Source: Brachybacterium kimchii (GTDB taxonomy: Bacteria > Actinomycetota > Actinomycetes > Actinomycetales > Dermabacteraceae). From it: a stretch of 64,000 nucleotides of DNA. The notes under the pieces are model-generated. The model did not search any database. It was given only the letters and a program-made list of their open reading frames with translations, and had not been told where the DNA came from. A program made the position numbers and the translations under genes. Numbering within the stretch: position 1 is the stretch's first letter; the number at the start of each line of letters is the position of its first letter. Shown one piece after another: positions 1-64,000 of the stretch. The stretch is from NCBI RefSeq assembly GCF_023373525.1, contig NZ_CP097218.1, positions 930,001-994,000 of the forward strand. The letters are read 5' to 3'.

Positions 1-292
1 AGGCGTGGAATCCTGCCCGCACTGCGCCCTCCTGGGGGCCGCCCACAGCCATGTAGGCGCGGATGAACGCTTCCACCATCTCGTCGGTGATCGCGGACGG
101 CATCGGAGCGGGCGCGATCTCGTCCAGAGCCGCGCGGAGGTCGCCTGCATCTACATGAGCGGCTGCAGTGTGCTCGCGGCCGCGGAATGTCTCGCGGACG
201 TGGACGGTGACCTCGTTGCGGCGGGCGGTCAGCTCTCCCGACGACAGGGTCACTACGTCGCCTGCTCGGTCCCTCAGGATCTTGCTGATCAT
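1..292 (-). CDS. Hypothetical protein, C-terminus beyond window edge
   Basis: Reads leftwards from an ATG at 292 and stays open for 97 codons to the window edge, so the C-terminal end is missing. The start is fixed by a good ribosome binding site (GAAGGGG) and by the CGCCCACT element 35 nt upstream. The visible part is soluble and of mixed charge, with no domain I recognise. Function unknown. The opposite-strand reading over the same bases has no ribosome binding site and no promoter element. Confidence 0.6.
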   Translation of the reverse strand, partial: MISKILRDRAGDVVTLSSGELTARRNEVTVHVRETFRGREHTAAAHVDAGDLRAALDEIAPAPMPSAITDEMVEAFIRAYMAVGGPQEGAVRAGFHA

Positions 293-326
293 GGTCTGCC
301 CCTTCTCGATTGTGGGTCGACCTTCT

Positions 327-354
327 AGTGGGCGAGCTCCGCGTGCGGTGGGAC
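327..354 (-). promoter_or_regulatory. Bipartite element GTCCC-N15-CGCCCACT
   Basis: On the minus strand GTCCC (354-350) is followed after 15 nt by CGCCCACT (334-327). The start codon of the next gene is 35 nt from the core. One of 17 such sites seen by eye. Confidence 0.7.
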
Positions 355-365
355 GAGAGGGCCCG

Positions 366-809
366 TCACGCGTCCCGTCCCAGCTGGCTGAGGATCTGAT
401 CGCGGCTGCGATGCAAGCGTGCGAGCTCGGCGATCCTGGAATCGGAAGGGAGGCGTTGCCGCAGGGGAGCGTTCTGTGCCGCTCGGTCCGCACCGTGCTC
501 GATCCCTCCGAAGAGAGGGTCGATCCTGCGGAGCTTCTGGTCGATCGCTTCGAGGCGAGCTTCCAGGCGCGGTCGGGCCTCCTCGCGCCGTCGCAGTGCC
601 TTGGTGCGAGCGGCCTCGTGCTCTTCCTGAGCCTTCGCGAGCCGGCGACTGGCGACCGTGGCGTGCCGAGAGCACAGCCAGGGCCGGGTGGACGCCTTCG
701 CGCACACCCGCTCGGCGGATTCGATCCACGCTGCGCACTGCGCGGGGTCACGGTCATCGATTCGAAGGGCGACCTGCAGGGCCAGGGTGCTTTCGTCGTG
801 ACTGCCCAT
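366..809 (-). CDS. Hypothetical coiled-coil-like protein, 147 aa
   Basis: Last gene of a tight three-gene minus-strand run (1283 to 366); its ATG lies 1 nt after the stop of the gene before it. The middle (about residues 50-95) is rich in Arg, Glu and Ala and looks helical, probably a coiled coil. No catalytic motif or membrane segment is visible. It is co-transcribed with two small genes under the CGCCCACT element at 1320-1327. Function unknown. Confidence 0.55.
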   Translation of the reverse strand: MGSHDESTLALQVALRIDDRDPAQCAAWIESAERVCAKASTRPWLCSRHATVASRRLAKAQEEHEAARTKALRRREEARPRLEARLEAIDQKLRRIDPLFGGIEHGADRAAQNAPLRQRLPSDSRIAELARLHRSRDQILSQLGRDA

Positions 810-810
810 G

Positions 811-1044
811 TCAGTGCTCCGTCTCGTAGTAGGTGCCCGGCTCGTCAGCCTCGCCGTAGATCTCTTCGGTCACGTGGGCCAGACCCGTCGTGTGCAGGAT
901 GTCCTGCGCCTCACGGCTCGCCTCATCAGCCCCGTCGCTGTGGTCCAGCACTGCGATCTGACCGGGGGTCAGGCGGTCGGTGTTGATCTCGACCGTCCGG
1001 GTGCGGAAGACGTACTCGGCCATGGTGTAGGTGCGGATGCTCAT
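811..1044 (-). CDS. Small hypothetical protein, 77 aa
   Basis: Second gene of the 1283-366 run. The ATG at 1044 has GAGGAG about 7 nt upstream, inside the end of the preceding gene, so the two are translationally coupled. The protein is acidic, without a membrane segment or recognised domain. A later ATG at 1023 is possible but lacks such a site. Function unknown. Confidence 0.6.
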   Translation of the reverse strand: MSIRTYTMAEYVFRTRTVEINTDRLTPGQIAVLDHSDGADEASREAQDILHTTGLAHVTEEIYGEADEPGTYYETEH

Positions 1045-1046
1045 GG

Positions 1047-1283
1047 TCAGTTCTCCTCGTCAGCGGAATCGGAGGGGTGGTTCTCCCCGAAAACGGTGCG
1101 CCAGACGTCTCGGGCGAAGCCTTCGAGTTCGCCGTCGATCACGGTCACCTCGTCGGTCTCGATGGTCAGCACGCGGTCATCGGTCTCCCACTCCTGGCAC
1201 GGGAAGTCGATGTTCTCGGCGAGCTCCCCCTTGGACAGAAGCTCCAACCGGGGGTTGCGATGGGTCTCAACATGGACGCTCAT
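1047..1283 (-). CDS. Small acidic hypothetical protein, 78 aa
   Basis: First gene of a minus-strand run of three. The ATG at 1283 follows GAGGAAGG and lies 37 nt downstream of the CGCCCACT core at 1320-1327. The sequence is strongly acidic at the C-terminus and soluble. No family recognised. Confidence 0.6.
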   Translation of the reverse strand: MSVHVETHRNPRLELLSKGELAENIDFPCQEWETDDRVLTIETDEVTVIDGELEGFARDVWRTVFGENHPSDSADEEN

Positions 1284-1319
1284 GGTCGGCCTTCCTCGTC
1301 TCGTGCGGTTCGAGGACTC

Positions 1320-1347
1320 AGTGGGCGCTGCGGCCGTTCGGCGGGAC
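1320..1347 (-). promoter_or_regulatory. Bipartite element GTCCC-N15-CGCCCACT
   Basis: Minus strand GTCCC at 1347-1343 and CGCCCACT at 1327-1320, spacer 15 nt. It heads the run of three small genes that starts at 1283. Confidence 0.7.
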
Positions 1348-1357
1348 GGCTACGAGC

Positions 1358-2365
1358 TCACCGAGGGGACGATGCCGGAAGTGCCCCCAGCGAGGCGGCC
1401 ACGCGCTCGCCCAGGAAGCGGGAGACGCGCACGGGCACAGCGTTGCCGATCTGCTTGACCACGTCGGATTGCGAGCCGTGGAAGCGGTAGGCGTCGGGGA
1501 ACCCCTGTGCTCGCGCCCGTTCGCGTGGGGTGAGCATGCGGAAGCGAGGGCCGGCGGCAGTGAAGGTCGCGATGCCATGGTGGTTGCCGCCGGCGGTGAC
1601 GGTCGCCAGTGGATGCTGATCTGCTCGGCGGGGGCGTGCGTTGCGGCGGTACATCACCAGGTGCGGGATGTCCTTCTCGGTGATCTGTTCGATCTGCGGG
1701 GTGACGTACAGGCGGCGGGTGACTGGCTTCCCGAGGTCCGGGTCGAGGATCCGGTCAGCGTGCCGGGGTGCGATCGATGGGGGAGTCAGGTCGACGCTGT
1801 CGCCCTGGGTGAAGACGCCGAACCAGCGGCGGCGGGATTGGGCCTCGCCGATGGTGGCCGCGTCGATCACGGTCTGCTGCACCTGGTAGCCCAGGTGTTG
1901 CATGCCGTCGAGCCACCAGGGGAACAGGCTCCAGTCGGTGAATTCGCGGACGTTCTCGACGACCACGGCCGGGTACCTGTGGACCTCGGCCGCGGCGATG
2001 ACGGCGAAGGCGGTTGCCCTGTCGATCGCTCCGGCGTCGGCCTTCAGCCGTTCCTGCTCGACGGGGGGCTTTCTTCTGCCGCCGGCGCGGGCGTGCCAGA
2101 CACACGAGGGCGATGCCCAGAGGAGGTCCGTGGAGGGGAAGGCGCGGAAGTCCGTCTCGGAGAGGTTCGCGAGGTGGTGCTGGGTCTTCGGATGGTTCGC
2201 CGCGTGAGTCTTCACCGCCGTCGGCCAGTGGTTCGCGGCGGCGAGGACCCGGTAGCCGGCCTGTTCGAGTCCCGCTGAGGATCCGCCGGCGCCGGCGAAG
2301 AGGTCGGTGGCAGTCAGGGTGTGAATGGGCACCGGGTCCTCGTGGTCCGTGGCAGGGTCGTTCAT
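1358..2365 (-). CDS. C5 cytosine-specific DNA methyltransferase (orphan)
   Basis: About 335 aa, the length of a single-domain C5 methyltransferase, which transfers methyl from SAM to cytosine C5. Visible motifs: SAM-binding DLFAGAGGSSAGLEQAG near the N-terminus; motif VI ENV in AVVVENV; motif VIII QSRRRWFGV; motif X QIGNAVPV near the end. The catalytic loop reads WASPSC in place of the usual GPPC, so the cysteine is present but preceded by Ser; I think related variants occur in phage-type enzymes. The ATG overlaps the stop of the upstream membrane-protein gene (ATGA), so the two are coupled. No cognate endonuclease is adjacent, so self-protection or anti-restriction is likely. Target sequence unknown. 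Confidence 0.9.
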   Translation of the reverse strand: MNDPATDHEDPVPIHTLTATDLFAGAGGSSAGLEQAGYRVLAAANHWPTAVKTHAANHPKTQHHLANLSETDFRAFPSTDLLWASPSCVWHARAGGRRKPPVEQERLKADAGAIDRATAFAVIAAAEVHRYPAVVVENVREFTDWSLFPWWLDGMQHLGYQVQQTVIDAATIGEAQSRRRWFGVFTQGDSVDLTPPSIAPRHADRILDPDLGKPVTRRLYVTPQIEQITEKDIPHLVMYRRNARPRRADQHPLATVTAGGNHHGIATFTAAGPRFRMLTPRERARAQGFPDAYRFHGSQSDVVKQIGNAVPVRVSRFLGERVAASLGALPASSPR

Positions 2366-2730
2366 CGCCGACTCCCGAGCCCGGGGACTACTGCGATGGC
2401 GATGATGAGGCCGGGGATGAGAAGGGCCAGTCCGACGAAGAACGCGAGGACCTTGGCCATGCCGGAGAGCCCGCCGTAGATCGCAAGGAAGTTCGCCCCG
2501 GTCAGCAGCAGCCCGCCGAGGGCGGTGATTCCTGCCGCGAGGGCGCTGACGACGTGGACTCTCGCGGTGTGCTGAGCGGCCTTGTCGGTGTCGGGCGCGG
2601 AACGGGCGAGGACGCGATCGAGCATCTGGATGAGGACGGCGCAGAGGACTCCTGCACCGAGGGGGAGGAAGGCGGTGACGATGTCGCCGACGCTGGGCAG
2701 ACCAGCGGACAGGTAGGGCTGGGTGTTCAT
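2362..2730 (-). CDS. Small membrane protein, 122 aa
   Basis: About three hydrophobic helices (roughly residues 14-38, 60-82 and 88-116) separated by a short charged stretch. First gene of a two-gene unit with the methyltransferase, overlapping it by 4 nt. The start at 2730 is 33 nt from the CGCCCACT core at 2763-2770. No family recognised; a holin-like or membrane-anchoring role would be a guess. Confidence 0.6.
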   Translation of the reverse strand: MNTQPYLSAGLPSVGDIVTAFLPLGAGVLCAVLIQMLDRVLARSAPDTDKAAQHTARVHVVSALAAGITALGGLLLTGANFLAIYGGLSGMAKVLAFFVGLALLIPGLIIAIAVVPGLGSRR

Positions 2731-2762
2731 GGGACCTCGTCTCGTTCACGGTGGGCCCTTCA

Positions 2763-2790
2763 AGTGGGCGAAGAGTCGCGGCCGCGGGAC
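2763..2790 (-). promoter_or_regulatory. Bipartite element GTCCC-N15-CGCCCACT
   Basis: Minus strand GTCCC at 2790-2786 and CGCCCACT at 2770-2763. It drives the membrane protein and methyltransferase pair. A plus-strand copy lies only about 50 bp away, so this is a divergent promoter pair. Confidence 0.7.
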
Positions 2791-2841
2791 GGATCGTGGT
2801 GGGGCAGGGCGATGTACGGTCCCGGTCGCGAGCGGGGCGAT

Positions 2842-2869
2842 GTCCTGCAGCAGGTTGCGATCGCCCACT
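2842..2869 (+). promoter_or_regulatory. Bipartite element GTCCT-N15-CGCCCACT
   Basis: Upstream half is GTCCT (2842-2846), core CGCCCACT at 2862-2869, spacer 15 nt, 45 nt before the GTG at 2914. Confidence 0.7.
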
Positions 2870-2913
2870 GGTCTGGTGATGCCGGAGACCTCCGGCGCAG
2901 GAGGAGGCAGATC

Positions 2914-3207
2914 GTGAGCTCAAGGAATCTCGCTACGGAGTACGCGCAGCACACCGCCGGCGCTGACAACGTGTGCCTGATGATGGACCTGGTGAACACC
3001 GAGGCGCTCCAGCAGGTGGTGGCCAAGGCGTTCGAGCAGGGCCGTGCAGAGGAGCGACGTCAGCTGTCCGCTGCGACGCGGGACCGTGCGGAGCTCAAGC
3101 AGCGCCTGGTCGATCGCCTCCACAGAGGTGGCTTCGGCACGTACACCTACGAGTCGGTCGAGGTGGAGGACGTGGCCGAGGACATGCTCGACGAGCTGGG
3201 GCTGTGA
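2914..3207 (+). CDS. Hypothetical protein, 97 aa
   Basis: GTG start chosen because GGAGGAGG lies about 7 nt upstream and the CGCCCACT element is 45 nt upstream. The protein is helical and charged, with heptad-like Leu/Ala spacing around residues 20-65, and ends in an acidic tail. It heads a run of three genes (2914-4121). No family recognised. Confidence 0.6.
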   Translation: MSSRNLATEYAQHTAGADNVCLMMDLVNTEALQQVVAKAFEQGRAEERRQLSAATRDRAELKQRLVDRLHRGGFGTYTYESVEVEDVAEDMLDELGL

Positions 3208-3210
3208 ACG

Positions 3211-3522
3211 ATGACCACCACCTACGAGGAGAGGTCGCCCGTGCCGGCGGCCCAGGAGCCCGGCCCTGGCGCGGTGACCTATGCGCAGGTACGCAGAGAT
3301 GCGGTCACCGTGAGTCTCGACGGTGCGTTCGTCGATGAGAGGACGCCGGCAGGATGCTTCGGGATCGTCGTGCGCAATGCCGGTGGCGTGCATACCTACT
3401 GGCTGCGCGGTGCGTTCGGGGACCCCGGAGCGCGCGTCGTGGCGCGCACGCGAGTCGTCGACGGAGAACTGGTGCACTACGTAGGCGGAGGCCTCGATGG
3501 GGGACGGAGGGAGACGGAGTGA
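3211..3522 (+). CDS. Hypothetical protein, 103 aa
   Basis: ATG begins 3 nt after the previous stop, and the 3' end overlaps the next start (GTGA), so it is translated as part of a coupled run. Mostly beta-type residues with no membrane segment. Function unknown. Confidence 0.6.
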   Translation: MTTTYEERSPVPAAQEPGPGAVTYAQVRRDAVTVSLDGAFVDERTPAGCFGIVVRNAGGVHTYWLRGAFGDPGARVVARTRVVDGELVHYVGGGLDGGRRETE

Positions 3523-4121
3523 GCATCGTCGACATCGCCGGTAGCCCGTACACGGTCGACCCTCTGGGCCGCGTCGAGCTCGTCGCGACTCGCAGAGATG
3601 CCATGAGGGGGCTTCTCGCCTTGTCCCTCGCTGGTCTTCTCCTGGCTGGAGCCTGCGCGTTCGGTGCCGTGAGTATGTACTCGCGGGACGTTCAGCTGTC
3701 CGCCACGACGGGAGTTCTTGCCTGCGCCTTCGGAGCAGCCGGAGGGGGCAGCGCCCTCGTGTTGCGCAAGGTGCGTGCGCTGCGTCGCGATCCTGGTGCC
3801 TGGAGGATTCCTGCTCGCCGCGCACCATTACGCCCTGCGGACGCGGGCGCATCGTGGGGTCAGATCCTGCGTCCGCCACGGGCCGTCGGCCCGGTCCTGG
3901 TCGGCATCGCCGCCCTGGGGTTCATCGGCAGCGTTCTGATGTCCGCCCCCGTCCCGGCTCCCCTCGAGGTGCTGGGGTTGTGCGCCGTGGGTATCTTCCT
4001 CACGTGCCTGCTCACCCTCCTCGCACTCTTCCAATCCGCGATGGTCTGGGTCGTGTGCGCGAGGATAGTTCTGATGTTCTTGCCTGGGCCGGCGCCCGAA
4101 GGGAAGAGCGACGCGGGGTAA
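3519..4121 (+). CDS. Membrane protein with four predicted helices, 200 aa
   Basis: Starts at a GTG overlapping the previous stop. Hydrophobic segments occur at about residues 30-50, 58-78, 125-145 and 152-185, with a basic loop in between and a soluble N-terminus. Third gene of the 2914-4121 unit. No family recognised; the topology suggests a small membrane partner of the two soluble proteins before it. Confidence 0.6.
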   Translation: MSIVDIAGSPYTVDPLGRVELVATRRDAMRGLLALSLAGLLLAGACAFGAVSMYSRDVQLSATTGVLACAFGAAGGGSALVLRKVRALRRDPGAWRIPARRAPLRPADAGASWGQILRPPRAVGPVLVGIAALGFIGSVLMSAPVPAPLEVLGLCAVGIFLTCLLTLLALFQSAMVWVVCARIVLMFLPGPAPEGKSDAG

Positions 4122-4577
4122 CGAGAAGCGAGTGGTCCTCAGCGCGGTGATGGCCTGGCGGTGGAGTCTGCCCCACCCTTGTCCGCCGTGATCCCACCTG
4201 CTGGGGAGGGCGATCTTCGCAGGTCATGCGTCGATCTCCTACATCCCCCACATCCCGCCGCGTGAACCATAGGCCTATAGGGGAGATCGGAGAACATATC
4301 CCCCTCATACATACATACATTTCTCTTCTTAAGAGATAGAGAAAGTATTTAGGGGATGAGGGGGTTCCTGCCCGGACCTGCGCGTTTGTTGGGTGGAGGA
4401 CCGGTGGGGGCCGTGGGGAACGACCCGGAAATCGGTCGGTGGCCTGCACAAACGAGTGGTGGGGATCGTGCGGGGGCTCTCCCTCCTTGTGCCGACTGGC
4501 GACCCGCGTGAGGCGCATGCCCACGGATGACTCCGGTGCACGGCGACGGAGAGGCCCGTGCAACGTGGCAGTCCTCG
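4122..4577. other. Non-coding gap with an AT-rich palindromic core
   Basis: No convincing gene in about 500 nt. The centre, roughly 4262-4355, is much AT-richer than its surroundings. It holds a 10-bp palindrome ATAGGCCTAT (4269-4278), a CATA tandem run (about 4307-4320) and a nested inverted repeat (TTCTCT 4321-4326 with AGAGAA 4338-4343, enclosing TCTTAAGA). Such a core could be a replication or transfer origin, or a strong regulatory region; nothing proves it. Confidence 0.45.
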
Positions 4578-4605
4578 GTCCCGCGAGACGCCCCGTCCGC
4601 CCACT
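4578..4605 (+). promoter_or_regulatory. Bipartite element GTCCC-N15-CGCCCACT
   Basis: GTCCC 4578-4582 and CGCCCACT 4598-4605, spacer 15 nt, 38 nt before the ATG at 4643. Confidence 0.7.
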
Positions 4606-4642
4606 GTGCGTTTGACCAGGAAGCGGCGAAGAGGAGACGTGG

Positions 4643-5188
4643 ATGAGCACCGCAACGCACGGCGAGGCGACCACCAGCGCGGACGTGGAGCGCTACGACC
4701 CCTGGGAGACGTACTGGGAGGTGTGGAAGCTCCGCGACGGCAAGCTCGCCAGCACCGGGCGAGAGCACGCGACCGAGGCACAGGCCCGTGCCGTGGCAGA
4801 CGGGCTCACAAGCACCGAGACCGAGGTGCACAAGGTCGAGCGTGTACGCCGCGATCCGATCCCGGAGCGGTTGCGAGTCGGCTGGAGCACGATCGAGACG
4901 TGCTTCCACGAGCACGCCGCCGACATGACGAAGGACGACCTCGCGCGCGGGCTCGGCACGGAGTTCCCTCCGGAGTTCGCCGACTGGGCGGTCGGGATGC
5001 TCGCCGCCCGCGACTGGCGCGAACGCCACGACGCCCAGGTCCGCGAGGCCGCTGCCCGGGAGGCGCTCGAAGGCCTCTCGGCGTGGCTCGCGAAGGTCGC
5101 TGCTGCTCACCCCGAGCGGAGCGCGCACATCCCGATGATGCGAGCCCACATCGACCGATACCTCGCCGACAACCATCCGAAGGACTGA
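4643..5188 (+). CDS. Hypothetical protein, 181 aa
   Basis: The ATG at 4643 follows GAGGAGACGTGG and lies 38 nt after the CGCCCACT core. Soluble, Trp-rich near the N-terminus (YDPWETYWEVWK) and helical afterwards. First gene of a unit that continues through 5193-5477 and 5474-5704. No family recognised. Confidence 0.65.
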   Translation: MSTATHGEATTSADVERYDPWETYWEVWKLRDGKLASTGREHATEAQARAVADGLTSTETEVHKVERVRRDPIPERLRVGWSTIETCFHEHAADMTKDDLARGLGTEFPPEFADWAVGMLAARDWRERHDAQVREAAAREALEGLSAWLAKVAAAHPERSAHIPMMRAHIDRYLADNHPKD

Positions 5189-5192
5189 TCTC

Positions 5193-5477
5193 GTGAACGA
5201 CGACATGACCCACGCCGAGGGCAAGGCCCCGGGATCCGAGGACGAGAACGGCGGCCGCGCACAACTGCGCAAGCAGGTCGCCGTCGACATGCTCATGGTC
5301 ACCCAGGGCGACGTCGACCCCATCTACGCGTGGCAGGTGCAGGACGAGGAGGTCCGCCAAGAGCTGCTCGAGCAGGCCGACGCGGCGATCGCACGCATCG
5401 TCTCCGAGCTCGACCTCGCCGCCCGGCTCCTGCCCGCTCACGCCCCCTTTGCCAACTCGAGGGGCGCAGGCGCATGA
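5193..5477 (+). CDS. Hypothetical acidic protein, 94 aa
   Basis: GTG start 4 nt after the previous stop. Helical, acidic, no membrane segment. Its end overlaps the following ATG (ATGA). Function unknown. Confidence 0.6.
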   Translation: MNDDMTHAEGKAPGSEDENGGRAQLRKQVAVDMLMVTQGDVDPIYAWQVQDEEVRQELLEQADAAIARIVSELDLAARLLPAHAPFANSRGAGA

Positions 5478-5704
5478 GCAAGCAGACCAGGATCCGCGAG
5501 GCGCGCGCCATCACCCGCGGTCTCGCACGAGGCTTCGCGATCGTCCTCAGCGTGCTCTTCGTGCTCTCTGGAGCGCTCTCCTGCGCAGCTGGCGATCTGA
5601 CCCCGCTGCTCGCCGCCGTGGCCCTCGCGGTCGTCAGCTACGCCCTCCTCGGTGCCCTGCACGCCGCCGAGATCCACCGCATTCGACGCAGCCCACTGCA
5701 CTGA
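5474..5704 (+). CDS. Small membrane protein, 76 aa
   Basis: ATG overlaps the previous stop, which fixes the start. A basic N-terminus (about 20 residues) is followed by two adjacent hydrophobic helices (about 22-42 and 46-66) and a short basic tail. No family recognised. Confidence 0.55.
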   Translation: MSKQTRIREARAITRGLARGFAIVLSVLFVLSGALSCAAGDLTPLLAAVALAVVSYALLGALHAAEIHRIRRSPLH

Positions 5705-5850
5705 CCGCGCACCGACCGGGTTCAGGATCAAGGGATCGGACGGGTCACCCGCAACCTGTCGAGCACCGGCGCCGTCCCGTGAGGACGCGAGGTCGCCCGC
5801 TTTCGGGGAGAGACGGGAGAAGAGTCCCGTCCAGCACGAAGGGCACCCCG

Positions 5851-6213
5851 ATGCACATCCTCTGCCGCGACGTCTCCGCTGTCTCCCGCACGCTCGGCAT
5901 CCACAACGCCGACCTGGCAAGTATCAGGACGACGCACGGCGAGGTCCTCCTCTTCTTGGCCGTCGCAGGTGAGCCGATCGAACCGCTGACCGTCTCGACC
6001 AGCTCTTTTCGGGATGCCCCGAACTGCGACCAGATCGCCGTGCGCGACTACGACCGCCATCGCGGGCTCCCCATAGTCCTCGAGGCCGCGGGCATCGCCA
6101 TGCGCGCGGATCGGATTCGCCTCGCGGGTCAGCCGCTCTCGCTGATGGACATGGCCCCGTGCCTTCTTCGCCGGCTCCCCGCAACGGCGCCCGAGCGGAT
6201 GGCGGCCTCCTGA
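5851..6213 (+). CDS. Hypothetical protein, 120 aa
   Basis: ATG at 5851 with a modest upstream GAAGGG. A degenerate copy of the promoter core (CGCCCGCT, 5794-5801) lies about 50 nt upstream. Soluble; no recognised domain. Its stop overlaps the next ATG (TGATG), coupling it to the small membrane protein. Confidence 0.5.
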   Translation: MHILCRDVSAVSRTLGIHNADLASIRTTHGEVLLFLAVAGEPIEPLTVSTSSFRDAPNCDQIAVRDYDRHRGLPIVLEAAGIAMRADRIRLAGQPLSLMDMAPCLLRRLPATAPERMAAS

Positions 6214-6362
6214 TGTTGCCGCTCCTGTGCGGGGTGCTCGCCGTGGTCCTCGCCTACGCCGCCGTCCGCACCATCCGCTCCGAGGACACGCCAGCGTTCG
6301 CGTCCGCACTTCTCCTGCTCGGCGCCGTGAGCTCCCTCCTCGGGGCCTTCGCGAACACGTGA
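6213..6362 (+). CDS. Small membrane protein, 49 aa
   Basis: ATG overlaps the preceding stop. Two hydrophobic helices (about 1-20 and 28-46) joined by a short charged turn. Function unknown. Confidence 0.5.
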   Translation: MLPLLCGVLAVVLAYAAVRTIRSEDTPAFASALLLLGAVSSLLGAFANT

Positions 6363-6372
6363 CCCACTCCTC

Positions 6373-6380
6373 CGCCCACT
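6373..6380 (+). promoter_or_regulatory. CGCCCACT core element
   Basis: The core is perfect and lies 35 nt before the ATG at 6415, but I see no GTCCC at the expected upstream position. Confidence 0.6.
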
Positions 6381-6414
6381 GGAGAGGACACACGGCTCTC
6401 GGGAGGACGACAGA

Positions 6415-7653
6415 ATGCACACGGCCAGGCCACTGCCCGCCCCCGTCCTGATCGGCGTCCTCCTCGCCGCGGCCAGCATCGGAGCAGTGGTCGCAGGGCA
6501 CTTCTTGGGCCCTGCCGTCGCACCCGCCGCCGGGCTTCTGGCTGCCGTCCCCTTGTGCATCCGCGAGCTGGCGGTGCTGTCGAGCCTCCCGGAGCCCACC
6601 GCTGTCGAGGTGCGGAGACCGCAGGGGGTCGACCTGCCGGAGCCCGTGCGCGAGCGCACCGTGGCCCAGGTGCCCACCCGGACCCTTGCTGCGACCCATC
6701 CCGACTCCCGCACGGTCGAACAGCTGCGCCGCGTGCGCCAGACCTTGCGGGAGGGCACCACAGCGGATCGCGTCGCCGCCACCGACCACCTCATGGCCAA
6801 GGGGTCTGTGGATCCGGTTCACCTCGAGCACGTGCGCCGTTCCCGCCGCCTCCGTCTGATGCTCCTCGTGGTGCTCGCCGCCGGTGTCGTGACCATCGCC
6901 AGCATGCTCCTCGCGTGGGCACCGCTGGCGGCAGCCCTCATCGCCGCGGCACTGGGCTGCGCGCTCACGGCAGGGGTCGTGGCCCGCCCGGATACGACCA
7001 TCCCTCCCTCGCGCGTCGCCGAGGTTCCCGACGCGGGGTTCACACCCTTCCACGAGCACGGGTGCGTCGGCGGCAATCTGGCGGACGCGAAGGCCTTCGG
7101 AGGGGCCGAGGCTGTCGGGGTCGCGGGGGAGAAGCGCACCGCTGAACTGCTGGAGACCTGGCTCGACGGGATCAGCAGGGTCGCCATTTTGCACTCGCTG
7201 CGCTTCCCCGGGTCGGAGCGCGCCGACATCGACCACGTCGTCATGATCGGGCACCGCGTGTTCATCATCGACTCGAAGGCATGGAAGGGAGGCACGTACC
7301 GTCAGGTCTCAGCGGAGACGGTGCTGACCCAGGACGGGACAGTAAGAGCGAGCGCGATGCCTGCCGCAGCGGAAGCGCTGGGACAGATGGGGTGGGGTGA
7401 TGTCCAGGTCCTCACGGTCATCCACGCCACCAGTGGAATCGTCGCCGTGCCGCACAGCAGGGACCCGGGGAACACGCTCTTGGCGCCGGTGGATCTTGTG
7501 CAGCTGCTGCTGGAAGCGAGGGTCCAGGAGCAGCGGACCCCGTGGTCAACTGAGGACGCCGCCGCGTTCCAGGTCCGCCTGGGCAGGCTGCGCCGCATGC
7601 TCGTCACCGGGGCCACGTCCCATCGCCGCGTGTTCGCCGATCGCGCGGCCTGA
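6415..7653 (+). CDS. Membrane-anchored NERD-domain protein, 412 aa
   Basis: N-terminal half has two pairs of hydrophobic helices (about 12-48 and 145-188). The C-terminal half (about 235-360) matches the nuclease-related (NERD) domain: GEKRTAELLETWL, then ADIDHVVMIGHRVFIIDSK, where the D-x-D-H and the later D-S-K are the putative active-site residues. NERD domains are related to restriction-type nucleases and usually sit in DNA-processing or membrane-linked proteins. It heads a unit with the gene at 7673 and is 35 nt from the CGCCCACT core. Cutting activity is inference. Confidence 0.75.
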   Translation: MHTARPLPAPVLIGVLLAAASIGAVVAGHFLGPAVAPAAGLLAAVPLCIRELAVLSSLPEPTAVEVRRPQGVDLPEPVRERTVAQVPTRTLAATHPDSRTVEQLRRVRQTLREGTTADRVAATDHLMAKGSVDPVHLEHVRRSRRLRLMLLVVLAAGVVTIASMLLAWAPLAAALIAAALGCALTAGVVARPDTTIPPSRVAEVPDAGFTPFHEHGCVGGNLADAKAFGGAEAVGVAGEKRTAELLETWLDGISRVAILHSLRFPGSERADIDHVVMIGHRVFIIDSKAWKGGTYRQVSAETVLTQDGTVRASAMPAAAEALGQMGWGDVQVLTVIHATSGIVAVPHSRDPGNTLLAPVDLVQLLLEARVQEQRTPWSTEDAAAFQVRLGRLRRMLVTGATSHRRVFADRAA

Positions 7654-7672
7654 ACTTCGACAGGATGACCAG

Positions 7673-8230
7673 ATGAACACCCGAGACCGTGTGCCGGCCG
7701 CCCCGGTCGACATCCCCGGAACAGTCCTTGCCACGTGGCGTGACTGCGGCCGCGTGTACTTCTGGCAGGTGCGCGGCTGGGTCCATGGCACGACGCGCTC
7801 ATGGTCGAAGCGGAGGCTGCGTGCCGCGATTCGGAACAGTCTCTTCGCTGCCTGTGGGCTGATCATGTCCCCGTTGCTGGTTCCGGTCTACGCCGTCATG
7901 ATCGCCAGCCCGCACTCGCGCTACTACCTTGATGTCGAGCGCACGGCCGTGCTTGCCGTCGCCGCGACGAAGCGATCGTGGCTGATCCAGGACCATGCCT
8001 CCGCACAGCCGGGCTCCGGGGCCGGGAAGGTACTGCGCGAGAAGCTGCTGCCGACGATCCTCTCGGCCGCGGACCGCCATCGGATTCCGATCGTCCTCGA
8101 GACATCGGTTCCTGAGCTCGAGACCGCGTACCAGCGCGACATCCCCGGACTGCACTTCGTAGAGGACGCCCATCTGGGCAGGAAGACGTACCGCCGCGAC
8201 CCCACACCCTCGGCAGGCGCGGGGGAGTAG
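7673..8230 (+). CDS. GNAT-like protein with a membrane segment, 185 aa
   Basis: Begins 20 nt after the NERD gene with ATG at 7673. A basic region precedes one hydrophobic segment (about 58-82). The C-terminal part (about 95-180) resembles the acyl-CoA-binding half of GNAT acetyltransferases: a Q-x-x-x-G-x-G loop, a helix, IPIVLETS and a final YQRDIPGLHF strand. The N-terminal half of the GNAT fold is not obvious, so activity is uncertain. Alternative: a degenerate GNAT fold used as a scaffold. Confidence 0.55.
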   Translation: MNTRDRVPAAPVDIPGTVLATWRDCGRVYFWQVRGWVHGTTRSWSKRRLRAAIRNSLFAACGLIMSPLLVPVYAVMIASPHSRYYLDVERTAVLAVAATKRSWLIQDHASAQPGSGAGKVLREKLLPTILSAADRHRIPIVLETSVPELETAYQRDIPGLHFVEDAHLGRKTYRRDPTPSAGAGE

Positions 8231-8240
8231 GCCCAGAGAT

Positions 8241-8267
8241 GTCCTGTGACAGTCTCTCCCGCCCACT
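8241..8267 (+). promoter_or_regulatory. Bipartite element GTCCT-N14-CGCCCACT
   Basis: GTCCT 8241-8245, core 8260-8267; spacer one base shorter than usual. It lies 34 nt before the ATG at 8301. Confidence 0.6.
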
Positions 8268-8300
8268 TCCCTACGCAGAGACACGATGGGGGAGGGTGCG

Positions 8301-9485
8301 ATGGCTGGCGGCTCGAAGGTCCGCAAGCGAGACACGGGGGAGAGGGGCAACCGGGGCGAGTTCGGAACCGTCGTCCGTGGAGACGCTGACGTGAAGGTGG
8401 CGCTCGACATCGGTCCGGACCTCGTGGACAAGTTCGGGTTCGACGTGCGCACCGCAGACCCTGTCGAGTTCGACGAGCACGCGGAGGCAGCCGCGAAGAA
8501 GCTGGCGAAGGCCCGCTCGCAGCATCGGTCCCGTCTCGACGCGCTGCACCGCGCGATCGGCGACAGCAAGAAGCCAGGAGGGCACTGGGGCAAGAGCGAC
8601 GAGCAGACGCTCCAGGCCGCACACGAATGGGTGATGCTGGCCGATGGTGGTGCAGCATCGGAGGCGACCGGTGCACGGATCCGCCAGCCCCTGCGCGACA
8701 CGGAGAAGTCCCAGGACGACGTGGACCATGCCCGGCAGCAGGTCGACGGCCTCGAGGAGGCGTTCCGCATCCGGGGCGGATGGAACCGCGCCTTCCTGGT
8801 GTCGAACGCGAACGGTCACGTCCACTCGTCCACGAGTTGTTCGACGTGCCGGCCATCGACCAGGTTCGCGTGGATGACCCAGTACTCCGGCGCCGACGAG
8901 GGCACGATCGTGCAGGACGCGGGACATCGCGCATGCACGACCTGCTACCCGTCGGCACCGATCGGCGACTCTCGAAGCCTGCCGACGAAGATGTTCACCC
9001 CCGAGGAGCTCGCGTCTCAGAAGGAAAGAGCGGAGAAGGAGTCGTGGGCGAAGCTGACTCCCGCGGAGAAGCGCGCCCGCAAGCGCGAGGAGAAGCTTGC
9101 CCTGGCCGCGACGAAGAACGGGCGCCCGCTGCGCTTCGAAGAGGACCTCGGTGAGGCCGGCGTGCTCCGGCTGGTGATCTCCACGGAGAAGGACGCCGAA
9201 CGGGAGTGGTCTCGCGGCATCGGCGACTCCATCAACCTCCAGAGGACCGCCGGTGACGTGACGCCGGAGTCCGTGGCGCTCCGGCAGGACCAGCAGGCTC
9301 GAGCGGATGCGCGAGCACGCATGCGGCCGACGATCGCGAAGGCCCTCGCCGAGAAGCACGGCACGACGGCCCTGGAGGAGAAGCGACGGCTCGACGACCT
9401 GACCCGCGACGAGATGGAGCGGGACTTCCCGAAGCTGGCCGCATGCTTCGAGGCCGACGGCGAGGACGGCTACGTGTCCCGGTGA
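8301..9485 (+). CDS. N-tag protein with paired Cys motifs, 394 aa
   Basis: The ATG at 8301 is preferred over 8286 because GGGGGAGG lies just upstream. The N-terminus carries a 30-residue tag (KRDTGERGNRGEFG, then R-x-DADV) shared with the proteins at 11134 and 11765. At about 170-215 there is a zinc-ribbon-like layout: HVHSSTSCSTC, about 34 residues, then ACTTCYPSAP. The rest is helical, charged, probably coiled coil. I believe the Cys module recurs in actinobacterial phage and plasmid proteins, but no function is known to me. Confidence 0.65.
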   Translation: MAGGSKVRKRDTGERGNRGEFGTVVRGDADVKVALDIGPDLVDKFGFDVRTADPVEFDEHAEAAAKKLAKARSQHRSRLDALHRAIGDSKKPGGHWGKSDEQTLQAAHEWVMLADGGAASEATGARIRQPLRDTEKSQDDVDHARQQVDGLEEAFRIRGGWNRAFLVSNANGHVHSSTSCSTCRPSTRFAWMTQYSGADEGTIVQDAGHRACTTCYPSAPIGDSRSLPTKMFTPEELASQKERAEKESWAKLTPAEKRARKREEKLALAATKNGRPLRFEEDLGEAGVLRLVISTEKDAEREWSRGIGDSINLQRTAGDVTPESVALRQDQQARADARARMRPTIAKALAEKHGTTALEEKRRLDDLTRDEMERDFPKLAACFEADGEDGYVSR

Positions 9486-9505
9486 CGGCGCGGCGCCACC
9501 CAGCC

Positions 9506-9533
9506 GTCCCGTGAGACTCATCGGTCGCCCACT
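9506..9533 (+). promoter_or_regulatory. Bipartite element GTCCC-N15-CGCCCACT, close to start
   Basis: GTCCC 9506-9510 and core 9526-9533. The ATG at 9542 is only 9 nt downstream, the distance expected if transcription begins at or near the start codon (leaderless or almost so). Confidence 0.7.
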
Positions 9534-9541
9534 GGGGAGCC

Positions 9542-10309
9542 ATGAGCAACAAGAAGCAGCACCCCCGGCTCGCTCGCACCAGGACCCTCTTGCTGCTGGC
9601 CGGAGGCATCGTCGTGCTGTTCCTGCTGTACACGCATCATCGCGCCGAGGTGCACGAGGTCATCGAAAGGATCCGCGAGGGCCTGCCTGCACCGGCTCGA
9701 GCCGAGGAGGTGCAGCACTCCGAGTGGCTGGATGCGGGGCCCGCGGTCATCGACCCGCAGGAGCTCGCCGGTCTGGATGTCGAGCGTCAGGACCGGTCTG
9801 CCGATGACTATGAGCGCTCCGCCTTCGGCGCCCGCTGGGCCGATGTCGACGGGAACTCGTGCGACACGAGGTCGGACATTCTCGCTCGTGATCTCGTCGA
9901 TGTGACCTATGAGGACGGCTCCCACTGCGAGGTCTCGGCCGGGACGCTGCACGACCCGTACACCGGGAAGACCATCGGCGGGGACCTCAGCAAGACGGTC
10001 CAGATCGACCACGTCGTGTCCCTGGGGTCTGCCTGGTATTCCGGGGCCAGCGGGTGGAGCGCGGAGAAGCGGGAGAGGTTCGCCAACGACCCCGCGAATC
10101 TCGTGGCCGTGGACGCCTCGACGAACATGTCCAAGAGCGACGACTCCATCTCCGAGTGGTATGGGGCGTGGGATGCACCGAGTGATCGAGCCCAGTGTCG
10201 CTACGCTGCCCAGTACGTCCACGTCGTCGCCACCTACGAGCTCTCCGTCACCCGTGACGACTACGCGCTGCTGAAGAGCCTCGAGACCAGCTGCAAGGAC
10301 CGCGCATGA
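9542..10309 (+). CDS. Exported or membrane-anchored HNH-family nuclease, 255 aa
   Basis: An N-terminal basic stretch and hydrophobic helix (about 12-34) form an uncleaved anchor or signal peptide. The C-terminal part matches the GmrSD-C/DUF1524-type HNH family: QIDHVVSLGSAW, then the FANDPANLVAVDASTNMSKSD segment containing the N residues of the betabetaalpha fold. Cysteines at DGNSCDT and SHCEV could form a disulfide outside the cell. This family often appears as secreted nucleases in actinobacteria. Its role in the element could be DNA degradation outside the membrane or processing of incoming DNA. Confidence 0.8.
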   Translation: MSNKKQHPRLARTRTLLLLAGGIVVLFLLYTHHRAEVHEVIERIREGLPAPARAEEVQHSEWLDAGPAVIDPQELAGLDVERQDRSADDYERSAFGARWADVDGNSCDTRSDILARDLVDVTYEDGSHCEVSAGTLHDPYTGKTIGGDLSKTVQIDHVVSLGSAWYSGASGWSAEKRERFANDPANLVAVDASTNMSKSDDSISEWYGAWDAPSDRAQCRYAAQYVHVVATYELSVTRDDYALLKSLETSCKDRA

Positions 10310-10334
10310 GCGCGCGTCGAACGGGGACACCGCG

Positions 10335-10457
10335 ATGACCGTCTTCCTGCACACGACGCATCTGCCCGGCGGCAAGGTCGAATATCTCGTGCCGGGCTCC
10401 CTTGGAATGCCGACCCACCTCGAGGGCGAAACCATCACGATGGGAGGCACAGTCTGA
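10335..10457 (+). CDS. 40-residue protein resembling the start of the next gene product
   Basis: A 41-codon frame from ATG 10335 whose stop overlaps the next ATG (TGATG). Its product (FLHTTHLPGGKVEYLVPG) matches the first residues of the following protein (ILHTTRTPSGRYFYLVPD), so it is a paralogous fragment or a free-standing copy of that N-terminal module. Function unknown. Confidence 0.5.
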   Translation: MTVFLHTTHLPGGKVEYLVPGSLGMPTHLEGETITMGGTV

Positions 10458-11092
10458 TGAAGAAAATCATTCTGCACACGACGAGAACCCCGTCCGGGCG
10501 CTATTTCTATCTGGTGCCCGATGACCGCGACGGACGGGCTTTCATACGAAAAATGCCCATGCGGCGCTGGCTGAAGCCTGCGACGGCCCTTGCTGTTGTC
10601 CTTTCGGTATTGTTCTCACTTCCGACACTTGCCAATGTGTCCATTTCCCTCATTCGCGGCGCTGGTGTGCCGGTAGCCACGCCCCGCCCCGGAGAGTTGC
10701 TTGCGATCTGGGGGTTTGTCGGGGCTTTGCTAATCATCGGCGTGTCACTGGCTGTCGACAGCTATATCGAACGTCGTCAGCGCCGCGTGCATGCTCAGCA
10801 TCCCGAGGCTTATCTCGCAACAGATGACCTCATTGTCGCCGATGCGCTGCATGCCCTGCCTCGCAAATTTGAGGGTGTCGACACGAAACGCGTCTTGTGG
10901 GAGGCGGGAATGGTTGACGACGAAACGTTTAATGCAATGCTTGAGCGCTTGCAGGCCGACGTTCGTCGAGCCGCTCTCGATGAACGACACGAACAGTGGA
11001 TGCGGGACCACGCCCACGAGGTGGCCGAGGGGCGCAGGCGCGAGCAGCGGGTTGATGAGCTCATCGCGAGGAACCAGCGGGACGAGGAGTGA
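10457..11092 (+). CDS. Membrane protein, 211 aa
   Basis: Translationally coupled to the 40-residue protein. The N-terminal about 30 residues repeat the LHTT-x-x-P-G module. Two hydrophobic helices follow (about 40-60 and 75-98), then a helical cytosolic tail rich in Arg and Glu. The gene uses more A/T-ending codons than its neighbours, suggesting a separate origin. No known family. Confidence 0.6.
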   Translation: MKKIILHTTRTPSGRYFYLVPDDRDGRAFIRKMPMRRWLKPATALAVVLSVLFSLPTLANVSISLIRGAGVPVATPRPGELLAIWGFVGALLIIGVSLAVDSYIERRQRRVHAQHPEAYLATDDLIVADALHALPRKFEGVDTKRVLWEAGMVDDETFNAMLERLQADVRRAALDERHEQWMRDHAHEVAEGRRREQRVDELIARNQRDEE

Positions 11093-11094
11093 CC

Positions 11095-11102
11095 CGCCCA
11101 CT
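11095..11102 (+). promoter_or_regulatory. CGCCCACT core element
   Basis: Perfect core, 32 nt before the ATG at 11134; no clear GTCCC upstream, where the end of the previous gene lies. Confidence 0.55.
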
Positions 11103-11133
11103 TCTCCTAGTGAACGCACCACAGGAGGGGCAG

Positions 11134-11700
11134 ATGGGCACAGCGATCACCCGCAAGAAGGACACCGGCGAGCAGGGCAACGGCGGCCAGTTCGGATCCG
11201 TCACCCGCAGCGACGCCAACGTACAGGTCCCGCAGCAGAAGGATGCCGGCAGCTTCGAGGACCGCTACAAGTCGCTGATGGCGGAGTCCAACGAAGCCTT
11301 CCGTGCGTACGAAAGCCTGTCCGTGCGGGTCAACGAGATGGTCCTCGAGAAGCTCAGTCGCATCGGCGTGGAGAGCGCGCCCGAGGAAGCCGTCGCGGTC
11401 GGGATCGCCGCCGAGTACGACGACGATCCTGAACGACCTGAGGACTCTCTCCGAGGGCTGCGATGGGTGCACAGCGACGGCAGCGTCGCGGACGTCGAAG
11501 ACTCCGGCTGCTGGGACGAGATGCAGGTTACCTGGGGCGACGTCGATCGCAGCATGATCCCGTGGCACGAACACGCAGGTCTGATCGAGCCGGCAGACAG
11601 CGGCCTGCCCACCGAGGCTATGAAGCTCGAAGAGGTCGAGTACGTGATCCCCATCCACGGGAGGGCCCACGGCATGGTCGAACCCGCCGCCTGGAGCTGA
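11134..11700 (+). CDS. N-tag protein, 188 aa
   Basis: ATG at 11134 after AGGAGGGG. Begins with the shared tag (KKDTGEQGNGGQFG, then R-x-DANV), followed by a helical stretch (about 40-75) and an acidic C-terminal domain of unknown fold. Second of three genes carrying this tag. No known family. Confidence 0.6.
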   Translation: MGTAITRKKDTGEQGNGGQFGSVTRSDANVQVPQQKDAGSFEDRYKSLMAESNEAFRAYESLSVRVNEMVLEKLSRIGVESAPEEAVAVGIAAEYDDDPERPEDSLRGLRWVHSDGSVADVEDSGCWDEMQVTWGDVDRSMIPWHEHAGLIEPADSGLPTEAMKLEEVEYVIPIHGRAHGMVEPAAWS

Positions 11701-11726
11701 CCCGCCACACCTCGGTTCCGCCCACT
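11699..11726 (+). promoter_or_regulatory. Bipartite element GACCC-N15-CGCCCACT
   Basis: Upstream half GACCC at 11699-11703 overlaps the previous stop codon; core 11719-11726; 39 nt before the ATG at 11765. Confidence 0.6.
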
Positions 11727-11764
11727 TCCTCCAGTAGAAGTGTCCACACGAGGAGGAGCCCACT

Positions 11765-13135
11765 ATGGCGAGCACGAAGATCCGCAAGCGCGACACCGGC
11801 GAGTCCGGCAACAAGGGCGAGTTCGGGACCATCACCCGCACGGACGCCGACGTGCAGATTCAGTCACCCCAGATCGGCCTGGGCGCCACCATCGGTGAAG
11901 ACGTCGAGATCGCCCCCACCGCGCGCATCGACGACGAGGTGACGATCGGTGATGACGTGCGGATCGGGGAGAACGTCGTGATCGGATCAGACTCGGTCAT
12001 CGAGCGCGGAGCGGTCATCGAGGATGGGGTCGTCATCGGAGCCGGCAGCCACCTCTGGGAGGATGCCACCGTGCGCGCCGGATCCACCCTCGGGGAGAGC
12101 GTCACCGTCGAAGGCGGCGCTCAACTGCAGGACATGGTCGCCGTCGGAGACCGCTCCACGATCTGCCAGGAGACCACCATCGGTGCTCGCAGCAACGTCC
12201 GCAGCGACGTCACGATCGGCAACTACGTCCGCACCGGATCCGACGTCACCATCGACCAGGACGTCAACGTCGGAGACTCCACCGAGATCGACGAACGCAC
12301 CGCCCTGCGCCACTCCGTGACGGTCGGCGAGCAGTGCATCATCGGCCAGAGCGCCGAGATCTCGGCGGACTCTTCACTCGGCGACGGGTGCGAAGTGGGG
12401 GACCGGGCCAGGGTTCACGGGGCCTTCGGAGACCAGGCTCGGATCGGAGAAGGGGCGAGGGTCATCGGCCGCAGCTCGTGGGGCAGACACGTGCGGATCG
12501 GAGATGGCGCGACAATCGATACCTCTGACCGGTGCCGGTTCGGCGATGACACCGACATCGGCGACAACGCCGAGATCAGCCGCATCTCGATCGACGGGTC
12601 CTTGTCCGTCGGCGAGGGCGCCGAGGTCGACGGCGGGCGGCGCACTGTCGACTTCACGGGAGGTGCCAGCATCGGCCCGGGCGCTCGAGTGACCGGTGCG
12701 GTGACGCTCGAGGACGGAGTCGAGGTGGGGGAGGAGACCCTCGTCGAGGGCACCCCCAGGCCGAAGAGTCCGGAGACGGACCATGTGGCCACGAAGCTCG
12801 GAGGTGACTGCGTGGTCTATGAGCGCGCCGTCGTCAAGGAGGGTTCGCAGCTCGGTGCCGGCACGACCATCGGCTCATCGTCCACGGTCGGCAAGAGGGT
12901 CGTCACCGGCAACGACTCCCGAATCGGGGACAATGCCACTGTTGGGGACTTCTCGATCGTCGCCGGAAGCATCAGCGACGGGTCGACCGTGGGCAACGGT
13001 GTCGAGGTCGGATACGGGGCCGACCTGGGGGAGCGGGCAGTCGTCGAGGACAACGCGGTCATCGAGGGGTACGCGCGCGTCGAAGACGACGGCTTCGTCT
13101 CCCGGGGGACGGTCGTGCGCGAGTCCGCACACTGA
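11765..13135 (+). CDS. Long acidic hexapeptide-repeat (left-handed beta-helix) protein, 456 aa
   Basis: After the shared N-terminal tag (KRDTGESGNKGEFG, R-x-DADV) the whole protein (about 38-450) is built of hexapeptide repeats with I/V at every sixth residue, for example IGEDVEIAPTARIDDEVTIG. This predicts a left-handed parallel beta-helix of more than 20 turns. Repeats of this type usually belong to acyltransferases, but no catalytic His loop or acceptor domain is visible and the protein is strongly acidic. An acidic beta-helix can act as a scaffold, a sheath or a DNA mimic. Function unknown. Confidence 0.75.
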   Translation: MASTKIRKRDTGESGNKGEFGTITRTDADVQIQSPQIGLGATIGEDVEIAPTARIDDEVTIGDDVRIGENVVIGSDSVIERGAVIEDGVVIGAGSHLWEDATVRAGSTLGESVTVEGGAQLQDMVAVGDRSTICQETTIGARSNVRSDVTIGNYVRTGSDVTIDQDVNVGDSTEIDERTALRHSVTVGEQCIIGQSAEISADSSLGDGCEVGDRARVHGAFGDQARIGEGARVIGRSSWGRHVRIGDGATIDTSDRCRFGDDTDIGDNAEISRISIDGSLSVGEGAEVDGGRRTVDFTGGASIGPGARVTGAVTLEDGVEVGEETLVEGTPRPKSPETDHVATKLGGDCVVYERAVVKEGSQLGAGTTIGSSSTVGKRVVTGNDSRIGDNATVGDFSIVAGSISDGSTVGNGVEVGYGADLGERAVVEDNAVIEGYARVEDDGFVSRGTVVRESAH

Positions 13136-13138
13136 TCC

Positions 13139-13167
13139 GTCCCGTGGAACGGCCGCACTCGCCCACT
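13139..13167 (+). promoter_or_regulatory. Bipartite element GTCCC-N16-CGCCCACT
   Basis: GTCCC 13139-13143 and core 13160-13167, spacer 16; 32 nt before the ATG at 13199. Confidence 0.65.
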
Positions 13168-13198
13168 GACTGTGCACGAGCACAGATCAGGAGGGGTC

Positions 13199-14881
13199 AT
13201 GGCCACGAACATCGAAGGTCTGCACGACACGGTCGTCTGGGAGGAAGGCACCACCAGCCCGGAGGACACCGAAGTCGGCACCATGGAGGCTGGCGCTTTG
13301 GAACCGAAGGGACGCCGGAGCGTGGAGATCGTCCGGCGCCGCGATCGAGAGTCAGCGCCGCGATTCGTCGAAAGCGGTCACACGCTCTACGTCGGCCGTC
13401 GCGCCAGCGGGAAGGGCTACTCCTACTGGTCGCCGAACTACACGGTGTCGTGGAAGCGCACCCGGGACGGGCTCGTCCTGCGCACGGTGTTCGAGCATAG
13501 GAAGCACCAGTACTTCACCAGCCACGTGTTCGCCGGCTCCGAGGAGGAACGCAGGGATCACTTCGCGGGGCCTGCCAGGATCCACGCCCGACAGGCCTTC
13601 GACGGCGTCGTCGGGTCTCTCCCGGTGATCGCTGAGCGATTTCCGCTGGGCGAGCAGATCGCCGCCCGCCTGGGCCGCGACACGTTCGAACCCGAAGGGG
13701 CTGCCCCCTGGCCGGTCGTGCACACGCTGCTGGACGCGGAGGACTTCGCCCAGGTCGCACGGCAGATGTACGGGGCGAAGAGCTACCGCAAGCCGCTCGG
13801 ACGGGCCGTCGAGCACTCCGAGCTCTCCGTCCACCCGGTGCTGATGCCCTTCCGGGGGCTCGTGCCGATCGACTGGATCATCGACGCCTACCGGGCAGAA
13901 CCGGAGATCCGGCTGGGCTACTACTTCACCTCGGTGCACATGCGCACGTGGAGGCTTCTCATCCGCGCTGTCGGCGAGGCCGACCGGCGGCGCTTCCTGC
14001 GAGAGATCGCGGGCGGCGGAGACGCAGTCAGCGGGATGATCTACGACTGTGCACGGTACGGGGCGAACCTCGACGTGTCCGCGGTGAAGACCGCGCTGGA
14101 GGGACGCGAGATCGGCAGGATCCGCTCTCTGCACGACCTGCACCAGCTGGTCACCGGCCGCATGGATGCTCTCGTCGACGACGGGTACCGCACGGTCACG
14201 CAGAAGGCGCACGACCGGCAGCGCACAGCCGTGGAGGTGCGCGCAGCTGAGCTCATCGAGCTGAGGCACAAGGAGGCCGACGAGAAGGTCACTGGGGTCC
14301 ATCAGACCTGGGAGCAGTGGATGGCGGGCAAGGCGGACCGCGATGCGGATGCGGCTCGTCGACAGGAGATCGCGCGCCAGGCCCGAGAGATCGCGGAGCG
14401 AGAGCGCAGGGAAGCCCGCGAGCGCGAGCAGGCCCAATGGGATGCGGACCATCCGGAGGCGGCGGCCCGTCGGCGTCGTGAGGAGGAGCGCCGTCGTCAC
14501 GCCGAAGAGCAGCGGGAGACCTGGCATAAGGGCACCCGAGAGGCGATCGAGAAGCTCACGATCGGGGCGATGAGCGTCCGGGTCGCGCGAGACGCCTCAA
14601 CGCTCACCGCCTGGTCCGAGACGCTGGACAACTGCATCCGCAGCTACAGGTCGAGTCTGCGCCGAGACCTGCTGGTGGGCATCTACGAGGGCGACCAGCT
14701 GGTGGCGAACGCGCAGATCACGTACGAGCGCGGGCTCGTCCAGATGCTCGGCAGGCACAACAGGGATCTTCCCGCCGAGACGTTCGAGCAGATCGCCGAC
14801 GCGCTCGGCGCCTTGGACATCGATGTCTCCTCGTCGTGCTGGGGAGCGCCCGCTGAGCGGCGCCGACCGGTGGCCGCGTGA
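13199..14881 (+). CDS. PcfJ-domain-like protein, 560 aa
   Basis: ATG at 13199 follows AGGAGGGG and the promoter element; an upstream ATG at 13172 lacks both. Residues about 390-450 form a long Arg/Glu/Ala helix (coiled coil). The C-terminal about 90 residues resemble the PcfJ domain of conjugative elements: L-x-x-W-x-x-x-L-x-N-C-I-x-S-Y, a strand pair (LLVGIYEGDQLVANAQITY), then QMLGRHNRDLP. PcfJ proteins occur in plasmid and phage operons and their biochemical role is unclear. The N-terminal 380 residues match nothing I know. Confidence 0.65.
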   Translation: MATNIEGLHDTVVWEEGTTSPEDTEVGTMEAGALEPKGRRSVEIVRRRDRESAPRFVESGHTLYVGRRASGKGYSYWSPNYTVSWKRTRDGLVLRTVFEHRKHQYFTSHVFAGSEEERRDHFAGPARIHARQAFDGVVGSLPVIAERFPLGEQIAARLGRDTFEPEGAAPWPVVHTLLDAEDFAQVARQMYGAKSYRKPLGRAVEHSELSVHPVLMPFRGLVPIDWIIDAYRAEPEIRLGYYFTSVHMRTWRLLIRAVGEADRRRFLREIAGGGDAVSGMIYDCARYGANLDVSAVKTALEGREIGRIRSLHDLHQLVTGRMDALVDDGYRTVTQKAHDRQRTAVEVRAAELIELRHKEADEKVTGVHQTWEQWMAGKADRDADAARRQEIARQAREIAERERREAREREQAQWDADHPEAAARRRREEERRRHAEEQRETWHKGTREAIEKLTIGAMSVRVARDASTLTAWSETLDNCIRSYRSSLRRDLLVGIYEGDQLVANAQITYERGLVQMLGRHNRDLPAETFEQIADALGALDIDVSSSCWGAPAERRRPVAA

Positions 14882-14899
14882 TGCCGCGACGCCGGTCGT

Positions 14900-14927
14900 G
14901 TCCCGCGGGACGACCCGCACGCCCACT
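14900..14927 (+). promoter_or_regulatory. Bipartite element GTCCC-N15-CGCCCACT, close to start
   Basis: GTCCC 14900-14904, core 14920-14927; the ATG at 14936 is 9 nt after the core, as at 9542, again fitting a leaderless transcript. Confidence 0.7.
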
Positions 14928-14935
14928 GGGATGGC

Positions 14936-15220
14936 ATGAGCACAGCCACGAAGACGCGGGCGGGCACATCCGCCAGCGCAACCGAGCAGCCGAGGGCGGA
15001 CATTCTGTTCGGCCAGACTCCGACGGTCTCTTCGGAGGCGATGGCTTGCGACCGCTGCCCGTCGGCATCCGCGAAGGTCAAGGTCATCCTCGCCAGCGGC
15101 ACCTTGTACCTGTGCGGGTTCCACGCCCGGCGGTCGTGGGATCTGCTCGAGCGCATGGCGCTGCGGATCCGCGCCGATCTGCCCGGCGACTCGTACTACT
15201 TGCCGATGGGGCCGCGATGA
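14936..15220 (+). CDS. Small Cys-rich DUF7455-like protein, 94 aa
   Basis: The centre (about 36-70) has ACDRCPSASAKVKVILASGT followed by LYLCGFHAR: a C-x-x-C pair and a C-x-x-H pair, as in the short zinc-binding actinobacterial DUF7455 family. Those chromosomal and phage proteins are of unknown function. The start is set by ATG directly downstream of the promoter core. Confidence 0.65.
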   Translation: MSTATKTRAGTSASATEQPRADILFGQTPTVSSEAMACDRCPSASAKVKVILASGTLYLCGFHARRSWDLLERMALRIRADLPGDSYYLPMGPR

Positions 15221-15281
15221 GCGTCCCACCCGTCCAGTCCTGCGCCCCGGGAGGGGCGAGCCGCATCAACAGGAGGAAACC

Positions 15282-15473
15282 ATGACCGTGAGCACCCGAA
15301 GCGTGCAGATGAGCGACGACGTCGATCTCCTCTCTGCTGCCGGCTGGCCGCTCGAGCGCGTGCGCAGTGAGCTGTCGGACGAGCAGATCGAGGAGATGAT
15401 CGACGCCTACCTGTCGCGCGGTGACGACGCTGTCGCCGGCGCGCTGAGCGGGGTGCTCGAGAACTCTCGGTGA
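15282..15473 (+). CDS. Small hypothetical protein, 63 aa
   Basis: ATG preceded by AGGAGGAAACC, a strong ribosome binding site. Acidic and helical, no membrane segment. It follows the DUF7455-like gene on the same strand and probably shares its transcript. Function unknown. Confidence 0.55.
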   Translation: MTVSTRSVQMSDDVDLLSAAGWPLERVRSELSDEQIEEMIDAYLSRGDDAVAGALSGVLENSR

Positions 15474-15503
15474 GATCCCGTGGATGCCAGAGATCGAGGA
15501 GAC

Positions 15504-15722
15504 ATGAACGTCATCAGCTCCATTCTGGGCGACCGCAACGCCCTCTCCCTGGCCGTCTGCGCTCTGCTCTGCGGTGTCGCATCTGTTCTGTCGCTCGTGA
15601 AGTCTGCCCGTGAGCAGAACTTCCCGCAGCCGAACAACGCAGGGGGCTGGCGAGTGTTCGCCCTCGTCTTTCTCCTGGGCATGCTGGCCTGCCTTGCATG
15701 GCTCCTGCTGAGCGCGGGTTGA
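15504..15722 (+). CDS. Small membrane protein, 72 aa
   Basis: ATG at 15504 follows GAGGAGAC; an upstream GTG at 15480 has no such site. Two hydrophobic helices (about 14-34 and 48-70). No family recognised. Confidence 0.5.
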   Translation: MNVISSILGDRNALSLAVCALLCGVASVLSLVKSAREQNFPQPNNAGGWRVFALVFLLGMLACLAWLLLSAG

Positions 15723-15789
15723 CCGAGACACCCAGCGGCCTCGTTGGCGGCCCGGCGGAGATCAGGCTGATGCCCGTCCGCCTGTTCCC

Positions 15790-15797
15790 CGCCCACT
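15790..15797 (+). promoter_or_regulatory. CGCCCACT core element
   Basis: Perfect core with an imperfect TGCCC 14 nt upstream. The next credible start (15871) is 74 nt away, the longest leader of the set. Confidence 0.5.
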
Positions 15798-15870
15798 GGA
15801 GGGAGCAATACGCCCGCGCCGCCCCGTTGGGGCGGCTGCCCTCACCGAGCCACGACGAAGGAGTGCTCCT

Positions 15871-16488
15871 ATGCGCGACCTGACCTACCGTCTGCTGTAC
15901 CTGCTGATGCTCGCTGGGAGCGTCGGCTTCGCTGCCTACGCGCTGACCCGCACGTTGCCCCTGCCCGTCGTCATCCCGCTGGGTGATGCGCCCTTCTTCC
16001 TCGTATTCGGAGGCGCGCTCATCCTGTCCACCGGCGGGAGCGCCCTCCTGGGCGAGCTCCCTGACCTCTCGGGCCCGCTCGGTGCGCTCGCGGCCAAGAT
16101 CCGGTATCCGGCCGGGGTCCTCCTCGCTGGCGGCCTGCCGATGCTCACCATGCCCGACCCGGCGGCGGCCACGATGATCGGGATGCTGCTCGCGTCCGCG
16201 GTGCTCGCCGCTGAACTGTGGGCCCGTGTTCGGGACACGAGCGTCGCCCTCCAGAGCCGATGGGATCCCCACGCAGAGACACTCGACCTGAAGTGGAACC
16301 TGCGCTGGACTCTCGAGCACCTCGCACCCACCATCATGGTCTGGCTCCTCGTCGCTCTCATGTGCGCAGGCCCAGCCGTCGACATCGGCTTCTACCTGGT
16401 CGTCTCCGCGACCGGGTGCGCCGTCGGGGTCGCCGCGATCCGCGTCCTTGCCGTCAGGCGCCAGAACTTGCCTGCAGCCGCCCGATGA
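15871..16488 (+). CDS. Membrane protein, 205 aa
   Basis: Five to six hydrophobic segments (about 8-28, 33-60, 75-95, 98-115, 150-170, 175-195) and a small basic tail. ATG at 15871 follows AAGGAG. No transport or enzyme motif is visible. Last gene of the plus-strand CGCCCACT-controlled set before the control region. Confidence 0.6.
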   Translation: MRDLTYRLLYLLMLAGSVGFAAYALTRTLPLPVVIPLGDAPFFLVFGGALILSTGGSALLGELPDLSGPLGALAAKIRYPAGVLLAGGLPMLTMPDPAAATMIGMLLASAVLAAELWARVRDTSVALQSRWDPHAETLDLKWNLRWTLEHLAPTIMVWLLVALMCAGPAVDIGFYLVVSATGCAVGVAAIRVLAVRRQNLPAAAR

Positions 16489-16602
16489 TCCTCGTCGAGC
16501 GCGTTCAGCCACGGCGCCGGCAATCGCGGGCTGCATCGGCTGTGGCATCGTTTCCTCACGCGCCCTGAAAACCGATCTGGCGAGAATCGAGGCAGAAAGC
16601 CC

Positions 16603-17262
16603 GTGCACGACAACACGATGCGCCGTAGCGCCCGGTTCTACAGTCGACCTGCGCTACTGATCTACGACCTCGTCGTCGTGGGGATATCGAACTCCTTGGC
16701 CTGGATGTGCCCAAGCAGGAGGATGCTCGCCCAATACCGGGACCTCCTGGGGGCGCGGCACTTGGACGTTGGGCCAGGCACGGCCTGGTTCCTCAAGCAC
16801 ACGCGGAGCGGCTCACGAGTAGATATCACCCTGATGGACCTGAACCCCAACAGCCTCGAGACCGCCTCCGCGCGCATCGCGTCCTTGCACCCGAAGACGA
16901 TCACGGCAGACGTCCTCGAGGAGCTTCCGGGGAGCGTCGCGGTCTACGACTCCATCGGAGTCAACTACCTCTTCCACTGCCTTCCCGGGACGTGGGACGA
17001 CAAGGGTGCTGCTCTGGACCACCTCGCACCCCACCTGGACGACGACGGCGTCCTGTTCGGCAGCACGATTCTCGGCTCGGGGGTCGAGCACAATGCGCTC
17101 GGCCGCAGGCTCATGCGCTTCTACAACCGAGTCGGGATCTTCCACAACTCCGACGACGACGTTGCAGGCCTGCAACGCGCGCTCGAGGCCCGCTTCCGAG
17201 AGGTGCGCGTGGACGTCGTCGGCCGCGTCGCCATGTTCTCTGCCCGCGGGGCTACCGCCTGA
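16603..17262 (+). CDS. Class I SAM-dependent methyltransferase, 219 aa
   Basis: Motif I reads LDVGPGTAWFL (about residue 53), motif II LMDLNPN (about 77), and a motif IV-like stretch YDSIGVNYLFHCLPG (about 115) follows, then a strand pair. The layout fits a group of small methyltransferases common in actinobacteria whose substrate is unknown to me. The GTG start gives the usual N-terminus; an ATG lies 15 nt later. No CGCCCACT element precedes it. Confidence 0.75.
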   Translation: MHDNTMRRSARFYSRPALLIYDLVVVGISNSLAWMCPSRRMLAQYRDLLGARHLDVGPGTAWFLKHTRSGSRVDITLMDLNPNSLETASARIASLHPKTITADVLEELPGSVAVYDSIGVNYLFHCLPGTWDDKGAALDHLAPHLDDDGVLFGSTILGSGVEHNALGRRLMRFYNRVGIFHNSDDDVAGLQRALEARFREVRVDVVGRVAMFSARGATA

Positions 17263-17283
17263 GGCAGGGATCCCGCGCAGCGA

Positions 17284-18372
17284 TCACAGGTCGAGTCGCA
17301 CTACGACGTCCTGCCCTTGGATGCTCGAGCTGACCCCGATGGCGGTCAGACGCGCCGGCGTCACCACCCCGTCGGGTCGATGGACCAGGGCATCGGTCGA
17401 GTGCGGGTTGGCGTGATCAGCTGCCGCGCGCGCGATGAAGGATCGCAGATCCTCGTGGGGAAGCGTCACGAGCTCCCCGAAGGCGCGGATGTTGCCGAAG
17501 TGTTCTGTCTTCCACGAGGCCGAAGTCATCAGGGTGTCTAAGGTGGCGACGTCGAGCACGGCTGTCGGCTGAGGGGCAAGCCCCATGACCCCTCGCAGCA
17601 CTTCGTCGACTCGGGAGGAGCTGATGTCCTGGCCGAACACGGCGTCGTGGAACTCTTCGCTCACCGGGTAGCTGAAGCCGTGGATGAGGATCGTCTCGTC
17701 GGTGGGCTGGTACGGGGCGACCTTGCCGACGAGGCGCAGGTGCCGTGTCTCCCGTTCACCGTCGGCTCCGTAGCCTGCGACGATGTGATAGGTGAGGCAG
17801 CGGAACACGTTCGCATCGCCGTTGATGCCGTCCTGGATGATGTTCCGGAAGGCCGAGTTGATGCGCATCTGGTCGGAGCGCGCGATGAGATTGCTCGTCC
17901 ACTCCTCCGCTTCCCAGGAGCCCCCGTGCTTGGCGATGACGTCGGTGCTGATGCCGTAGATCTTGAACAGGTTCTCGTCCCAGTAGGTGCGCCTGTGCGA
18001 CGTCGGCCAGCTGTATCCGCGGCTCGCGATCTCCCATTCCCAACAGCCCACCAGGGGCTGCTCAGGAACGGGGGCATCGAGCGGAAGGACGATGGCGAAC
18101 ACCGCGATGAGCGTGGATGACCTCGGGGAGTGAACCGGTCGGACGAGGACCCTCCAGGAGGACCCACCCTGGGCCGCGACTTCGTCGAGGGGGACACCGG
18201 TGCTGTACACCTGGTCGATGCGTCCATCATCGAGAAGTAGCCGGCGAGGGGTGGCCTGCATGGACTTGCGGGCAGAACTCGGCCCGTAGGGGGCATCGTC
18301 GATCATCACGAGCTGTCGGCGCTCGTCCCCGCAGAAGAGGCCCCAGGAGCCGACCGCGTACTCGATTGTCAC
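17284..18372 (-). CDS. PAS-like sensor-type protein, 362 aa
   Basis: Begins at a GTG overlapping the stop of a 31-codon leader frame. Residues about 115-260 look like a PAS fold (WEWEI, RRTYWDENLFKIYGI, a long helix, then strands with HLRLVGKVAPY). Flanking N- and C-terminal domains are alpha/beta and unassigned. There is no kinase, cyclase or DNA-binding domain, so it may be a stand-alone sensor. It is divergent from the ImmA-like gene and may share its regulation. Confidence 0.55.
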   Translation of the reverse strand: MTIEYAVGSWGLFCGDERRQLVMIDDAPYGPSSARKSMQATPRRLLLDDGRIDQVYSTGVPLDEVAAQGGSSWRVLVRPVHSPRSSTLIAVFAIVLPLDAPVPEQPLVGCWEWEIASRGYSWPTSHRRTYWDENLFKIYGISTDVIAKHGGSWEAEEWTSNLIARSDQMRINSAFRNIIQDGINGDANVFRCLTYHIVAGYGADGERETRHLRLVGKVAPYQPTDETILIHGFSYPVSEEFHDAVFGQDISSSRVDEVLRGVMGLAPQPTAVLDVATLDTLMTSASWKTEHFGNIRAFGELVTLPHEDLRSFIARAAADHANPHSTDALVHRPDGVVTPARLTAIGVSSSIQGQDVVVRLDL

Positions 18373-18464
18373 GAGTCCACCCTGGCACCGACACCCGGGG
18401 AGGTGCTGGTCATGCCCGCGAGATCCTCACGGATCGTGGGTGCTCCAGGCAGCTCTGTTGCCAT
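18369..18464 (-). CDS. 31-residue upstream frame coupled to the PAS-like gene
   Basis: ATG at 18464 is preceded by a near-perfect AGGAGGGAGAGG and the frame ends in TGA overlapping the GTG of the next gene (GTGA). The real ribosome binding site of the transcript is here, whereas the PAS-like gene has a poor one. Product is unremarkable (MATELPGAPTIRED...). It is a translational leader or a small protein. Confidence 0.5.
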   Translation of the reverse strand: MATELPGAPTIREDLAGMTSTSPGVGARVDS

Positions 18465-18478
18465 GTCCTCTCCCTCCT

Positions 18479-18504
18479 GTAACATGCGGCACCGAGCACG
18501 TTAC
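18479..18504. promoter_or_regulatory. Inverted repeat in the divergent promoter region
   Basis: GTAAC (18479-18483) and GTTAC (18500-18504) form a short inverted repeat between two divergent genes. It is placed for an operator, but the arms are only 5 bp. Confidence 0.3.
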
Positions 18505-18570
18505 TGGACTTGTACCCCTGCGTTGGTGAACGCCGGTGGTGTCCGTTCCCCACTCAATTGAGGAATGCAC

Positions 18571-19209
18571 ATGCCTGCCAGATCGCCACACCCGTTTAGT
18601 CTCGTGACCTGGGACGACGGCCACGAAGGTCCGCCCGATGGCGGTCGCGGCACCGGCAAGGTCGTGCGTATGCGGCGTGGCAAGCATCGTGAATCACTTT
18701 CGGACAAAGGTGCCATCCCTGGTCCCAAAGTACTATTCCGGCATACCTCTCGCCGACGCGATAACCCGGACTCCGCTCATCGCCAATTCGGGTTCGAGTG
18801 GCCCGACGACCTCACCGTCGAGTCACTCGGTCGGAACATTGGCACCGCAGTCGGGCTGCGCGTGGAGCTCGGCCCGATCCCCGAAGAGGTGCGTCACCGC
18901 GAGATCAGCGGCCTGACCGTCATGATCGACGCCACCGCGCACGTGTACTTCGACGCCGAGCTGTCGCCGCTGAACCGCGAGCAGACGATCCTGCACGAGT
19001 ACGCGCACATCCTGCACCGCGATGTGCGGGCGCACAGCGATGCGACGCACCTGAGGTGCGTGTTCGATGACCCCATCGAGAAGAGGGCAGAGACGACGGG
19101 CATGCGACTTCTCGATGAGTTGCACCGCCGCCGCCAGGAGCGCGACAGCCGCGGAGCCTCCGAGGTCCTCGCGTTCTTCTCCGGGAACGACGCTCGGAGG
19201 GCTTCCTGA
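18571..19209 (+). CDS. ImmA/IrrE-like metallopeptidase, 212 aa
   Basis: Carries the zinc motif HEYAH in TILHEYAHILHRD (about residue 145), the signature of ImmA/IrrE-type peptidases that cleave XRE repressors. The N-terminal third is basic and unrelated to the core. ATG at 18571 has GAGG 8 nt upstream; ATG at 18565 is too close. Its stop overlaps the next ATG (TGATG). An XRE gene lies two genes downstream, the classic pairing of ImmR/ImmA-like switches. Cleavage of that repressor is inference. Confidence 0.75.
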   Translation: MPARSPHPFSLVTWDDGHEGPPDGGRGTGKVVRMRRGKHRESLSDKGAIPGPKVLFRHTSRRRDNPDSAHRQFGFEWPDDLTVESLGRNIGTAVGLRVELGPIPEEVRHREISGLTVMIDATAHVYFDAELSPLNREQTILHEYAHILHRDVRAHSDATHLRCVFDDPIEKRAETTGMRLLDELHRRRQERDSRGASEVLAFFSGNDARRAS

Positions 19210-20309
19210 TGGCTGAGATCATCGTCGTCGGCATCGCCATGGGACTGGTTGCCGTCGTCGCCACGCTGTACCGGGGCAGGCGCCGTGTCATGCTTCTTCG
19301 CATCGCGTGCGTGGCGCTGTTCATCACCACGGTGTGCCGCGGGATCGAGCCCGGCTTTAACGGGTCCCTCATCGACCTGGCCAAGCGGTACTCGATCCTG
19401 CTCGCGCAGGTCTGCGTCGTACTCATCATCCTCTCTTTCCGCGAAGAGCCGCTGTCCCGCCGGGCGACCCGCGCAATCTGGGCGGCAGCAGGAGTGGTTG
19501 CTCTCGGCGAAGCCGCCCTCGTCGGTTTCCTGCCCGTGCACGCCGACGGAGAGGTCTACCACCAGGCGGAAGTCGACGAGGTCGCCAAGACCGACCAGGC
19601 CTGGGCCCTGGTCCTCTACCACGGCCTCTACCTGGCGGCCTTCGCCGCGGCCGCCATCGTCGTGCTGACGGCCTGCGGACGCACGCTGCTCCAGCGCAAC
19701 CAGCCCGCCTCCGCCCGATTCTCCGTGGGGTGCGTCTTCTTGGGCGCCCTCGGGACGGCACTCTTCGTCGTCTCATCGATGACCGACCTCACGGGGCGCG
19801 CCCTGCTGGGCGGACCTGATGTCCGCAAGTACCTGCTCATCGGGATCGTGAGCATCTTCCTGGTGGGCCTCGCCACCGGGGTGATCCGCCGCATCACCCT
19901 GAGCGTCCACAAGACCCTTGCCCTGCAGATGGCGCGAGATCTGGTGATCCCCCTGTGGCGGACGACGACGACTCTGCACCCCGACGTGCGTCTGCCCGAG
20001 GAGGAGCAGCGGGACTTCAACGAGCTGATGACCCTGTCCCGACTCACCATCGAGACGCATGACGCACTGCGTCTAATCCGAGAGGACGACGACCCCGCCC
20101 TCCGGAGCGTCCACGAGGAGAGCCCCGACGACCCGCAGCTGTCTGCCCGCCTGGTCCGACACCTGAGCGGGGAGCGGTCCGTTCCGCCGCTGGGCTGGCT
20201 GACGATCGCCCTGAACCGGATGTGCACGCTGGAGCTGAGGGACGACGAGGAGCTCAACTCCTCCGTCCGCAGCCTCTACGAGATCCGACTGGCGATGAGT
20301 CGGCCGTGA
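19209..20309 (+). CDS. Multi-spanning membrane protein, MAB_1171c-like, 366 aa
   Basis: Seven hydrophobic helices in the first about 225 residues, then a cytosolic helical domain (about 230-366). Size, topology and position (between an ImmA-like and a PAP2-like gene, near an XRE gene) match the actinobacterial MAB_1171c/DUF6545 family, whose function is not established. Start and stop overlap both neighbours, so the three are translated together. Confidence 0.6.
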   Translation: MAEIIVVGIAMGLVAVVATLYRGRRRVMLLRIACVALFITTVCRGIEPGFNGSLIDLAKRYSILLAQVCVVLIILSFREEPLSRRATRAIWAAAGVVALGEAALVGFLPVHADGEVYHQAEVDEVAKTDQAWALVLYHGLYLAAFAAAAIVVLTACGRTLLQRNQPASARFSVGCVFLGALGTALFVVSSMTDLTGRALLGGPDVRKYLLIGIVSIFLVGLATGVIRRITLSVHKTLALQMARDLVIPLWRTTTTLHPDVRLPEEEQRDFNELMTLSRLTIETHDALRLIREDDDPALRSVHEESPDDPQLSARLVRHLSGERSVPPLGWLTIALNRMCTLELRDDEELNSSVRSLYEIRLAMSRP

Positions 20310-20935
20310 TGAGCGCCGCAGGTGCCTCTCGACGGTTGAGCGCAACCGACCGTGTAGCGGTCCTGATCAGCGACCTCCTCGCGCCGCCAGTCAGCGTCTT
20401 CCTGATCTGCCTCGTGGCCGGGGTGGCTGGCCGCCCGCACGCGTGGTCTGGACTCGTCTGGGGCTTGGTGCTGGCCATCCTGTGCGCCGCGGTCCCGATG
20501 AGCGCGGTGAAGCTCGCCAAGAGACGCGGCACGATCACCACGCAGGAGAGCGGCTGGAAGCGGAAGCGCTGGCTGGCCTTCGCGGTGAGCGCAGCATCCA
20601 TCGTGTGCTGCGTGGTGCTCGCCGTCGTCTTCCATGCGCCGCCCCTGGCTCTGTGGGCTCTGGCGACGATGCTTGTCGGGCTCGTGGCGACCTCGGCGAT
20701 CACCGCCGCCGGCCTGAAGGTCTCGATGCACGCGTTCTGCCTCATCTCGTTGCTGATGATGCTGTGCGTGCTCTTCTCGACCTGGTGGCTGGTGGCCGTC
20801 GTGCTGATGGTCCCGCTGATGCTCTTCGCCCGTGTCCATCTGGGCGAGCACACGGCCCGGGAAGTCGTCGTTGGCTCGATCTGCGCAGTGCTGCTCGTGC
20901 TGCTCGCGGCGATCGTCGCCCCGGCTGCTGGGTAG
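20309..20935 (+). CDS. PAP2-like membrane protein, degenerate, 208 aa
   Basis: Six hydrophobic helices. The segment SMHAFC resembles PAP2 motif 2 (SGH), and RVHLGEHTAREVVVG resembles motif 3 (R-x5-H-x3-D) but lacks the final Asp, so phosphatase activity is doubtful. Start overlaps the previous stop. The association with an ImmA-like and a MAB_1171c-like gene looks like a conserved cassette. Confidence 0.55.
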   Translation: MSAAGASRRLSATDRVAVLISDLLAPPVSVFLICLVAGVAGRPHAWSGLVWGLVLAILCAAVPMSAVKLAKRRGTITTQESGWKRKRWLAFAVSAASIVCCVVLAVVFHAPPLALWALATMLVGLVATSAITAAGLKVSMHAFCLISLLMMLCVLFSTWWLVAVVLMVPLMLFARVHLGEHTAREVVVGSICAVLLVLLAAIVAPAAG

Positions 20936-20957
20936 CACTCCCGTACTGGACAGGTAG

Positions 20958-20991
20958 TTGGCTTGTGGAATTCTTTCCACTAGTATGCCAA
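20958..20991 (+). promoter_or_regulatory. XRE-gene promoter with internal operator
   Basis: A -35 TTGGCT (20958-20963), 17-bp spacer and -10 TAGTAT (20981-20986) form a vegetative-type promoter. The spacer holds GTGGAA-TTCT-TTCCAC (20965-20980), a perfect inverted repeat, nested inside TTGGC/GCCAA. Occupancy would block RNA polymerase, so autorepression by the XRE protein is likely. Confidence 0.7.
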
Positions 20992-21053
20992 CTGCAGGCT
21001 CGGCAAGGGCCTGCTTCGCACCGCACCCATCGTCCGCTCTTAGAGAGGCCGCC

Positions 21054-21458
21054 GTGTCGATCGCTCAACTGCTCGAAGACCTGTTCGCCCGCACCGCTGG
21101 CCCGGGTGGGCGTCCAGTGACGATGCAGGAGATCATTCGCAGGATGGAGAGGGGCGGCATCGCAACGATGTCGCTGAGCTACCTCCAGCAGTTGCGGAAG
21201 GGTGAGGCGAAGAATCCACGTCTGCAGCACCTGCGCGCCTTGGCTGACGCGTTTGACGTGCCCCCTTCGTACTTCACGGCCGAGGATTCCCCCTCCTTCG
21301 AGGCGGCATCCCAGCTGAACCCCGAGGAGCGGGAGATCGCTCTGCGCATGCACGGGCTGAGCGATGAAGCTCTGGCGAACGTGCGCGGCATCGTGGAGAT
21401 GGCGCGAAGGAGCGAGAGGCTGGACAGCCCGTCGGCCCACCGCCCTGACGCCGACTAG
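21054..21458 (+). CDS. XRE-family transcriptional regulator, 134 aa
   Basis: Helix-turn-helix at about residues 22-65: TMQEIIRRMERGGIATMSLSYLQQLRKGEAKNPRLQHLRALADAFDVPPSYF, with the PRLQHLRALADAF helix typical of the family. The C-terminal half is helical and could hold the site cut by the ImmA-like protein. The GTG start has AGAGAGG upstream. The gene sits between two copies of TGGAA-N4-TTCCA, its likely binding site. Confidence 0.8.
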   Translation: MSIAQLLEDLFARTAGPGGRPVTMQEIIRRMERGGIATMSLSYLQQLRKGEAKNPRLQHLRALADAFDVPPSYFTAEDSPSFEAASQLNPEEREIALRMHGLSDEALANVRGIVEMARRSERLDSPSAHRPDAD

Positions 21459-21509
21459 TCACTCCTCTCGATACCGGAAGCCGGACGCACATCCACATAG
21501 GTACGCCAC

Positions 21510-21523
21510 TGGAAAAAGTTCCA
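21510..21523 (+). promoter_or_regulatory. Second operator copy TGGAA-N4-TTCCA
   Basis: TGGAA (21510-21514), AAAG, TTCCA (21519-21523). Same half-sites and same 4-nt gap as the operator in the XRE promoter. It lies between the XRE gene and the sigma-like gene and would allow the repressor to control the latter. Confidence 0.6.
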
Positions 21524-21831
21524 CGGGTGTGCGATGCTGGAGGTGTTCGGCGCGGACGCGACCAACGGGTCGCACCAAGACCGCGCTCCTGACTGCAAGG
21601 GAGCGATCACCCGATGCACAACTGCTTCGACCACGAGCACCCTCACGGCACCGCCAGCGCCGTCCATCGCAGTTCGGGCTCCACACGGATGCCGGTCGCT
21701 GAGACCCCTTCGGACGGCAGGGACCACTGATGGCCCTGGAACTCGCAGCCGCGGCGCCCACCAGTAGGGCTCGCCACCAGCCCGCATGCGAGTGCGATCG
21801 CGACACCCTCCAGGCTCCATGGAAGGTCGAG

Positions 21832-22719
21832 ATGTGCGCGGTTCTCCATGCAGGAAGCCACGCTCAGTCGCGAGAGCTGCTCGACAGTTTCATCCGCGAG
21901 CACCACAAGGAGATCTCGCGGATCCTGCACCGCGCCAAGCGCACCGCCCACCTCGACGACGAGGGCGACAGCCTGATGTTCTCCTACTTCGGCCAGGCCC
22001 TCCTCCACATGGTCGACCAGCGGTGGCGCGCCAAGAACGGCGGCCCCGGCACCAGCCAGGTCTTCAACTACTCGCGGAACCTCCCCATGCTCCTCGAGGC
22101 CGAGACTCGAGCAGCACTCCGCGAAGACAGGCGCAAGGGAATGCTCAACGACAGCACCGGCGTCCCCGGCGCCGGAGCACACGACCGCCGGACATCCCTC
22201 GTCGAGAAGTCCCGCCAGCTGTACGAGCTCGAGCGCGAGACCGCGCCCAGCGACGACGAGCTCGTGGCCTTCCACAACGAGCGCATGCGGGCCACGCGTC
22301 GGGATGCCGCACGGCAGTCGGTCCTCATCACAAAGCAGGACCTGCGCCGTTCAGAACCCGTCGCACTGGACGACCCAAACGCGTCCAGCGAACCGGCGCT
22401 GCTGACTCAGGACACCCCCGATCCCGGGGCCAGTGAACGCGAGAAGAGGATCATTCGCATCGTCCGTCGTTGCCAGCAGCTCGATCGGGAACGGGAAGCT
22501 GCGCGGGCGCGCAGGATGAACCGAGAGCCTCTGCTGCTGGCGGACGTCGCCCGCGCCTACTTCGCACACCACCGCGAGGGGATCTACCCCACGCGCAACG
22601 ACCTCGTACGGCAGCTCGGCGCCGAGAAATCGGCCGCCCGCCGCGAGCTCGGTTCGCACCTGCGCACGGTGCTGGAGATGGCACGTGCAGCCTTCGCGGA
22701 CTACCGGCAGCCGAACTGA
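21832..22719 (+). CDS. Divergent sigma-70-like protein, 295 aa
   Basis: ATG at 21832 has GGAAGG 5 nt upstream; ATG at 21730 has no ribosome binding site. A helical region-2-like domain (about 12-65) is followed by a segment resembling sigma-70 region 3: RAALREDRRKGML, PSDDELVAFHNERM, RQSVLITKQDL, VALDDPN. The end (about 235-290) holds a region-4-like helix-turn-helix (YPTRNDLVRQLGAEKSAARREL). I believe proteins of this shape occur on actinobacterial plasmids and phages as degenerate sigma factors. It is my candidate for the factor recognising the GTCCC/CGCCCACT promoters. Alternative: a DNA-binding protein with no polymerase contact. Confidence 0.6.
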   Translation: MCAVLHAGSHAQSRELLDSFIREHHKEISRILHRAKRTAHLDDEGDSLMFSYFGQALLHMVDQRWRAKNGGPGTSQVFNYSRNLPMLLEAETRAALREDRRKGMLNDSTGVPGAGAHDRRTSLVEKSRQLYELERETAPSDDELVAFHNERMRATRRDAARQSVLITKQDLRRSEPVALDDPNASSEPALLTQDTPDPGASEREKRIIRIVRRCQQLDREREAARARRMNREPLLLADVARAYFAHHREGIYPTRNDLVRQLGAEKSAARRELGSHLRTVLEMARAAFADYRQPN

Positions 22720-22726
22720 CCACGCT

Positions 22727-22754
22727 GTCCCACAGGAGTCGCCGTCCGCCCACT
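22727..22754 (+). promoter_or_regulatory. Bipartite element GTCCC-N15-CGCCCACT
   Basis: GTCCC 22727-22731 and core 22747-22754, directly after the sigma-like gene; 44 nt before the ATG at 22798. Confidence 0.7.
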
Positions 22755-22797
22755 TCCGCATGAGAGGCCCAAGGGGCAGCGAGAGAAGGGATGGGGC

Positions 22798-23052
22798 ATG
22801 ATCATCGAGAACGAAGACCAGGCAGCTCGGATGGCGATCCGCACGCCGAGCTTCGATGCCCACTTCATCATCTCGTACGAGTACCGGGGCCCTTCCTACA
22901 TGCAGGAGCAGTTCGTGGACTCGTTCGAGTGCGCAGCCGACGAGTGCAGAAACACCTGGCGCGCCGACGGCACCCCCTGGGAGATCCAATCGACCGTTCC
23001 GGACGAGACGGGATACCGCCCCTTCTTCTTCTTCGACGAGAGCGGACACTGA
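22798..23052 (+). CDS. Hypothetical acidic protein, 84 aa
   Basis: ATG at 22798; stop overlaps the next start (TGATG). Rich in Phe, Tyr and acidic residues, ending RPFFFFDESGH. No known domain. Coupled to the metallophosphoesterase. Confidence 0.55.
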   Translation: MIIENEDQAARMAIRTPSFDAHFIISYEYRGPSYMQEQFVDSFECAADECRNTWRADGTPWEIQSTVPDETGYRPFFFFDESGH

Positions 23053-23543
23053 TGCCTACCGTCCACTTCACGTCCGACACCCACTTCCGTCACCGCCTGA
23101 TGGTGCGCGAGCGCGACTTCGCGCCCGGAGCTTGCACCTCGGAAGACATCCGCGAGCACGACGAGGCCATCATCGCGACGTGGAACCGCAACGTAGCCCG
23201 CGACGACATCGTCTGGCACCTGGGCGACCTGGCCCTCGTGAAGCCATCGAGGCTCACGGAGATCGTGCCGCGTCTGAACGGTTGCATCCGGCTGGTCCTG
23301 GGCAATCACGATCACGCGCACCCCCTCTTCGGCGAACGGTCGATCCGCGCTCAGCAAGAGACCCTCGCGCTCGGATTCGAGTGGGTCGGCACCTTCGCTG
23401 TCGTCAAGATCCCCGCGACCCAAGAGCTCGGTGCCAAGAACGGATCGGTGCCGCATCGAGTAGTGCTCTCGCACTTCCCCTACCGGGACGATCACACCGA
23501 CGACCCCAGAGAGACCCAGTGGCGCTTGCGCGATGAAGGCTGA
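23052..23543 (+). pseudogene. Calcineurin-like metallophosphoesterase, 3' end cut off by IS
   Basis: Metal-binding motifs are in order: DTHFRH (motif I, D-x-H), WHLGDLAL (GD), LGNHDHAH (GNHD) and VLSHFPY (the SHFP His). The final GHTH motif is missing because the frame ends inside the terminal inverted repeat of an IS3-type element: the TGA at 23541-23543 is supplied by the IS. The family normally runs a further 20-40 residues. It was probably a nucleotide or small-molecule phosphoesterase of the CGCCCACT regulon, now likely inactive. Confidence 0.8.
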
Positions 23544-23628
23544 ATCGCCCCGGGTTTGTTAGAGGCTCGCAAGTGCCGCGTCGGCGGTCGCCGGCACGGG
23601 GTGGTTGTGATGGTAGATGTCCTCGAAC
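23541..23628 (-). mobile_element. Right-end remnant of an IS3-family element
   Basis: About 88 nt nearly identical, in inverted orientation, to the right end of the intact IS3-type element at 48271-49588. It keeps the terminal repeat TGAATCGCCCCGGGT and encodes the last residues of that transposase (FEDIYHH...ATADAALASL). It is cut off at 23628 by the IS256-type element and forms the left boundary of the 26-kb mosaic. Confidence 0.8.
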
Positions 23629-25080
23629 GAGCAATGATCAGAACCTGTGGATGACCCTCGGCGGGGTGAACGCGATGGAGCGCACCGTCCCGAGGAAGAT
23701 CTCGTAGTCACAGAACTCTGATCAGGACCGGCGTGGGTGCGCCGGCTCGGGAAGGTACGCCCATGCTCAAGGTAGTCCACGACGCCGAGGCGTCCAACGA
23801 GAACACGGCGGTCGCGAGCGGTGGGTCGCTGCTCGATCAGATCGTCCGCGACGGCGCTCGGCAGATGCTGGCGGCCGCGTTGCAGGCCGAGGTCGCCGCC
23901 TACGTCGAGGTGTTCGCCGACGAGCTCGACGAGAACGGTCGGCGGCTGGTGGTCCGCAACGGCTTCCACGTCGAGCGCGAGGTGACCACGGCCGCGGGTG
24001 CGGTGCCGGTCAAGCAGCCGCGAGTCAACGACAAGCGGACCGACCCGGTGACCGGGGAGCGTCAGCGGTTCTCCTCGGCGATCCTGCCGGCTTGGGTACG
24101 GAAGTCGCCGCGGGTGGCCGAGGTGCTGCCGCTGCTGTACCTGCATGGCCTGTCCAGCAACGACTTCGGTCCCGCACTGACCCAGTTCCTGGGCACCAGC
24201 AACGGGCTGTCGCCGGCCACGATCACCCGGCTGACCAAGGACTGGCAGGACGAGGCCGCCTCGTTCAACAAGCGATCGCTCGCCGAGACCGACTTCGTCT
24301 ACGTGTGGGTCGACGGGGTCCACCTCAAGGTCCGCCTCGAGCAGGACAAGGTGTGCCTGCTGGTCATGGTAGGGGTGCGTGCCGACGGTTCGAAGGAGAT
24401 GATTGCGCTCGACGATGGGCACCCCGAGTCCACCGAGTCCTGGCTCGACCTGCTCCGCAGCTGCAAGCGCCGCGGCATGCGCGCTCCGGTGCTCGCGGTC
24501 GGCGACGGCGCTCTCGGGTTCTGGGCCGCGGTGCGCGAGGTGTTCCCCGAGACCCGCGAGCAACGCTGCTGGTTCCACAAGATCGGCAACGTGCTCAACT
24601 GCCTGCCCAAGTCCGCTCAGCCCGGCGCGAAGGCCGCACTCGCCGAGATCTGGAACGCCGAAGACCGCGAGCACGCCGAGCAAGCCGCGCGGGCGTTCGC
24701 CGCCGACTACGGGGCCAAGTGGCCCAAGGTCGCCGCGAAGATCACCGACGACCTCGACGTCCTGTTGGCCTTCTACGACTACCCGGCCGAGCACTGGGTC
24801 CACCTGCGCACCACCAACCCGATCGAGTCGACCTTCGCAACCGTCCGGCTCCGGCAGCGAGTCACCAAGGGACCAGGCTCCCGCGCCGCCGGAGTCGCGA
24901 TGGCGTTCAAACTCATCGAGTCCGCCCAGACCAGGTGGCGCGCGGTCAACGCACCCCACCTCGTCGCACTGGTCCGCGCCGGCGCGAAGTTCGAGAAGGG
25001 CGTCCTGGTCGAACGCACAGACGACCACGAATCAGGAGACGACGCTCACGCCGCGTGACACGCCGATCCACAGATTGCTC
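23629..25080 (+). mobile_element. IS256-family insertion sequence, apparently complete
   Basis: Contains one full transposase gene. Proposed ends are GAGCAAT (23629-23635) and ATTGCTC (25074-25080), with CTGTGGAT/ATCCACAG just inside both. The left edge is sharp because the adjoining IS3 remnant stops matching its intact copy exactly there. No target duplication is recognisable. Confidence 0.7.
23763..25058 (+). CDS. IS256-family transposase, 431 aa
   Basis: Full-length mutator-type transposase. The DDE triad is visible: D in VYVWVDGVHLKV, D in VLAVGDGALGFW, and E in RTTNPIESTFATVR. The segment CWFHKIGNVLNCLP between the second D and E is the family's C-x2-H signature. ATG at 23763; nothing suggests inactivation. 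Confidence 0.95.
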   Translation: MLKVVHDAEASNENTAVASGGSLLDQIVRDGARQMLAAALQAEVAAYVEVFADELDENGRRLVVRNGFHVEREVTTAAGAVPVKQPRVNDKRTDPVTGERQRFSSAILPAWVRKSPRVAEVLPLLYLHGLSSNDFGPALTQFLGTSNGLSPATITRLTKDWQDEAASFNKRSLAETDFVYVWVDGVHLKVRLEQDKVCLLVMVGVRADGSKEMIALDDGHPESTESWLDLLRSCKRRGMRAPVLAVGDGALGFWAAVREVFPETREQRCWFHKIGNVLNCLPKSAQPGAKAALAEIWNAEDREHAEQAARAFAADYGAKWPKVAAKITDDLDVLLAFYDYPAEHWVHLRTTNPIESTFATVRLRQRVTKGPGSRAAGVAMAFKLIESAQTRWRAVNAPHLVALVRAGAKFEKGVLVERTDDHESGDDAHAA

Positions 25081-25192
25081 CAGGGGGGCTGGGCTCGACT
25101 GGACGATCGCGGTGGTGGTCTGCCCGTAGAGCTGGAACTTGTCGAGTGGGTCTTTGAGCCGGTCGCCGGCCGGGGCATGCGCGCTGGGCTGG

Positions 25193-25198
25193 TAGAAT
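25193..25198 (+). promoter_or_regulatory. -10 hexamer of a leaderless transcript
   Basis: TAGAAT lies about 7 nt before the GTG codons at 25204 and 25206, so transcription should start at or beside the start codon. No ribosome binding site is present, which agrees with leaderless translation. Confidence 0.5.
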
Positions 25199-25205
25199 CG
25201 GGCGT

Positions 25206-25706
25206 GTGCAGACGACCCGTCGTCCCCTCTCGCTCGCTTCCCGCGCAGCGGTGACTGTCCTGATCATCGCGGCAGCGACCGGTGTAGCGCACGGGTCGTT
25301 CAGCCTCTACTGGGCCGCTGGCGGAAACTGGCTGGTGGCAACGCTCGGTCACCAACTCGTGAGTGACTTCGCGGGTCGGCGCTGGCTCCTGTTCCCCGTC
25401 GGTGTGGTCAAGATCGGGTTCGCAGTGTTTCCGCTGGCCCTCGCCGTGTGGGACCGGCCGTGGCCTCGCCCCGGGCGGCTGGTGTGCTGGCTGGGCGCCG
25501 TCGTGTTGATGGTGTGGGGTGGCATCAACACTGTCACCGGCAATTTCGTGCTCATTGGCGTCATCGACCCCAGCGGGGGCTACGACCGCGACGGCATGAT
25601 CGGACACGCGTGGCTGTGGGATCCGCTGTTTCTCCTGTGGGGAGTCGCACTCACCGCTGGACTGCTCCTCTCCCGCCGCCACGTTCAGCAGCCATCGCAA
25701 GCCTGA
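25206..25706 (+). CDS. DUF3995-type membrane protein, 166 aa
   Basis: Four hydrophobic helices with the conserved pattern of DUF3995: an early HGSFSLYWAAGG turn, then WLLFPVGVVKIGFAVFPLALA, and a last helix DPLFLLWGVALTAGLLL. Function of the family is unknown. It lies just downstream of the IS256-type element and starts with GTG; the mRNA is probably leaderless. Confidence 0.7.
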   Translation: MQTTRRPLSLASRAAVTVLIIAAATGVAHGSFSLYWAAGGNWLVATLGHQLVSDFAGRRWLLFPVGVVKIGFAVFPLALAVWDRPWPRPGRLVCWLGAVVLMVWGGINTVTGNFVLIGVIDPSGGYDRDGMIGHAWLWDPLFLLWGVALTAGLLLSRRHVQQPSQA

Positions 25707-25822
25707 TGCCCATTCAGCGATCCGCTTGCGAGCTCCGCTCGACGATCGACTTCCGCGGCGACGGCGGCTACATCATCGTCCCGCCTTGGGCACGCTCCAT
25801 CAATGGCACCACAAGCGGGTAG
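25706..25822 (+). pseudogene. Fragment of a bifunctional primase/polymerase domain
   Basis: Residues after the first few (STIDFRGDGGYIIVPPW) match the conserved FRGDGGYVVxPP core of actinobacterial plasmid and phage prim-pol proteins. The surrounding domain and any ATPase part are absent. It is probably a scrap of a former plasmid replication gene left by IS activity. Confidence 0.5.
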
Positions 25823-25845
25823 CTGAAGTTGGGGCTTACCCCCTG

Positions 25846-25900
25846 TCCGAGACTCTCTCGGAGACTTTCTTGGGAGGATGTCGAGAGTGGCCGGTTTCGA
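25846..25900 (+). promoter_or_regulatory. Palindrome and ECF42-type promoter before the DGPF/sigma pair
   Basis: TCCGAGA-CTC-TCTCGGA (25846-25862) is an inverted repeat. Downstream, TGTCGA (25879-25884) and CGA (25898-25900) fit the -35 and -10 features I recall for ECF42 sigma factors, which drive their own DGPF-domain partner genes. Both precede the YCII-domain gene at 25955. Confidence 0.45.
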
Positions 25901-25954
25901 ACGTATAGAGAGTGAGCATGGCATCACGGCCGTGCCGCTAGCAAGGAGAAGATC

Positions 25955-26305
25955 ATGACCCAGTACATGCTGAGCAATGTCACCCCCACCGGCCGGACGC
26001 TTGAGCCCGAGCAGTTCCAGCAGGTCATCAAGAATGTCACCGAGGTCACCCAGGAGATGCAGTCCGCCGGTGTCTGGGTGTTCTCGATGCCCCTCGCCGA
26101 CCCGTCGTCGTCGACGGTCGTGTCCAGCCAGGACGGTACGGTTACACTGGCCGACGGGCCGTTCGCCGAGCTCAAGGAGTACGTCGGTGGCTTCACGATC
26201 ATCGACGTCACCGACCTCGACGCGGCGACGACGTGGGCAGGCAAGGTCTCCGAGGCGACGGGACTGAAGATCGAGGTTCGCCCCGCGCCGAGCTTCGGCG
26301 GCTGA
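25955..26305 (+). CDS. YCII-related (DGPF domain) protein, 116 aa
   Basis: Contains the DGPF-type signature as LADGPFAELKEYVGGF (about 65-80) in a ferredoxin-like fold. Genes of this type sit beside ECF42 sigma factors, as here (next gene 10 nt downstream). Clear AAGGAG before the ATG. Biochemical role unproven; often linked to stress or antibiotic response. Confidence 0.85.
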   Translation: MTQYMLSNVTPTGRTLEPEQFQQVIKNVTEVTQEMQSAGVWVFSMPLADPSSSTVVSSQDGTVTLADGPFAELKEYVGGFTIIDVTDLDAATTWAGKVSEATGLKIEVRPAPSFGG

Positions 26306-26314
26306 GGAAGAACG

Positions 26315-27502
26315 ATGATCGACGCGCTCGCGGCCGTGCACCGGGCATTCCGCTCGGAGTACGGCCGCACTGTCGCGATCCTGATGCGCAGTATCGGCGA
26401 CCTCGACGCCGCCGAAGATGCGGTACAGGACGCGTTCACGGCAGCCGCCGACGTCTGGCCCGCCCAGGGCGTTCCCCCGAACCCGCAGGCATGGATCGTC
26501 ACGACCGCGCGTCGTCGCGCGATCGACCGCATCCGACGCACGCAGACGGAGCAGCGGTACGCCCCGCATATCGCGCGACCATCTGTCGCCGCGCCGGAGG
26601 GGACCGGCGACGACGAGCTGCGCATGATCCTGCTGTGCGCCCATCCGAGCCTGTCGCCAGAAACACAAGTCGCACTGACTCTGCGTTACGTCGGCGGACT
26701 CACGGCGACAGAGATCGCGCGGGCATTCGGCTCAACAGAAGCGACGATCGCGCAGCGGCTCTCGCGCGCGAAGCGGAAGATCAAAGACGCCCGGATCGAC
26801 TTGCCCGGGTCGGGACGCATCCACGACCAGCTCGGCGTCGTGCTCGCCGTGATCTATGCGATCTACAACGAGGGCTACGTCACCACGTCCGGGCCGCTCA
26901 GCCGCTTCGACCTCAGCCAGGAAGGAGTCCGGCTGGCGAGACTCGTGGTCGCCCACTCGAAAGGCGCGCTCGAAGCCAAGGGACTCCTGGCGCTTCTCGT
27001 GCTGCTCCAGGCCCGCCGTCCGGCCCGTATCGCGGGCAATGGCAGCCTGATCCCGTTGCCTGAACAAGACCGACGGCTGTGGGACCGTGACATGATCGCC
27101 GAGGGACAGACCCTCGTGCGTGAGTGCCTCACCGCCGACAAGCCCGGCCAGTATCAGTTGCAGGCCGCGATCCAAGCCGTACACTGCGACGCCTCACGAG
27201 ACGCGGACACCGACTGGCGGCAGATCCTCGCGCTGTACGACATGCTCCTGCCGCTCGTCCCTACCGCAGCAGTGCGCACAGCCCGGATCGTGGCACTCTC
27301 CCACGTCGAGAGCGTCGAAACAGCACTGGAACAGATCGCCCCAGAATCAGGCGACCACTATGAGCTCGCGGTGCGCGCCGACCTTCTCGCCAGACTCGGC
27401 GACGCGGCCAATGCCCGAGTGGCATTCCAACGCGCTGCGAGCATCGCGGAGAACACTGCAGAAAGGACTCACCTCCTCCGACGCGCAGACGAGCTCACGT
27501 GA
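26315..27502 (+). CDS. ECF42-type RNA polymerase sigma factor with C-terminal extension, 395 aa
   Basis: Region 2 (about 8-75): RSEYGRTVAILMRSIGDLDAAEDAVQDAF and NPQAWIVTTARRRAIDRIRR. Region 4 (about 120-165): LSPETQVALTLRYVGGLTATEIARAFGSTEATIAQRLSRAKRKI. The remaining about 220 residues are the helical, TPR-like extension of this ECF class, needed for activity in studied members. Pairing with the DGPF protein confirms the class. No anti-sigma gene is present, as usual for this group. Confidence 0.9.
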   Translation: MIDALAAVHRAFRSEYGRTVAILMRSIGDLDAAEDAVQDAFTAAADVWPAQGVPPNPQAWIVTTARRRAIDRIRRTQTEQRYAPHIARPSVAAPEGTGDDELRMILLCAHPSLSPETQVALTLRYVGGLTATEIARAFGSTEATIAQRLSRAKRKIKDARIDLPGSGRIHDQLGVVLAVIYAIYNEGYVTTSGPLSRFDLSQEGVRLARLVVAHSKGALEAKGLLALLVLLQARRPARIAGNGSLIPLPEQDRRLWDRDMIAEGQTLVRECLTADKPGQYQLQAAIQAVHCDASRDADTDWRQILALYDMLLPLVPTAAVRTARIVALSHVESVETALEQIAPESGDHYELAVRADLLARLGDAANARVAFQRAASIAENTAERTHLLRRADELT

Positions 27503-27513
27503 GACACCCGACC

Positions 27514-27645
27514 TCAACGTCGCATCCGTGTCTTGGCCCAGACCGTGCCACGGTGCACCCCGAACTGACGAGCCAGCGGGGTCACGCTCACGGCCTGTGC
27601 GCGAGCTGTTCGCATAGCGTCCACTTCCCTGTCAACGGCGGCTGA
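27514..27645 (-). pseudogene. C-terminal scrap of a serine recombinase
   Basis: The last about 40 residues (VSVTPLARQFGVHRGTVWAKT) match the helix-turn-helix that ends resolvase/invertase-type serine recombinases. No catalytic domain is nearby. A remnant. Confidence 0.45.
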
Positions 27646-27663
27646 GAAGCCGAGCGCTGCGCA

Positions 27664-27828
27664 CCCGGCCAGGACCGCGTCGACGCCCTCACCGCGGCTG
27701 CGGCCGCCAACGGTTGGGATCTCATGTTCGCCGACAAGCACCCCCACGTCGGCGGTCCCCAGACCTACGCCGCCCACCTCTCGAACACCGACGGCTACGA
27801 AGTCGAGCTCCACGCCAGCAACCCGTAG
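27664..27828 (+). pseudogene. 3' fragment of a VOC (glyoxalase-like) gene
   Basis: Reads RVDALTAAAAANGWDLMFADKHPHVGG..., ending in EVELHASNP and a stop: the C-terminal strand set of a vicinal-oxygen-chelate protein, with the HPHxGG and E-x-E-L metal and strand residues. The 5' part is gone. Confidence 0.55.
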
Positions 27829-27849
27829 AACTCACCGATCCACAGGTCT

Positions 27850-28780
27850 TGACGATTCCTCCCTTGCCTTGGTCCCACGTCAATGTTGCTTTCAGCGTGG
27901 CCGGGAGAGTGGAGAGTTTTTCGATCAATCCATCGCGGGTCGCTTCGACTCGTGACTTGGTGGGGTCCAGACGCACCAGGATCACGTAGTTCGAACGTCT
28001 CTCGACCACGGTCCCGATCGCCGAGGCCCCGTCCTTGCCCACGATCAGATCGCCTTCCCAATGCCCGGGAACACCGCGGTCCAGCGCCTCGGCCGGCCGC
28101 TCCCAGATCGAGACCATGTCCTTGATTCGCCCCCGGCGTCTCTGCGCACTGCGGCGGGGATGCCTGACTGTGCGTCCGGTGCGGGTCAGCGCCTTCAGCT
28201 CGCGCTTGAGACCACCTCTGGCCTGCAGGTAGATGGTCCGGTAGATCGTCTCGTGGCTCACGTGGAACCTCGGGTCGTCGGGATGCTCACGGCGCAAGCG
28301 TCCCACGACCTGCTCGGGCGAGTAGCCCTCGTCGAGGCCGTGCTGGACCGCAGCGTGGAGCACCGGGTCGGACGGGATCTTCAGTTCCTTCGAACGCCGG
28401 CGCTTCTCAAAGGCGTCACGCCGAGCGCGTGAGGGTGCGTACTCGCCCGGAGTTCCTTTTGCCGACCCCCGCCGCACTTCACGCGAGATCGTGGAAGGGG
28501 CCCGGTCCAGGACCTTCGCGACATACCGGATCGAGCGTCCCTCGATGAGGAGCTCCTTGATCCTGAACCGCTCCCCATCGGTGATATAGCGATCAGGATC
28601 CTTCCACCGAGCCGGAGCAATACCGCCCGTGGCCCGGACATACAGAGCCAACGTGGCATGGCTCGTATCGATCTCACCGGCGATATCCCGCAGCGCTAGC
28701 CCCATAGCACGAGCATGCCAGAACTGCTCGATCTTCCAGCGGGGACCCATCTCGAACCCCGGCCTCCCACGACCAACCAC
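27850..28780 (-). pseudogene. IS30-family transposase, C-terminus lost
   Basis: Start at GTG 28780 after AGGAGG. It contains the IS30 helix-turn-helix regions (LRDIAGEIDTSHATLALYVRA, RSIRYVAKVLDRAPSTISREVRR), then GHWEGDLIVGKDGASAIGTVVER with the first D, and KATLTWDQG with the second D. Just after TWDQG homology stops (about 27850) and the frame runs into unrelated sequence, so the last catalytic E is missing. Inactive. Confidence 0.85.
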
Positions 28781-28794
28781 AACACCCTCCTCAC

Positions 28795-29127
28795 GTCGAG
28801 TGTTGCGATCACCCCTAGAACCCGCGCCCTCGAGCTGTTGATCAAGTACGGGGGCCAGACCGGGCTGAAAGAGGCCGGTGGCGCTCGGGTGCTGCGATTC
28901 GCTCGCGGTCGGTCCCGGCGTAATCCGCAACGCCTGGTCGAGGCGATCTTCACTGCGCTTGGTGAGTGGAGCGTGGCCGTGCCCGCAACAGCGGCGGTGG
29001 AGCTCGTTATCGCACGAGTCGCCGGACAGGTCAAAGAGCTCATGGCACAACGCGCGACCGTGTCCCGAGAGGTTGAGGGCCTGCTGGAGGACTTCCCTCC
29101 CGCCTCGGTCTTGATGTGCATGTCGGG
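28795..29127 (+). pseudogene. IS110-family transposase fragment
   Basis: Encodes ALELLIKYGGQTGLKEAG, QRLVEAIFTALGEWSVAVPATAAVELVIARVAGQV, ending near SVLMCMSG: the middle part of an IS110 transposase, up to its C-terminal Ser-containing domain. Both ends are missing. It lies tail-to-head between the IS30 remnant and the truncated ATPase-linked gene, which it seems to have cut. Confidence 0.65.
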
Positions 29128-29419
29128 GAGCGAGGTGCTCGGCGCTACCGGTGACGATCAGACCCGGGCTTTCGTGGTCGTCCTCGACGCTCCAGTCGAC
29201 GAAGGGACAGCAGGAGCTCTCGACCGCGCCGAGCTCGCGCAGCCGCCGGACCGCGACGTCGGTCGGCGCGTAGTGCATGACCGACGACGTCTCCGTGCCC
29301 TCGACGACGAGCGATCGCTCGTCGTCGAAGGCTCGCCAGCGTTCGATCTGGCCCCTGCCTGCACCGACGGCGAGCGTACAGGCGATGGGCAGGCCGTTCA
29401 GCGGTCCGGAGGGCGTCAC
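29128..29419 (-). pseudogene. ATPase-linked hypothetical gene, 3' end cut by IS110 remnant
   Basis: GTG at 29419 overlaps the stop of the metal ATPase, so the two were coupled. The product has a conserved look (LPIACTLAVGAGRGQIERWRAF, VESSCCPFVDWSVEDDHESPGL) with a Cys-Cys pair fit for metal binding. Small proteins of this kind accompany metal-resistance genes in actinobacteria. The frame loses meaning around 29128 where the IS110 fragment begins. Confidence 0.55.
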
Positions 29420-31518
29420 GCCGGGACCCGGTCTCTCACCGCACCGCTCGTCCGCAGAGCAGCCTGACGACGCGCGGCGCGGACTCCGTTGAGGATGACG
29501 ACGACCTCGGCTGCCTCGTGGACGAGGACGACGCCGGCCAGCCCGAGCACCCCGAACAAGGCGAGCGGGAACAGCACGACGATGATTGCCAGTGCCAGTG
29601 CGATGTTGGCCGTCATGATCCGCCGTCCGCGGCGTGCGTGGGTGAAGGCAGCGGGGATCAGGCGCAGGTCGTGACCGGTGAAGGCGATGTCGGCGGATTC
29701 CACGGCGGCAGCGGAGCCCGTCGCGCCCATCGCAATGCCAACGGTGGCCGTGGCCAGGGCGGGGGCGTCGTTGATACCGTCGCCGACCATCGCGGTCGGC
29801 CCCGAGGCCGCCAGCTGCGTGATCGCGGCGGCCTTGTCAGCGGGGAGCTGCTCGGCGCGCACGTCGTCGATGCCTGCCTGCGCTGCGAGGGTGCGGGCGG
29901 TGCGGGCATCGTCACCGGTGAGCATGACTGTGTCGATGTCCTGGGCATGGAGCATGCGCACGGTCTCGGCGGCCTCGGGGCGCAATTCGTCGCGCACGCC
30001 GATCAGACCGATGACTGCACCGTCTGCTTCGACCACGATGACGGTCATGCCCGTCTCGGCGAGTTCATCGGCGTCGTCGCGGAGCCCAGACGGGTTGAGC
30101 CACCGAGGGTTGCCGACCCTGACCGTGCGGCCGTCGACGCGGCCGGTGAGTCCGTGCCCGGCCTCTTCGTGCACGTCCTCTGCCGCCGAGGCGTCGGGCA
30201 CGGCGGCGGTGATCGCGGCCGCCAGGGGGTGGGTGCTGGTCGCCTCGAGCGCCGCAGCCCAGGCGAGGACCTGTCCGCGGTCGAAGCCGGCTGTGGTGCG
30301 GACCTCGGTCACCTGCGGGTGGCCCTGCGTGAGCGTGCCGGTCTTGTCGAAGGCGACCGTGCGGATGCTGCCGAACTGCTCGAACGCCGCGCCGGACTTG
30401 ACGACGACGCCGAACTTCGAGGCCGAGCCGATGGCGCTGATGACGGTGACGGGAACGGCGATCGCCATCGCGCACGGCGAGGCGGCCACGAGCACGACGA
30501 GGGCGCGCTCGATCCACGTCGACGGGTCGCCCACGAGCACGCCGAACAGCGCGACCAGGGCGGCGACGACGAGCACGGCGGGGACGAGGGGGCGGGCGAT
30601 GCGGTCGGCCAGGCGGGCCCGCTCGCCCTTGCGGGCATGGGCCTGCTCGACGAGCGCGACGATCTGGGTCAGCGAGTTGTCGCGGCCGTCGGCGGTGGCC
30701 TCGACGAGCAGCGAGCCGGACCCGTTGACCGCGCCCGCGGGCACAGGGTCGCCGGGACCGACCTCGACGGGGATCGACTCGCCGGTGACGGCGGAGGCGT
30801 CGATGCTGGACCGTCCCTCGGCGACGACGCCGTCGGTCGCGACCCGCTCGCCCGCGCCGACCATGAGGAGGTCGAGCTCGCGCAGATCCGCCACAGGGAC
30901 GTCGACGCTGCCCGACTTTCGGGAGACCCGCGCGGTCTGGGGGACCAGCGAGAGCAGCGCGCGCAGCCCTTCCTTGGCGCGGTCCATCGCGCGGTCTTCG
31001 AGGGTCTCGGCCAGGGAGAACAGGAACGCCAGGGCCGCAGCCTCCCCGACGTGGCCGAGCAGCACCGCTCCGGCCGCGGCGATGGTCATCAGCAGACCCA
31101 CGCCCAGGCGTCCGCGCCCCCTTGCGGTGAACAGCCGCTTGAGCGTGCTGGGCACGAAGGTCCACGCCCCGGCCGCGAGGCCGGCGGCGAAGGCGACCAG
31201 CGCCGGGATCCCGAGCCCCGTGACCTCCAGGACCAACCCGGCCGCCCACAGCAGTCCGGAGACGCCCGGCAGGGCAAGGGCGCGGTCTCGCCACCACGGG
31301 GGCATGTCCTCGTGCGGGGCGCGGCGGGGCTCGGACGGCCCGCAGCACGCGTCGCCCTCGTCGAGGGTGGGTGCTTCAGGGGCTTGCTCGAGCGGTCCGC
31401 AGCAGGCATCGCCCGTGCTCGTCGGGCCTTTGCTCATCGAGACGGGCCGGGTCGACACCGTCTTCATCGTCTGGTTTTCGCGGCGCGCCTCGTCGACGCC
31501 GCAGCACTCGTCGCTCAC
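29416..31518 (-). CDS. Heavy-metal P1B-type ATPase, CadA/CtpD-like, 700 aa
   Basis: ATP-driven metal exporter. TGES (about residue 246), DKTGTLT phosphorylation site (about 389), HP motif (THPLAAA) and GDGIND (about 579) are intact. The membrane metal site is SPC (about 346) rather than CPC, which is typical of P1B-4 (Co-type) pumps. The N-terminus lacks an HMA domain but has three Cys pairs (DECCG, DACCGP, DACCGP), likely soft-metal ligands. GTG 31518 follows GGAGGAGGGACT and overlaps the CmtR-like gene, whose Cd/Pb sensing suggests the substrate. Exact metal unproven. Confidence 0.9.
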   Translation of the reverse strand: MSDECCGVDEARRENQTMKTVSTRPVSMSKGPTSTGDACCGPLEQAPEAPTLDEGDACCGPSEPRRAPHEDMPPWWRDRALALPGVSGLLWAAGLVLEVTGLGIPALVAFAAGLAAGAWTFVPSTLKRLFTARGRGRLGVGLLMTIAAAGAVLLGHVGEAAALAFLFSLAETLEDRAMDRAKEGLRALLSLVPQTARVSRKSGSVDVPVADLRELDLLMVGAGERVATDGVVAEGRSSIDASAVTGESIPVEVGPGDPVPAGAVNGSGSLLVEATADGRDNSLTQIVALVEQAHARKGERARLADRIARPLVPAVLVVAALVALFGVLVGDPSTWIERALVVLVAASPCAMAIAVPVTVISAIGSASKFGVVVKSGAAFEQFGSIRTVAFDKTGTLTQGHPQVTEVRTTAGFDRGQVLAWAAALEATSTHPLAAAITAAVPDASAAEDVHEEAGHGLTGRVDGRTVRVGNPRWLNPSGLRDDADELAETGMTVIVVEADGAVIGLIGVRDELRPEAAETVRMLHAQDIDTVMLTGDDARTARTLAAQAGIDDVRAEQLPADKAAAITQLAASGPTAMVGDGINDAPALATATVGIAMGATGSAAAVESADIAFTGHDLRLIPAAFTHARRGRRIMTANIALALAIIVVLFPLALFGVLGLAGVVLVHEAAEVVVILNGVRAARRQAALRTSGAVRDRVPA

Positions 31519-31880
31519 AGTCCCTCCTCCTCGGAGGCAGCGCAGCATCCCGGCACAGGGCACTGCGGGTCCATGCAGGGGACGCTCTCGTCGACGGCCA
31601 GCGTGACGTCGACCAGCGCGGTGAGCGCCGCGGCGATGTGCGGGTCGGCGATCTCATAACGCGTCTGTCGGCCCTCTGGTTCGGCGACGACGATGCCGCA
31701 GCCGCGCAGGCACGACAGATGGTTGGACACGTTGGTGCGCGTCAGCTCCAAATCGCGAGCGAGTCTGGCCGGGTAGCCCGGCTCCTCGAGCAGGGACAGA
31801 AGGATGCGGGAGCGGGTGGCATCGGTCATGGCGCGGCCGAGCCGATTCATGACGTCCACACGTGAAGCAATAGTCAGCAT
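31515..31880 (-). CDS. cmtR: CmtR-like ArsR/SmtB metal sensor, 121 aa
   Basis: Winged-helix repressor closely resembling mycobacterial CmtR, which releases DNA on binding Cd(II) or Pb(II). The recognition helix holds LTRTNVSNHLSCLRGCG, with the two CmtR ligand cysteines in S-C-L-R-G-C, and a third Cys lies in the C-terminal tail (VPCMDPQC). The tail has further Cys (VPGCCAA). It overlaps the ATPase gene by 4 nt, so regulator and pump are co-translated and autoregulated. Confidence 0.85.
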   Translation of the reverse strand: MLTIASRVDVMNRLGRAMTDATRSRILLSLLEEPGYPARLARDLELTRTNVSNHLSCLRGCGIVVAEPEGRQTRYEIADPHIAAALTALVDVTLAVDESVPCMDPQCPVPGCCAASEEEGL

Positions 31881-31912
31881 GCACTGACCATACATCAATT
31901 GCTGACCTATTG
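31872..31912 (-). promoter_or_regulatory. Likely CmtR operator
   Basis: Minus strand holds GTCAG-TGCAT-GCTGAC next to a second GGTCAGC and a matching GCTGACTATT/AATAGGTCAGC pair, all within 40 nt of the start. These AT-rich inverted repeats fit a metal-sensor operator overlapping the promoter. Confidence 0.45.
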
Positions 31913-31946
31913 GCTGGCGGCAACCTGATCGTCGCGCCGCGACCAC

Positions 31947-32238
31947 TCCGGGCTGTCATCCTCCGACAGCATCAGCGGCGGCGTTCCCGCTTCGATGCGC
32001 CTCTCGAAGTAGCCCTGCCCAGGCTTGGCGAAAGCACGAGGCTGCGAAGGGGTCTCCTGCGCGGAACAGGCGAGGCAGACGGCTGCGGGACGTCGTCGAT
32101 CGGCAGGTAGGTGGCTGGGTGGAGAGTGTCACGGTCGCTGCCGTCCAGCGCGCAGTTGACTTCCTGCGGCGCGGCGAGGATGCGGCTCGATGGAAAAGCG
32201 GCGTCCGAGAAGTCGCGCGACTCGGGACGAACGCCGGT
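31947..32238. other. About 290 nt without a recognisable gene
   Basis: A plus-strand frame through the second half is open but has no start, no ribosome binding site and no known homology. Probably rearrangement debris between two resistance units. Confidence 0.4.
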
Positions 32239-32655
32239 TCAGCCGGCCATCTGTCCAGACGCCCCGTGGTCGTGCAGAGAGCACAGCGTCACGCCGTCAC
32301 CGGTGAGGGCGAGGAACTTCTCGGCCGCGGCGAAGAATTCGACGAGCGCCTCGGGGTGCTGCAGCGAATAGACGGAAGCGCGGCCCTCGGGGCGGGAGAC
32401 GACGAGGCCGGTCTCCTTGAGGCTGGACAGATGCTTGGAGACAGTGCTCTGGGACAGGCCGAGGTGCTCGGTGAGGTCGACCACGCGGTGCTCGCCGAGC
32501 CGGAGGTGCTGGAGGATCACCAGGCGCGAGGGATCGCTGAAGCTGTGGAAGAGGCAGGCCACGACCGTCATCTCCGAGACCTCGTCGGCCCAGGTCGCCG
32601 GCTCCGCGTTCACACTCTTCATCCCCATATGGCGATGATACTCCTTCTCGCTCAT
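32239..32655 (-). CDS. ArsR-family metal-responsive repressor, 138 aa
   Basis: Winged helix with HSFSDPSRLVILQHL, recognition helix LSQSTVSKHLSSLKETGLV and wing RPEGRASVYSL. C-terminal LCSLHDHGA and N-terminal YHRHMG supply Cys/His ligands. It follows the CDF exporter by 25 nt on the same strand, so it most likely controls that exporter. Zinc, cadmium or cobalt are possible signals. Confidence 0.85.
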   Translation of the reverse strand: MSEKEYHRHMGMKSVNAEPATWADEVSEMTVVACLFHSFSDPSRLVILQHLRLGEHRVVDLTEHLGLSQSTVSKHLSSLKETGLVVSRPEGRASVYSLQHPEALVEFFAAAEKFLALTGDGVTLCSLHDHGASGQMAG

Positions 32656-32679
32656 CGTTCGGCTCAGCCCGCAGCATGC

Positions 32680-33621
32680 TCAGCCGTGCTTGACCGACTC
32701 GGGCTCGTGCTCGGCGATGTGCTCGGTCTCGACCTGGAACGTGGAGTGGTGGACGGACACTTCGAAATGCTCGGCCACGCAGCCCTTGACTGCGTGGAGG
32801 GTCTCGGCCGCGTGGCCGTCGGTGAAGCACTCGTCGTCGACCACCACGTGCCCGGTCAGCGTGGGAAGGCCGGTGGCCACGGTGGAGGCGTGCAGGTCGT
32901 GGACGTCCTTGACGTGGTCGAGGGCGAGGATGTGCTCGCGGACCTCGTCGAGGTCCAGGCCCTTGGGGGTGAACTCCATGAGCACGCCCACCGTCTCGCG
33001 CATGAGCTTGAGCGCGCGGGGAACGATAAGGGCCGCGATGAACAGGCCGGCCACGGCATCGGCCTGCTGGAAGCCGGTGGTGGCGATGACGATCGCGGCA
33101 ACGATGACCCCGAGCGAACCGAGGGCGTCGTTCAGAACTTCCAGGAAGGCGGCGCGCATATTGAAGTTCGCCCCGCGGCTGGAGGACAGGATGACGATCG
33201 CCACGATGTTCGCCAAGAGTCCTACGACTCCGAAGACCAGGAGCTCGGTCGCAGGAACTTCAGGAGGCTCGAACAGGCGGCGGACACCCTCGACGGCGGC
33301 ATAAGTGCCGACCACGAGGAGAAGCACTGACTGGCCGAGCGCGGCGATCACCTCGATTCTCCGGAACCCCCAGGTACGCTTCGAACTCGCCGGTCTGAGC
33401 ATGAGGGTCGCGGCGATCAGGGCAACGAGCAGCCCCGAAGCATCGGCGATTGCGTGCGCAGTGTCGGTCAGCAGCGCGAGGCTGCCGGTGACGAATGAGC
33501 CGATGGCCTGCGCGACGACGATCGTCGCGGTCATCGCGAAAGCGGCCCAGAGCTTCTTGCGGAAGTCGCCGGGATGCCCCACCTCGCCGGCCGAGTGGCC
33601 GTGGTCGTGTCCTGCGCCCAT
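32680..33621 (-). CDS. Cation diffusion facilitator (CzcD-like), 313 aa
   Basis: Six transmembrane helices followed by a cytosolic domain. Helix 2 carries TDTAHAIADASG and helix 5 has EVLNDALGS, giving the D/H metal site of zinc/cadmium CDF exporters. The N-terminus is His-rich (GAGHDHGHSAG) and the C-terminus has the regulatory fold (VREHILALDHVKDVHDLH). Proton-driven export of Zn/Cd/Co. It heads a two-gene unit with the ArsR regulator. Confidence 0.9.
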   Translation of the reverse strand: MGAGHDHGHSAGEVGHPGDFRKKLWAAFAMTATIVVAQAIGSFVTGSLALLTDTAHAIADASGLLVALIAATLMLRPASSKRTWGFRRIEVIAALGQSVLLLVVGTYAAVEGVRRLFEPPEVPATELLVFGVVGLLANIVAIVILSSSRGANFNMRAAFLEVLNDALGSLGVIVAAIVIATTGFQQADAVAGLFIAALIVPRALKLMRETVGVLMEFTPKGLDLDEVREHILALDHVKDVHDLHASTVATGLPTLTGHVVVDDECFTDGHAAETLHAVKGCVAEHFEVSVHHSTFQVETEHIAEHEPESVKHG

Positions 33622-33677
33622 GTCTGCTGGTTCTCCATTTCCCCCGCGGTTCGTCGGCCGCGGAACCCCGCATGAAT

Positions 33678-33695
33678 CATCGTCAATCGACGATG
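33678..33695 (-). promoter_or_regulatory. Operator-like palindrome upstream of the CDF gene
   Basis: CATCGTC-AATC-GACGATG, a 7-bp perfect inverted repeat with 4-bp gap, about 60 nt before the CDF start; a further CATCGTC half-site lies close by. Placed for the ArsR repressor. Confidence 0.5.
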
Positions 33696-33699
33696 CTAG

Positions 33700-34355
33700 C
33701 GCAATATGACGATGTTGGCAATTGCGCCCGATGCGGGCCGAGGCTCTACCGGCGAAGGACACGCGCGCAGGCCCCGAGAACGGGGCAGCTCTGGGGCCGG
33801 TGCGCAGCCGGGTGGGATGGGGCCGGGGCGAGGTGGAACGCTCCGGTGATGATGTTGAACAGGAGCGCTCCCACGACGTCGGCTACCGCCCGGCTGCTGT
33901 ATCCGAACGCGCGGAGCGCGTCGACCTGCCTGTCGGCCACCGATGCTGAGACGAGACAGAGCTGGACCCTGAGCCCTATGACGCCGGCGTCGCCGGGTCT
34001 GATGCCCCCTCATGGGCAAACAGGATCCCTTCCTCGAGCGGGCAGAGCGTGCCTGCCGCTTCGGAGCCAAGGCGCATGCCGCAGCCGCGCCGGGCCTGGT
34101 CCGCTCTCGCGACCAGGTCGCTGGTCCTCCTGTCAAGCTTCGCGCGGCACATTGCCCGGGTGGACTCTACGTACCCCCTGAGCACGGCCGGCGAGGCGGC
34201 CATATCGCCCACAGTGTCATGGTGCTCAATCACCTTCTCCGAGGGGCTACCGGGGCACGCCGACAGCGATCTCTGGCGTGAGTGGGGTGAAGCGAGGCGC
34301 GGCGGGTCTTCCCCTCATGCGCTGGTCCGTCCAAATCCCCTGCGGGAGACGAGGT
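33700..34355. other. Debris region without supported gene
   Basis: About 650 nt between the CDF and CsoR units. Two minus-strand frames (64 and 85 codons, 33940-33746 and 34233-33976) are open but have no convincing ribosome binding site or known domain; the first has a hydrophobic stretch (VVGALLFNIITGAFHL). Probably decayed genes. Confidence 0.4.
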
Positions 34356-34790
34356 TCAGGAGCGGACGAGGCGAGTGATGGCGTCGCTGGCCTCTTGGAT
34401 CTTCTCGAAGGCCGCTTCATCGTCACCGAGCCGGGCGGCGTCGAGGACGCAGTGCTTGAGGTGGTCGTCGAGGAGGCCGGTGGCGACGCCCTGGAGCGCT
34501 CGGGTCAGCGCGCTGACCTGAGTGAGGATGTCGATGCAGTACTTCTCCTCGTCGATCATCTTCGAGATGCCGCGCGCCTGGCCCTCGATGCGGCTCAGCC
34601 GGCGCAGATAGGCCTGCTTGTCGCTGATGTAGCCGTGCTGATGCTCGTCGGAGGCCTCCGGGTCGAGCGCCTGCCCGGTAGCGCCGCCGCAGCAGCCGGC
34701 GTCGGCGAGGAGGTTCTCGCGGTCGTTGTGCGGAGCATCTGCGTCGGTGGTGCTGCAGCAGCCGGCAGTGGCCTCGATGTCGTTCGTCAT
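34356..34790 (-). CDS. csoR: CsoR-family copper-sensing repressor, 144 aa
   Basis: The C-terminal about 85 residues are a CsoR/RcnR four-helix protein: KQAYLRRLSRIEGQARGISKMIDEEKYCIDILTQVSALTRALQGVATGLLDDHLKHC. Cys in KYCIDIL and H-x-x-x-C in LKHCV supply the Cu(I) ligands. An unusual N-terminal extension carries two Cys pairs (AGCCST, AGCCGG). Follows copA on the same strand. Its target is probably the repeat at 38011-38061. Confidence 0.85.
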   Translation of the reverse strand: MTNDIEATAGCCSTTDADAPHNDRENLLADAGCCGGATGQALDPEASDEHQHGYISDKQAYLRRLSRIEGQARGISKMIDEEKYCIDILTQVSALTRALQGVATGLLDDHLKHCVLDAARLGDDEAAFEKIQEASDAITRLVRS

Positions 34791-34842
34791 GATGGTGGTG
34801 CCTTTCGGTCTTGAGGGGATCAGTTGTGCGTGCGGCCGTTGG

Positions 34843-37110
34843 TCACTGCTTGACGACGCTGCGGAACCCGCGCAGGCGGAGGCTGTTGCCGACGACGAAC
34901 ACGGACGAGAACGCCATCGCCGCGCCGGCGAGCATGGGGTTGAGCATGCCCAGCGCTGCGACCGGGATGGCCGCGACGTTGTAGGCGAAGGCCCAGAACA
35001 GGTTCGTCTTGATCGTCGACAGGGTCTTCCGGGACAGGCGGATCGCGTCGACGGCGGCCCGCAGGTCGCCGCGGACGAGCGTGATGTCGCTGGCTTCGAT
35101 CGCCACGTCGGTGCCGGTGCCCATCGCCAGGCCGAGATCGGCCTGGGCCAGGGCGGGGGCGTCGTTGACACCGTCGCCGACCATCGCCACAACCTTGCCC
35201 TCGCCCTGCAGTCGGGCGACGACGTCGACCTTGTCCTTGGGCAGGACCTCGGCGATGACCTCGTCGATGCCGACCTCGGCGGCGATCTGTCGTGCGACGG
35301 CGTCGTTGTCGCCGGTCAGCAGCACCGGGGTGAGACCGAGCTCCTTGAGCCCACGGATCGCTTCGGCACTGGTGGGCTTGACCGTGTCGGCGACGACGAG
35401 GACGCCGCGGGCCTTTCCGTCCCAGCCGACCGCGACGACGGTCTTACCCTCGTTCTCAGCAGCCACCTTGGCCTCGGCGACCTCAGTAGAGAGCTTCTGC
35501 GACCAGTCGGCCAGCAGCGACTCGCGCCCAACGACCACGGAGGTGCCCTCGACGATGCCCTGTACGCCCTTGCCCTCGACGTTGGCGAAGTCTTCGAGTG
35601 GGGGCAGGGTGCCGACCTCGTCGGCCGCGCCCGTGGCGATGGCCTGCGCGATGGGATGCTCGGAGGCGTTCTCGAGAGCCCCGGCCAAGCGGAGCAGTTC
35701 GGCGCGGTCGACGCCGGGCTCGGTGATCGCGTCGATGAGGGTCATCTTCCCGGCGGTGACGGTGCCGGTCTTGTCCAGCACCACGGTGTCGACCTTGCGG
35801 GTGGACTCGAGCACCTCGGGGCCCTTGATGAGCACGCCCATCTGCGCGCCGCGGCCGGTGCCGACCAACAGCGCGGTCGGCGTGGCGAGCCCGAGGGCGC
35901 AGGGGCAGGCGATGACGAGCACGGACACGGCTGCGGTGAAGGCAGCGGCGACGGGGAACCCTGCCCCGAGCCATGCCCCGAGGGCGATCACGGCGATGAC
36001 GATCACGATGGGCACGAACACCCCGGAGATCCGGTCGGCCAGTCGCTGGACCTCGGCCTTGCCCGTCTGGGCGTCCTCGACGAGCTTGGCCATCTGCGCC
36101 AGCTGCGTATCCGAGCCGACCCGAGTGGCGCGTACGACGAGGCGTCCGCCGGCGTTGACTGTCGCCCCGGTGACCTGGTCGCCTTCTGCGACCTCGACGG
36201 GCACGGACTCACCGGTGAGCATCGAAGCGTCCACTGCGGAGGTGCCGGAGACGACGGTGCCGTCGGTGGCGATCTTCTCCCCGGGACGGACGACGAACTG
36301 ATCCCCGACGGCCAGCTGGGAGGTCGGGATCTTCACCTCGACGCCGTCGCGGAGCACCGAGACCTCCTTCGCGCCGAGCTCGAGCAGGGCGCGAAGCGCC
36401 GCTCCGGCCTGCCGCTTGGAGCGCTTCTCGAAGTAGCGGCCGGCGAGGATGAACATCGTCACCCCTGCACCGACCTCGAGGTAGATGTTCGCCGCACCGT
36501 TCGACGGGGCGATAGTGAACTCGAAGGCGTGCGTCATGCCCGGCACGCCGGCAGTGCCGAGGAAGAGGGCGTAGAGCGACCACAGGAACGCCGCCATGGT
36601 GCCCATCGAGATGAGCGTGTCCATCGTCGCGGCACCGTGGCGGAGATTCGTCCATGCCGCCTTGTGGAACGGCCAGGCCGCCCACACGATCACCGGCGCG
36701 GCCAGGGCCAGGGAGGCCCACTGCCAGTAGGTGAACTGCAGGGCGGGGATCATCGCCATCGCGATCACCGGCACGGTGAGCACGATCGACCCGATCAGCC
36801 GGTGCCTGAGCGAGGTCAGTTCGGGATCGACCGCATCGTCCACCTCGGCAGTGGACGCAGGGTCCGTCTGCTTCGGCGTCGGCAGCCCCGCGGTGTAGCC
36901 GGTCTTCTCGACCTCGCTGATCAGCAGCGCCGGGTCGTAGCCGTCGGGGACGGTTACCTTCGCCTTCTCGGTGGCGTAGTTGACCGCCGCTGCGACCCCG
37001 TCGAGCCTATTGAGCTTCTTCTCGATCCGGTTCGCGCAGGACGCGCAGGTCATCCCGCCGATCTCCAGCTCGATGCCGGCGTCCGCCACCGGCTGCGTGT
37101 GCGTGCTCAC
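34843..37110 (-). CDS. copA: Copper-exporting P1B-type ATPase, 755 aa
   Basis: One N-terminal HMA domain with GGMTCASC (about residue 22), CPC in the membrane ([11 protein letters not shown], about 405), TGES (about 300), DKTGT (about 447), HP (SEHPIAQA) and GDGVNDAP. These mark a Cu(I) exporter. GTG at 37110 follows GGAAGGGG. Flanked by ydhK/copZ upstream and csoR downstream, all on the minus strand, forming a copper-efflux operon. Confidence 0.95.
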
Positions 37111-37148
37111 TGCCCGCCCCTTCCTGTCGTGATCCGTCCGCGGCCTGG

Positions 37149-37781
37149 TCAGCCGGCGGGGTGGACTTCGCTCTCGACGACCCACTTGTGGTTCGTCATC
37201 GGCATCTCGCCGCCGGGGATGTCGACCATGTAGACGGTCTCCTGGGTGGAGTGGTCGATCGTCGCCGTCGCTCCCTGCATCCCGGTCATGTGCTCGGCTT
37301 CCAGCACGACCTCGGTGCCGTCGGCCAGCGGTGCCTCGCCGGGGCTCTCGAGCTCCTCGTGGACGACCCATTTGTGATCGGCCACGGGCTGGCCGCCATC
37401 GGTGGGCGTGTAGCTAACCGAGTAGGTGGTCGTGGTGAACGCGCCGGAGATCGTCGCCTCCGCGCCGTCCATACCCGGCATGTGGTCCGCGCTCAGCCGC
37501 ACGGTCGTCCCGACCGGGTACGTGGGATCCGCCGCTTCCTGGATGCCTGCCGGCGGTGCGCCGCCGTCGGCCGGGTGGTCGTGGCCGTCCATGCCGCCGT
37601 CAGTGTGTGTGCTGTCGTCGTTGCTCACGCCTTCTCCTTCGCTGTGCTCGTTCATCTGACTCTGCTGCGTCCACGACTGCACGACGCTGTCGGGGACGAT
37701 GACGCCGGCCAGCCCGTAGGATCCGCCGAACGTCGCCACCAGGCCCGCGCCGTAGATCGCGAGACGGACAGGGACTCTCAT
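37149..37781 (-). CDS. YdhK-family protein with two DUF1541 repeats, 210 aa
   Basis: N-terminal membrane anchor (about 8-28), His/Asp-rich linker ([14 protein letters not shown]), then two copies of the DUF1541 repeat ([12 protein letters not shown]...HKWVVHEE and [12 protein letters not shown]...HKWVVESE). His and Met residues suggest extracellular copper binding. Common partner of CopA/CopZ. Starts right at the end of copZ. Confidence 0.85.
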
Positions 37782-37990
37782 CAGGCCCGCTCCGCCTGGT
37801 AGCCGGCCTCCTCGACCGCGGCGAGGACCTTCGCGTCATCGACCTCGTCGGAGGCGGTGACGACGAGCTTGCCGGTCTGGGCGCTGACGTCGATGCCCGT
37901 GACACCGGCGATCTCGCCGACTTCCTCGCGCACCGACATCTCGCAATGCCCGCAGGTCATCCCGGTCACCTGGTATTCGCTGACTGCCAT
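37781..37990 (-). CDS. copZ: CopZ-like copper chaperone, 69 aa
   Basis: A single HMA domain with the MTCGHC metal site near residue 10 and the GKLVVTAS...VEEAGY pattern. Delivers Cu(I) to CopA. First gene of the copper operon, directly behind the CsoR-type promoter; its stop touches the ydhK start. Confidence 0.92.
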   Translation of the reverse strand: MAVSEYQVTGMTCGHCEMSVREEVGEIAGVTGIDVSAQTGKLVVTASDEVDDAKVLAAVEEAGYQAERA

Positions 37991-38010
37991 CGTTCTTCCT
38001 TCCGTCGGAC

Positions 38011-38068
38011 ATACCCTGGAGGGGTATGTGCTCGATACAAGAGTATACCCCCTCCAGGTATTCCCTCA
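38011..38068 (-). promoter_or_regulatory. Copper operon promoter with two CsoR-type boxes
   Basis: Two related pseudo-palindromes, ATACCCTGGAGGGGTAT (38011-38027) and ATACCCCCTCCAGGTAT (38045-38061), carry the TACCCC/GGGGTA halves of CsoR operators. On the minus strand TTGAGG (38068-38063), 16 nt, then TATACT (38047-38042) make a promoter with the second box in the spacer, so CsoR would block polymerase. Confidence 0.75.
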
Positions 38069-38158
38069 ACGGAGTCGCATCGCGAGAGGGACAGAACGCC
38101 CCGGGTGCCGGGGTGCTCCCGACGGATATACGGGGAGCATGCCCCCACCGCGGATGGC

Positions 38159-38410
38159 ATGACGGTGCGCGCCGCGAACGGCGAGCCTGAACATGAGCGT
38201 TCCGCACGGCCCACCGCCGCGCGATCGAGGAAGATCGATGACGTCCACGATTCCGACCGGCGGGGCCTGCTGCCGCCGCTGGTGATCGCCTCGGCCCAGT
38301 TGATGGTGGTGCTCGACGACTCGATCGTGAACATCGCCCTGCCGAGCATCCAGCACGAGCTCGATGTCGCACCTACCCTGTTGCCGCGGGTGGTCAACGC
38401 GTACTTCAGC
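38159..38410 (+). pseudogene. N-terminal fragment of a DHA2-type MFS transporter
   Basis: After a basic leader it reads LPPLVIASAQLMVVLDDSIVNIALPSIQ, the first helix with the D-x-S-I-V-N-I-A-L-P signature of 14-helix drug/proton antiporters. Homology ends at VVNAY about 20 nt before the ISL3-type element. The rest of the gene is absent. Confidence 0.75.
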
Positions 38411-38431
38411 CGGGACTGCCGCGCGATTGGT

Positions 38432-39869
38432 GGCTCTTCAGAGGTGAGTGTGAGCGCGCCGGTGGTGCGGGGTAGCTGGGCGTAGGCTTCGAGGTCCTCG
38501 ATGATGAGCGGACTCTTACCCCCTGCTCGCACCAAGGACCTCGACGATGCCCAACCATAGTTGCGTATGCCCTGACGCGCTCGATCGCTGCGGTCGATGC
38601 GATCTCCTCCTCGACTTCCCCAGCCTCCACCTGGTCTCGGTGACGAAGCCCCAGGCGGGTTTGATGCTCGAGGTGGAGTCCTGCGATCCGGTGACCGGCT
38701 GCCCTGGTTGCGGGGTCATCGCCACTGGTGACGGTCGAGATGATCGATGCGCCTTGGGCGGGCGGGCCGGTGCGGATCCGATGGCGCAAGCGCCGCTGGA
38801 TCTGCCTCGAGGACGTCTGTACGGTGGTCTCTTTCGTCGAGCAAGCCCCCGAGGTCTGCGCACCCGTGGCCTGCTGAGCACTCGCGCGATTCGGTGGGCG
38901 ATTGGCCTGCTCCGCCGCGAGGGCGCGAAGATCCAGGGCCTGGCCCGGCAACTCGGCACGACCTGGAACACGCTCTGGACTCAGGTCCAGCCCATCCTGG
39001 CCCGGGCCGCGAACGACCCGGTCCGGTTCGAGGGCGTGCAGGTCCTGGGCGTGGACGAGCACATCTGGCACCATCGAGACCCGCGCCGGCGTGGCCCGAA
39101 GGAACTTACCGGGATGGTGGGCCTGACCCGCGGCCCTCACCCTACTGCCAGGCTCCTCGACCTTGTCCCCGGACGGTCCGGCAAGGCCTACCGTGACTGG
39201 CTGGACGCACGGGGCGAGGCGTTCCGCAAGCGGGTCGAGATCGCGACGCTGGACCCGTTCCAGGGCTACAAGAACGCGATCGATGACCAGCTCGAAGACG
39301 CCACCCGCGTGCTCGATGCGTTCCACATCGTCAAGCTCGGCACGGCCGCCGTGGATGATGTGCGCCGCCGGATCCAGCAGGAGACCTTCGGTCATCGCGG
39401 ACGCAAGGGCGATCCTCTTTACGGGATCCGCCACATCCTCCGCCCCGGGCGCGAACGCCTCACCTCACGCCAGCAGGCCCGTCTGAACAGCGCGTTCGCT
39501 GCCCATCCCGATCATGTCGCGGTCGAGGTCGCCTACCAATGCGCTCAGGACCTCCGCGACGTCTTCCATCAGCCGACCCCCGTGAAGGGCCGACAGCTCG
39601 CCGAGCAGTTGATCGCCACCCTGCCCAGATATGCCCGATCCCCGAGATCGCGAGACTGGGGGAAGACTCTGCGCCACTGGAAGACAGCGTTCCTGGCCTA
39701 CTTTGACACCGACGGCGCGAGCAACGGTGGCACCGAGGCGATCAACGGGATCATCGAACTCGGCCGCCGCATCGCCCGAGGGTTCCGCAACTACGAGCAC
39801 TACCGCCTCCGAATGCTCCTCATCACCGGCGGACTCGACGCCTCGCCCCACACTCACCTCTGAAGAGCC
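38432..39869 (+). mobile_element. ISL3-family insertion sequence
   Basis: Terminal inverted repeats GGCTCTTCAGAGGTGAGTGT (left, 38432) and its complement at 39869. One transposase gene inside. The flanks differ (no 8-bp duplication): left is the MFS fragment, right is an IS3 orfA, so one side has been rearranged. Confidence 0.85.
38547..39863 (+). pseudogene. ISL3-family transposase with two compensating frameshifts
   Basis: N-terminal Cys cluster (HSCVCPDALDRCGRC...CPGCG) and a C-terminal DDE domain (GVDEHIWHH, LDAFHIVKLG, GTEAINGII) match ISL3 transposases. Between about 38735 and 38865 the frame encodes nonsense, while the next frame reads VEMIDAPWAGGPVRIRW and RRWICLEDVCTVVSFVEQAPEVCAP, the expected family sequence. 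Two opposite indels therefore scramble about 40 residues including the helix-turn-helix entry. Probably inactive unless these are sequence errors. Confidence 0.75.
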
Positions 39870-40157
39870 CTATTTTCCCGGCAGATTCGCCTGGGACAGG
39901 TAGGCCGCCGCCCTGCGCAGGACCTCGTTCTCCTGCGCCAGCAGCCGGTTGCGCTTCTTCAGCTCTCGCAGCTCGGCCTTGTCGGCCTCGCTCAGACCGG
40001 GCCGGCGACCGTCCTCGACTTCGGCCTGCTTCATCCAGTTCGCCAGCGAGCCTTCGGAGATGCCGAAGTCCTTCGCGATCTGCGCCAGCGACGCCTGGCC
40101 CTTGCGGGCGACGGCCACGACGTCGTCGCGGAACTTCTTGGGATAGGGCTTTGCCAC
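39870..40157 (-). CDS. IS3-family OrfA (helix-turn-helix subunit), 95 aa
   Basis: Helix-turn-helix ASLAQIAKDFGISEGSLANWMKQAE and a leucine-zipper helix (LRELKKRNRLLAQENEVLRRAAAYL). It ends at an A-rich slippery stretch where the ISL3-type element abuts, so OrfAB cannot be made. No longer able to transpose alone. Confidence 0.8.
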   Translation of the reverse strand: MAKPYPKKFRDDVVAVARKGQASLAQIAKDFGISEGSLANWMKQAEVEDGRRPGLSEADKAELRELKKRNRLLAQENEVLRRAAAYLSQANLPGK

Positions 40158-40219
40158 GGGGACAACCTTCCAGCGAGTACAAGATCCTCACAGTTCAGGT
40201 GCCAACCAAACTCGGGGCA
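39870..40219 (-). mobile_element. IS3-family left-end remnant
   Basis: Runs from a TG-type terminus at 40219 through orfA to the point where the ISL3-type element begins; orfB and the right end are missing. The IS end interrupts the ArsR gene on its other side. Confidence 0.65.
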
Positions 40220-40500
40220 GACCCATCCAGCACCTCTCGATAGGCGAGCAGCGGGTGCGCGACCTTGTCGAGCACATGCACCTTGCGCAGTCTACGGTCA
40301 GCCAGCAGCTGTCCTGCCTACGCGATTGCGGAGTCGTGACCGTGCGGATCGAGGGTCGTTCGTCATGGTTCTCCCTCACCAACCCGGGCAGACTCGCCGA
40401 CCTCTTCGGAGCAGCGGACAGGCTGCTCACCGCGGCCGGGGCCTCGCTATTGCTGAAGTACCACCAAGACCACGCCGAGTTCGAGGACGTCGATCTCAGA
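40220..40500 (+). pseudogene. ArsR-family repressor, 5' end cut by IS3
   Basis: Reads in frame from the IS border: QHLSIGEQRVRDLVEHMHLAQSTVSQQLSCLRDCGVVTVRIEGRSSWFSL, a winged helix missing its first helices and start codon. The frame has no stop before the overlapping CDF start at 40500. Paralogue of the intact ArsR at 32239. Confidence 0.75.
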
Positions 40501-41433
40501 TGGGCGCGGGGCATGACCATGCACGTGGTTCCGGAGCGTCCAGCGGCGCGCGCACCCGGCTCGCGATCGCACTCTCCATCACTGCCGTCACCGTGCTGGC
40601 GCAGGCGGTGGGGAGCCCCGTCACCGGCAGTCTTGCGCTGCTCACGGACACGGCACACGCTCTGGTAGACGCCTCGGGGCTGCTCGTCGCGCTGATCGCC
40701 GCGACCATGATGCTCAGGCCCGCGAGCAGCACCCGGACCTGGGGGCTTCGCCCGGATAGAAGTGCTGGCGGCGCTGGCGCAGGCCCAAGCTCCTCATCGT
40801 GGTCGGCACCTACACAGCCGTCGAGGGGATCTCGCGCTGTCAGAGCCGCCGGAGGTCCCCTCGGATCAGCTGCTGATCTTCGGCGTGATCGGATTGGTCG
40901 CGAACATCATCGCGATCCTCATCCTCGCCGGTGGCAGGGACTCGAGTCTCAACATGAGTGCCGGGTTCCTGGAGGTGCTCAATGATGCGTTGGGGTCTCT
41001 GGGCGTGATCGCGGCCGCGATCGTGATCCAGGTGACGGGCTTCCAGCAAGCGGATGCGTTGATGGGGCTGTTCATTGCTGCTCTGATCGTTCCGAGGGCC
41101 GTCCGCATCATGGTCGACACGTTGCGCATCCTCATGGACTACACCCCGAAGGGTGTTGATCTCGATGAGGTGCGGGAGCGCATCGTCGCGCTCGAACATG
41201 TGGAAGACGTCCATGGCCTGAGCGCCTCTGCGATCGGAAGCAACCTCCCTATCATCTCCGCGCACGTTGCGGTCGGTGAGGAATGCTTCGAATCGGTGCA
41301 TGCCCTCAGGATTCTGGAGGAGGTCCAGGTCTGCGTCAGCACCCACCTCCCAGTGGCGTTCGAGCACGCCACGATTCAGCTGGAGAGCCCGTCGGTGCGG
41401 CAACGCGAAGCCGGCAAGACGCTCCACACATGA
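40500..41433 (+). pseudogene. CDF cation exporter, frameshifted
   Basis: Starts MGAGHDHARG, then helices with TDTAHALVDASG; the second half reads EPPEVPSDQLLIFGVIGLVANII...EVLNDALGS...VDLDEVRERIVALEHVEDVHGLS. It is a close paralogue of the CDF at 32680. An extra G in the run at about 40743 shifts the frame after RTWG, and two further shifts lie between about 40790 and 40840. Not translatable as one protein. Confidence 0.8.
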
Positions 41434-41469
41434 GAACCCCCGTTCGCCGGGAATCTGTGTTACGTATGA

Positions 41470-41513
41470 CGATCGGCGTGCACCCCACCACGTAGTGGGG
41501 TGCACGCCGATCG
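41470..41513. terminator. Strong bidirectional terminator hairpin
   Basis: A perfect 19-bp inverted repeat with a 6-nt loop (CACGTA) between the convergent CDF pseudogene and NlpC gene. Confidence 0.8.
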
Positions 41514-41525
41514 ATGACGCCGGGC

Positions 41526-42344
41526 TCAGCGGAAGGAGATGAAGGTGGGGTTGCCCCAGATGGTGCGCTCGGTGACGGCGCCGGGGGAGCGGCCCGCATC
41601 GACGACCTTGTCGCCGCCGGCGTAGATGCCCATGTGGCCGGGCCACACGACGATGTCGCCGGGCTGGGCCTCGGACTTCGAAACCTGGGTGCCCGCGGCG
41701 ACCTGCTGGCCGGAGGTGCGGGGGAGGTCAATTCCGACCTGCTTGTAGGCGTACTGGGTCAGACCGGAGCAGTCGAAGCTCACGCCCGGCTTGCTAGAGC
41801 CCCAGGAGTAGGAGGCACCGATCTGGGTGCGTGCCGCATCGACGATCGCCTCGCCACTGCTGGAGGAGGTGGACGCACCCCGGGTCGGAACCGAGGTACC
41901 AGAGCCGCCGACGGAAGCGCCGCCATTGAGGGAGCCACGGGTCTCGGGGCCCACGACGCCGTCGATCTGGAGCCCGTTGGCGCGCTGGTAGTCCTTCACG
42001 GCGCCGTGGGTGAGCTTGCCGAACTTGCCGTCCACGGCGAGGTCGGCGCCCTCGTCATTCAGCGCGGACTGGAGCTGCTCGACCGTGGAGCCCTGGGAGC
42101 CCCAGCGGAGCTTCTCCGAAGACTGGAGTGCGGCTGCCGGGGCCGGGGACGCGGCGGTCGGCGAGGCGGCAGGGGTGGACGCCGGGGCGGCAGGGGCTGC
42201 CTGGGCAGCGCCACCGGCGAAGGCGGAGCCGAGCAGAACGGTGCCGAGGACAGCTGCGCCGCCGGTCCCGCGCAGGGCACGTCCGCTGTGACGAAGGGGG
42301 GTGACTGCGCGGCCGGGCGCGCGATGGGAATTGCTCGTGGCCAT
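41526..42344 (-). CDS. Secreted peptidoglycan hydrolase: PG-binding plus NlpC/P60, 272 aa
   Basis: Signal peptide (about 1-48, ending GGAAQAAPAAPA), Ala/Pro-rich linker, a peptidoglycan-binding_1 domain (about 78-135: GSQGSTVEQLQSALND...DGKFGKLTHGAVKDYQRANGL), Ser/Gly linker, then NlpC/P60 (about 165-272) with catalytic Cys in FDCSGLTQYAY and His in WPGHMGIYAGG. Cleaves stem peptides of the cell wall. It is intact among broken neighbours. ATG 42344 follows CACGGAG. Confidence 0.9.
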   Translation of the reverse strand: MATSNSHRAPGRAVTPLRHSGRALRGTGGAAVLGTVLLGSAFAGGAAQAAPAAPASTPAASPTAASPAPAAALQSSEKLRWGSQGSTVEQLQSALNDEGADLAVDGKFGKLTHGAVKDYQRANGLQIDGVVGPETRGSLNGGASVGGSGTSVPTRGASTSSSSGEAIVDAARTQIGASYSWGSSKPGVSFDCSGLTQYAYKQVGIDLPRTSGQQVAAGTQVSKSEAQPGDIVVWPGHMGIYAGGDKVVDAGRSPGAVTERTIWGNPTFISFR

Positions 42345-42684
42345 GAATGTTCTCCGTGAATATCCCTGGAATGTACAGGGAGAGTCGGGCATTGGGTCGC
42401 GGCAACGCAAAAGCAACGCAAGTATCAGGAAGAAACTCTCGTACCTCGTAACCGGTATGAGCAACGTACCGAAGGGCCGAGGCGACGGGAACAGTGAAGA
42501 GCGATCCTGTTCGATGACTTCACTCGTTCTTGAACCGGACCCAAGTCTGGCCGACGTCCCGCACCTTCTCTTTACTCAACTCCGGTGACTCGGTGGGGCT
42601 CATGTCACACCTGCCGTGGACTCTTCCGGATCCTGAGTTATCGCAGGATGCGGCAGGCCCGCATGAAATCTGACGCGGGGGTGC
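42345..42684. other. Upstream region of the NlpC gene, no gene seen
   Basis: About 340 nt with no supported frame; it presumably holds the NlpC promoter and leader. I looked for a cyclic-di-AMP riboswitch, common before such genes, and could not recognise its conserved blocks. Confidence 0.4.
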
Positions 42685-43524
42685 TCATACCGCGGGCTGG
42701 AACGAGGCGATGGAGCCCTGGAGCTGGTCCATCCAGGAGACCCACGTCCCCGTGAGCAGCAGCAGGCCGATACCGATCAGCAGGACCCCGGAGAGGATCC
42801 CAATGAGTCGTCGATGGCGTGAAAGCGACCTGCTGACGCCGATGGCCTTGTCAAGCAAGAGGGCGCTGATGACAAAGGGGATGCCCAGCCCGAGGGAGTA
42901 CGCGAGGGCGAGGACGGCACCACGGGCCGCCCCGGAGCCGTCGACTCCCGGATCGAGGGACAGCGCGATGATCGCGGCATAGGTGGGGCCGATGCATGGC
43001 GTCCAGCTCAGCCCGAAGACGAAGCCGAGGAGCGGGGCTCCCAGGAGACCAGCATCGGGTCGCTACTTCGTAGCCCTGATGTTTACTGAGAGGCGTGGTA
43101 GAAGCCCCATGAAAATGAGTCCCATGAACACGACGATGAGGCCGGCGACGCGATTGATCCACACGGCATGTTCTTGCAGCAGATAGCCCATCGCGCCGGC
43201 GAATCCTCCGAGAGCCATGAATACCGCCGTGAATCCTGCGACGAATAGTGCACTGCCTCCCAGCATTCGTCCAGTTGTCTGTTGGGGAGCTCTGCGACTT
43301 TGCGTGCTTTCGTCTGTGCCTGAAAGCTTGCGGGATGGTGCAGGTATTCCCGAGCACTGTCCTGCGAGTCCGGAGACGTAGCCGAGGTAGCCGGGCACGA
43401 TCGGCAGCACGCAGGGCGAGAGGAAGGCGATCAGCCCCGCGATCGCCGCCACGGCGATGGCCAGTGCGAGCGACCCGGACAAAGCGATCGACTGAAGGGT
43501 CTCCGCCAGCCCTCCCCCGCTCAT
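42685..43524 (-). pseudogene. ccdA: CcdA-like thiol-disulfide membrane protein, broken by an in-frame TAG
   Basis: First half: FLSPCVLPIVPGYLGYVSG, a Gly/Ser loop and helices to LPRLSVNIRATK. Then an in-frame TAG (43065-43063), after which the same frame continues as RPDAGLLGAPLLGFVFGLSWTPCIGPTYAAI and further helices. Both redox cysteines (SPC and TPC) exist but on separate fragments. Family members run straight through; a TGG to TAG change would explain it. Start ATG 43524 touches the stop of the TlpA-like gene. Confidence 0.8.
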
Positions 43525-44118
43525 CAAATCGCCTCCTCGAGGACGCCATCGAGCATCCCCAGCAGAATCGAGGGGTCGATCGCTCCGGAGATCCGGCCGG
43601 ACACCCGTCCCTCGTGATCCAGGACCAGCGTCGTCGGGACGGCATTGGGCGCGACAAATCCACGGAGTTGATACATGATCTCGGACTGCCGGTCAGGGAT
43701 CGAGGGGTAGGTGATGCCGTAGTTCTCCTCGAAGGCCTTGGCGGGCCCCGCGGCGTCGCGGAGGTTGATGCCGATGATGGCGACCCCTGGTCGGCGTACT
43801 CTTCGTGGATGGCCTGGAGGTCCGGGGCCTCGATCCGGCAGGGCGGGCAGGAGGCGTACCAGACGTTCACGACGAGGACGGAGCCGCGCTGCTCGACCGC
43901 GTCGAACACGTCGCCGTCATAGGTGGTCCCGGAGAACTCGAGGGGCTCGGTACGGTCCTGGGGTCGATCTCCGTGGTGACGCCGTTCCCGGAGACGTATC
44001 CGGAGCTCTCGGAGTCGTAGCGGTCGCGGTTGTCCGAGCTGCCGCAGGCTGTGGTCAGGCCGATGGCGGCAGCCAGTCCGGTCGCGTGGAGGAGATGTCG
44101 CCGGGAGCGGGCTCGCAT
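43524..44118 (-). pseudogene. TlpA/ResA-like thioredoxin lipoprotein, two frameshifts
   Basis: ATG 44118; lipobox LTTAC after a short hydrophobic stretch. Frame 1 ends near VTTEIDP, frame 2 holds VLVVNVWYASCPPCRIEAP with the C-x-x-C site, and frame 3 supplies the end (RGFVAPNAVPTTLVLDHEGRV). Each shift is explained by one missing base in a run (C-run near 43965, G-run near 43789). It would hand electrons from CcdA to secreted proteins. Confidence 0.8.
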
Positions 44119-44133
44119 AGTCACTTTCCTTCA

Positions 44134-44149
44134 GGGGGGGGGGGGGGGG
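44134..44149. repeat. Run of 16 G
   Basis: Uninterrupted G homopolymer just upstream of the TlpA-like start, between it and the VKOR gene. Prone to slippage and to sequencing error. Confidence 0.8.
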
Positions 44150-44186
44150 CGAGGGGCGGATGTGCTGGTCGCGAGTTTGCGGGCGC

Positions 44187-44798
44187 TCAGAGCAGGGCGG
44201 ACCAATAGTCCCAGAACCTCACGGCGATGAGCGTCAGGATCACGAGGTACCAGGCGACGACCATCGGGAGGCGGAACTCGTGCAGCAGGGTGACTGCTCT
44301 GTGAGTCGCGGGGCCGGAGTCCCGGGTCCAGCGGCGCAGGTGGTGGAGGGTGGTGAACCAGAACAGGGGGATCGTCACTGCCCACACGATCATGCAGTAG
44401 GGGCACAGGGCCCCGATCTCGTACAGGCTCTGCCCGATCAGCCAGTGCACGAACAGCACGGCGAAGGTGACGCCGATCTGGATGAGCACGCTCATCCAGT
44501 GGGCCGTGCGGGCTCCGGCGAGGATGGCGAGCCCGAGGGTGAGGACGGCGGAGAAGCCGGCGATGCCGAGGATCGGGTTGGGGATGGCGAACGCGGAGGC
44601 CTGCGGGGTTTCCATCACCGATCCGCAGGAGAGGACCGGGTCGAGGCTGCAGGAGGGGACGTAAGCGGGGTCTTCGATCAGTGCGATCTTCTCGACCAGC
44701 AGGACGACGGCCATGACCAGGCCGATCGCCCCGGTGCCGGTGAAGAGAGCGCCGGGTCCGCGGGACGGAGCGGCGACCGTGGACGTGTCCTCGGGCAT
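44187..44798 (-). CDS. Vitamin K epoxide reductase-like (VKOR) membrane protein, 203 aa
   Basis: Four to five transmembrane helices. Loop cysteines in PSCSLDPVLSCGSV and the active site CPYC in GALCPYCMIVW identify bacterial VKOR, which reoxidises a DsbA-type oxidase using quinone. The DsbA-like gene lies directly upstream (4 nt gap) on the same strand, the standard pairing in actinobacteria. Intact. Confidence 0.9.
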   Translation of the reverse strand: MPEDTSTVAAPSRGPGALFTGTGAIGLVMAVVLLVEKIALIEDPAYVPSCSLDPVLSCGSVMETPQASAFAIPNPILGIAGFSAVLTLGLAILAGARTAHWMSVLIQIGVTFAVLFVHWLIGQSLYEIGALCPYCMIVWAVTIPLFWFTTLHHLRRWTRDSGPATHRAVTLLHEFRLPMVVAWYLVILTLIAVRFWDYWSALL

Positions 44799-44802
44799 GT
44801 GC

Positions 44803-45453
44803 TCAGCCCGCGAGGGCGGCATCGAGGGGATCGGTGAGGTCCTCGACGCGGGTCGGTTCCAGGCGCTTCCCATCGACGAAGAAGGTGGGGGTGCCGGTGA
44901 CTCCGAGGGCCTGGGCATCCGCGGCGCTCTGCTCGATCCGCTCCGCGGTGGAGGGGTCGTCGTAGACCTGCTCGAAGCGTTCCATGTCCAGGCCGATCTC
45001 CTCCGCGTAGGAGAAGAAGAGCTCTCGCTGGGAGGTCTGCTGGTGTCCCCATTCGGTGGCGTTGTCGAACAGGGCCTTGTACATCTCCTCGAATGCGCCT
45101 TGGTCCTTTGCGGCTTCTGCGGCTTGGGCGGCTTCGGTGGAGTTGCCGTGCAGGGGCAGGTAGCGCACCACGAAGGTGACCTTGTCGCCGTACTCGGCGC
45201 GGAGCTCCTCGACGGTCGGGTACAGCGACAGGCAGGCCTCGCACTCGAAGTCGAGGTACTCCACGAACACGACCTCGCTGCTGCCCTCGGAAAGGCGGGG
45301 ACTGTCCTCCCGCAGGAGCTGAGGGCTCGCGGTGTCCGAGGCCTCTTCGGTAGCCGGTGCATCGCGTCCGGTGTCGGGGATGATGAGGAATCCCGTAAGC
45401 ATCAGCGCCGCGACGGCGATCAGTCCGAGGGTGAGTTTCGTGCTACGGCTCAT
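44803..45453 (-). CDS. DsbA-like thiol-disulfide oxidoreductase, 216 aa
   Basis: N-terminal signal anchor (about 6-26), then a thioredoxin fold with C-x-x-C as [13 protein letters not shown] (about 75), an inserted helical domain, and the cis-Pro loop [14 protein letters not shown] (about 185). Introduces disulfides into exported proteins, recycled by the VKOR gene next to it. Its ATG overlaps the end of the ATPase remnant. Confidence 0.88.
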
Positions 45454-46018
45454 GCGGCGGCCTCTCGGGTGGGGGTCGTCCCGCGCTGATCCTGCCCAAT
45501 GTTGCTGGGCGTTCCCTGCGTCGCCAGGCGCTTGGTGCGGGTGGCGCGCATGCCGTTGGCGATGACGACGACCTTCGCCGCCCCGTGGACGAGCACGACG
45601 GTGGCGAGGCCAAGCACGCCGAGCAGGGCGAGCGGGAAGAGCACCACGATGATCGCGAGCGTCAGGGCGATGTTCCCGGTCATAATCCACTGCCCGCGGC
45701 GGGCGTGGGCGAGGGCGGCGGGGAGCTGGCGCAAGTCGGTGCCGGTGAAGGCGACGTCTGCGGATTCCACCGCCGCGGCGGTGCCGGTGACGCCCATCGC
45801 GATGCCGACGGTTAGCAGAGGCGAGAGCGGGGGCGTCGTTGATGCCGTCGCCGATCATCGCGGTCGGGGACTGCTCGGCCAGGCGGCGGATGTGGGCGGC
45901 CTCCGCGGCGATCGCCCTCGCGGTGAGCGCGTTGTCGCCGGTGAACATGATGGTGCGGATCCCCTAGGCATGCAGGGCGGCGACGGTCTCCGCGGCCTCC
46001 GGGCGCAGCTCGTCAGTC
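45450..46018 (-). pseudogene. C-terminal remnant of a CadA-like P1B ATPase
   Basis: Encodes [38 protein letters not shown], then in another frame [27 protein letters not shown] and the last two helices. It carries a TAG (45966-45964) and an extra A near 45815. The 5' two thirds are missing: similarity stops at about 46018 where the low-GC segment begins. Close paralogue of the ATPase at 29416. Confidence 0.8.
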
Positions 46019-46031
46019 CGATATACGTTAG

Positions 46032-46066
46032 GAATATTACCCGATCACTTTTGCCACGTAATATTC
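46032..46066. repeat. AT-rich inverted repeat at the border of the low-GC segment
   Basis: GAATATTAC and GTAATATTC, 9-bp arms with a 17-nt gap, just inside the low-GC block. Could be an operator or a junction scar. Coordinates may be off by one base. Confidence 0.4.
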
Positions 46067-46178
46067 GTGGGCGCCAACGCTTGCAGGAGCTACGCTCTAG
46101 CCGGAACACCGGTGGTGCTGTAGACTTCTCGGCGAGGAGTTTCTCGTTCAAGCGCATAAACAAGGATGGTGAGATTGA

Positions 46179-47111
46179 GTGTGGCACGCGGCATGGATCC
46201 CGACGGAACCGCCGTCTTTGGCGAACTTTTTTCGTCTGGAGTTACCGACCGTGCCGGTTATTCCAATCATTGCCGCTTCAATTGGATTGATGTACATCGC
46301 CGGTTGGATCGCGATGATATTTTCCGGGAGGGGTTGGGCGGCTTGGCGCGGCGCGGCGTTTCTCCTCGGAACGCTTATTCTTGTTGGGATGACCGGCCTT
46401 GCGGTAGAAGGGTACGGCTATGCGATGTTCTCGGTGTTTATGTTCCAGCAGATGACGTTCATGCTCACCATCCCGCCACTTCTTTTGCTCGGAAAGCCCG
46501 GAACATTGCTTTTGCGTGCTACACCCCATAATTGGTGGGGGCAACCGATCCTCAGGATTGCATTATTTGGACTCCGTTCGCGGTTTGGCAAACTTCTTAC
46601 GCATCCCCTGTTTACGTTGCCATTGTTCTTGTTTCTCTTTTATGGTCTCTATTTGGCAAACGTGGCGAGTCGATTCCTGAGCTCGACAACGGGGCATCTG
46701 GTATTAGAACTGCTTTTCCTGGTTTGTGGCATCTTATTCAACCTGACTCTTGTCCCCGGTGATCCCTTACCTTCCCGCACTAGCTATCTTTCCAGAGTAT
46801 TGGATGCTTTCTTTGAGGCCGGTTTATTTGCGTTTTTTGGGGTTCTTGTCATGATGGCACCCGCCCCGCTAGTGAGCGCATTCACTTCGGCGCCAGAAGC
46901 CTGGGGCGTGGACACGATGAAAGACCAATACTTGGCTGGCGGGATCTCCTGGGCTTACGGAGAACTACCTTCGCTCCTGGTGCTTCTGATCGTCATGATT
47001 GCCTGGGCCCGTAGTGATGAGCGCCTAAATCGGGTACGAGATCGACAGGTTGCAAGGCAAGGTGATGTCGAGCTGGACGCATACAACGAGTACTTGCGGT
47101 CGTTGAAGTAG
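46179..47111 (+). CDS. ctaG: CtaG-family (caa3-type) cytochrome oxidase assembly protein, 310 aa
   Basis: Seven to eight transmembrane helices. Matches caa3_CtaG: W-x-P near the start, FMFQQMTFMLTIPPLLLLGKP, THPLFTLPLFLFLFYGLYL, LVCGILFNLTLVPGDPLP. Implicated in copper insertion into cytochrome oxidase or copper handling. GTG start with GGTGAG upstream. Base composition is far lower in GC than any neighbour and codons end freely in A/T, so it came from another host. Its link with copper genes may explain co-acquisition. Confidence 0.85.
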   Translation: MWHAAWIPTEPPSLANFFRLELPTVPVIPIIAASIGLMYIAGWIAMIFSGRGWAAWRGAAFLLGTLILVGMTGLAVEGYGYAMFSVFMFQQMTFMLTIPPLLLLGKPGTLLLRATPHNWWGQPILRIALFGLRSRFGKLLTHPLFTLPLFLFLFYGLYLANVASRFLSSTTGHLVLELLFLVCGILFNLTLVPGDPLPSRTSYLSRVLDAFFEAGLFAFFGVLVMMAPAPLVSAFTSAPEAWGVDTMKDQYLAGGISWAYGELPSLLVLLIVMIAWARSDERLNRVRDRQVARQGDVELDAYNEYLRSLK

Positions 47112-47243
47112 GCGGTTCGGCGCGTGTCTGGGAACGAGCCTATAGATGTTGCATCTTTGATGGCAATATGCTGCTGTACGATTGGGTTTGATTTTGGTCA
47201 ATGAATTCTATGGGTTTCGCTCGATGCCGCCGGTTTCCGATGG

Positions 47244-48016
47244 TTGCGAATGCAAAAGAGTTGCGGGGCGGTCGCGGCCGCGCGGCGTCGGGTCCTGGTG
47301 CGACTGCCCCACGACGAAATGATCCGGTTCATCGACGTGAATCGTGATCAGTTCGGGGTCGAGGCCATCTGCCGCGTGCTCAGCGCGACAGACTGCGGGT
47401 TCCTCACCTCTCGCGGTTACCGAGCCGCGAAGCAGCGCCCAGCCTCTGCCCGGGACATCCGCGACGAGATGCTGATCGGCGAGATCCGAAGAGTCCACGC
47501 TGAGAACTACGGCGTCGACGGGTATCGCAAGGTGCACCAGGCCATGCGCCGAGCTGGCTGGGAAATGGGCCGAGACCAGACCGCTCGACTGATGAAAGTC
47601 GCTGGCCTGGAAGGGGTTCGGCGTGGCCGCAAAGCGCTCACGACAACGGGAGCACCCGATCATTGCCCCGACCTCGTCGAGCGGGACTTCTCTGCGCAGG
47701 GGCCAAATCTGCTCTGGGTCGCGGACATCACTTACGTTCGCATCCCCAACGGGTTCTGCCATACCGCGTTCATCACGGACGTCTGCACCCGGCGGATCGT
47801 CGGCTGGACCGTCGCGGCCAGCCTGCACACCGAGGCATTGCCGTTGCAGGCCCTCGCGCACGCCCTGCCGAGCACCCGCGCCGAGGCCTCCAGTAGCGGC
47901 TTGGTTTATCACAGCGACCGAGGCCGTCAATGCGCCCCGTTGGCCTATTCGGACGCTCTGAGCACTGCAGGGATGAAAGCGGCAGTCGGCGCCGTTGGAG
48001 ATAGCTACGATTGTCA
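47244..48016 (+). pseudogene. IS3-family OrfB transposase, both ends missing
   Basis: Holds the DDE core: LLWVADITYVRIPNGF (first D), GLVYHSDRGRQ (second D), then stops being homologous after GDSYDC, just before the family's DNALAE with the final E. OrfA is absent upstream. A different IS3 subgroup from the intact copy downstream. Confidence 0.8.
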
Positions 48017-48190
48017 GTCTGTTTCTGCCGCATCCCGCGAGGATGAGGAAGTCCTGGCCGGGATGTTCTGACCCTTGCTTACGATTGGCCCGCAGGGTGC
48101 CTTGGCGTTGATCTGTCGAGCCTCCGGCCGGGCGCGCAGGGGCGTGTCAGATGGTCTGTGTAAGCCGTACCAAGAGGAACGGTAAGAATC

Positions 48191-48267
48191 ATGACCATGA
48201 CCGATGAGAAGGAGCCGGGCGAGCCCAGGGGCCGGGACCTGGTCGAGGGGTTGAAGGCTTCCGGGCA
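48191..48267 (+). pseudogene. 5' scrap of an IS256-type transposase
   Basis: MTMTDEKEPGEPRGRDLVEGLKASG resembles the beginning of another IS256-family transposase. It is cut off by the IS3-type element two bases later. The sequence from about 48085 probably is the left end of that IS. Confidence 0.5.
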
Positions 48268-48313
48268 GCTTGAATCGCCCCGGGTCTGGTGGAGGCTCTG
48301 ATCCCAGGGGAGG

Positions 48314-48640
48314 ATGAGGAGCGTGGCAGCACCGAGGAAGTACCCGGACGAGCTTCGGGAGCGGGCCACGAGGATGGCCGTGGAAGCGCGACTGGATCCA
48401 GCGACGAGGTTGGGAACGTTTCGTCGCGTGGGCGAGCAGCTCGGGATCCATCCCGACACGTTGCGGAACTGGGTCCGGCAGGCCGAGATCGACCAGGGGC
48501 ACCGACCCGGGATCACGACCAGTGAGTCCGAGCGGCTCGCTGAACTGGAGGAGGAAGTGCGCGAGCTGCGCCGGGCCAACGCGATCCTGCGGTCGGCCTC
48601 GGCTTTTTTCGCAGCGGAGCTCGACCGCCCACCGCGCTGA
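48314..48640 (+). CDS. IS3-family OrfA, 108 aa
   Basis: Helix-turn-helix (RRVGEQLGIHPDTLRNWVRQAEID) and leucine zipper (LAELEEEVRELRRANAILRSAS). A TTTTTTC run near 48603-48611 is a candidate -1 slippery site for making the OrfAB fusion transposase. Confidence 0.88.
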   Translation: MRSVAAPRKYPDELRERATRMAVEARLDPATRLGTFRRVGEQLGIHPDTLRNWVRQAEIDQGHRPGITTSESERLAELEEEVRELRRANAILRSASAFFAAELDRPPR

Positions 48641-48642
48641 TC

Positions 48643-49569
48643 GTGGAGTTCATCGACCGGCACAAGCACGAGTTCGGCGTCGAGCCGATCTGTCGCACGC
48701 TCACCGTGGCGGGCACGCAGATCGCGCCGAGCACGTACTACGCCTTCAAGACCCGCCCGCCCTCGAAGCGGGCACTGCGCGACGAGGAACTGCTGGTCGA
48801 GATCCGCCGAGTCCACTCGGCGAACTTCGGCGTCTACGGGGCGAAGAAGCTGCACGCCCAGCTACGCCGGGAAGGGATCGAGATCGCGCGTTGCACGGTC
48901 GAGAGGCTCATGCGTTCCGCGGGGTTGCGTGGCATCAGTCGTGCGAAGGGGCCACGCACTACGATCCCCGGTCGCGGACCGGATTCTCGTCCTTACCTGG
49001 TCGCGCGGGACTTCACGGCGACAGCTCCGAACCAGTTGTGGGTCGCGGACATCACCTACTGCCGGACGTTCGCGGGGTGGGCGTATGCCGCGTTCGTCAT
49101 CGATGTGTTCTCTCGCCGCGTCGTGGGGTGGCAGCTGTCGAAGTCGCTGCGGACCGACCTCGCGCTCGACGCGCTGGAGATGGGGATCGGGACCCGCGAG
49201 CACGCAGGCCAGGCCGCTACTGGACTCAAGCACCACAGCGACAGAGGCGTTCAATATGTCGCCATCCGCTACACCCAGCGGCTCGCCGAAGCCGGCGCCG
49301 TCGCCTCGGTCGGCTCGACAGACGACTCCTACGACAACGCACTGGCCGAGACATTCAATTCGCTCTACAAGGCCGAGCTGGCCCGTAACCACGGTCCCTG
49401 GACGGGCATCGACGACCTCGAGATCGCGGCCGCGGAGTACATCGACTGGTTCAACCACCGACGGCTCCACGGCGAGATCAGTATGATCCCGCCCGTTGAG
49501 TTCGAGGACATCTACCATCACCACCAGACCGTGCCGGCGACCGCCGAAGCGGCACTTGCGAGCCTCTAA
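48643..49569 (+). CDS. IS3-family OrfB (DDE integrase), 308 aa
   Basis: Complete rve integrase: NQLWVADITYCRTF (D), GLKHHSDRGVQYV (D), DDSYDNALAETFNSLYK (E), and the C-terminal YIDWFNHRRLHGEI block. Normally expressed as an OrfAB fusion. Appears intact, so the element may be active. Confidence 0.92.
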   Translation: MEFIDRHKHEFGVEPICRTLTVAGTQIAPSTYYAFKTRPPSKRALRDEELLVEIRRVHSANFGVYGAKKLHAQLRREGIEIARCTVERLMRSAGLRGISRAKGPRTTIPGRGPDSRPYLVARDFTATAPNQLWVADITYCRTFAGWAYAAFVIDVFSRRVVGWQLSKSLRTDLALDALEMGIGTREHAGQAATGLKHHSDRGVQYVAIRYTQRLAEAGAVASVGSTDDSYDNALAETFNSLYKAELARNHGPWTGIDDLEIAAAEYIDWFNHRRLHGEISMIPPVEFEDIYHHHQTVPATAEAALASL

Positions 49570-49588
49570 CAAACCCGGGGCGATTCAA

Positions 49589-49782
49589 GGGTACGTATTG
49601 GCCCAACGTGCGCCATGATTTTCACCGACGTGGTGATCGCAAACGTCGAACCCGACCCAGACTGGATCACCGATCTGCGGATTCGGCGCCGGCTGGGTTA
49701 CTTTCCTCCGATGAGGGACGAAGACCTAGCGACATAGACGCTCGGCTCGCTGCCGGCACCATGGTTCCTGGCCGCCCTTGGA
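49589..49782. other. Short gap with a possible 40-codon frame
   Basis: A plus-strand frame at 49615-49737 (MIFTDVVIANVEPDPDWITDLRI...) is open but has no ribosome binding site and no homologue I know. It does not continue the metallophosphoesterase cut at 23543, so material was lost or rearranged when the mosaic formed. Confidence 0.35.
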
Positions 49783-51084
49783 TCACAGCAGGATCGCCAT
49801 GGCCTGCAGCGCCTGGCTGCGGAACAGGGTGTTCGGCTTGTCGAGGTGCGCGCCGGCCACGGAGCCCATCTCGTCGATGACCTGCGTGAGTGAACCGAAG
49901 GTGACCCCGTCCACCGTCGCCGCACGGGGCTGCGAGGAGACCATGCGCGTGGGGATCACGTAGCCCCGCACCTTGCCCGTCCGTCCGAACCGGGACTCGA
50001 GCGCCCGCATCTCGTCGCGCACCACGTTCCGATACACGCTCCCGTCCGCGATGAGGTCTGACCCCGCGATCTCCATACCGTCGGCGCCGATGGAGGGGAT
50101 CGCCACCAAGTGCAGGGTGCGCCCGATCACTACCGCCACCTGAGACCGCACCGGGGAGGCGTCACGATGCGGGGTCACGCGGTCCGGCAGGAGGATCACA
50201 CGGACGCCTTCGCGCTGGCCGAACGCACCGACGAGCGCGCCCAGGAGCCGATCGATGTCCGCCGGTCGCTCACCCAGAGAAGTCGCGCCGGCCTGCGTGA
50301 TGAACGACGAGCGCATGATCTTGTCCCCGTCGGTGCGCCCGGACCGCGACAGCGCGATCACGAAGGACAGCCGCGTGGTGAGTGCGCTCGCGACCAGGCA
50401 CAGCGGACTCCCAAGCATCGGCAGCGGTGTGCCTGCGTCCCGGTAGATCACCGCGGCCGCGGCGCCCGCGAGCACGAGCGTAGAGATGACGCCCCAGCGC
50501 GAGTGAAGCGCACGGAAGAACACGAGCGCCGACCACACGAGATGGATGCCGGCTCCGACCGCCAGCGCCGGCACGACATCGAGGATCCCCACCCGCGCGA
50601 GGGGGAGCCCGATCGTTCGCGCCGCGGCGGCGCCCGCGAGCACCCACGCAAGGAACCCGAGCGCGAGCAGCACGCGTCGCACGATGTGGGGTGACCGTCG
50701 GAGGCGCGACCGGGCCGGTGCCTGGTCGTCTGGTGCGGTGTACCAGGACCCCCACGCGGTGGGGTCCGCGGTCATCATCGACACGTCCGGCACGTCGCGG
50801 TCGGGGCGGAAGACCTTCCGGCGGCCGCGAGTCGGCTCCGATGAGGGCGGAGGTGTCGGGGCGCTCGCACTGGAGGACCGCTCGTAGAAGAGGGTGCGGT
50901 CGTACTTCGCGCGCCGCTCCGCGTTCGACAGCACATTGAACGCTGAGCTCACCTGCTTCGCGAGCTCATCATTGCCGCCGGCGTCACCGTGCAGCGCTCT
51001 CATCTGCGCCCGGAAGGCCGCAGTGATCTCAGACCGAGAAGCGTCGGGGGCGACGCCGAGCAGTTCGTAGTGCGTGATGGCCAT
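49783..51084 (-). CDS. J-domain membrane protein with altered HPD motif, 433 aa
   Basis: N-terminal J domain (about 3-65): HYELLGVAPDASRSEITAAFRAQMRALHGDAGGND...AFNVLSNAERRAKYDRTL. The invariant HPD tripeptide reads HGD, so stimulation of Hsp70 is doubtful. A Pro/Ser linker follows, then four hydrophobic helices (about 135-240) and a C-terminal cytosolic alpha/beta domain of unknown kind. ATG 51084 is 35 nt from the CGCCCACT core. First minus-strand unit of the backbone after the mosaic. Confidence 0.75.
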   Translation of the reverse strand: MAITHYELLGVAPDASRSEITAAFRAQMRALHGDAGGNDELAKQVSSAFNVLSNAERRAKYDRTLFYERSSSASAPTPPPSSEPTRGRRKVFRPDRDVPDVSMMTADPTAWGSWYTAPDDQAPARSRLRRSPHIVRRVLLALGFLAWVLAGAAAARTIGLPLARVGILDVVPALAVGAGIHLVWSALVFFRALHSRWGVISTLVLAGAAAAVIYRDAGTPLPMLGSPLCLVASALTTRLSFVIALSRSGRTDGDKIMRSSFITQAGATSLGERPADIDRLLGALVGAFGQREGVRVILLPDRVTPHRDASPVRSQVAVVIGRTLHLVAIPSIGADGMEIAGSDLIADGSVYRNVVRDEMRALESRFGRTGKVRGYVIPTRMVSSQPRAATVDGVTFGSLTQVIDEMGSVAGAHLDKPNTLFRSQALQAMAILL

Positions 51085-51118
51085 GGTGGTCCTCCTGCCT
51101 GGGCACTCTGCGCTCCCC

Positions 51119-51146
51119 AGTGGGCGGGCAGGCGCTGCCGCGGGCC
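51119..51146 (-). promoter_or_regulatory. Bipartite element GGCCC-N15-CGCCCACT
   Basis: Minus strand GGCCC (51146-51142) and CGCCCACT (51126-51119), 35 nt before the J-domain gene. Confidence 0.65.
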
Positions 51147-51148
51147 GT

Positions 51149-51382
51149 TCAGGCGAACGGGCGGATCCGCGTGGCGTCGGCGAGCATGCAGGATGCGATT
51201 CGCATCGCGTCTCCTGTGGCCTGGGGCCCGACGGCGATGATCCCTGCCCACATGGCGACGACGAGGGTGCAGGGTCCGCCGTTGCCCCTGATGCTCGGAT
51301 CCCCAGACTCGACGAGTTCCTGGAGATGGTGTCGGATATTCAAGAGGTCTCGGGAGAGGACAGCCTCGGTCAGAGCACGCAT
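51149..51382 (-). CDS. Small hypothetical protein, 77 aa
   Basis: ATG at 51382 lies 39 nt after a perfect bipartite promoter element and follows GGAAGG. Helical N-terminus and one moderately hydrophobic stretch (CTLVVAMWAGIIAVG). Function unknown. The promoter element is the main support that this frame is real. Confidence 0.55.
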   Translation of the reverse strand: MRALTEAVLSRDLLNIRHHLQELVESGDPSIRGNGGPCTLVVAMWAGIIAVGPQATGDAMRIASCMLADATRIRPFA

Positions 51383-51420
51383 TGCAGGGCCTTCCGCAGG
51401 GGTGGACGCTCACCCTCTCC

Positions 51421-51448
51421 AGTGGGCGGGAAGGCTCTTTTGCGGGAC
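51421..51448 (-). promoter_or_regulatory. Bipartite element GTCCC-N15-CGCCCACT
   Basis: Minus strand GTCCC (51448-51444) and CGCCCACT (51428-51421). Confidence 0.7.
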
Positions 51449-51544
51449 ATTCTGCGCACCGTGACCAGCATCGATGTATTCGAATTGGTCGTTTCGGGTA
51501 GGCTTCCAATGTCGTCGGCGGATGGGGCCATGACAGGGTATGCA

Positions 51545-51579
51545 CGAAACCCCAGGGAGATGATCTCCCTGGGGTTTCG
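51545..51579 (-). terminator. Terminator hairpin
   Basis: A perfect 16-bp inverted repeat with a 3-nt loop just downstream of the repeat-protein gene that ends at 51597. Confidence 0.75.
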
Positions 51580-51596
51580 CCTTTGCCGGAGGAGCC

Positions 51597-52031
51597 CTAC
51601 GCCGCGAATGCGGGGAGTGCTCCGAGGCGAGCATCGACCTGTTCGACGGCGCCGCGCGGCGCGTTCGGATGCGACGCCAGGTAGCGGAGGGTCGACTCCG
51701 ATGCGGCGGGGGCCGAGGTGACGTGGTAGATCGCGTTGCGGTCGCTGAGGCGGCGGGCGATCCGGTCGATGAACTCGGCCGAGAGGTCGGTGCGGCGCGT
51801 GACGGGGTAGGTGAGCCACCGCTCGTCGACGTCGATGAGGTACTCGAGGGTGTGCTCGGCGGTCGCCGGGTTGTGCGCGATCTTCCGCAGGACGCCGAGC
51901 GGGGCGCGGCTGCGCGCGAGTCCGTCCAGGATCTCGGGGTCGTCGCTGAACTCGGCGGCGGCGTGCACGCGGTGTGCGGTGGAGGGATCCTCGAGCAGCG
52001 AGAGGTCTGCGTCGGCGGCGAGGTGAGCCAT
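51597..52031 (-). CDS. LRV/HEAT-like helical repeat protein, 144 aa
   Basis: ATG at 52031 has GAAGGGA 6 nt upstream; ATGs at 52037 and 52046 are alternatives. Short helical repeats carry L-x-x-x-A-x-N/H-P-x-x-x-x-x-T-L (LRKIAHNPATAEHTLEYL, LRYLASHPNAPRGAVEQV), as in variant leucine-rich repeat proteins. Such repeats bind proteins or nucleic acid. Preceded by the bipartite element. Confidence 0.6.
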   Translation of the reverse strand: MAHLAADADLSLLEDPSTAHRVHAAAEFSDDPEILDGLARSRAPLGVLRKIAHNPATAEHTLEYLIDVDERWLTYPVTRRTDLSAEFIDRIARRLSDRNAIYHVTSAPAASESTLRYLASHPNAPRGAVEQVDARLGALPAFAA

Positions 52032-52076
52032 GGCCATTCCCTTCATGAGAGCCCCGGTCTCTCCGGGTATCTCTCC

Positions 52077-52104
52077 AGTGGGCGGAAGGGCCTCGTGGTG
52101 GGAC
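52077..52104 (-). promoter_or_regulatory. Bipartite element GTCCC-N15-CGCCCACT
   Basis: Minus strand GTCCC (52104-52100) and CGCCCACT (52084-52077), 46 nt before the ATG at 52031. Confidence 0.7.
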
Positions 52105-52113
52105 GCGGTGCTA

Positions 52114-52869
52114 CTAGTCCTCGCGACGCAGGTCGAGTCCGAGTGTGCGCTCCATCTGCGTGATGGCGTTGCGCAGTGACCGATGGTCCGAGGGGGTGGA
52201 GGCCATCGTGCAGCGGTGCCCCTGGTAGCTGGCTTCGATGTGCCCGCCTCCTGTGCGGGAGACGTCTGCTCCGCGCTGACGCAGCAGGCTCCACAGCTCC
52301 TCGGCGCTGGTGGGGTATCGCGTGCCGTTGCCTCCCCGGTGCCGGGGGATCGGCTCGCGGTCGCGGGGACGCGTGGCGTAGGCGAGCCGGGAGTCCATGA
52401 CGGACATGATCGCGTGGTCACGCAGTCCGACGACGACGGCGCTGTTCCCGCGCACCACGACGCAGGCCACACCTCGGCGGTCGACCCACTCATCGTCGGG
52501 GTCATCGAGGATGGCGGCGAGGTCTTCTCGGCTCAGACCGAGCCGGGCCATGTGCGGTGCGGCGGAGTCGAAGATGACCAGGTCTTCTGGTGCGGGAGGC
52601 TCCGCGGTGTCCGGGCTGTTCGTGCCGGTGGTGAAGACCGGATGCGAGTGGGGTGCCGCTGGGAGTCGATCGGGATCAGGGCTCGTGGGAGGTGCTGGGC
52701 GTGCCGTGAGGGGTGTCGCCTGGGGCGGTTGCTGGGCGGTCGAGAGCAACTCGCGCAGCGAGTCGATCTCCGCGTCGTCGAGCTCGAGGGCGATGGCCGC
52801 TGTGTGGGACAGCTGGATGTCAAGGTGCGCCCCGGTGTCGGTCCAGCGGATGTCGAAGCGTTGACCCAT
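52114..52869 (-). CDS. Fusion-type protein with a HicA-like C-terminal domain, 251 aa
   Basis: N-terminal about 40 residues are a small beta/alpha domain, then a Pro-rich linker, a middle domain (LSREDLAAILDDPDDEWVDRRGVACVVVRGNSAVVVGLRDHAIMSVM) like DUF4258/BrnT-type folds, and a C-terminal HicA-like domain: LWSLLRQRGADVSRTGGGHIEASYQGHRCTMASTPSDHRSLRNAI. The His of GGGHIE is the usual HicA catalytic residue. No HicB antitoxin is adjacent; the fused domains may do that job. Confidence 0.6.
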   Translation of the reverse strand: MGQRFDIRWTDTGAHLDIQLSHTAAIALELDDAEIDSLRELLSTAQQPPQATPLTARPAPPTSPDPDRLPAAPHSHPVFTTGTNSPDTAEPPAPEDLVIFDSAAPHMARLGLSREDLAAILDDPDDEWVDRRGVACVVVRGNSAVVVGLRDHAIMSVMDSRLAYATRPRDREPIPRHRGGNGTRYPTSAEELWSLLRQRGADVSRTGGGHIEASYQGHRCTMASTPSDHRSLRNAITQMERTLGLDLRRED

Positions 52870-52924
52870 CGGGGCTCCTTCGGGGTGCGGCGTGCTCGCG
52901 GTCGGCAAAGGCGGATGGTGCCGT

Positions 52925-53488
52925 TCAGGATTCCAGCGCGAGGACGGCGCCGCCGGTTCCCATGCGTGCACGGCGTCCGAGCCATCTCGAGTCGCCGTCG
53001 GCCTTCGGTGGGCGCGAGGTGAGGTCGGTGAGGCGTCGCTCGAGGCGGACCGTGATCGTTCTGGCGTAGATCTCGCGGCCGCGGCGGTCGGTGCGCAGGG
53101 CAACGAGGTCTGCGAGGGCGTCGATCCTGCCCGTGGCGATGACGAACGACCGCACGGCGACGAGGAGCTCTCGCCCGAGGTAGGAGCCGGGGATCCTGTG
53201 GGGGCCTTCAAGTGCCTGTTCGAGCTGGCTTTCGCTCATGTCTGTGATCCGGCGTGCCATCGGGTCGATGTCGAGGCGAGCAACGAGGAAGCCAGGGTCG
53301 TCGGTCGCCTTGGCCGTGACTTCTCCGCTGGCGGCGAGGGCCCGGACAGAGTCGATGTCGAGACCGGGGACCAGTCCGTGGTCGATCAGGTGGGCGAGGG
53401 AGGCCCGGTCGGTGCCCGCTACACGCGCGGCGAGGGCGACGGGGAGCTGCTCATTGAGGTTCGGCCTAGTGCTACGGATGGCGGGCAT
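52925..53488 (-). CDS. Hypothetical protein, 187 aa
   Basis: Probably cotranscribed with the HicA-like gene (55 nt apart). The first about 60 residues look like a helix-turn-helix (LPVALAARVAGTDRASLAHLIDHGLVPGLDIDSVRAL), the rest is helical. Could be the regulator or antitoxin of the downstream gene. Family not recognised. Confidence 0.55.
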   Translation of the reverse strand: MPAIRSTRPNLNEQLPVALAARVAGTDRASLAHLIDHGLVPGLDIDSVRALAASGEVTAKATDDPGFLVARLDIDPMARRITDMSESQLEQALEGPHRIPGSYLGRELLVAVRSFVIATGRIDALADLVALRTDRRGREIYARTITVRLERRLTDLTSRPPKADGDSRWLGRRARMGTGGAVLALES

Positions 53489-53647
53489 GTATCCATATTC
53501 GCACGTGCCTGGACCGTGATGCGGAGTGGACAGATTTCGTGGTGTGGTGTGAATGAGACGGCCGTGCTGAAGCGGACGGTTGCTCGGCCGTTAGTGCATG
53601 CAGGTGGCCGCCAGTTGCTTGCCTCCAGCGGCAGGGAAGAGCGCCAT

Positions 53648-53673
53648 TGTCCGATAAGATCCATTATCGGACA
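53648..53673. promoter_or_regulatory. 26-bp palindromic site
   Basis: TGTCCGATAA and TTATCGGACA, perfect 10-bp arms with a 6-nt gap, in the intergenic region between divergent units. Size and symmetry fit a dimeric regulator or a recombinase core site. Confidence 0.55.
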
Positions 53674-53875
53674 TCGGATTCCTGGTGCCGACGGCTAGTG
53701 GTTTTAGTCCGTTCCGCCGCGGTGTCCCAGCGATCAGCGATAGGGCATCCCTCAAAATCTGTAAATCAGTCGGATCGCGACTACCGCACGCAGGACGTCC
53801 GCACGCAATCACACATCGACGCGCCGGCGCCTGAAGGGCCGGCTGCGCGCGGCCAGGTGGGCGAAGACGCAAGCA

Positions 53876-53907
53876 CTATCGCTAGCGATAGGGGCGCGTG
53901 CTAGAGT
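53876..53907 (+). promoter_or_regulatory. Promoter with 16-bp palindrome before the two-gene module
   Basis: CTATCGCTAGCGATAG (53876-53891) is a perfect palindrome in the -35 area; TAGAGT (53902-53907) is a possible -10. The gene product downstream begins with an excisionase-like helix-turn-helix and may bind here. Confidence 0.5.
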
Positions 53908-53934
53908 GAGAACCCTGATCGAGAGGAAGCCACC

Positions 53935-55725
53935 ATGCCCAGCAATCAGCTCATCTCTGCCGCCCTCCGTCTCTTCCGACCCGAACCACCGATGCGTGCG
54001 GCGGACGCCGCGGAGATGCTCGGCGTTACAGTCGGGCGCATTCGCCAGTACGCCGACAGCGGAGAACTCGATCGTGCCGACGTCGGGGGCCGGGACCTCT
54101 TCGTCACCGCCGCCAGCGTGCGCCGACGTCTGGCCCGGACTAGAAATCGCGACCGCCGAACGACGAGCACCCTCGCACTGAGCGAGATCCCCCAGGCGCC
54201 CTCGTCCCTGCCAACGGCATACGACCGCCTCGCAACCGGCTTCCCAAATCCCAGCGGCACACTCCGCGAAGACCCGGTGCATCTGCGAGCCTGGATCGAC
54301 GAAGACAACTACGCAGTCGTGCTCGTCGCGAGCGCCACAGACACCTACTACTCCGGGCTGCTCGACTCCAGCGCCACGGAGACCGCCGCCGCCATCTTCA
54401 CCCTGATCCCTCAGCTCGAGCCCTCACGCACCGTGCTCCTCGCGCTCGAGCGCGACCCCTTCCAGGGGACCGACGCCTACGTGCTCATGGAGTCCGTGCT
54501 CACCGTGAAGACCGGGCCCACCTCGCCCCGCGTCTTCGAGAACCCCATCCGCAACATCGTCCACCTCGACTCGCTCGCAGAGCGGATCGGTCACCGCCCC
54601 ACCCTCTTCCACCGCAGCGCGTACACACCGGAGAACGTCGAGGCGTACACCCGCACCGGCCGCCCCGTCACCGTGCCCTGGGACCCCGACGAGCACCTCA
54701 CCCGAGAGGCGAACCTCCACGCCCTTGAGGCCTACGACGGACCTGCCGCCCGGCTGATCCGCGACCTGCTTCTTGACGGCTCCCGACTGATGTCCAACCG
54801 GCCAACTTCGATCTCCTCAACGGGAGAGCTCGACGGGCTCACCTACCCCTGGGCGCCGCAAGGCAGCGTACTTCGACGTCAGCATGCGAGCGCAGCGACT
54901 CTCGACGAGATTCAGTCCCGCTTCGCCGACGAACCCGACGGACTCCGATTCACCCCCAGCCAGGCCGAAGAGGCATACCAACTGCTCGCGCAGACGGCCA
55001 ACGACGCCGAGCAGTTCGGACGCTCTCCTGATCCGCTCATCGAGCGCCTCGCCGCGTCCGCACTCCCGGGGGTCGTGCCTCGCACCGACATCGACATGGA
55101 GGACTTCGGGCAGCTCCTACGCCACCTCGAGGACCGCTACCCCCTGCACCCCATCGTCGAGCGCACGTTCGACGCCCTGGCGGCCGATGACGTGATGACC
55201 GAGTACGTCGACGCCTTCACCCCTCACGAGGGCGCCAGCGACCTCGGACCCCACGAGCGCGAACACCTCTCCCACGCGACGCGGTACTGGAATGATCCGG
55301 ACAAGCTGATCGGGCGCGATGCGTTCGGGCGCCCTGCCGTCCTCTCCTCACAGCCTGGACGCCGGCGACTGCTCGTCCTCGAAGACACCCAGGACGCTCC
55401 GAAGATCCGTGCGTCGGATGAGATCGTCAGCGGGGCCCTCGGAGACAACATCAACGACGTCCCCCTCTTCGTCCGACGTGCCGGCAACCTCATCGGGATC
55501 GTCCCCGTGAGTCCTCATGGCCGTACCGGGCATCACCTGGGATACGCGGGAGGAGCGCCGGCAGACGCTGCAGCGGATCTCGGTCGAGCTCTCCAGGGTT
55601 CCGGGTTCCCTGCAGAGGAGGCCGATTCGCCTACGCTCGAGCAGGTCACCACAGACGCGTCCCTGCGAGCCGCCGGCCGACTCCAGATCCCAGTGAAGAG
55701 TCTCCTCGCCAACTCCTCCTCCTGA
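53935..55725 (+). CDS. Large protein with N-terminal excisionase-like HTH, 596 aa
   Basis: Residues about 20-65 form a MerR/excisionase-type helix-turn-helix (MRAADAAEMLGVTVGRIRQYADSGELDRADVGGRDLFV). The remaining 530 residues have no membrane segment and no motif I can name; a stretch at about 125-180 is alpha/beta (YAVVLVASATDTYYSGLL...AIFTLIPQL). Strong GAGGAAG before the ATG. Followed by the PD-x14-ExK gene on the same strand. I suspect a defence or stress unit; function not known. Confidence 0.6.
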   Translation: MPSNQLISAALRLFRPEPPMRAADAAEMLGVTVGRIRQYADSGELDRADVGGRDLFVTAASVRRRLARTRNRDRRTTSTLALSEIPQAPSSLPTAYDRLATGFPNPSGTLREDPVHLRAWIDEDNYAVVLVASATDTYYSGLLDSSATETAAAIFTLIPQLEPSRTVLLALERDPFQGTDAYVLMESVLTVKTGPTSPRVFENPIRNIVHLDSLAERIGHRPTLFHRSAYTPENVEAYTRTGRPVTVPWDPDEHLTREANLHALEAYDGPAARLIRDLLLDGSRLMSNRPTSISSTGELDGLTYPWAPQGSVLRRQHASAATLDEIQSRFADEPDGLRFTPSQAEEAYQLLAQTANDAEQFGRSPDPLIERLAASALPGVVPRTDIDMEDFGQLLRHLEDRYPLHPIVERTFDALAADDVMTEYVDAFTPHEGASDLGPHEREHLSHATRYWNDPDKLIGRDAFGRPAVLSSQPGRRRLLVLEDTQDAPKIRASDEIVSGALGDNINDVPLFVRRAGNLIGIVPVSPHGRTGHHLGYAGGAPADAAADLGRALQGSGFPAEEADSPTLEQVTTDASLRAAGRLQIPVKSLLANSSS

Positions 55726-55907
55726 TAACACCGCAGTGGCCCCGCCGAACGAGGACGATCCCTGCTCGGTACGCAAGCGGCCGGCATCGAGAAGCGTGGG
55801 CTCACCGTCGGGGGCATCCGTCAGGAACGTGTCCGACGTGCCGTGCCGCAAGGACGGCCGGCGGCCAGTGCCACACTGCAGGCCCAAGCGTTTCGCAGGA
55901 GGACTCG

Positions 55908-56765
55908 ATGACACGGCCGCATCTGCCAGTGCCGGGACCTGTGCCCGACGAGGTCAAGGAGGAGACGTTCACGAAGGTTCTCGGGAGGTATCTCAGCGCG
56001 ACCCGAAGGCAGGCTGATCAGCGCGACCTTCGCCTACTGGTCACGAAGTCCCTCGTTGCCTCCACGAACTCCCCGTCGACGCTCACGGGACGATGGGTCG
56101 ACAGCGACTCTTGGCACTGGGACCTGCGGCCGCGTCTCGCACCCGATGTCGTCGCCACTGACCAAGCAGACGTTCTCGCCCTTGTCATGGAGGGCAAGGG
56201 CACCCACACGAAGGTCAACGCAACCGGCGCTGCGACAGTACGTCGCGCCATTTCCCTGTCCGACGCGCGCCTCGCACGCGAGGGCCAGGTCCGCGATGCA
56301 CGCTCGGTCAAGATCACCGACGCAGCCGTCCCCACCGATCCCGCGTGGGACGTCCCGCACGCGTTTGCCGACTGTCGTGCAGCGCAGGACCAGTGCGCCT
56401 TGCACACGGGGAGCGACACTGCGGGTGTGCACCAGGGTGACGTCTACACCTCGGTCATCTCATACCTGCCGGACGAGGTGAAGATTCCCGACGGTGGACT
56501 GGAGGACGTCGACTTCATCGCCCTCCTGCCCACGGCCGCATCCGCTCGGAAATGGGGCACTGATCTGGTCTCCGCAGACCGTTGGCACGTCGCATCCGTC
56601 CATGACTTCCTCGAGCGCATAGACGACGGTCGCACGAGTCTCCCCTCCGACCAGGAGGCGTGGCTGAATCACCTGCTGGACATCGCGTGGAGGCTCTACC
56701 CGCGAGCGCGGCTTACTCAGCTGCCTGAGATCGAACGTGCCTACTCCGAGGCCTGCGAAGCATGA
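55908..56765 (+). CDS. Putative PD-(D/E)xK-type nuclease, 285 aa
   Basis: ATG 55908 follows AGGAGG. Near residues 78-98 the chain reads PDVV, 12 residues, then VMEGKGTHTK: a PD-x14-E-x-K layout like restriction-type nucleases. The following helix and DVYTSVISYLPDEVKIPDGGLEDVDFIALLP could be the rest of the core. No specificity domain is apparent. It is the last gene before the integrase, a usual place for cargo defence genes. Nuclease identity is inferred from the motif alone. Confidence 0.5.
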   Translation: MTRPHLPVPGPVPDEVKEETFTKVLGRYLSATRRQADQRDLRLLVTKSLVASTNSPSTLTGRWVDSDSWHWDLRPRLAPDVVATDQADVLALVMEGKGTHTKVNATGAATVRRAISLSDARLAREGQVRDARSVKITDAAVPTDPAWDVPHAFADCRAAQDQCALHTGSDTAGVHQGDVYTSVISYLPDEVKIPDGGLEDVDFIALLPTAASARKWGTDLVSADRWHVASVHDFLERIDDGRTSLPSDQEAWLNHLLDIAWRLYPRARLTQLPEIERAYSEACEA

Positions 56766-56979
56766 GCACCTCTGCCTCACAGGCCCATGGAGGTGGAGGT
56801 TCCTTCATCTCTGCCGCAGGCGCCTGGCCGGATGGCCGCGGCCAACCGGCGGATCGATCTTCGAGTGCCCTCCGTCGACGCCCTCACGTTACGGTGTCTG
56901 CGTGCTGACTGGACCGTCCCGCCCACCAGGCGACAGGGACTCCAGCTCAACTGCGAGGAGAAGTTCTCGTGATAGACCT
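56766..56979. other. Gap between cargo module and integrase
   Basis: A plus-strand frame from 56787 to 56972 (61 codons) is open but has no clear ribosome binding site or known domain. I leave it unassigned. Confidence 0.35.
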
Positions 56980-57013
56980 CGCCCCCGTGCTCGTTGGCGC
57001 GAACACGGGGGCG
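56980..57013 (+). terminator. Terminator hairpin
   Basis: GCCCCCGTG and CACGGGGGC (10 bp with the flanking C-G pair), loop about 14 nt, between the PD-x14-ExK gene and the integrase. Confidence 0.6.
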
Positions 57014-57213
57014 AATAGAAAGTCTGAGGAGCCCGGGTGCGAACCGGCCCCTCCGGCAAGATCCGGCAGGAGGACCTTCAAGATGTCAGCCCCAAGGTAC
57101 TGGGGCCGCGAGCGTGCGGGCAAGCGTCCCCGCATCATCTGCGCGCCCATGACGCGACCCTCTGGGTTTCGATCGATCACGCACACGGGCCGCCGAATGG
57201 CGTTGGTGGCGCG
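57014..57213. other. Upstream region of the integrase
   Basis: About 200 nt with no supported gene. The integrase frame stays open upstream of 57214 without a better start. Confidence 0.4.
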
Positions 57214-58539
57214 ATGAGCCGAAGGAAAACTCCGCCAGGCGCCACAACGGAGATCTCGTTCCATCTCCGTACCGACGGCGGGGCGTGGCGCGCCGCTGAC
57301 CCCTCGGACCCGTCACTGTCGCGAGCCAAGCGGGGCAGGCAATGGCGAGCCCGGTGTCGGATGCGCCGTGCGGATGGAACGATGACGCAGCTCTCGCGGT
57401 CGGGGCAGACCCCATCGATGGCGCAGGCAGCCCTGGAACGCGTGATAGCGCACGAGCGTAGATCGTCCGATCCGGACGATGCGGTCCCGACGCTAGGGGA
57501 CCTAATCGCGTGGGCCGTCGAGCGGATCGAAAGCGGCCGTGATCCGCAGGTGAACTCTCCGAACTCCGTGTCGAAGTATCGAGGGGTCGCCCGTCTGTGG
57601 GCGGGGCACCCGTTTCCCCCTGACGACGAGGATCTCGCCGGCGATCGCTCTCACATCCGGCGCACCACTCCCCATGAGTCGCGAGTCCGCGACATTCCGA
57701 TCGATCAGCTGACGCCTGCCGACCTCTCCGACGAGCTGGAACGCATCGCGGAGCTGGGTGCTGGATCACTCACTCACTTGCGGGCTCTATGGCGAAAGGC
57801 CACGGCTCGTGGGATCGCCCTCCGTTACATCACAGTCGACCCAGCGGTGAACCTCCGCCTCCCTGCACCTACTACTTCTCCGGAGACGCACACCTACAAG
57901 AACGGGGCATCGCGCCCGCTGAAGAACTCGCTCACCAACGAGCAACTGACGACCCTTCGGGAGAAGGTGCGCATCCGTCATCCTCAGCAGCGGCTCGACG
58001 TCGCGGACCTCATCGTTCTCGGTACCTACACGGGGCTTCGCATCAACGAGGCGAACTCGCTGCGATGGGTTGACGTCCATCTGGGCAGCGAGCGTTCCTT
58101 CCTGACGGTCCAGGGGCAAGTGTACGGATCCGGGAAGGCCCGAGAGTGGAAGCCTATGCTCAAGCGCGACTCGAGCAGACGGACCGTCCCGCTTCCCCCC
58201 GCAGCAGCTGAGCTGCTCAGGGCCCGTCAGCGGGGAGCGCTGGATGCACAGCTCCAAGGCGCATCCCCGGGAGACGCGTACGTGTTCCCGGCGCAGCGGG
58301 GCGGACTGCCGGACCAGACTGCAGCCCGCAAGGCGGTGCGCCGCAAGCTCGACCGCGCTGGGTTCCCGTGGGTCACCTTCCACACTCTCCGTAGGACGGT
58401 GGAGCGACAGCTCATGGATGCGGGAGTCGATCCTCGCGTCATCATGTCGGTCATGGGGCACGATCCTGCGACGTCTTGGGCCTCGTACGTGGACAGCAAG
58501 AGTGTGGATGTCGACGTGGCCGCGTCCGTTCTGGAGTGA
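57214..58539 (+). CDS. int: Tyrosine recombinase (integrase), 441 aa
   Basis: ATG 57214. N-terminal about 200 residues: arm- and core-binding domains. Catalytic domain (about 240-441) has Arg I in GTYTGLRINEANSL, the Lys/beta-hairpin near KRDSSRRTVPL, H-x-x-R as FHTLRRTVERQL, His in MGHDPATSWASY and the nucleophile Tyr in that same segment (WASYVDS). All catalytic residues are present. The gene ends 82 nt from the 3' end of the CAU tRNA, marking that gene as its target. Confidence 0.92.
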   Translation: MSRRKTPPGATTEISFHLRTDGGAWRAADPSDPSLSRAKRGRQWRARCRMRRADGTMTQLSRSGQTPSMAQAALERVIAHERRSSDPDDAVPTLGDLIAWAVERIESGRDPQVNSPNSVSKYRGVARLWAGHPFPPDDEDLAGDRSHIRRTTPHESRVRDIPIDQLTPADLSDELERIAELGAGSLTHLRALWRKATARGIALRYITVDPAVNLRLPAPTTSPETHTYKNGASRPLKNSLTNEQLTTLREKVRIRHPQQRLDVADLIVLGTYTGLRINEANSLRWVDVHLGSERSFLTVQGQVYGSGKAREWKPMLKRDSSRRTVPLPPAAAELLRARQRGALDAQLQGASPGDAYVFPAQRGGLPDQTAARKAVRRKLDRAGFPWVTFHTLRRTVERQLMDAGVDPRVIMSVMGHDPATSWASYVDSKSVDVDVAASVLE

Positions 58540-58558
58540 CGCGGGCGCGCCCATAACT

Positions 58559-58620
58559 CGTACTTAAATCGTACTTGGGATGCACCGAATGGTGCCGGAG
58601 ACGCAAAACTGCTGGTGAAG
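58559..58620. other. Likely attachment-site flank
   Basis: Between integrase and tRNA: two direct CGTACTT repeats (58559-58565 and 58570-58576, 4 nt apart) that could be integrase arm sites. The 3' part of the tRNA is the probable crossover core. I found no second copy of the tRNA end inside the window, so the other att site should be left of base 1. Confidence 0.5.
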
Positions 58621-58694
58621 TAGGCCAGGCGGGGCTTGAACCCGCGACCGACGGATTATGAGTCCGCTGCTCTGACCGGCTGAGCTACTGGCCC
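58621..58694 (-). tRNA. tRNA with CAU anticodon (Ile2 or elongator Met)
   Basis: 74 nt folding as a full cloverleaf: acceptor GGGCCAG/CTGGCCT (first pair G-U), D stem GCTC/GAGC, anticodon loop CTCATAA, T arm GCGGG-TTCAAGC-CCCGC, discriminator A. CAU could be Met or lysidine-modified Ile2; the overall sequence looks more like Ile2 to me. CCA is not encoded directly after the discriminator. Confidence 0.9.
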
Positions 58695-58832
58695 CTGACA
58701 ACGGGAGCGAGCATATCGTCTCCGCGCCGCGCGCCCGTCCACCGTCCCATCGCCCCGATTCCTGGAATGCCGCTCCGCGCGCGGGGCGAGTAGGGTGCCT
58801 GGCGGCCACCGCCTCCCAGGGATCGGACCCTC

Positions 58833-60041
58833 ATGCACGTCCTCGTCGGCATCGCCGGACTCGTCGTCTTCCTCGCGCTCGCCTTCCTGCCCTCCCGCGA
58901 CGTGGGGATGCTGAAGAAGAAGGCCCCCTACATCGGGATCATGCTCGCGCTGCAGTTCGTGCTCGGTCTGCTGATGCTCCGCACCGGCGTGGGGCAGGCG
59001 GTCATCTCCGTGATCGCCGCGGTCTTCGAGACCCTGCTCGGATACGCGCGCGAGGGCGTGAGCTTCGTGTTCGGCGGGCTCATCGACGTCGAGGCCGACG
59101 GCAGCGGCCCCTTCATCTTCACCTCGCTCATGCCCATCATCGTGATCTCCGCGCTCATCGGCATCCTGCAGTACCTGCGGATCCTGCCCCTGGTGATCCG
59201 GGGCGTCGGCCTGGTCCTGTCGAAGGTGACGGGCCTGGGCAAGCTCGAGTCGTTCAACGCGGTCTCCTCGGCGATGATCGGGCAGTCGGAGAACCTGATC
59301 GCGATCAAGCGCATCCTGCCCACGCTGCCCGAGCACCGGCTCTACACGATCGCTGCCTCGGCGATGTCCACGGTGTCCATGTCGATCGTCGGCGCGTACA
59401 TGACGATGATCGAGCCCCGGTACGTGGTCGCCGCGATCGTGCTGAACCTCTTCGGGGCCTTCATCGTCGTCTCGCTCCTGAATCCCTACACGCTCACCGA
59501 GGAGGAGGACGTCATCGTCGAGCCCGAGCACTCGAAGCAGTCCTTCTTCCAGGTGCTGGGGGAGTACATCACCGACGGCGGCAAGGTCGTGCTGTCGGTC
59601 GTCGCGATGCTCGTGGGCTTCGTGGCGCTGATGGCGATCCTCAACGGGATCTTCGACTCCGTCCTGGGCATCAGCTTCCAGCAGCTGCTCGGCTACGTGT
59701 TCGCGCCCCTGGCCGTGCTCACGGGCGTGCCGATCTCGGAATCGGTCGACGTCGGCCGGCTGATGGCCACCAAGCTCATCTCCAACGAGTTCGTGGCCAT
59801 GCTCTCCTTCACCGACGCGAACCCCGGCGGGAAGCTCGAGCTGTCCGCCCGGGCCACCGCCATCGCCCAGACCTTCCTCGTCTCCTTCGCGAACTTCAGC
59901 TCGATCGGCATCATCGCCGGCGCTGCGAAGTCCCTCGCCCCCGAGCAGGGCGAGACCATCGCCCGCTTCGGTCTGCGCCTCCTGTACGGCGCGACCCTGG
60001 TGTCCTTCGTGAGCGCCACGGTGGTCGGGATCATCGTCTGA
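58833..60041 (+). CDS. nupC: NupC-type concentrative nucleoside transporter, 402 aa
   Basis: Nine to ten hydrophobic segments. Family blocks are present: the N-terminal nucleos_tra2 motif (FVLGLLMLRTGVGQAV), GQSENLIAIKRILP with the conserved Q-S-E, SIVGAYMTMIEPRYV, and GVPISESVDVGRLMATKLISNEFVAM, then FSSIGIIAGAAKSLAP. Sodium- or proton-coupled nucleoside uptake. First gene of the native chromosome beyond the tRNA. Confidence 0.92.
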   Translation: MHVLVGIAGLVVFLALAFLPSRDVGMLKKKAPYIGIMLALQFVLGLLMLRTGVGQAVISVIAAVFETLLGYAREGVSFVFGGLIDVEADGSGPFIFTSLMPIIVISALIGILQYLRILPLVIRGVGLVLSKVTGLGKLESFNAVSSAMIGQSENLIAIKRILPTLPEHRLYTIAASAMSTVSMSIVGAYMTMIEPRYVVAAIVLNLFGAFIVVSLLNPYTLTEEEDVIVEPEHSKQSFFQVLGEYITDGGKVVLSVVAMLVGFVALMAILNGIFDSVLGISFQQLLGYVFAPLAVLTGVPISESVDVGRLMATKLISNEFVAMLSFTDANPGGKLELSARATAIAQTFLVSFANFSSIGIIAGAAKSLAPEQGETIARFGLRLLYGATLVSFVSATVVGIIV

Positions 60042-60072
60042 TCCCGACCGCCGCGGCGCCCTCGTCTCGCGC

Positions 60073-61302
60073 TCAGGAGCCGGCGGCCGCCTTCCGCAGC
60101 CGACCGTGGGCGAGCGAGGCGAGCGCCGCCGCCTGATCGGCCAGCACCGAGTCGTCGAAGAGCACCTCGGCCGAGTGGTTGACCGCGAGCTCCCCCTCGG
60201 GCAGGTCGTCGGGGGAGCACAGCAGGAACACGAAGCAGCCGGGCACCTCCTGCAGCACGTAGGAGAAGTCCTCGGAGCCCATCAGCGGCTGGGGCGACTC
60301 GTGCACGCGCACCTCACCGAAGGCCTCGCGCAGCTCCGCGACCGCGAACGCCTCCTCCGCGTCGTCGTTGACAGTCGCCGGGTAGAGGATCTCCCAGTCG
60401 ACCTCGGCGCGCGCTCCGTGGGCGCGGGCGATGTTCTCCGCGAACTGCCGCACCAGCTCACCGAAGCGGTCGGCGGACTCCGCCGTCATCGTGCGCACCG
60501 TCGCGCCGAGGGCGGCGGAGTCCGGGATGACGTTGATGGCGCTGGACGCCTCGAGCGTGGTCACCGATGCCACCACGGGATCCGCGGAGGAGAAGCGTCG
60601 CGAGATCATCGTCTGCAGGGAGCCCGCGATCTCGACGAGAGGCGCGACCGGGTCGATGGCCCGCATGGGCTGGGACCCGTGGCCTCCGGCGCCGTGCACG
60701 CGCACGCGCAGGTTCGCGGCGCCCGCCATGACGGTGCCCGCGCGCGTGATGAAGGTGCCGCGGGGCCCGGGGCCCACGTGGATGCCGTAGGCGGCGATCG
60801 GTCGCTCGCCCGCGGCGTCGAGCACGCCCTCTCGGATCATCGGCTCGGCGCCCCCAGGGCCCTCCTCGCCGGGCTGGAACATGAACACGATGCGGCCGGG
60901 GAGCTCCTCGCGGTGGGCCGCGAGCAGGCGGGCGGCGCCGACCAGAGCCGAGGTGTGCAGATCATGGCCGCAGGCGTGCATGCGGTCCGTGGGGGACGCA
61001 TAGGGGAGCCCGGTCCGCTCCCGCAGGGGGAGCGCGTCCATGTCCGCGCGCAGCAGCACGACGGGGCCGGGGCGTCCGCCCTCGAGGACGGCCACGATGC
61101 TGCTGAGGTCCGTGCCGGTCGTGATGCGCAGGCCCAGGTCCTGCAGGGCCGCGAGCACGCGCTCCTGGGTGCGGGGGAGGTCCAGTCCCAGCTCGGGGTC
61201 CTGGTGCAGGGCGCGGCGCAGGCCGACGAGGTCGTCGAGGTGGTCGACCGCCTCCTGCGCGTAGGAGGGGATCGGTGCGGGGGTGTTCTCCGAAGTGGTC
61301 AC
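60073..61302 (-). CDS. M20-family amidohydrolase/peptidase, 409 aa
   Basis: Metal ligands: [10 protein letters not shown] (about 108), [14 protein letters not shown] (about 143), HVGPGPRG (about 175) and the C-terminal MGSEDFSY (about 345). Dimerisation lid GAGGHGSQP in the middle. Resembles IAA-amino-acid/hippurate hydrolases that remove N-acyl groups; true substrate unknown. GTG start at 61302. Convergent with nupC. Confidence 0.9.
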
Positions 61303-61462
61303 CGCCGCACGCTACGCCCGCGATCCCTCGCCGTGCACACCGCCTCGGCATGGTCGCCCCGACGGCCCCGGAGCGAACGTGGACTGCGTCATAATCCCCG
61401 CCTGGAGCCGCTTTCCGGGGTGCGCGCCCGAGCGCGCTTTGCTACAGTCGTGCAGGTCGCGA

Positions 61463-61535
61463 TCCCGCGTAGCTCAATCGGCAGAGCATTCGACTGTTAA
61501 TCGAACGGTTACTGGTTCAAGTCCAGTCGCGGGAG
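61463..61535 (+). tRNA. tRNA-Asn (GUU)
   Basis: 73 nt: acceptor TCCCGCG/CGCGGGA, anticodon loop CTGTTAA, T arm ACTGG-TTCAAGT-CCAGT, discriminator G, then encoded CCA (61536-61538). Complete cloverleaf. Confidence 0.95.
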
Positions 61536-61540
61536 CCAGA

Positions 61541-61584
61541 AGGAACAGGTCAGCCCCGGTCACGGCCGGGGCTGACCTGTTCCT
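61541..61584. terminator. Strong terminator hairpin after tRNA-Asn
   Basis: 19-bp perfect inverted repeat with a 6-nt loop (TCACGG), three bases after the CCA. Confidence 0.88.
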
Positions 61585-61649
61585 GCGCGCGGCGGGGACG
61601 GACCCCGGCGCAGCGGCGGTCACCCGCCGTCGGCAGACCGGAGGCGATC

Positions 61650-62141
61650 ATGACCAGCGTTCCCGAGGCGACGTTCCCGCTCCCCGACGAGTTCGGCGAG
61701 GGCAGCGTGTGGGTGGACCGCGTGGGCGAGCGCTCGCTCGTCGGGCGCAACCGCCGCGGGGTCGAGATCCCGATCGGCAAGGGCGAGGGGCAGGTCGACC
61801 CGGGAGAGCTGCTGAAGATCGCGTTGATCGGCTGCGCAGGGATGAGCATGGACATCCCCACCTCGCGGCGCCTGGGGGAGGACTTCGCTGTGCGGCTGTG
61901 GGCGCACGGCACCTCCGACGAGACGTCCAACCGCTACGAGGCCATCCACGAGCAGATCCAGCTGGACCTCGACGGGCTCTCGCCCGACGAGCTCCGCCGG
62001 CTCCGCGCGGTCATCGACCGTTCCATCGAGGCGTCGTGCACGGTGCAGCGCACCGTGGTCCCGGGTGTCGGGGTCGACCACGAGATCCTCGGCCTGGACT
62101 CCGCCCTCGAGGACGACGAGGACGAGGAGCAGCAGCGATGA
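61650..62141 (+). CDS. OsmC-like protein, 163 aa
   Basis: Layout of OsmC/Ohr peroxidase-like proteins: N-terminal beta sheet ([22 protein letters not shown]), a helix with the first Cys ([15 protein letters not shown]) and the second Cys near [10 protein letters not shown]. The two Cys are the thiol pair of this family. Acidic tail. Stop overlaps the def start by 4 nt, so the genes are coupled. Confidence 0.75.
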
Positions 62142-62641
62142 CCATCCGTCCCATCCGCGTGATCGGTGACCCCGTGCTGCGGACGGTCTGCGATCCCGTC
62201 CGCGAGATCACCCAGGGGGTGCGCACCCTGGTCGCCGATCTCCTGGACACCGTGGACGACGAGGGCCGCGCCGGCGTCGCCGCCAACCAGATCGGCGTCG
62301 CCCTGCGCGCCTTCTCCTGGCGCCTCGAGGACGAGGACGGCACCGGCACGCTCGGCTACGTCCTGAACCCCGAGATCACCGAGCTCTCCGAGGAGCTCCA
62401 GGAGGACGGCGAGGAGGGCTGCCTCTCGGTGCCCGGCCTGTGGTATCCCCGCACCCGTGCGGCCTTCGCCCGCTGCGAGGGCACGGACCTCGAGGGCCGC
62501 CCCGTCGTCCTCGAGGGCGAGGACCTCGTCGCGCGCCTCATCCAGCACGAGGTCGGGCACCTCGACGGGCACCTCTTCATCGACGGCCTCGAGCGTCCTG
62601 TGAAGAAGCGGGCATTGCGCGACATCCGCGAGAGGCTCTAG
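62138..62641 (+). CDS. def: Peptide deformylase, 167 aa
   Basis: Removes the formyl group from nascent proteins. Motif 1 GVAANQIG (GxGLAAxQ type), motif 2 EEGCLSVPG with the metal Cys, motif 3 QHEVGHLDG with both metal His and the catalytic Glu; the usual HEXDH Asp is Gly here. Normal length. Confidence 0.93.
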
Positions 62642-62728
62642 GCTCTACCCTGCACGACCAGGGACAGCACACCTTCTGCTGAGCGCCGATTCGTTGGGGA
62701 AGACGCATCGGACATCGGAAGGGGCGTC

Positions 62729-63220
62729 ATGACCCAGGGTGTGCTCTTCATCCACTCCGCTCCGCGAGCCCTCGCACCGCATATCGAATGGGCCGCGCAG
62801 GGAGTACTCGGCGTGCCCGCACGCCTGCGCTGGGAGGACCAGCCCGCGCATCGCGGCCTCGTGCGCGCCGAGCTCGGCTGGCGCGGCCGGGAGGACACCG
62901 GCGCGCGCCTCGTGAGCGCCCTGCGCAGCATGGGCGACGTGCGCTTCGAGGTCACCCAGGAGGCGACCACGCAGGCCGACGGCGCTCGCTGGAGCTTCAC
63001 CCCGGACCTCGGCGCCCACCACGCCGTCACCGACCGCGCCGGCAACACCGTGCTCACCGAGGACCATCTGCGCGGATGCATGGAGCGCGCGGGCATGGAC
63101 CCGCAGCGCATGCGCCACGAGATCGGTGTCGCCCTCGGCGAGCCCTGGGACGAGGACCTCGAGATCTACCGCTACGGCGGCGAGGGAGTGCCCATGCGCT
63201 GGCTCCACCGCGTGAGCTGA
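62729..63220 (+). CDS. DUF3145-family protein, 163 aa
   Basis: Matches the actinobacterial DUF3145 pattern from VLFIHSAPRALAPHIEWA through DVRFEVTQEATTQADGARW, FTPDLGAHHA, to EPWDEDLEIYRYGGEG. Function unknown; in many actinobacteria it lies beside the fatty-acid synthesis genes, as here. Confidence 0.9.
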   Translation: MTQGVLFIHSAPRALAPHIEWAAQGVLGVPARLRWEDQPAHRGLVRAELGWRGREDTGARLVSALRSMGDVRFEVTQEATTQADGARWSFTPDLGAHHAVTDRAGNTVLTEDHLRGCMERAGMDPQRMRHEIGVALGEPWDEDLEIYRYGGEGVPMRWLHRVS

Positions 63221-63300
63221 CCCCGCCGCGGCCGTCGTCCCGTCCGCCCGCACCCATGGGCACGGGGCCGGCATCCGGACACGGCACCGCTCTCCGATGC

Positions 63301-63343
63301 AGGAAGGGCCCCGCACCACCTCGGGTGGTGCGGGGCCCTTCCT
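63301..63343. terminator. Bidirectional terminator hairpin
   Basis: 20-bp perfect inverted repeat with a TCG loop between the convergent DUF3145 and fabF genes. Confidence 0.9.
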
Positions 63344-63410
63344 CGTGCGTTCCGCGGAGCCTGGGCCCGCGCGCTCGCGCTCCGGGGCGCGAATCCGCGG
63401 GCTCGTCGGC

Positions 63411-64000
63411 TCAGGAGTTCGTGAACACCACCGCGACGTCGTGACCGCCGAAGCCGAAGGCGTTGTTCAGCACGGCGATGTCGCCCTCGGGGAGGGCCAC
63501 AGGGCTGTTCTGGGCGATCTGCATCGGCGTCTCGGGATCGAGGTTCTCGATGTTGATCGTCGGCGGGGCGAGGCGCTCGCGCAGGGCGAGCACGCTGAAC
63601 AGCGACTCGATCGCGCCGGCGCCGCCCAGCAGGTGACCGGTCATCGACTTCGTCGAGCTCACGACGATCTGATCGGTCTCGTCCTCGAGGGCCTGGCGCA
63701 CGGCCTGCAGCTCGCCGATGTCGCCGAGCGGGGTCGAGGTGCCGTGGGAGTTCACGTGGCGGATGTCCGCGGCGGTGATCCCCGCGTCCTCCACGGCCTC
63801 GCTGATGGCGTGCGCCTGGCCGTCCTGCAGGGGAGCGGAGATGTGGTGGGCGTCCGAGGCCATGCCGCGGCCGGCCACATAGGCGTGGACCTTCGCCCCG
63901 CGCGCCTTCGCGTGCTCCTCGGACTCGAGGACCAGGATCGCGGCGCCCTCGCCGAGGACGAAGCCGTCGCGGTCCACGTCGTAGGGCCGCGAGGCGTGCT
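63411..64000 (-). CDS. fabF: Beta-ketoacyl-ACP synthase II, C-terminal part
   Basis: Runs off the right edge, so only the last about 196 residues are seen. RPYDVDRDGFVLGEGAAILVLE, the catalytic His in HVNSHGTSTPLGD, the second His in SMTGHLLGGAGAIES, and NNAFGFGGHDVAVVF at the end are standard KAS II blocks. Elongates acyl-ACP in fatty-acid synthesis. Confidence 0.95.
   Translation of the reverse strand, partial: HASRPYDVDRDGFVLGEGAAILVLESEEHAKARGAKVHAYVAGRGMASDAHHISAPLQDGQAHAISEAVEDAGITAADIRHVNSHGTSTPLGDIGELQAVRQALEDETDQIVVSSTKSMTGHLLGGAGAIESLFSVLALRERLAPPTINIENLDPETPMQIAQNSPVALPEGDIAVLNNAFGFGGHDVAVVFTNS

What the first reader, a model, noticed from the sequence alone, without database searches (positions are those of the whole stretch)
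327..52104. A private promoter class: GTCCC-N15-CGCCCACT before at least 17 genes
Seen directly: the octamer CGCCCACT occurs upstream of genes on both strands at 327, 1320, 2763, 51119, 51421 and 52077 (minus) and 2862, 4598, 6373, 8260, 9526, 11095, 11719, 13160, 14920, 15790 and 22747 (plus), always in the sense of the gene. In 11 to 13 cases GTCCC or GTCCT sits 14-16 nt upstream. The core is mostly 32-46 nt from the start codon, or 9 nt in two genes that would then be leaderless. I saw none in the metal/IS mosaic or in the chromosomal part. Inference: a -35/-10 pair read by a dedicated sigma factor or activator, marking one regulon spread over about 50 kb.
Basis: partly seen in the sequence, partly recalled or inferred. 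Interest (0 to 1): 0.93.

Follow-up and report, generated by a model that had tools for sequence, protein, structure and literature searches.

The report
Mobile element's private promoter language
A roughly 160-kb stretch of a Brachybacterium genome, likely a mobile element, carries the same unusual DNA signal in front of dozens of its own genes and hardly anywhere else in the genome; the signal is likely a private promoter read by the element's own, very divergent predicted sigma factors, and related elements and megaplasmids in other genera carry different signals of similar layout.

Summary
Observation confirmed and larger than reported. CGCCCACT occurs 18 times in the window (3.8 expected). 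In the 4.35-Mb genome 41 of 47 GTCCY-N13-17-CGCCCACT sites lie in one 160-kb stretch; the window holds its last third. In eight pieces of related elements, 118 of 186 upstream cores have GTCCY exactly 15 nt before them. Start codons pile up 8-9 nt after the core (leaderless-type genes), as expected if it fixes the transcription start. There are two classes, with GTCCC (A) and without (B). The likely reader is in the element: two copies of a 'hypothetical' protein (window 21730-22719; genome 816709-817695). The 50 PDB matches listed for its AlphaFold model are sigma factors; two Arthrobacter relatives exceed Pfam's Sigma70_r3 cut-off. In the genus, 7 of 8 genomes with the gene have 5 or more sites, 0 of 30 without. 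Relatives in other genera carry this protein and other private words (CGCATAGG, CGCACATC, CCGCACAC, CGCGCATA), mostly with the same start spacing; orthologous genes keep their class (13 of 13 plasmid genes, 7 gene families, labels given after looking). Sigma activity and transcription starts are inferred; nothing was measured. Closest known: plasmid sigma SigN of pBS32.

The parts
327..354 (-). class A promoter-like site (GTCCC-N15-CGCCCACT), 34 nt before the ORF that starts at window 292 (-) (genome 929465-930292)
1320..1347 (-). class A site, 36 nt before ORF 1047-1283 (-)
2763..2790 (-). class A site, 32 nt before ORF 2362-2730 (-), upstream of C5 DNA methylase 1358-2365
2842..2869 (+). class A site (GTCCT), 44 nt before ORF 2914-3207
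4578..4605 (+). class A site, 37 nt before ORF 4643-5188
6373..6380 (+). class B core (no GTCCY), 34 nt before NERD-domain ORF 6415-7653
8241..8267 (+). GTCCT-N14-core, 33 nt before ORF 8301-9485 (N-terminal KRDTGE-type tag)
9506..9533 (+). class A site, 8 nt before ATG of GmrSD_C ORF 9542-10309 (leaderless if the core fixes the start; orthologs in E2, E3, E4 have 9 nt)
11095..11102 (+). class B core, 31 nt before ORF 11134-11700
11699..11726 (+). near-class-A site (GACCC), 38 nt before hexapeptide-repeat ORF 11765-13135
13139..13167 (+). GTCCC-N16-core, 31 nt before ORF 13199-14881 (PcfJ match below cut-off)
14900..14927 (+). class A site, 8 nt before ATG of DUF7455 ORF 14936-15220 (leaderless-type; orthologs in E1a and E2 also 8 nt, in E4 39 nt)
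15790..15797 (+). class B core, 73 nt before ORF 15871-16488
18862..19209 (+). ORF with an HEYAH motif, read by eye as ImmA/IrrE-like (no NCBIfam match); possible partner of the HTH regulator
   Evidence: inference
21144..21458 (+). Cro/C1-type HTH regulator (HTH_3 22.8 bits, cut-off 23) next to the sigma-like gene
21730..22719 (+). sigma-like protein, right copy (329 aa): proposed reader of the private promoters
22727..22754 (+). class A site, 43 nt before ORF 22798-23052, followed by metallophosphoesterase ORF 23052-23543
51119..51146 (-). near-class-A site (GGCCC), 34 nt before DnaJ-domain ORF 49783-51084 (-)
51421..51448 (-). class A site, 38 nt before ORF 51149-51382 (-)
52077..52104 (-). 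class A site, 30 nt before ORF 51597-52046 (-)
26950..26957 (+). core inside ECF-sigma ORF 26315-27502, no GTCCY: judged a chance hit, not part of the system

Best explanation
The CGCCCACT sites are likely promoters of a roughly 160-kb, likely mobile element, predicted to be read by two very divergent sigma-70-like proteins that the element itself encodes. Shown: the bipartite motif, its orientation, spacing, confinement and start-codon pile-up, and the presence in the element of two copies of a protein family whose predicted fold is that of sigma factors. Inferred: the protein replaces host sigma on core RNA polymerase, contacts GTCCC as the -35 (class A) and CGCCCACT (or its last six bases) as the -10, and starts transcription about 8-10 nt after the core, so that genes with ATG there are leaderless. 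Also inferred: the left sigma operon is started from a different, AT-richer leaderless-type promoter (CTTGAT..GGCATATA-N6-ATG, conserved in the four elements looked at), by host sigma or by the factor itself, and the right copy is under a Cro-like repressor; either would switch on the element's replication genes (DnaE, SSB, primase, NrdI) and others as one programme. In relatives the factor and the promoter core would have diverged together, giving lineages their own promoter words.
Confidence: 0.77

Rival explanations
1. Host RNA polymerase with its own sigma reads these promoters with the help of an element-encoded activator that binds GTCCC(GCGAGA) and/or the core.
For: GTCCCGCGGGAC is palindromic in the 14900 site and near-palindromic in others; the element has other DNA-binding proteins, e.g. 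a multi-HTH protein (P0001) and a Cro-like regulator; class B has the core without GTCCC.
Against: The core has no TAnnnT-like -10; the start codon is tied to the core; among the pieces compared P0001 has relatives only in E2 and E5, whereas the sigma-like gene is in all seven genomes with at least five sites.
Confidence: 0.14
2. The octamer is an RNA- or translation-level signal (5' UTR element) rather than a promoter.
For: Most cores lie 27-64 nt before start codons.
Against: In leaderless-type genes only 8-9 nt remain; an upstream partner sits at a fixed 15 nt; Rfam finds nothing at these sites in window 1-54000 (only an ALIL element at 48601-48729).
Confidence: 0.03
3. The sites are operators of an element-wide repressor or of a nucleoid or partition protein, placed near genes.
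For: Many dispersed sites on one replicon are typical of such systems (recalled).
Against: Orientation to the gene and the 8-9-nt start pile-up; relatives have other words at the same distance.
Confidence: 0.05
4. Chance or compositional artefact of GC-rich intergenic DNA.
For: The single-mismatch count is at chance level (103 against 99.5).
Against: Exact-core enrichment, letter-permutation controls and genome-wide confinement.
Confidence: 0.01

Closest known systems
SigN (ZpdN) of Bacillus subtilis plasmid pBS32 (PMC6751061, passages read; PMC10601692, search listing only)
   Same: A divergent sigma factor carried by a mobile replicon, with promoters on that replicon; its authors found no SigN promoters in the chromosome.
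   Different: SigN activity was shown in vitro and by Rend-seq, its listed promoters are AT-rich, it is LexA-repressed and self-activating. Here the sites are GC-rich, many are leaderless-type, 63 upstream cores lie in one element, there are two classes and relatives use other words; activity is only predicted.
34-bp plasmid-specific motif over the -10 of 19 promoters of Bifidobacterium breve megaplasmid pMP7017 (PMC10832533, passages read)
   Same: A motif confined to a family of actinobacterial megaplasmids with a tRNA array; the VirB4-like protein of our element matches the 190,178-bp B. breve plasmid NZ_KM406416, which I take to be pMP7017.
   Different: That motif overlaps a standard TATACT -10 and was read as a transcription-factor site; the sigma-like queries do not hit that record at E 0.01.
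Phage sigma factors with late promoters (T4 gp55, SPO1 gp28; recalled, no call)
   Same: A mobile element redirects host RNA polymerase to its own promoters.
   Different: Here the carriers are large integrated elements or megaplasmids; one query (L057) found nothing in 50,697 phage records.
Host ECF/sigma-70 regulons of actinobacteria (recalled)
   Same: -35/-10-like bipartite promoters with fixed spacing; leaderless genes common.
   Different: CGCCCACT is not a -10 that I know of; as a whole word it occurs in none of the papers searched.

Membership tests
sigma-70 family | sigma2-sigma3-sigma4 fold | tested here: met
sigma-70 family | sequence match to sigma-70 region models above the curated cut-off | tested here: inconclusive
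   Window protein none; of 7 relatives scanned, three of them chosen for a precomputed hit, P0083 (26.7) and P0108 (27.8 bits) exceed the Sigma70_r3 cut-off 25.3; L057 relative below it.
sigma-70 family | binds core RNA polymerase and directs initiation at a -35/-10 promoter | not testable with these tools
   Only indirect: motif geometry and co-occurrence.
mobile-replicon sigma with replicon-wide regulon (SigN type) | candidate promoters confined to the replicon | tested here: met
   41 of 47 genomic sites in the element.
mobile-replicon sigma with replicon-wide regulon (SigN type) | autoactivation from its own promoter class | tested here: inconclusive
   No CGCCCACT before either Brachybacterium copy; in F1 and Curtobacterium the ParA-sigma gene cluster does begin with the CGCATAGG word enriched there.
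mobile-replicon sigma with replicon-wide regulon (SigN type) | sequence homology to SigN | not tested
   SigN was not fetched.
pMP7017 megaplasmid motif regulon | motif overlapping a canonical TATAAT-like -10 | tested here: not met
   Core is CGCCCACT with no TAnnnT in the alignments.
T4SS-type integrative conjugative element or conjugative megaplasmid | VirB4-like ATPase, recombinase or plasmid state, relaxase, transfer | tested here: inconclusive
   VirB4-like AAA_10; ORF 814392 is the reciprocal best hit of an annotated tyrosine recombinase; related circular megaplasmids exist but all are typed non-mobilizable by PLSDB; no relaxase identified; transfer not tested.

The most novel reading that the evidence does not exclude
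A whole clade of large Micrococcales elements and megaplasmids (about 40-600 kb) runs on its own sigma factor, invisible to domain libraries in many members, and its lineages have evolved their own promoter words: two promoter programmes (replication set and accessory set) are kept gene by gene while the -10-like words drift (CGCATAG and CCGCACAC in Micrococcaceae plasmids, CGCCCACT for both in Brachybacterium, CGCACATC in another genus). Element genes would be silent for the host and for rival elements unless the cognate factor is present.
Probability: 0.45. Interest if true: 0.94.

Novelty: new variant of a known kind. Interest (0 to 1): 0.87.

Why it matters
If true, it gives a new sigma-70 branch carried by large mobile elements, a natural series of sigma-promoter pairs that have diverged in parallel (material for the question how sigma and promoter co-evolve, and for orthogonal gene expression in GC-rich actinobacteria), and a simple way to find such elements: the private octamer. 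It would also explain how a 160-600-kb element can stay transcriptionally separate from its host.

Tried and rejected
Canonical sigma in the element: the only Sigma70_r2 match of the own genome inside it is the ECF ORF at window 26315, in the metal/IS mosaic; rejected as reader because it has no ortholog among the other element pieces (it is absent from the list) and the mosaic has no upstream site. A sigma-70/helicase fusion on pACHL01 (matches MzaA of an anti-phage system) has no counterpart in the element; not followed. Multi-HTH protein P0001: relatives only in E2 and E5. One paralog per class: not supported; a tree separates left and right copies only with weak support (one search read one strand only and is void; one search failed for L053). 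Degenerate scan with one mismatch: chance. F5 (G227), fetched for a weak hit (E 6e-4, one of the 12 matches), proved not to be a related element and served as chromosomal control. F3/F4: five genes each carry a GCATAG/GCATAT-type word, but they are orthologs of each other, so not counted. The class-level sample (394 genomes) matched only the own genome. Literature: searches showed no account of this motif or of such a factor in these elements; that is the whole basis of the novelty statement. PMC10832533, PMC6751061 and PMC7478629 were read as passages only; others seen as listings.

Limits: genes were called by my own simple codon-usage caller, which favours ribosome-binding sites and so works against leaderless starts. 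Cores with no called gene within 160 nt and not deep in a gene were dropped from the 186 + 34. The mixture fit assumes fixed spacing, so the N14 and N16 sites at 8241 and 13139 fell into its class B. One search used the presence of a GTCC-like box for Brachybacterium and of GCATAG or CGCACA/GCACAC within about 130 nt for the plasmids, dropped pairs with no word on either side, and left Curtobacterium out; labels were matched after looking, the two plasmids are related, and Fisher is 0.0014 by gene and 0.048 by family. The largest permutation counts (12 in E0, 49 in F2) I take to be shifted copies of the cores.
Full report
OBSERVATION. Eighteen against 3.8 expected; with GTCCY 10-20 nt upstream, 12 against 0.13. 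The window is G000:C1:930001-994000 of a 4.35-Mb genome; where names relatives they are Brachybacterium. Over the whole genome 41 of 47 GTCCY-N13-17-CGCCCACT sites lie between 822,095 and 982,104 (p 1e-52). I fetched the rest of that stretch. The 182-kb piece holds 63 upstream cores of 79 and genes for a VirB4-like AAA_10 protein, DUF3854 (primase-like), PDDEXK, SSB, ribonucleotide reductase with NrdI, MmeI, methylases and a phage-lysozyme-like protein, and an array of 38 predicted tRNA genes.

RELATED ELEMENTS. With the stricter pattern GTCCYRYS-N12-CGCCCACT, 38 genomes of the genus were scanned: five or more sites occur in G020 (47), G000 (34), G037 (20), G023 (19), G009 (7), G030 (7) and G036 (5); G025 has 4, the rest 0-2; the reversed control gives 0-2 per genome. 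I fetched stretches of G020 (two clusters of sites on one contig, one on another; E1a, E1b, E2), G023 (E3), G037 (E4), G025 (E5), G036 (E6) and G009. They share a gene core with the window's element.

ANATOMY. Of the exact cores in the eight pieces E0-E6, 186 lie within 160 nt upstream of a called gene and not deep in another, and 34 deep inside genes. GTCCY sits at exactly N15 in 118 of the 186, at N14 in 1 and N16 in 1. A two-component fit separates class A (125 sites; C-GTCCC-RY-S-A-G-A, N8, core, G) from class B (61; no GTCCC at that place, CCC before the core, T-n-C after it). In class A the start codon lies at 8 nt in 14 and 9 nt in 9 sites, then mostly at 27-64; ATG occurs 29 times at offsets 8 and 9 together and 1.3 times on average at the other 24 offsets. 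The primase gene keeps 9 nt in E0, E1b, E3, E4 and E6; the gene of window 9542 has 8 or 9 nt in E0, E2, E3 and E4. This is the signature of a box that fixes the transcription start. Among 335 other permutations of the core's letters the mean upstream count is 4.0 (core: 177) and the largest 39.

OTHER LINEAGES, OTHER WORDS. In the elements of G294 (F1) and G296 (F2), word counts upstream of genes give CGCATAGG (13 upstream of 14) and CGCACATC (29 of 37), with starts at 7-8 nt in 8 of 13 and 8-9 nt in 19 of 29. On 100-kb stretches of pACHL01, the A. caoxuetaonis plasmid and Curtobacterium D40 the words are CCGCACAC (32 of 41; 33 of 47) and CGCGCATA (14 of 19), with starts at 8-10 nt in 11 of 32, 10 of 33 and 2 of 14. 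Letter-permutation means are 0.2-0.6 upstream. In the cross-table CGCCCACT, CGCACATC and CGCGCATA are each enriched in one element only and CCGCACAC in the two Micrococcaceae plasmids, while CGCATAGG is shared by F1, pACHL01 and Curtobacterium; a 140-kb chromosomal control has none. The two Micrococcaceae plasmids have a second class, CACCCGTC..CGCATAG[AG], before the ParA-like gene that begins the sigma cluster, and before primase, PDDEXK, dnaE and ssb. Reciprocal best hits between Brachybacterium elements and these plasmids: all 13 plasmid genes with a word on both sides have the matching class (9 A-A, 4 B-B; 7 gene families: primase, PDDEXK, NrdI, DnaE, SSB against glutaredoxin and the 839892 family). 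Labels were matched after looking and the plasmids are related, so this is supporting, not decisive.

CONTROL OF THE FACTOR. Before the ParA-like gene of the left sigma cluster, E0, E1b, E3 and E4 share CTTGAT..GGCATATA-N6-ATG although flanks differ; a GCATAG word stands 6-8 nt before that start in pACHL01, A. caoxuetaonis, Curtobacterium and F1, a variant (GCCATAGG) in F2, none was seen in F3/F4. The right copy lies next to, or divergent from, a Cro-like gene; in E2, E3 and E4 GCATCTA-type words, repeated in E2, lie between. A bootstrap promoter and a repressor switch are plausible; both are inference.

WHAT IS KNOWN. SigN of pBS32 is a plasmid sigma with a regulon on its plasmid (PMC6751061): the same principle, proven there. 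pMP7017 has a plasmid-specific motif over standard -10 boxes (PMC10832533). No paper found holds CGCCCACT, and the searches show no such factor in these elements. I therefore call it a new variant of a known kind.

Noticed in passing
L003:16194 to L004:5335 (genome about 868.2-877.3 kb): Array of 38 predicted tRNA genes inside the element, comparable with tRNA arrays reported in mycobacterial elements (PMC5966550, listing).
   Followed up: no
window 8301, 11134, 11765; at least 15 called proteins of the element: Otherwise different proteins share an N-terminal tag like KIRKRDTGExGNxGxFGxxxRxxAxV, two of them hexapeptide-repeat proteins; may be a targeting or transfer signal.
   Followed up: no
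window 25955-27502: YCII-like ORF (by eye) followed by an ECF-sigma ORF with C-terminal extension (ECF42-like by recall) in the metal/IS mosaic.
   Followed up: partly
window 29416-37990: Metal-handling block (heavy-metal P-type ATPase-like, cation diffusion-like and ArsR-like ORFs, by eye), with relatives in E3 and E4 and transposase-like genes nearby.
   Followed up: no
window 48601-48729: Rfam ALIL pseudoknot (RF01497, 64.2 bits), known by recall from IS3-family transposases.
   Followed up: no
L118:27249-30221 (pACHL01): 990-aa protein with an N-terminal part matching a phosphorothioation restriction model and a C-terminal primary-sigma part, similar to MzaA of an anti-phage system.
   Followed up: no
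E2 992047 and 992092, E3 705214, E4 2491605 (genome coordinates of G020 C2, G023, G037): GCATCTACAGAT-like words between the Cro-like gene and the right sigma-like gene, possible operators.
   Followed up: partly
L121:24736-25113 (Curtobacterium D40): A WhiB-family gene lies in the same-strand cluster as the sigma-like gene.
   Followed up: no
L121:39657-39758: PLSDB labels a 102-base stretch as a resistance gene; far too short, probably spurious.
   Followed up: no
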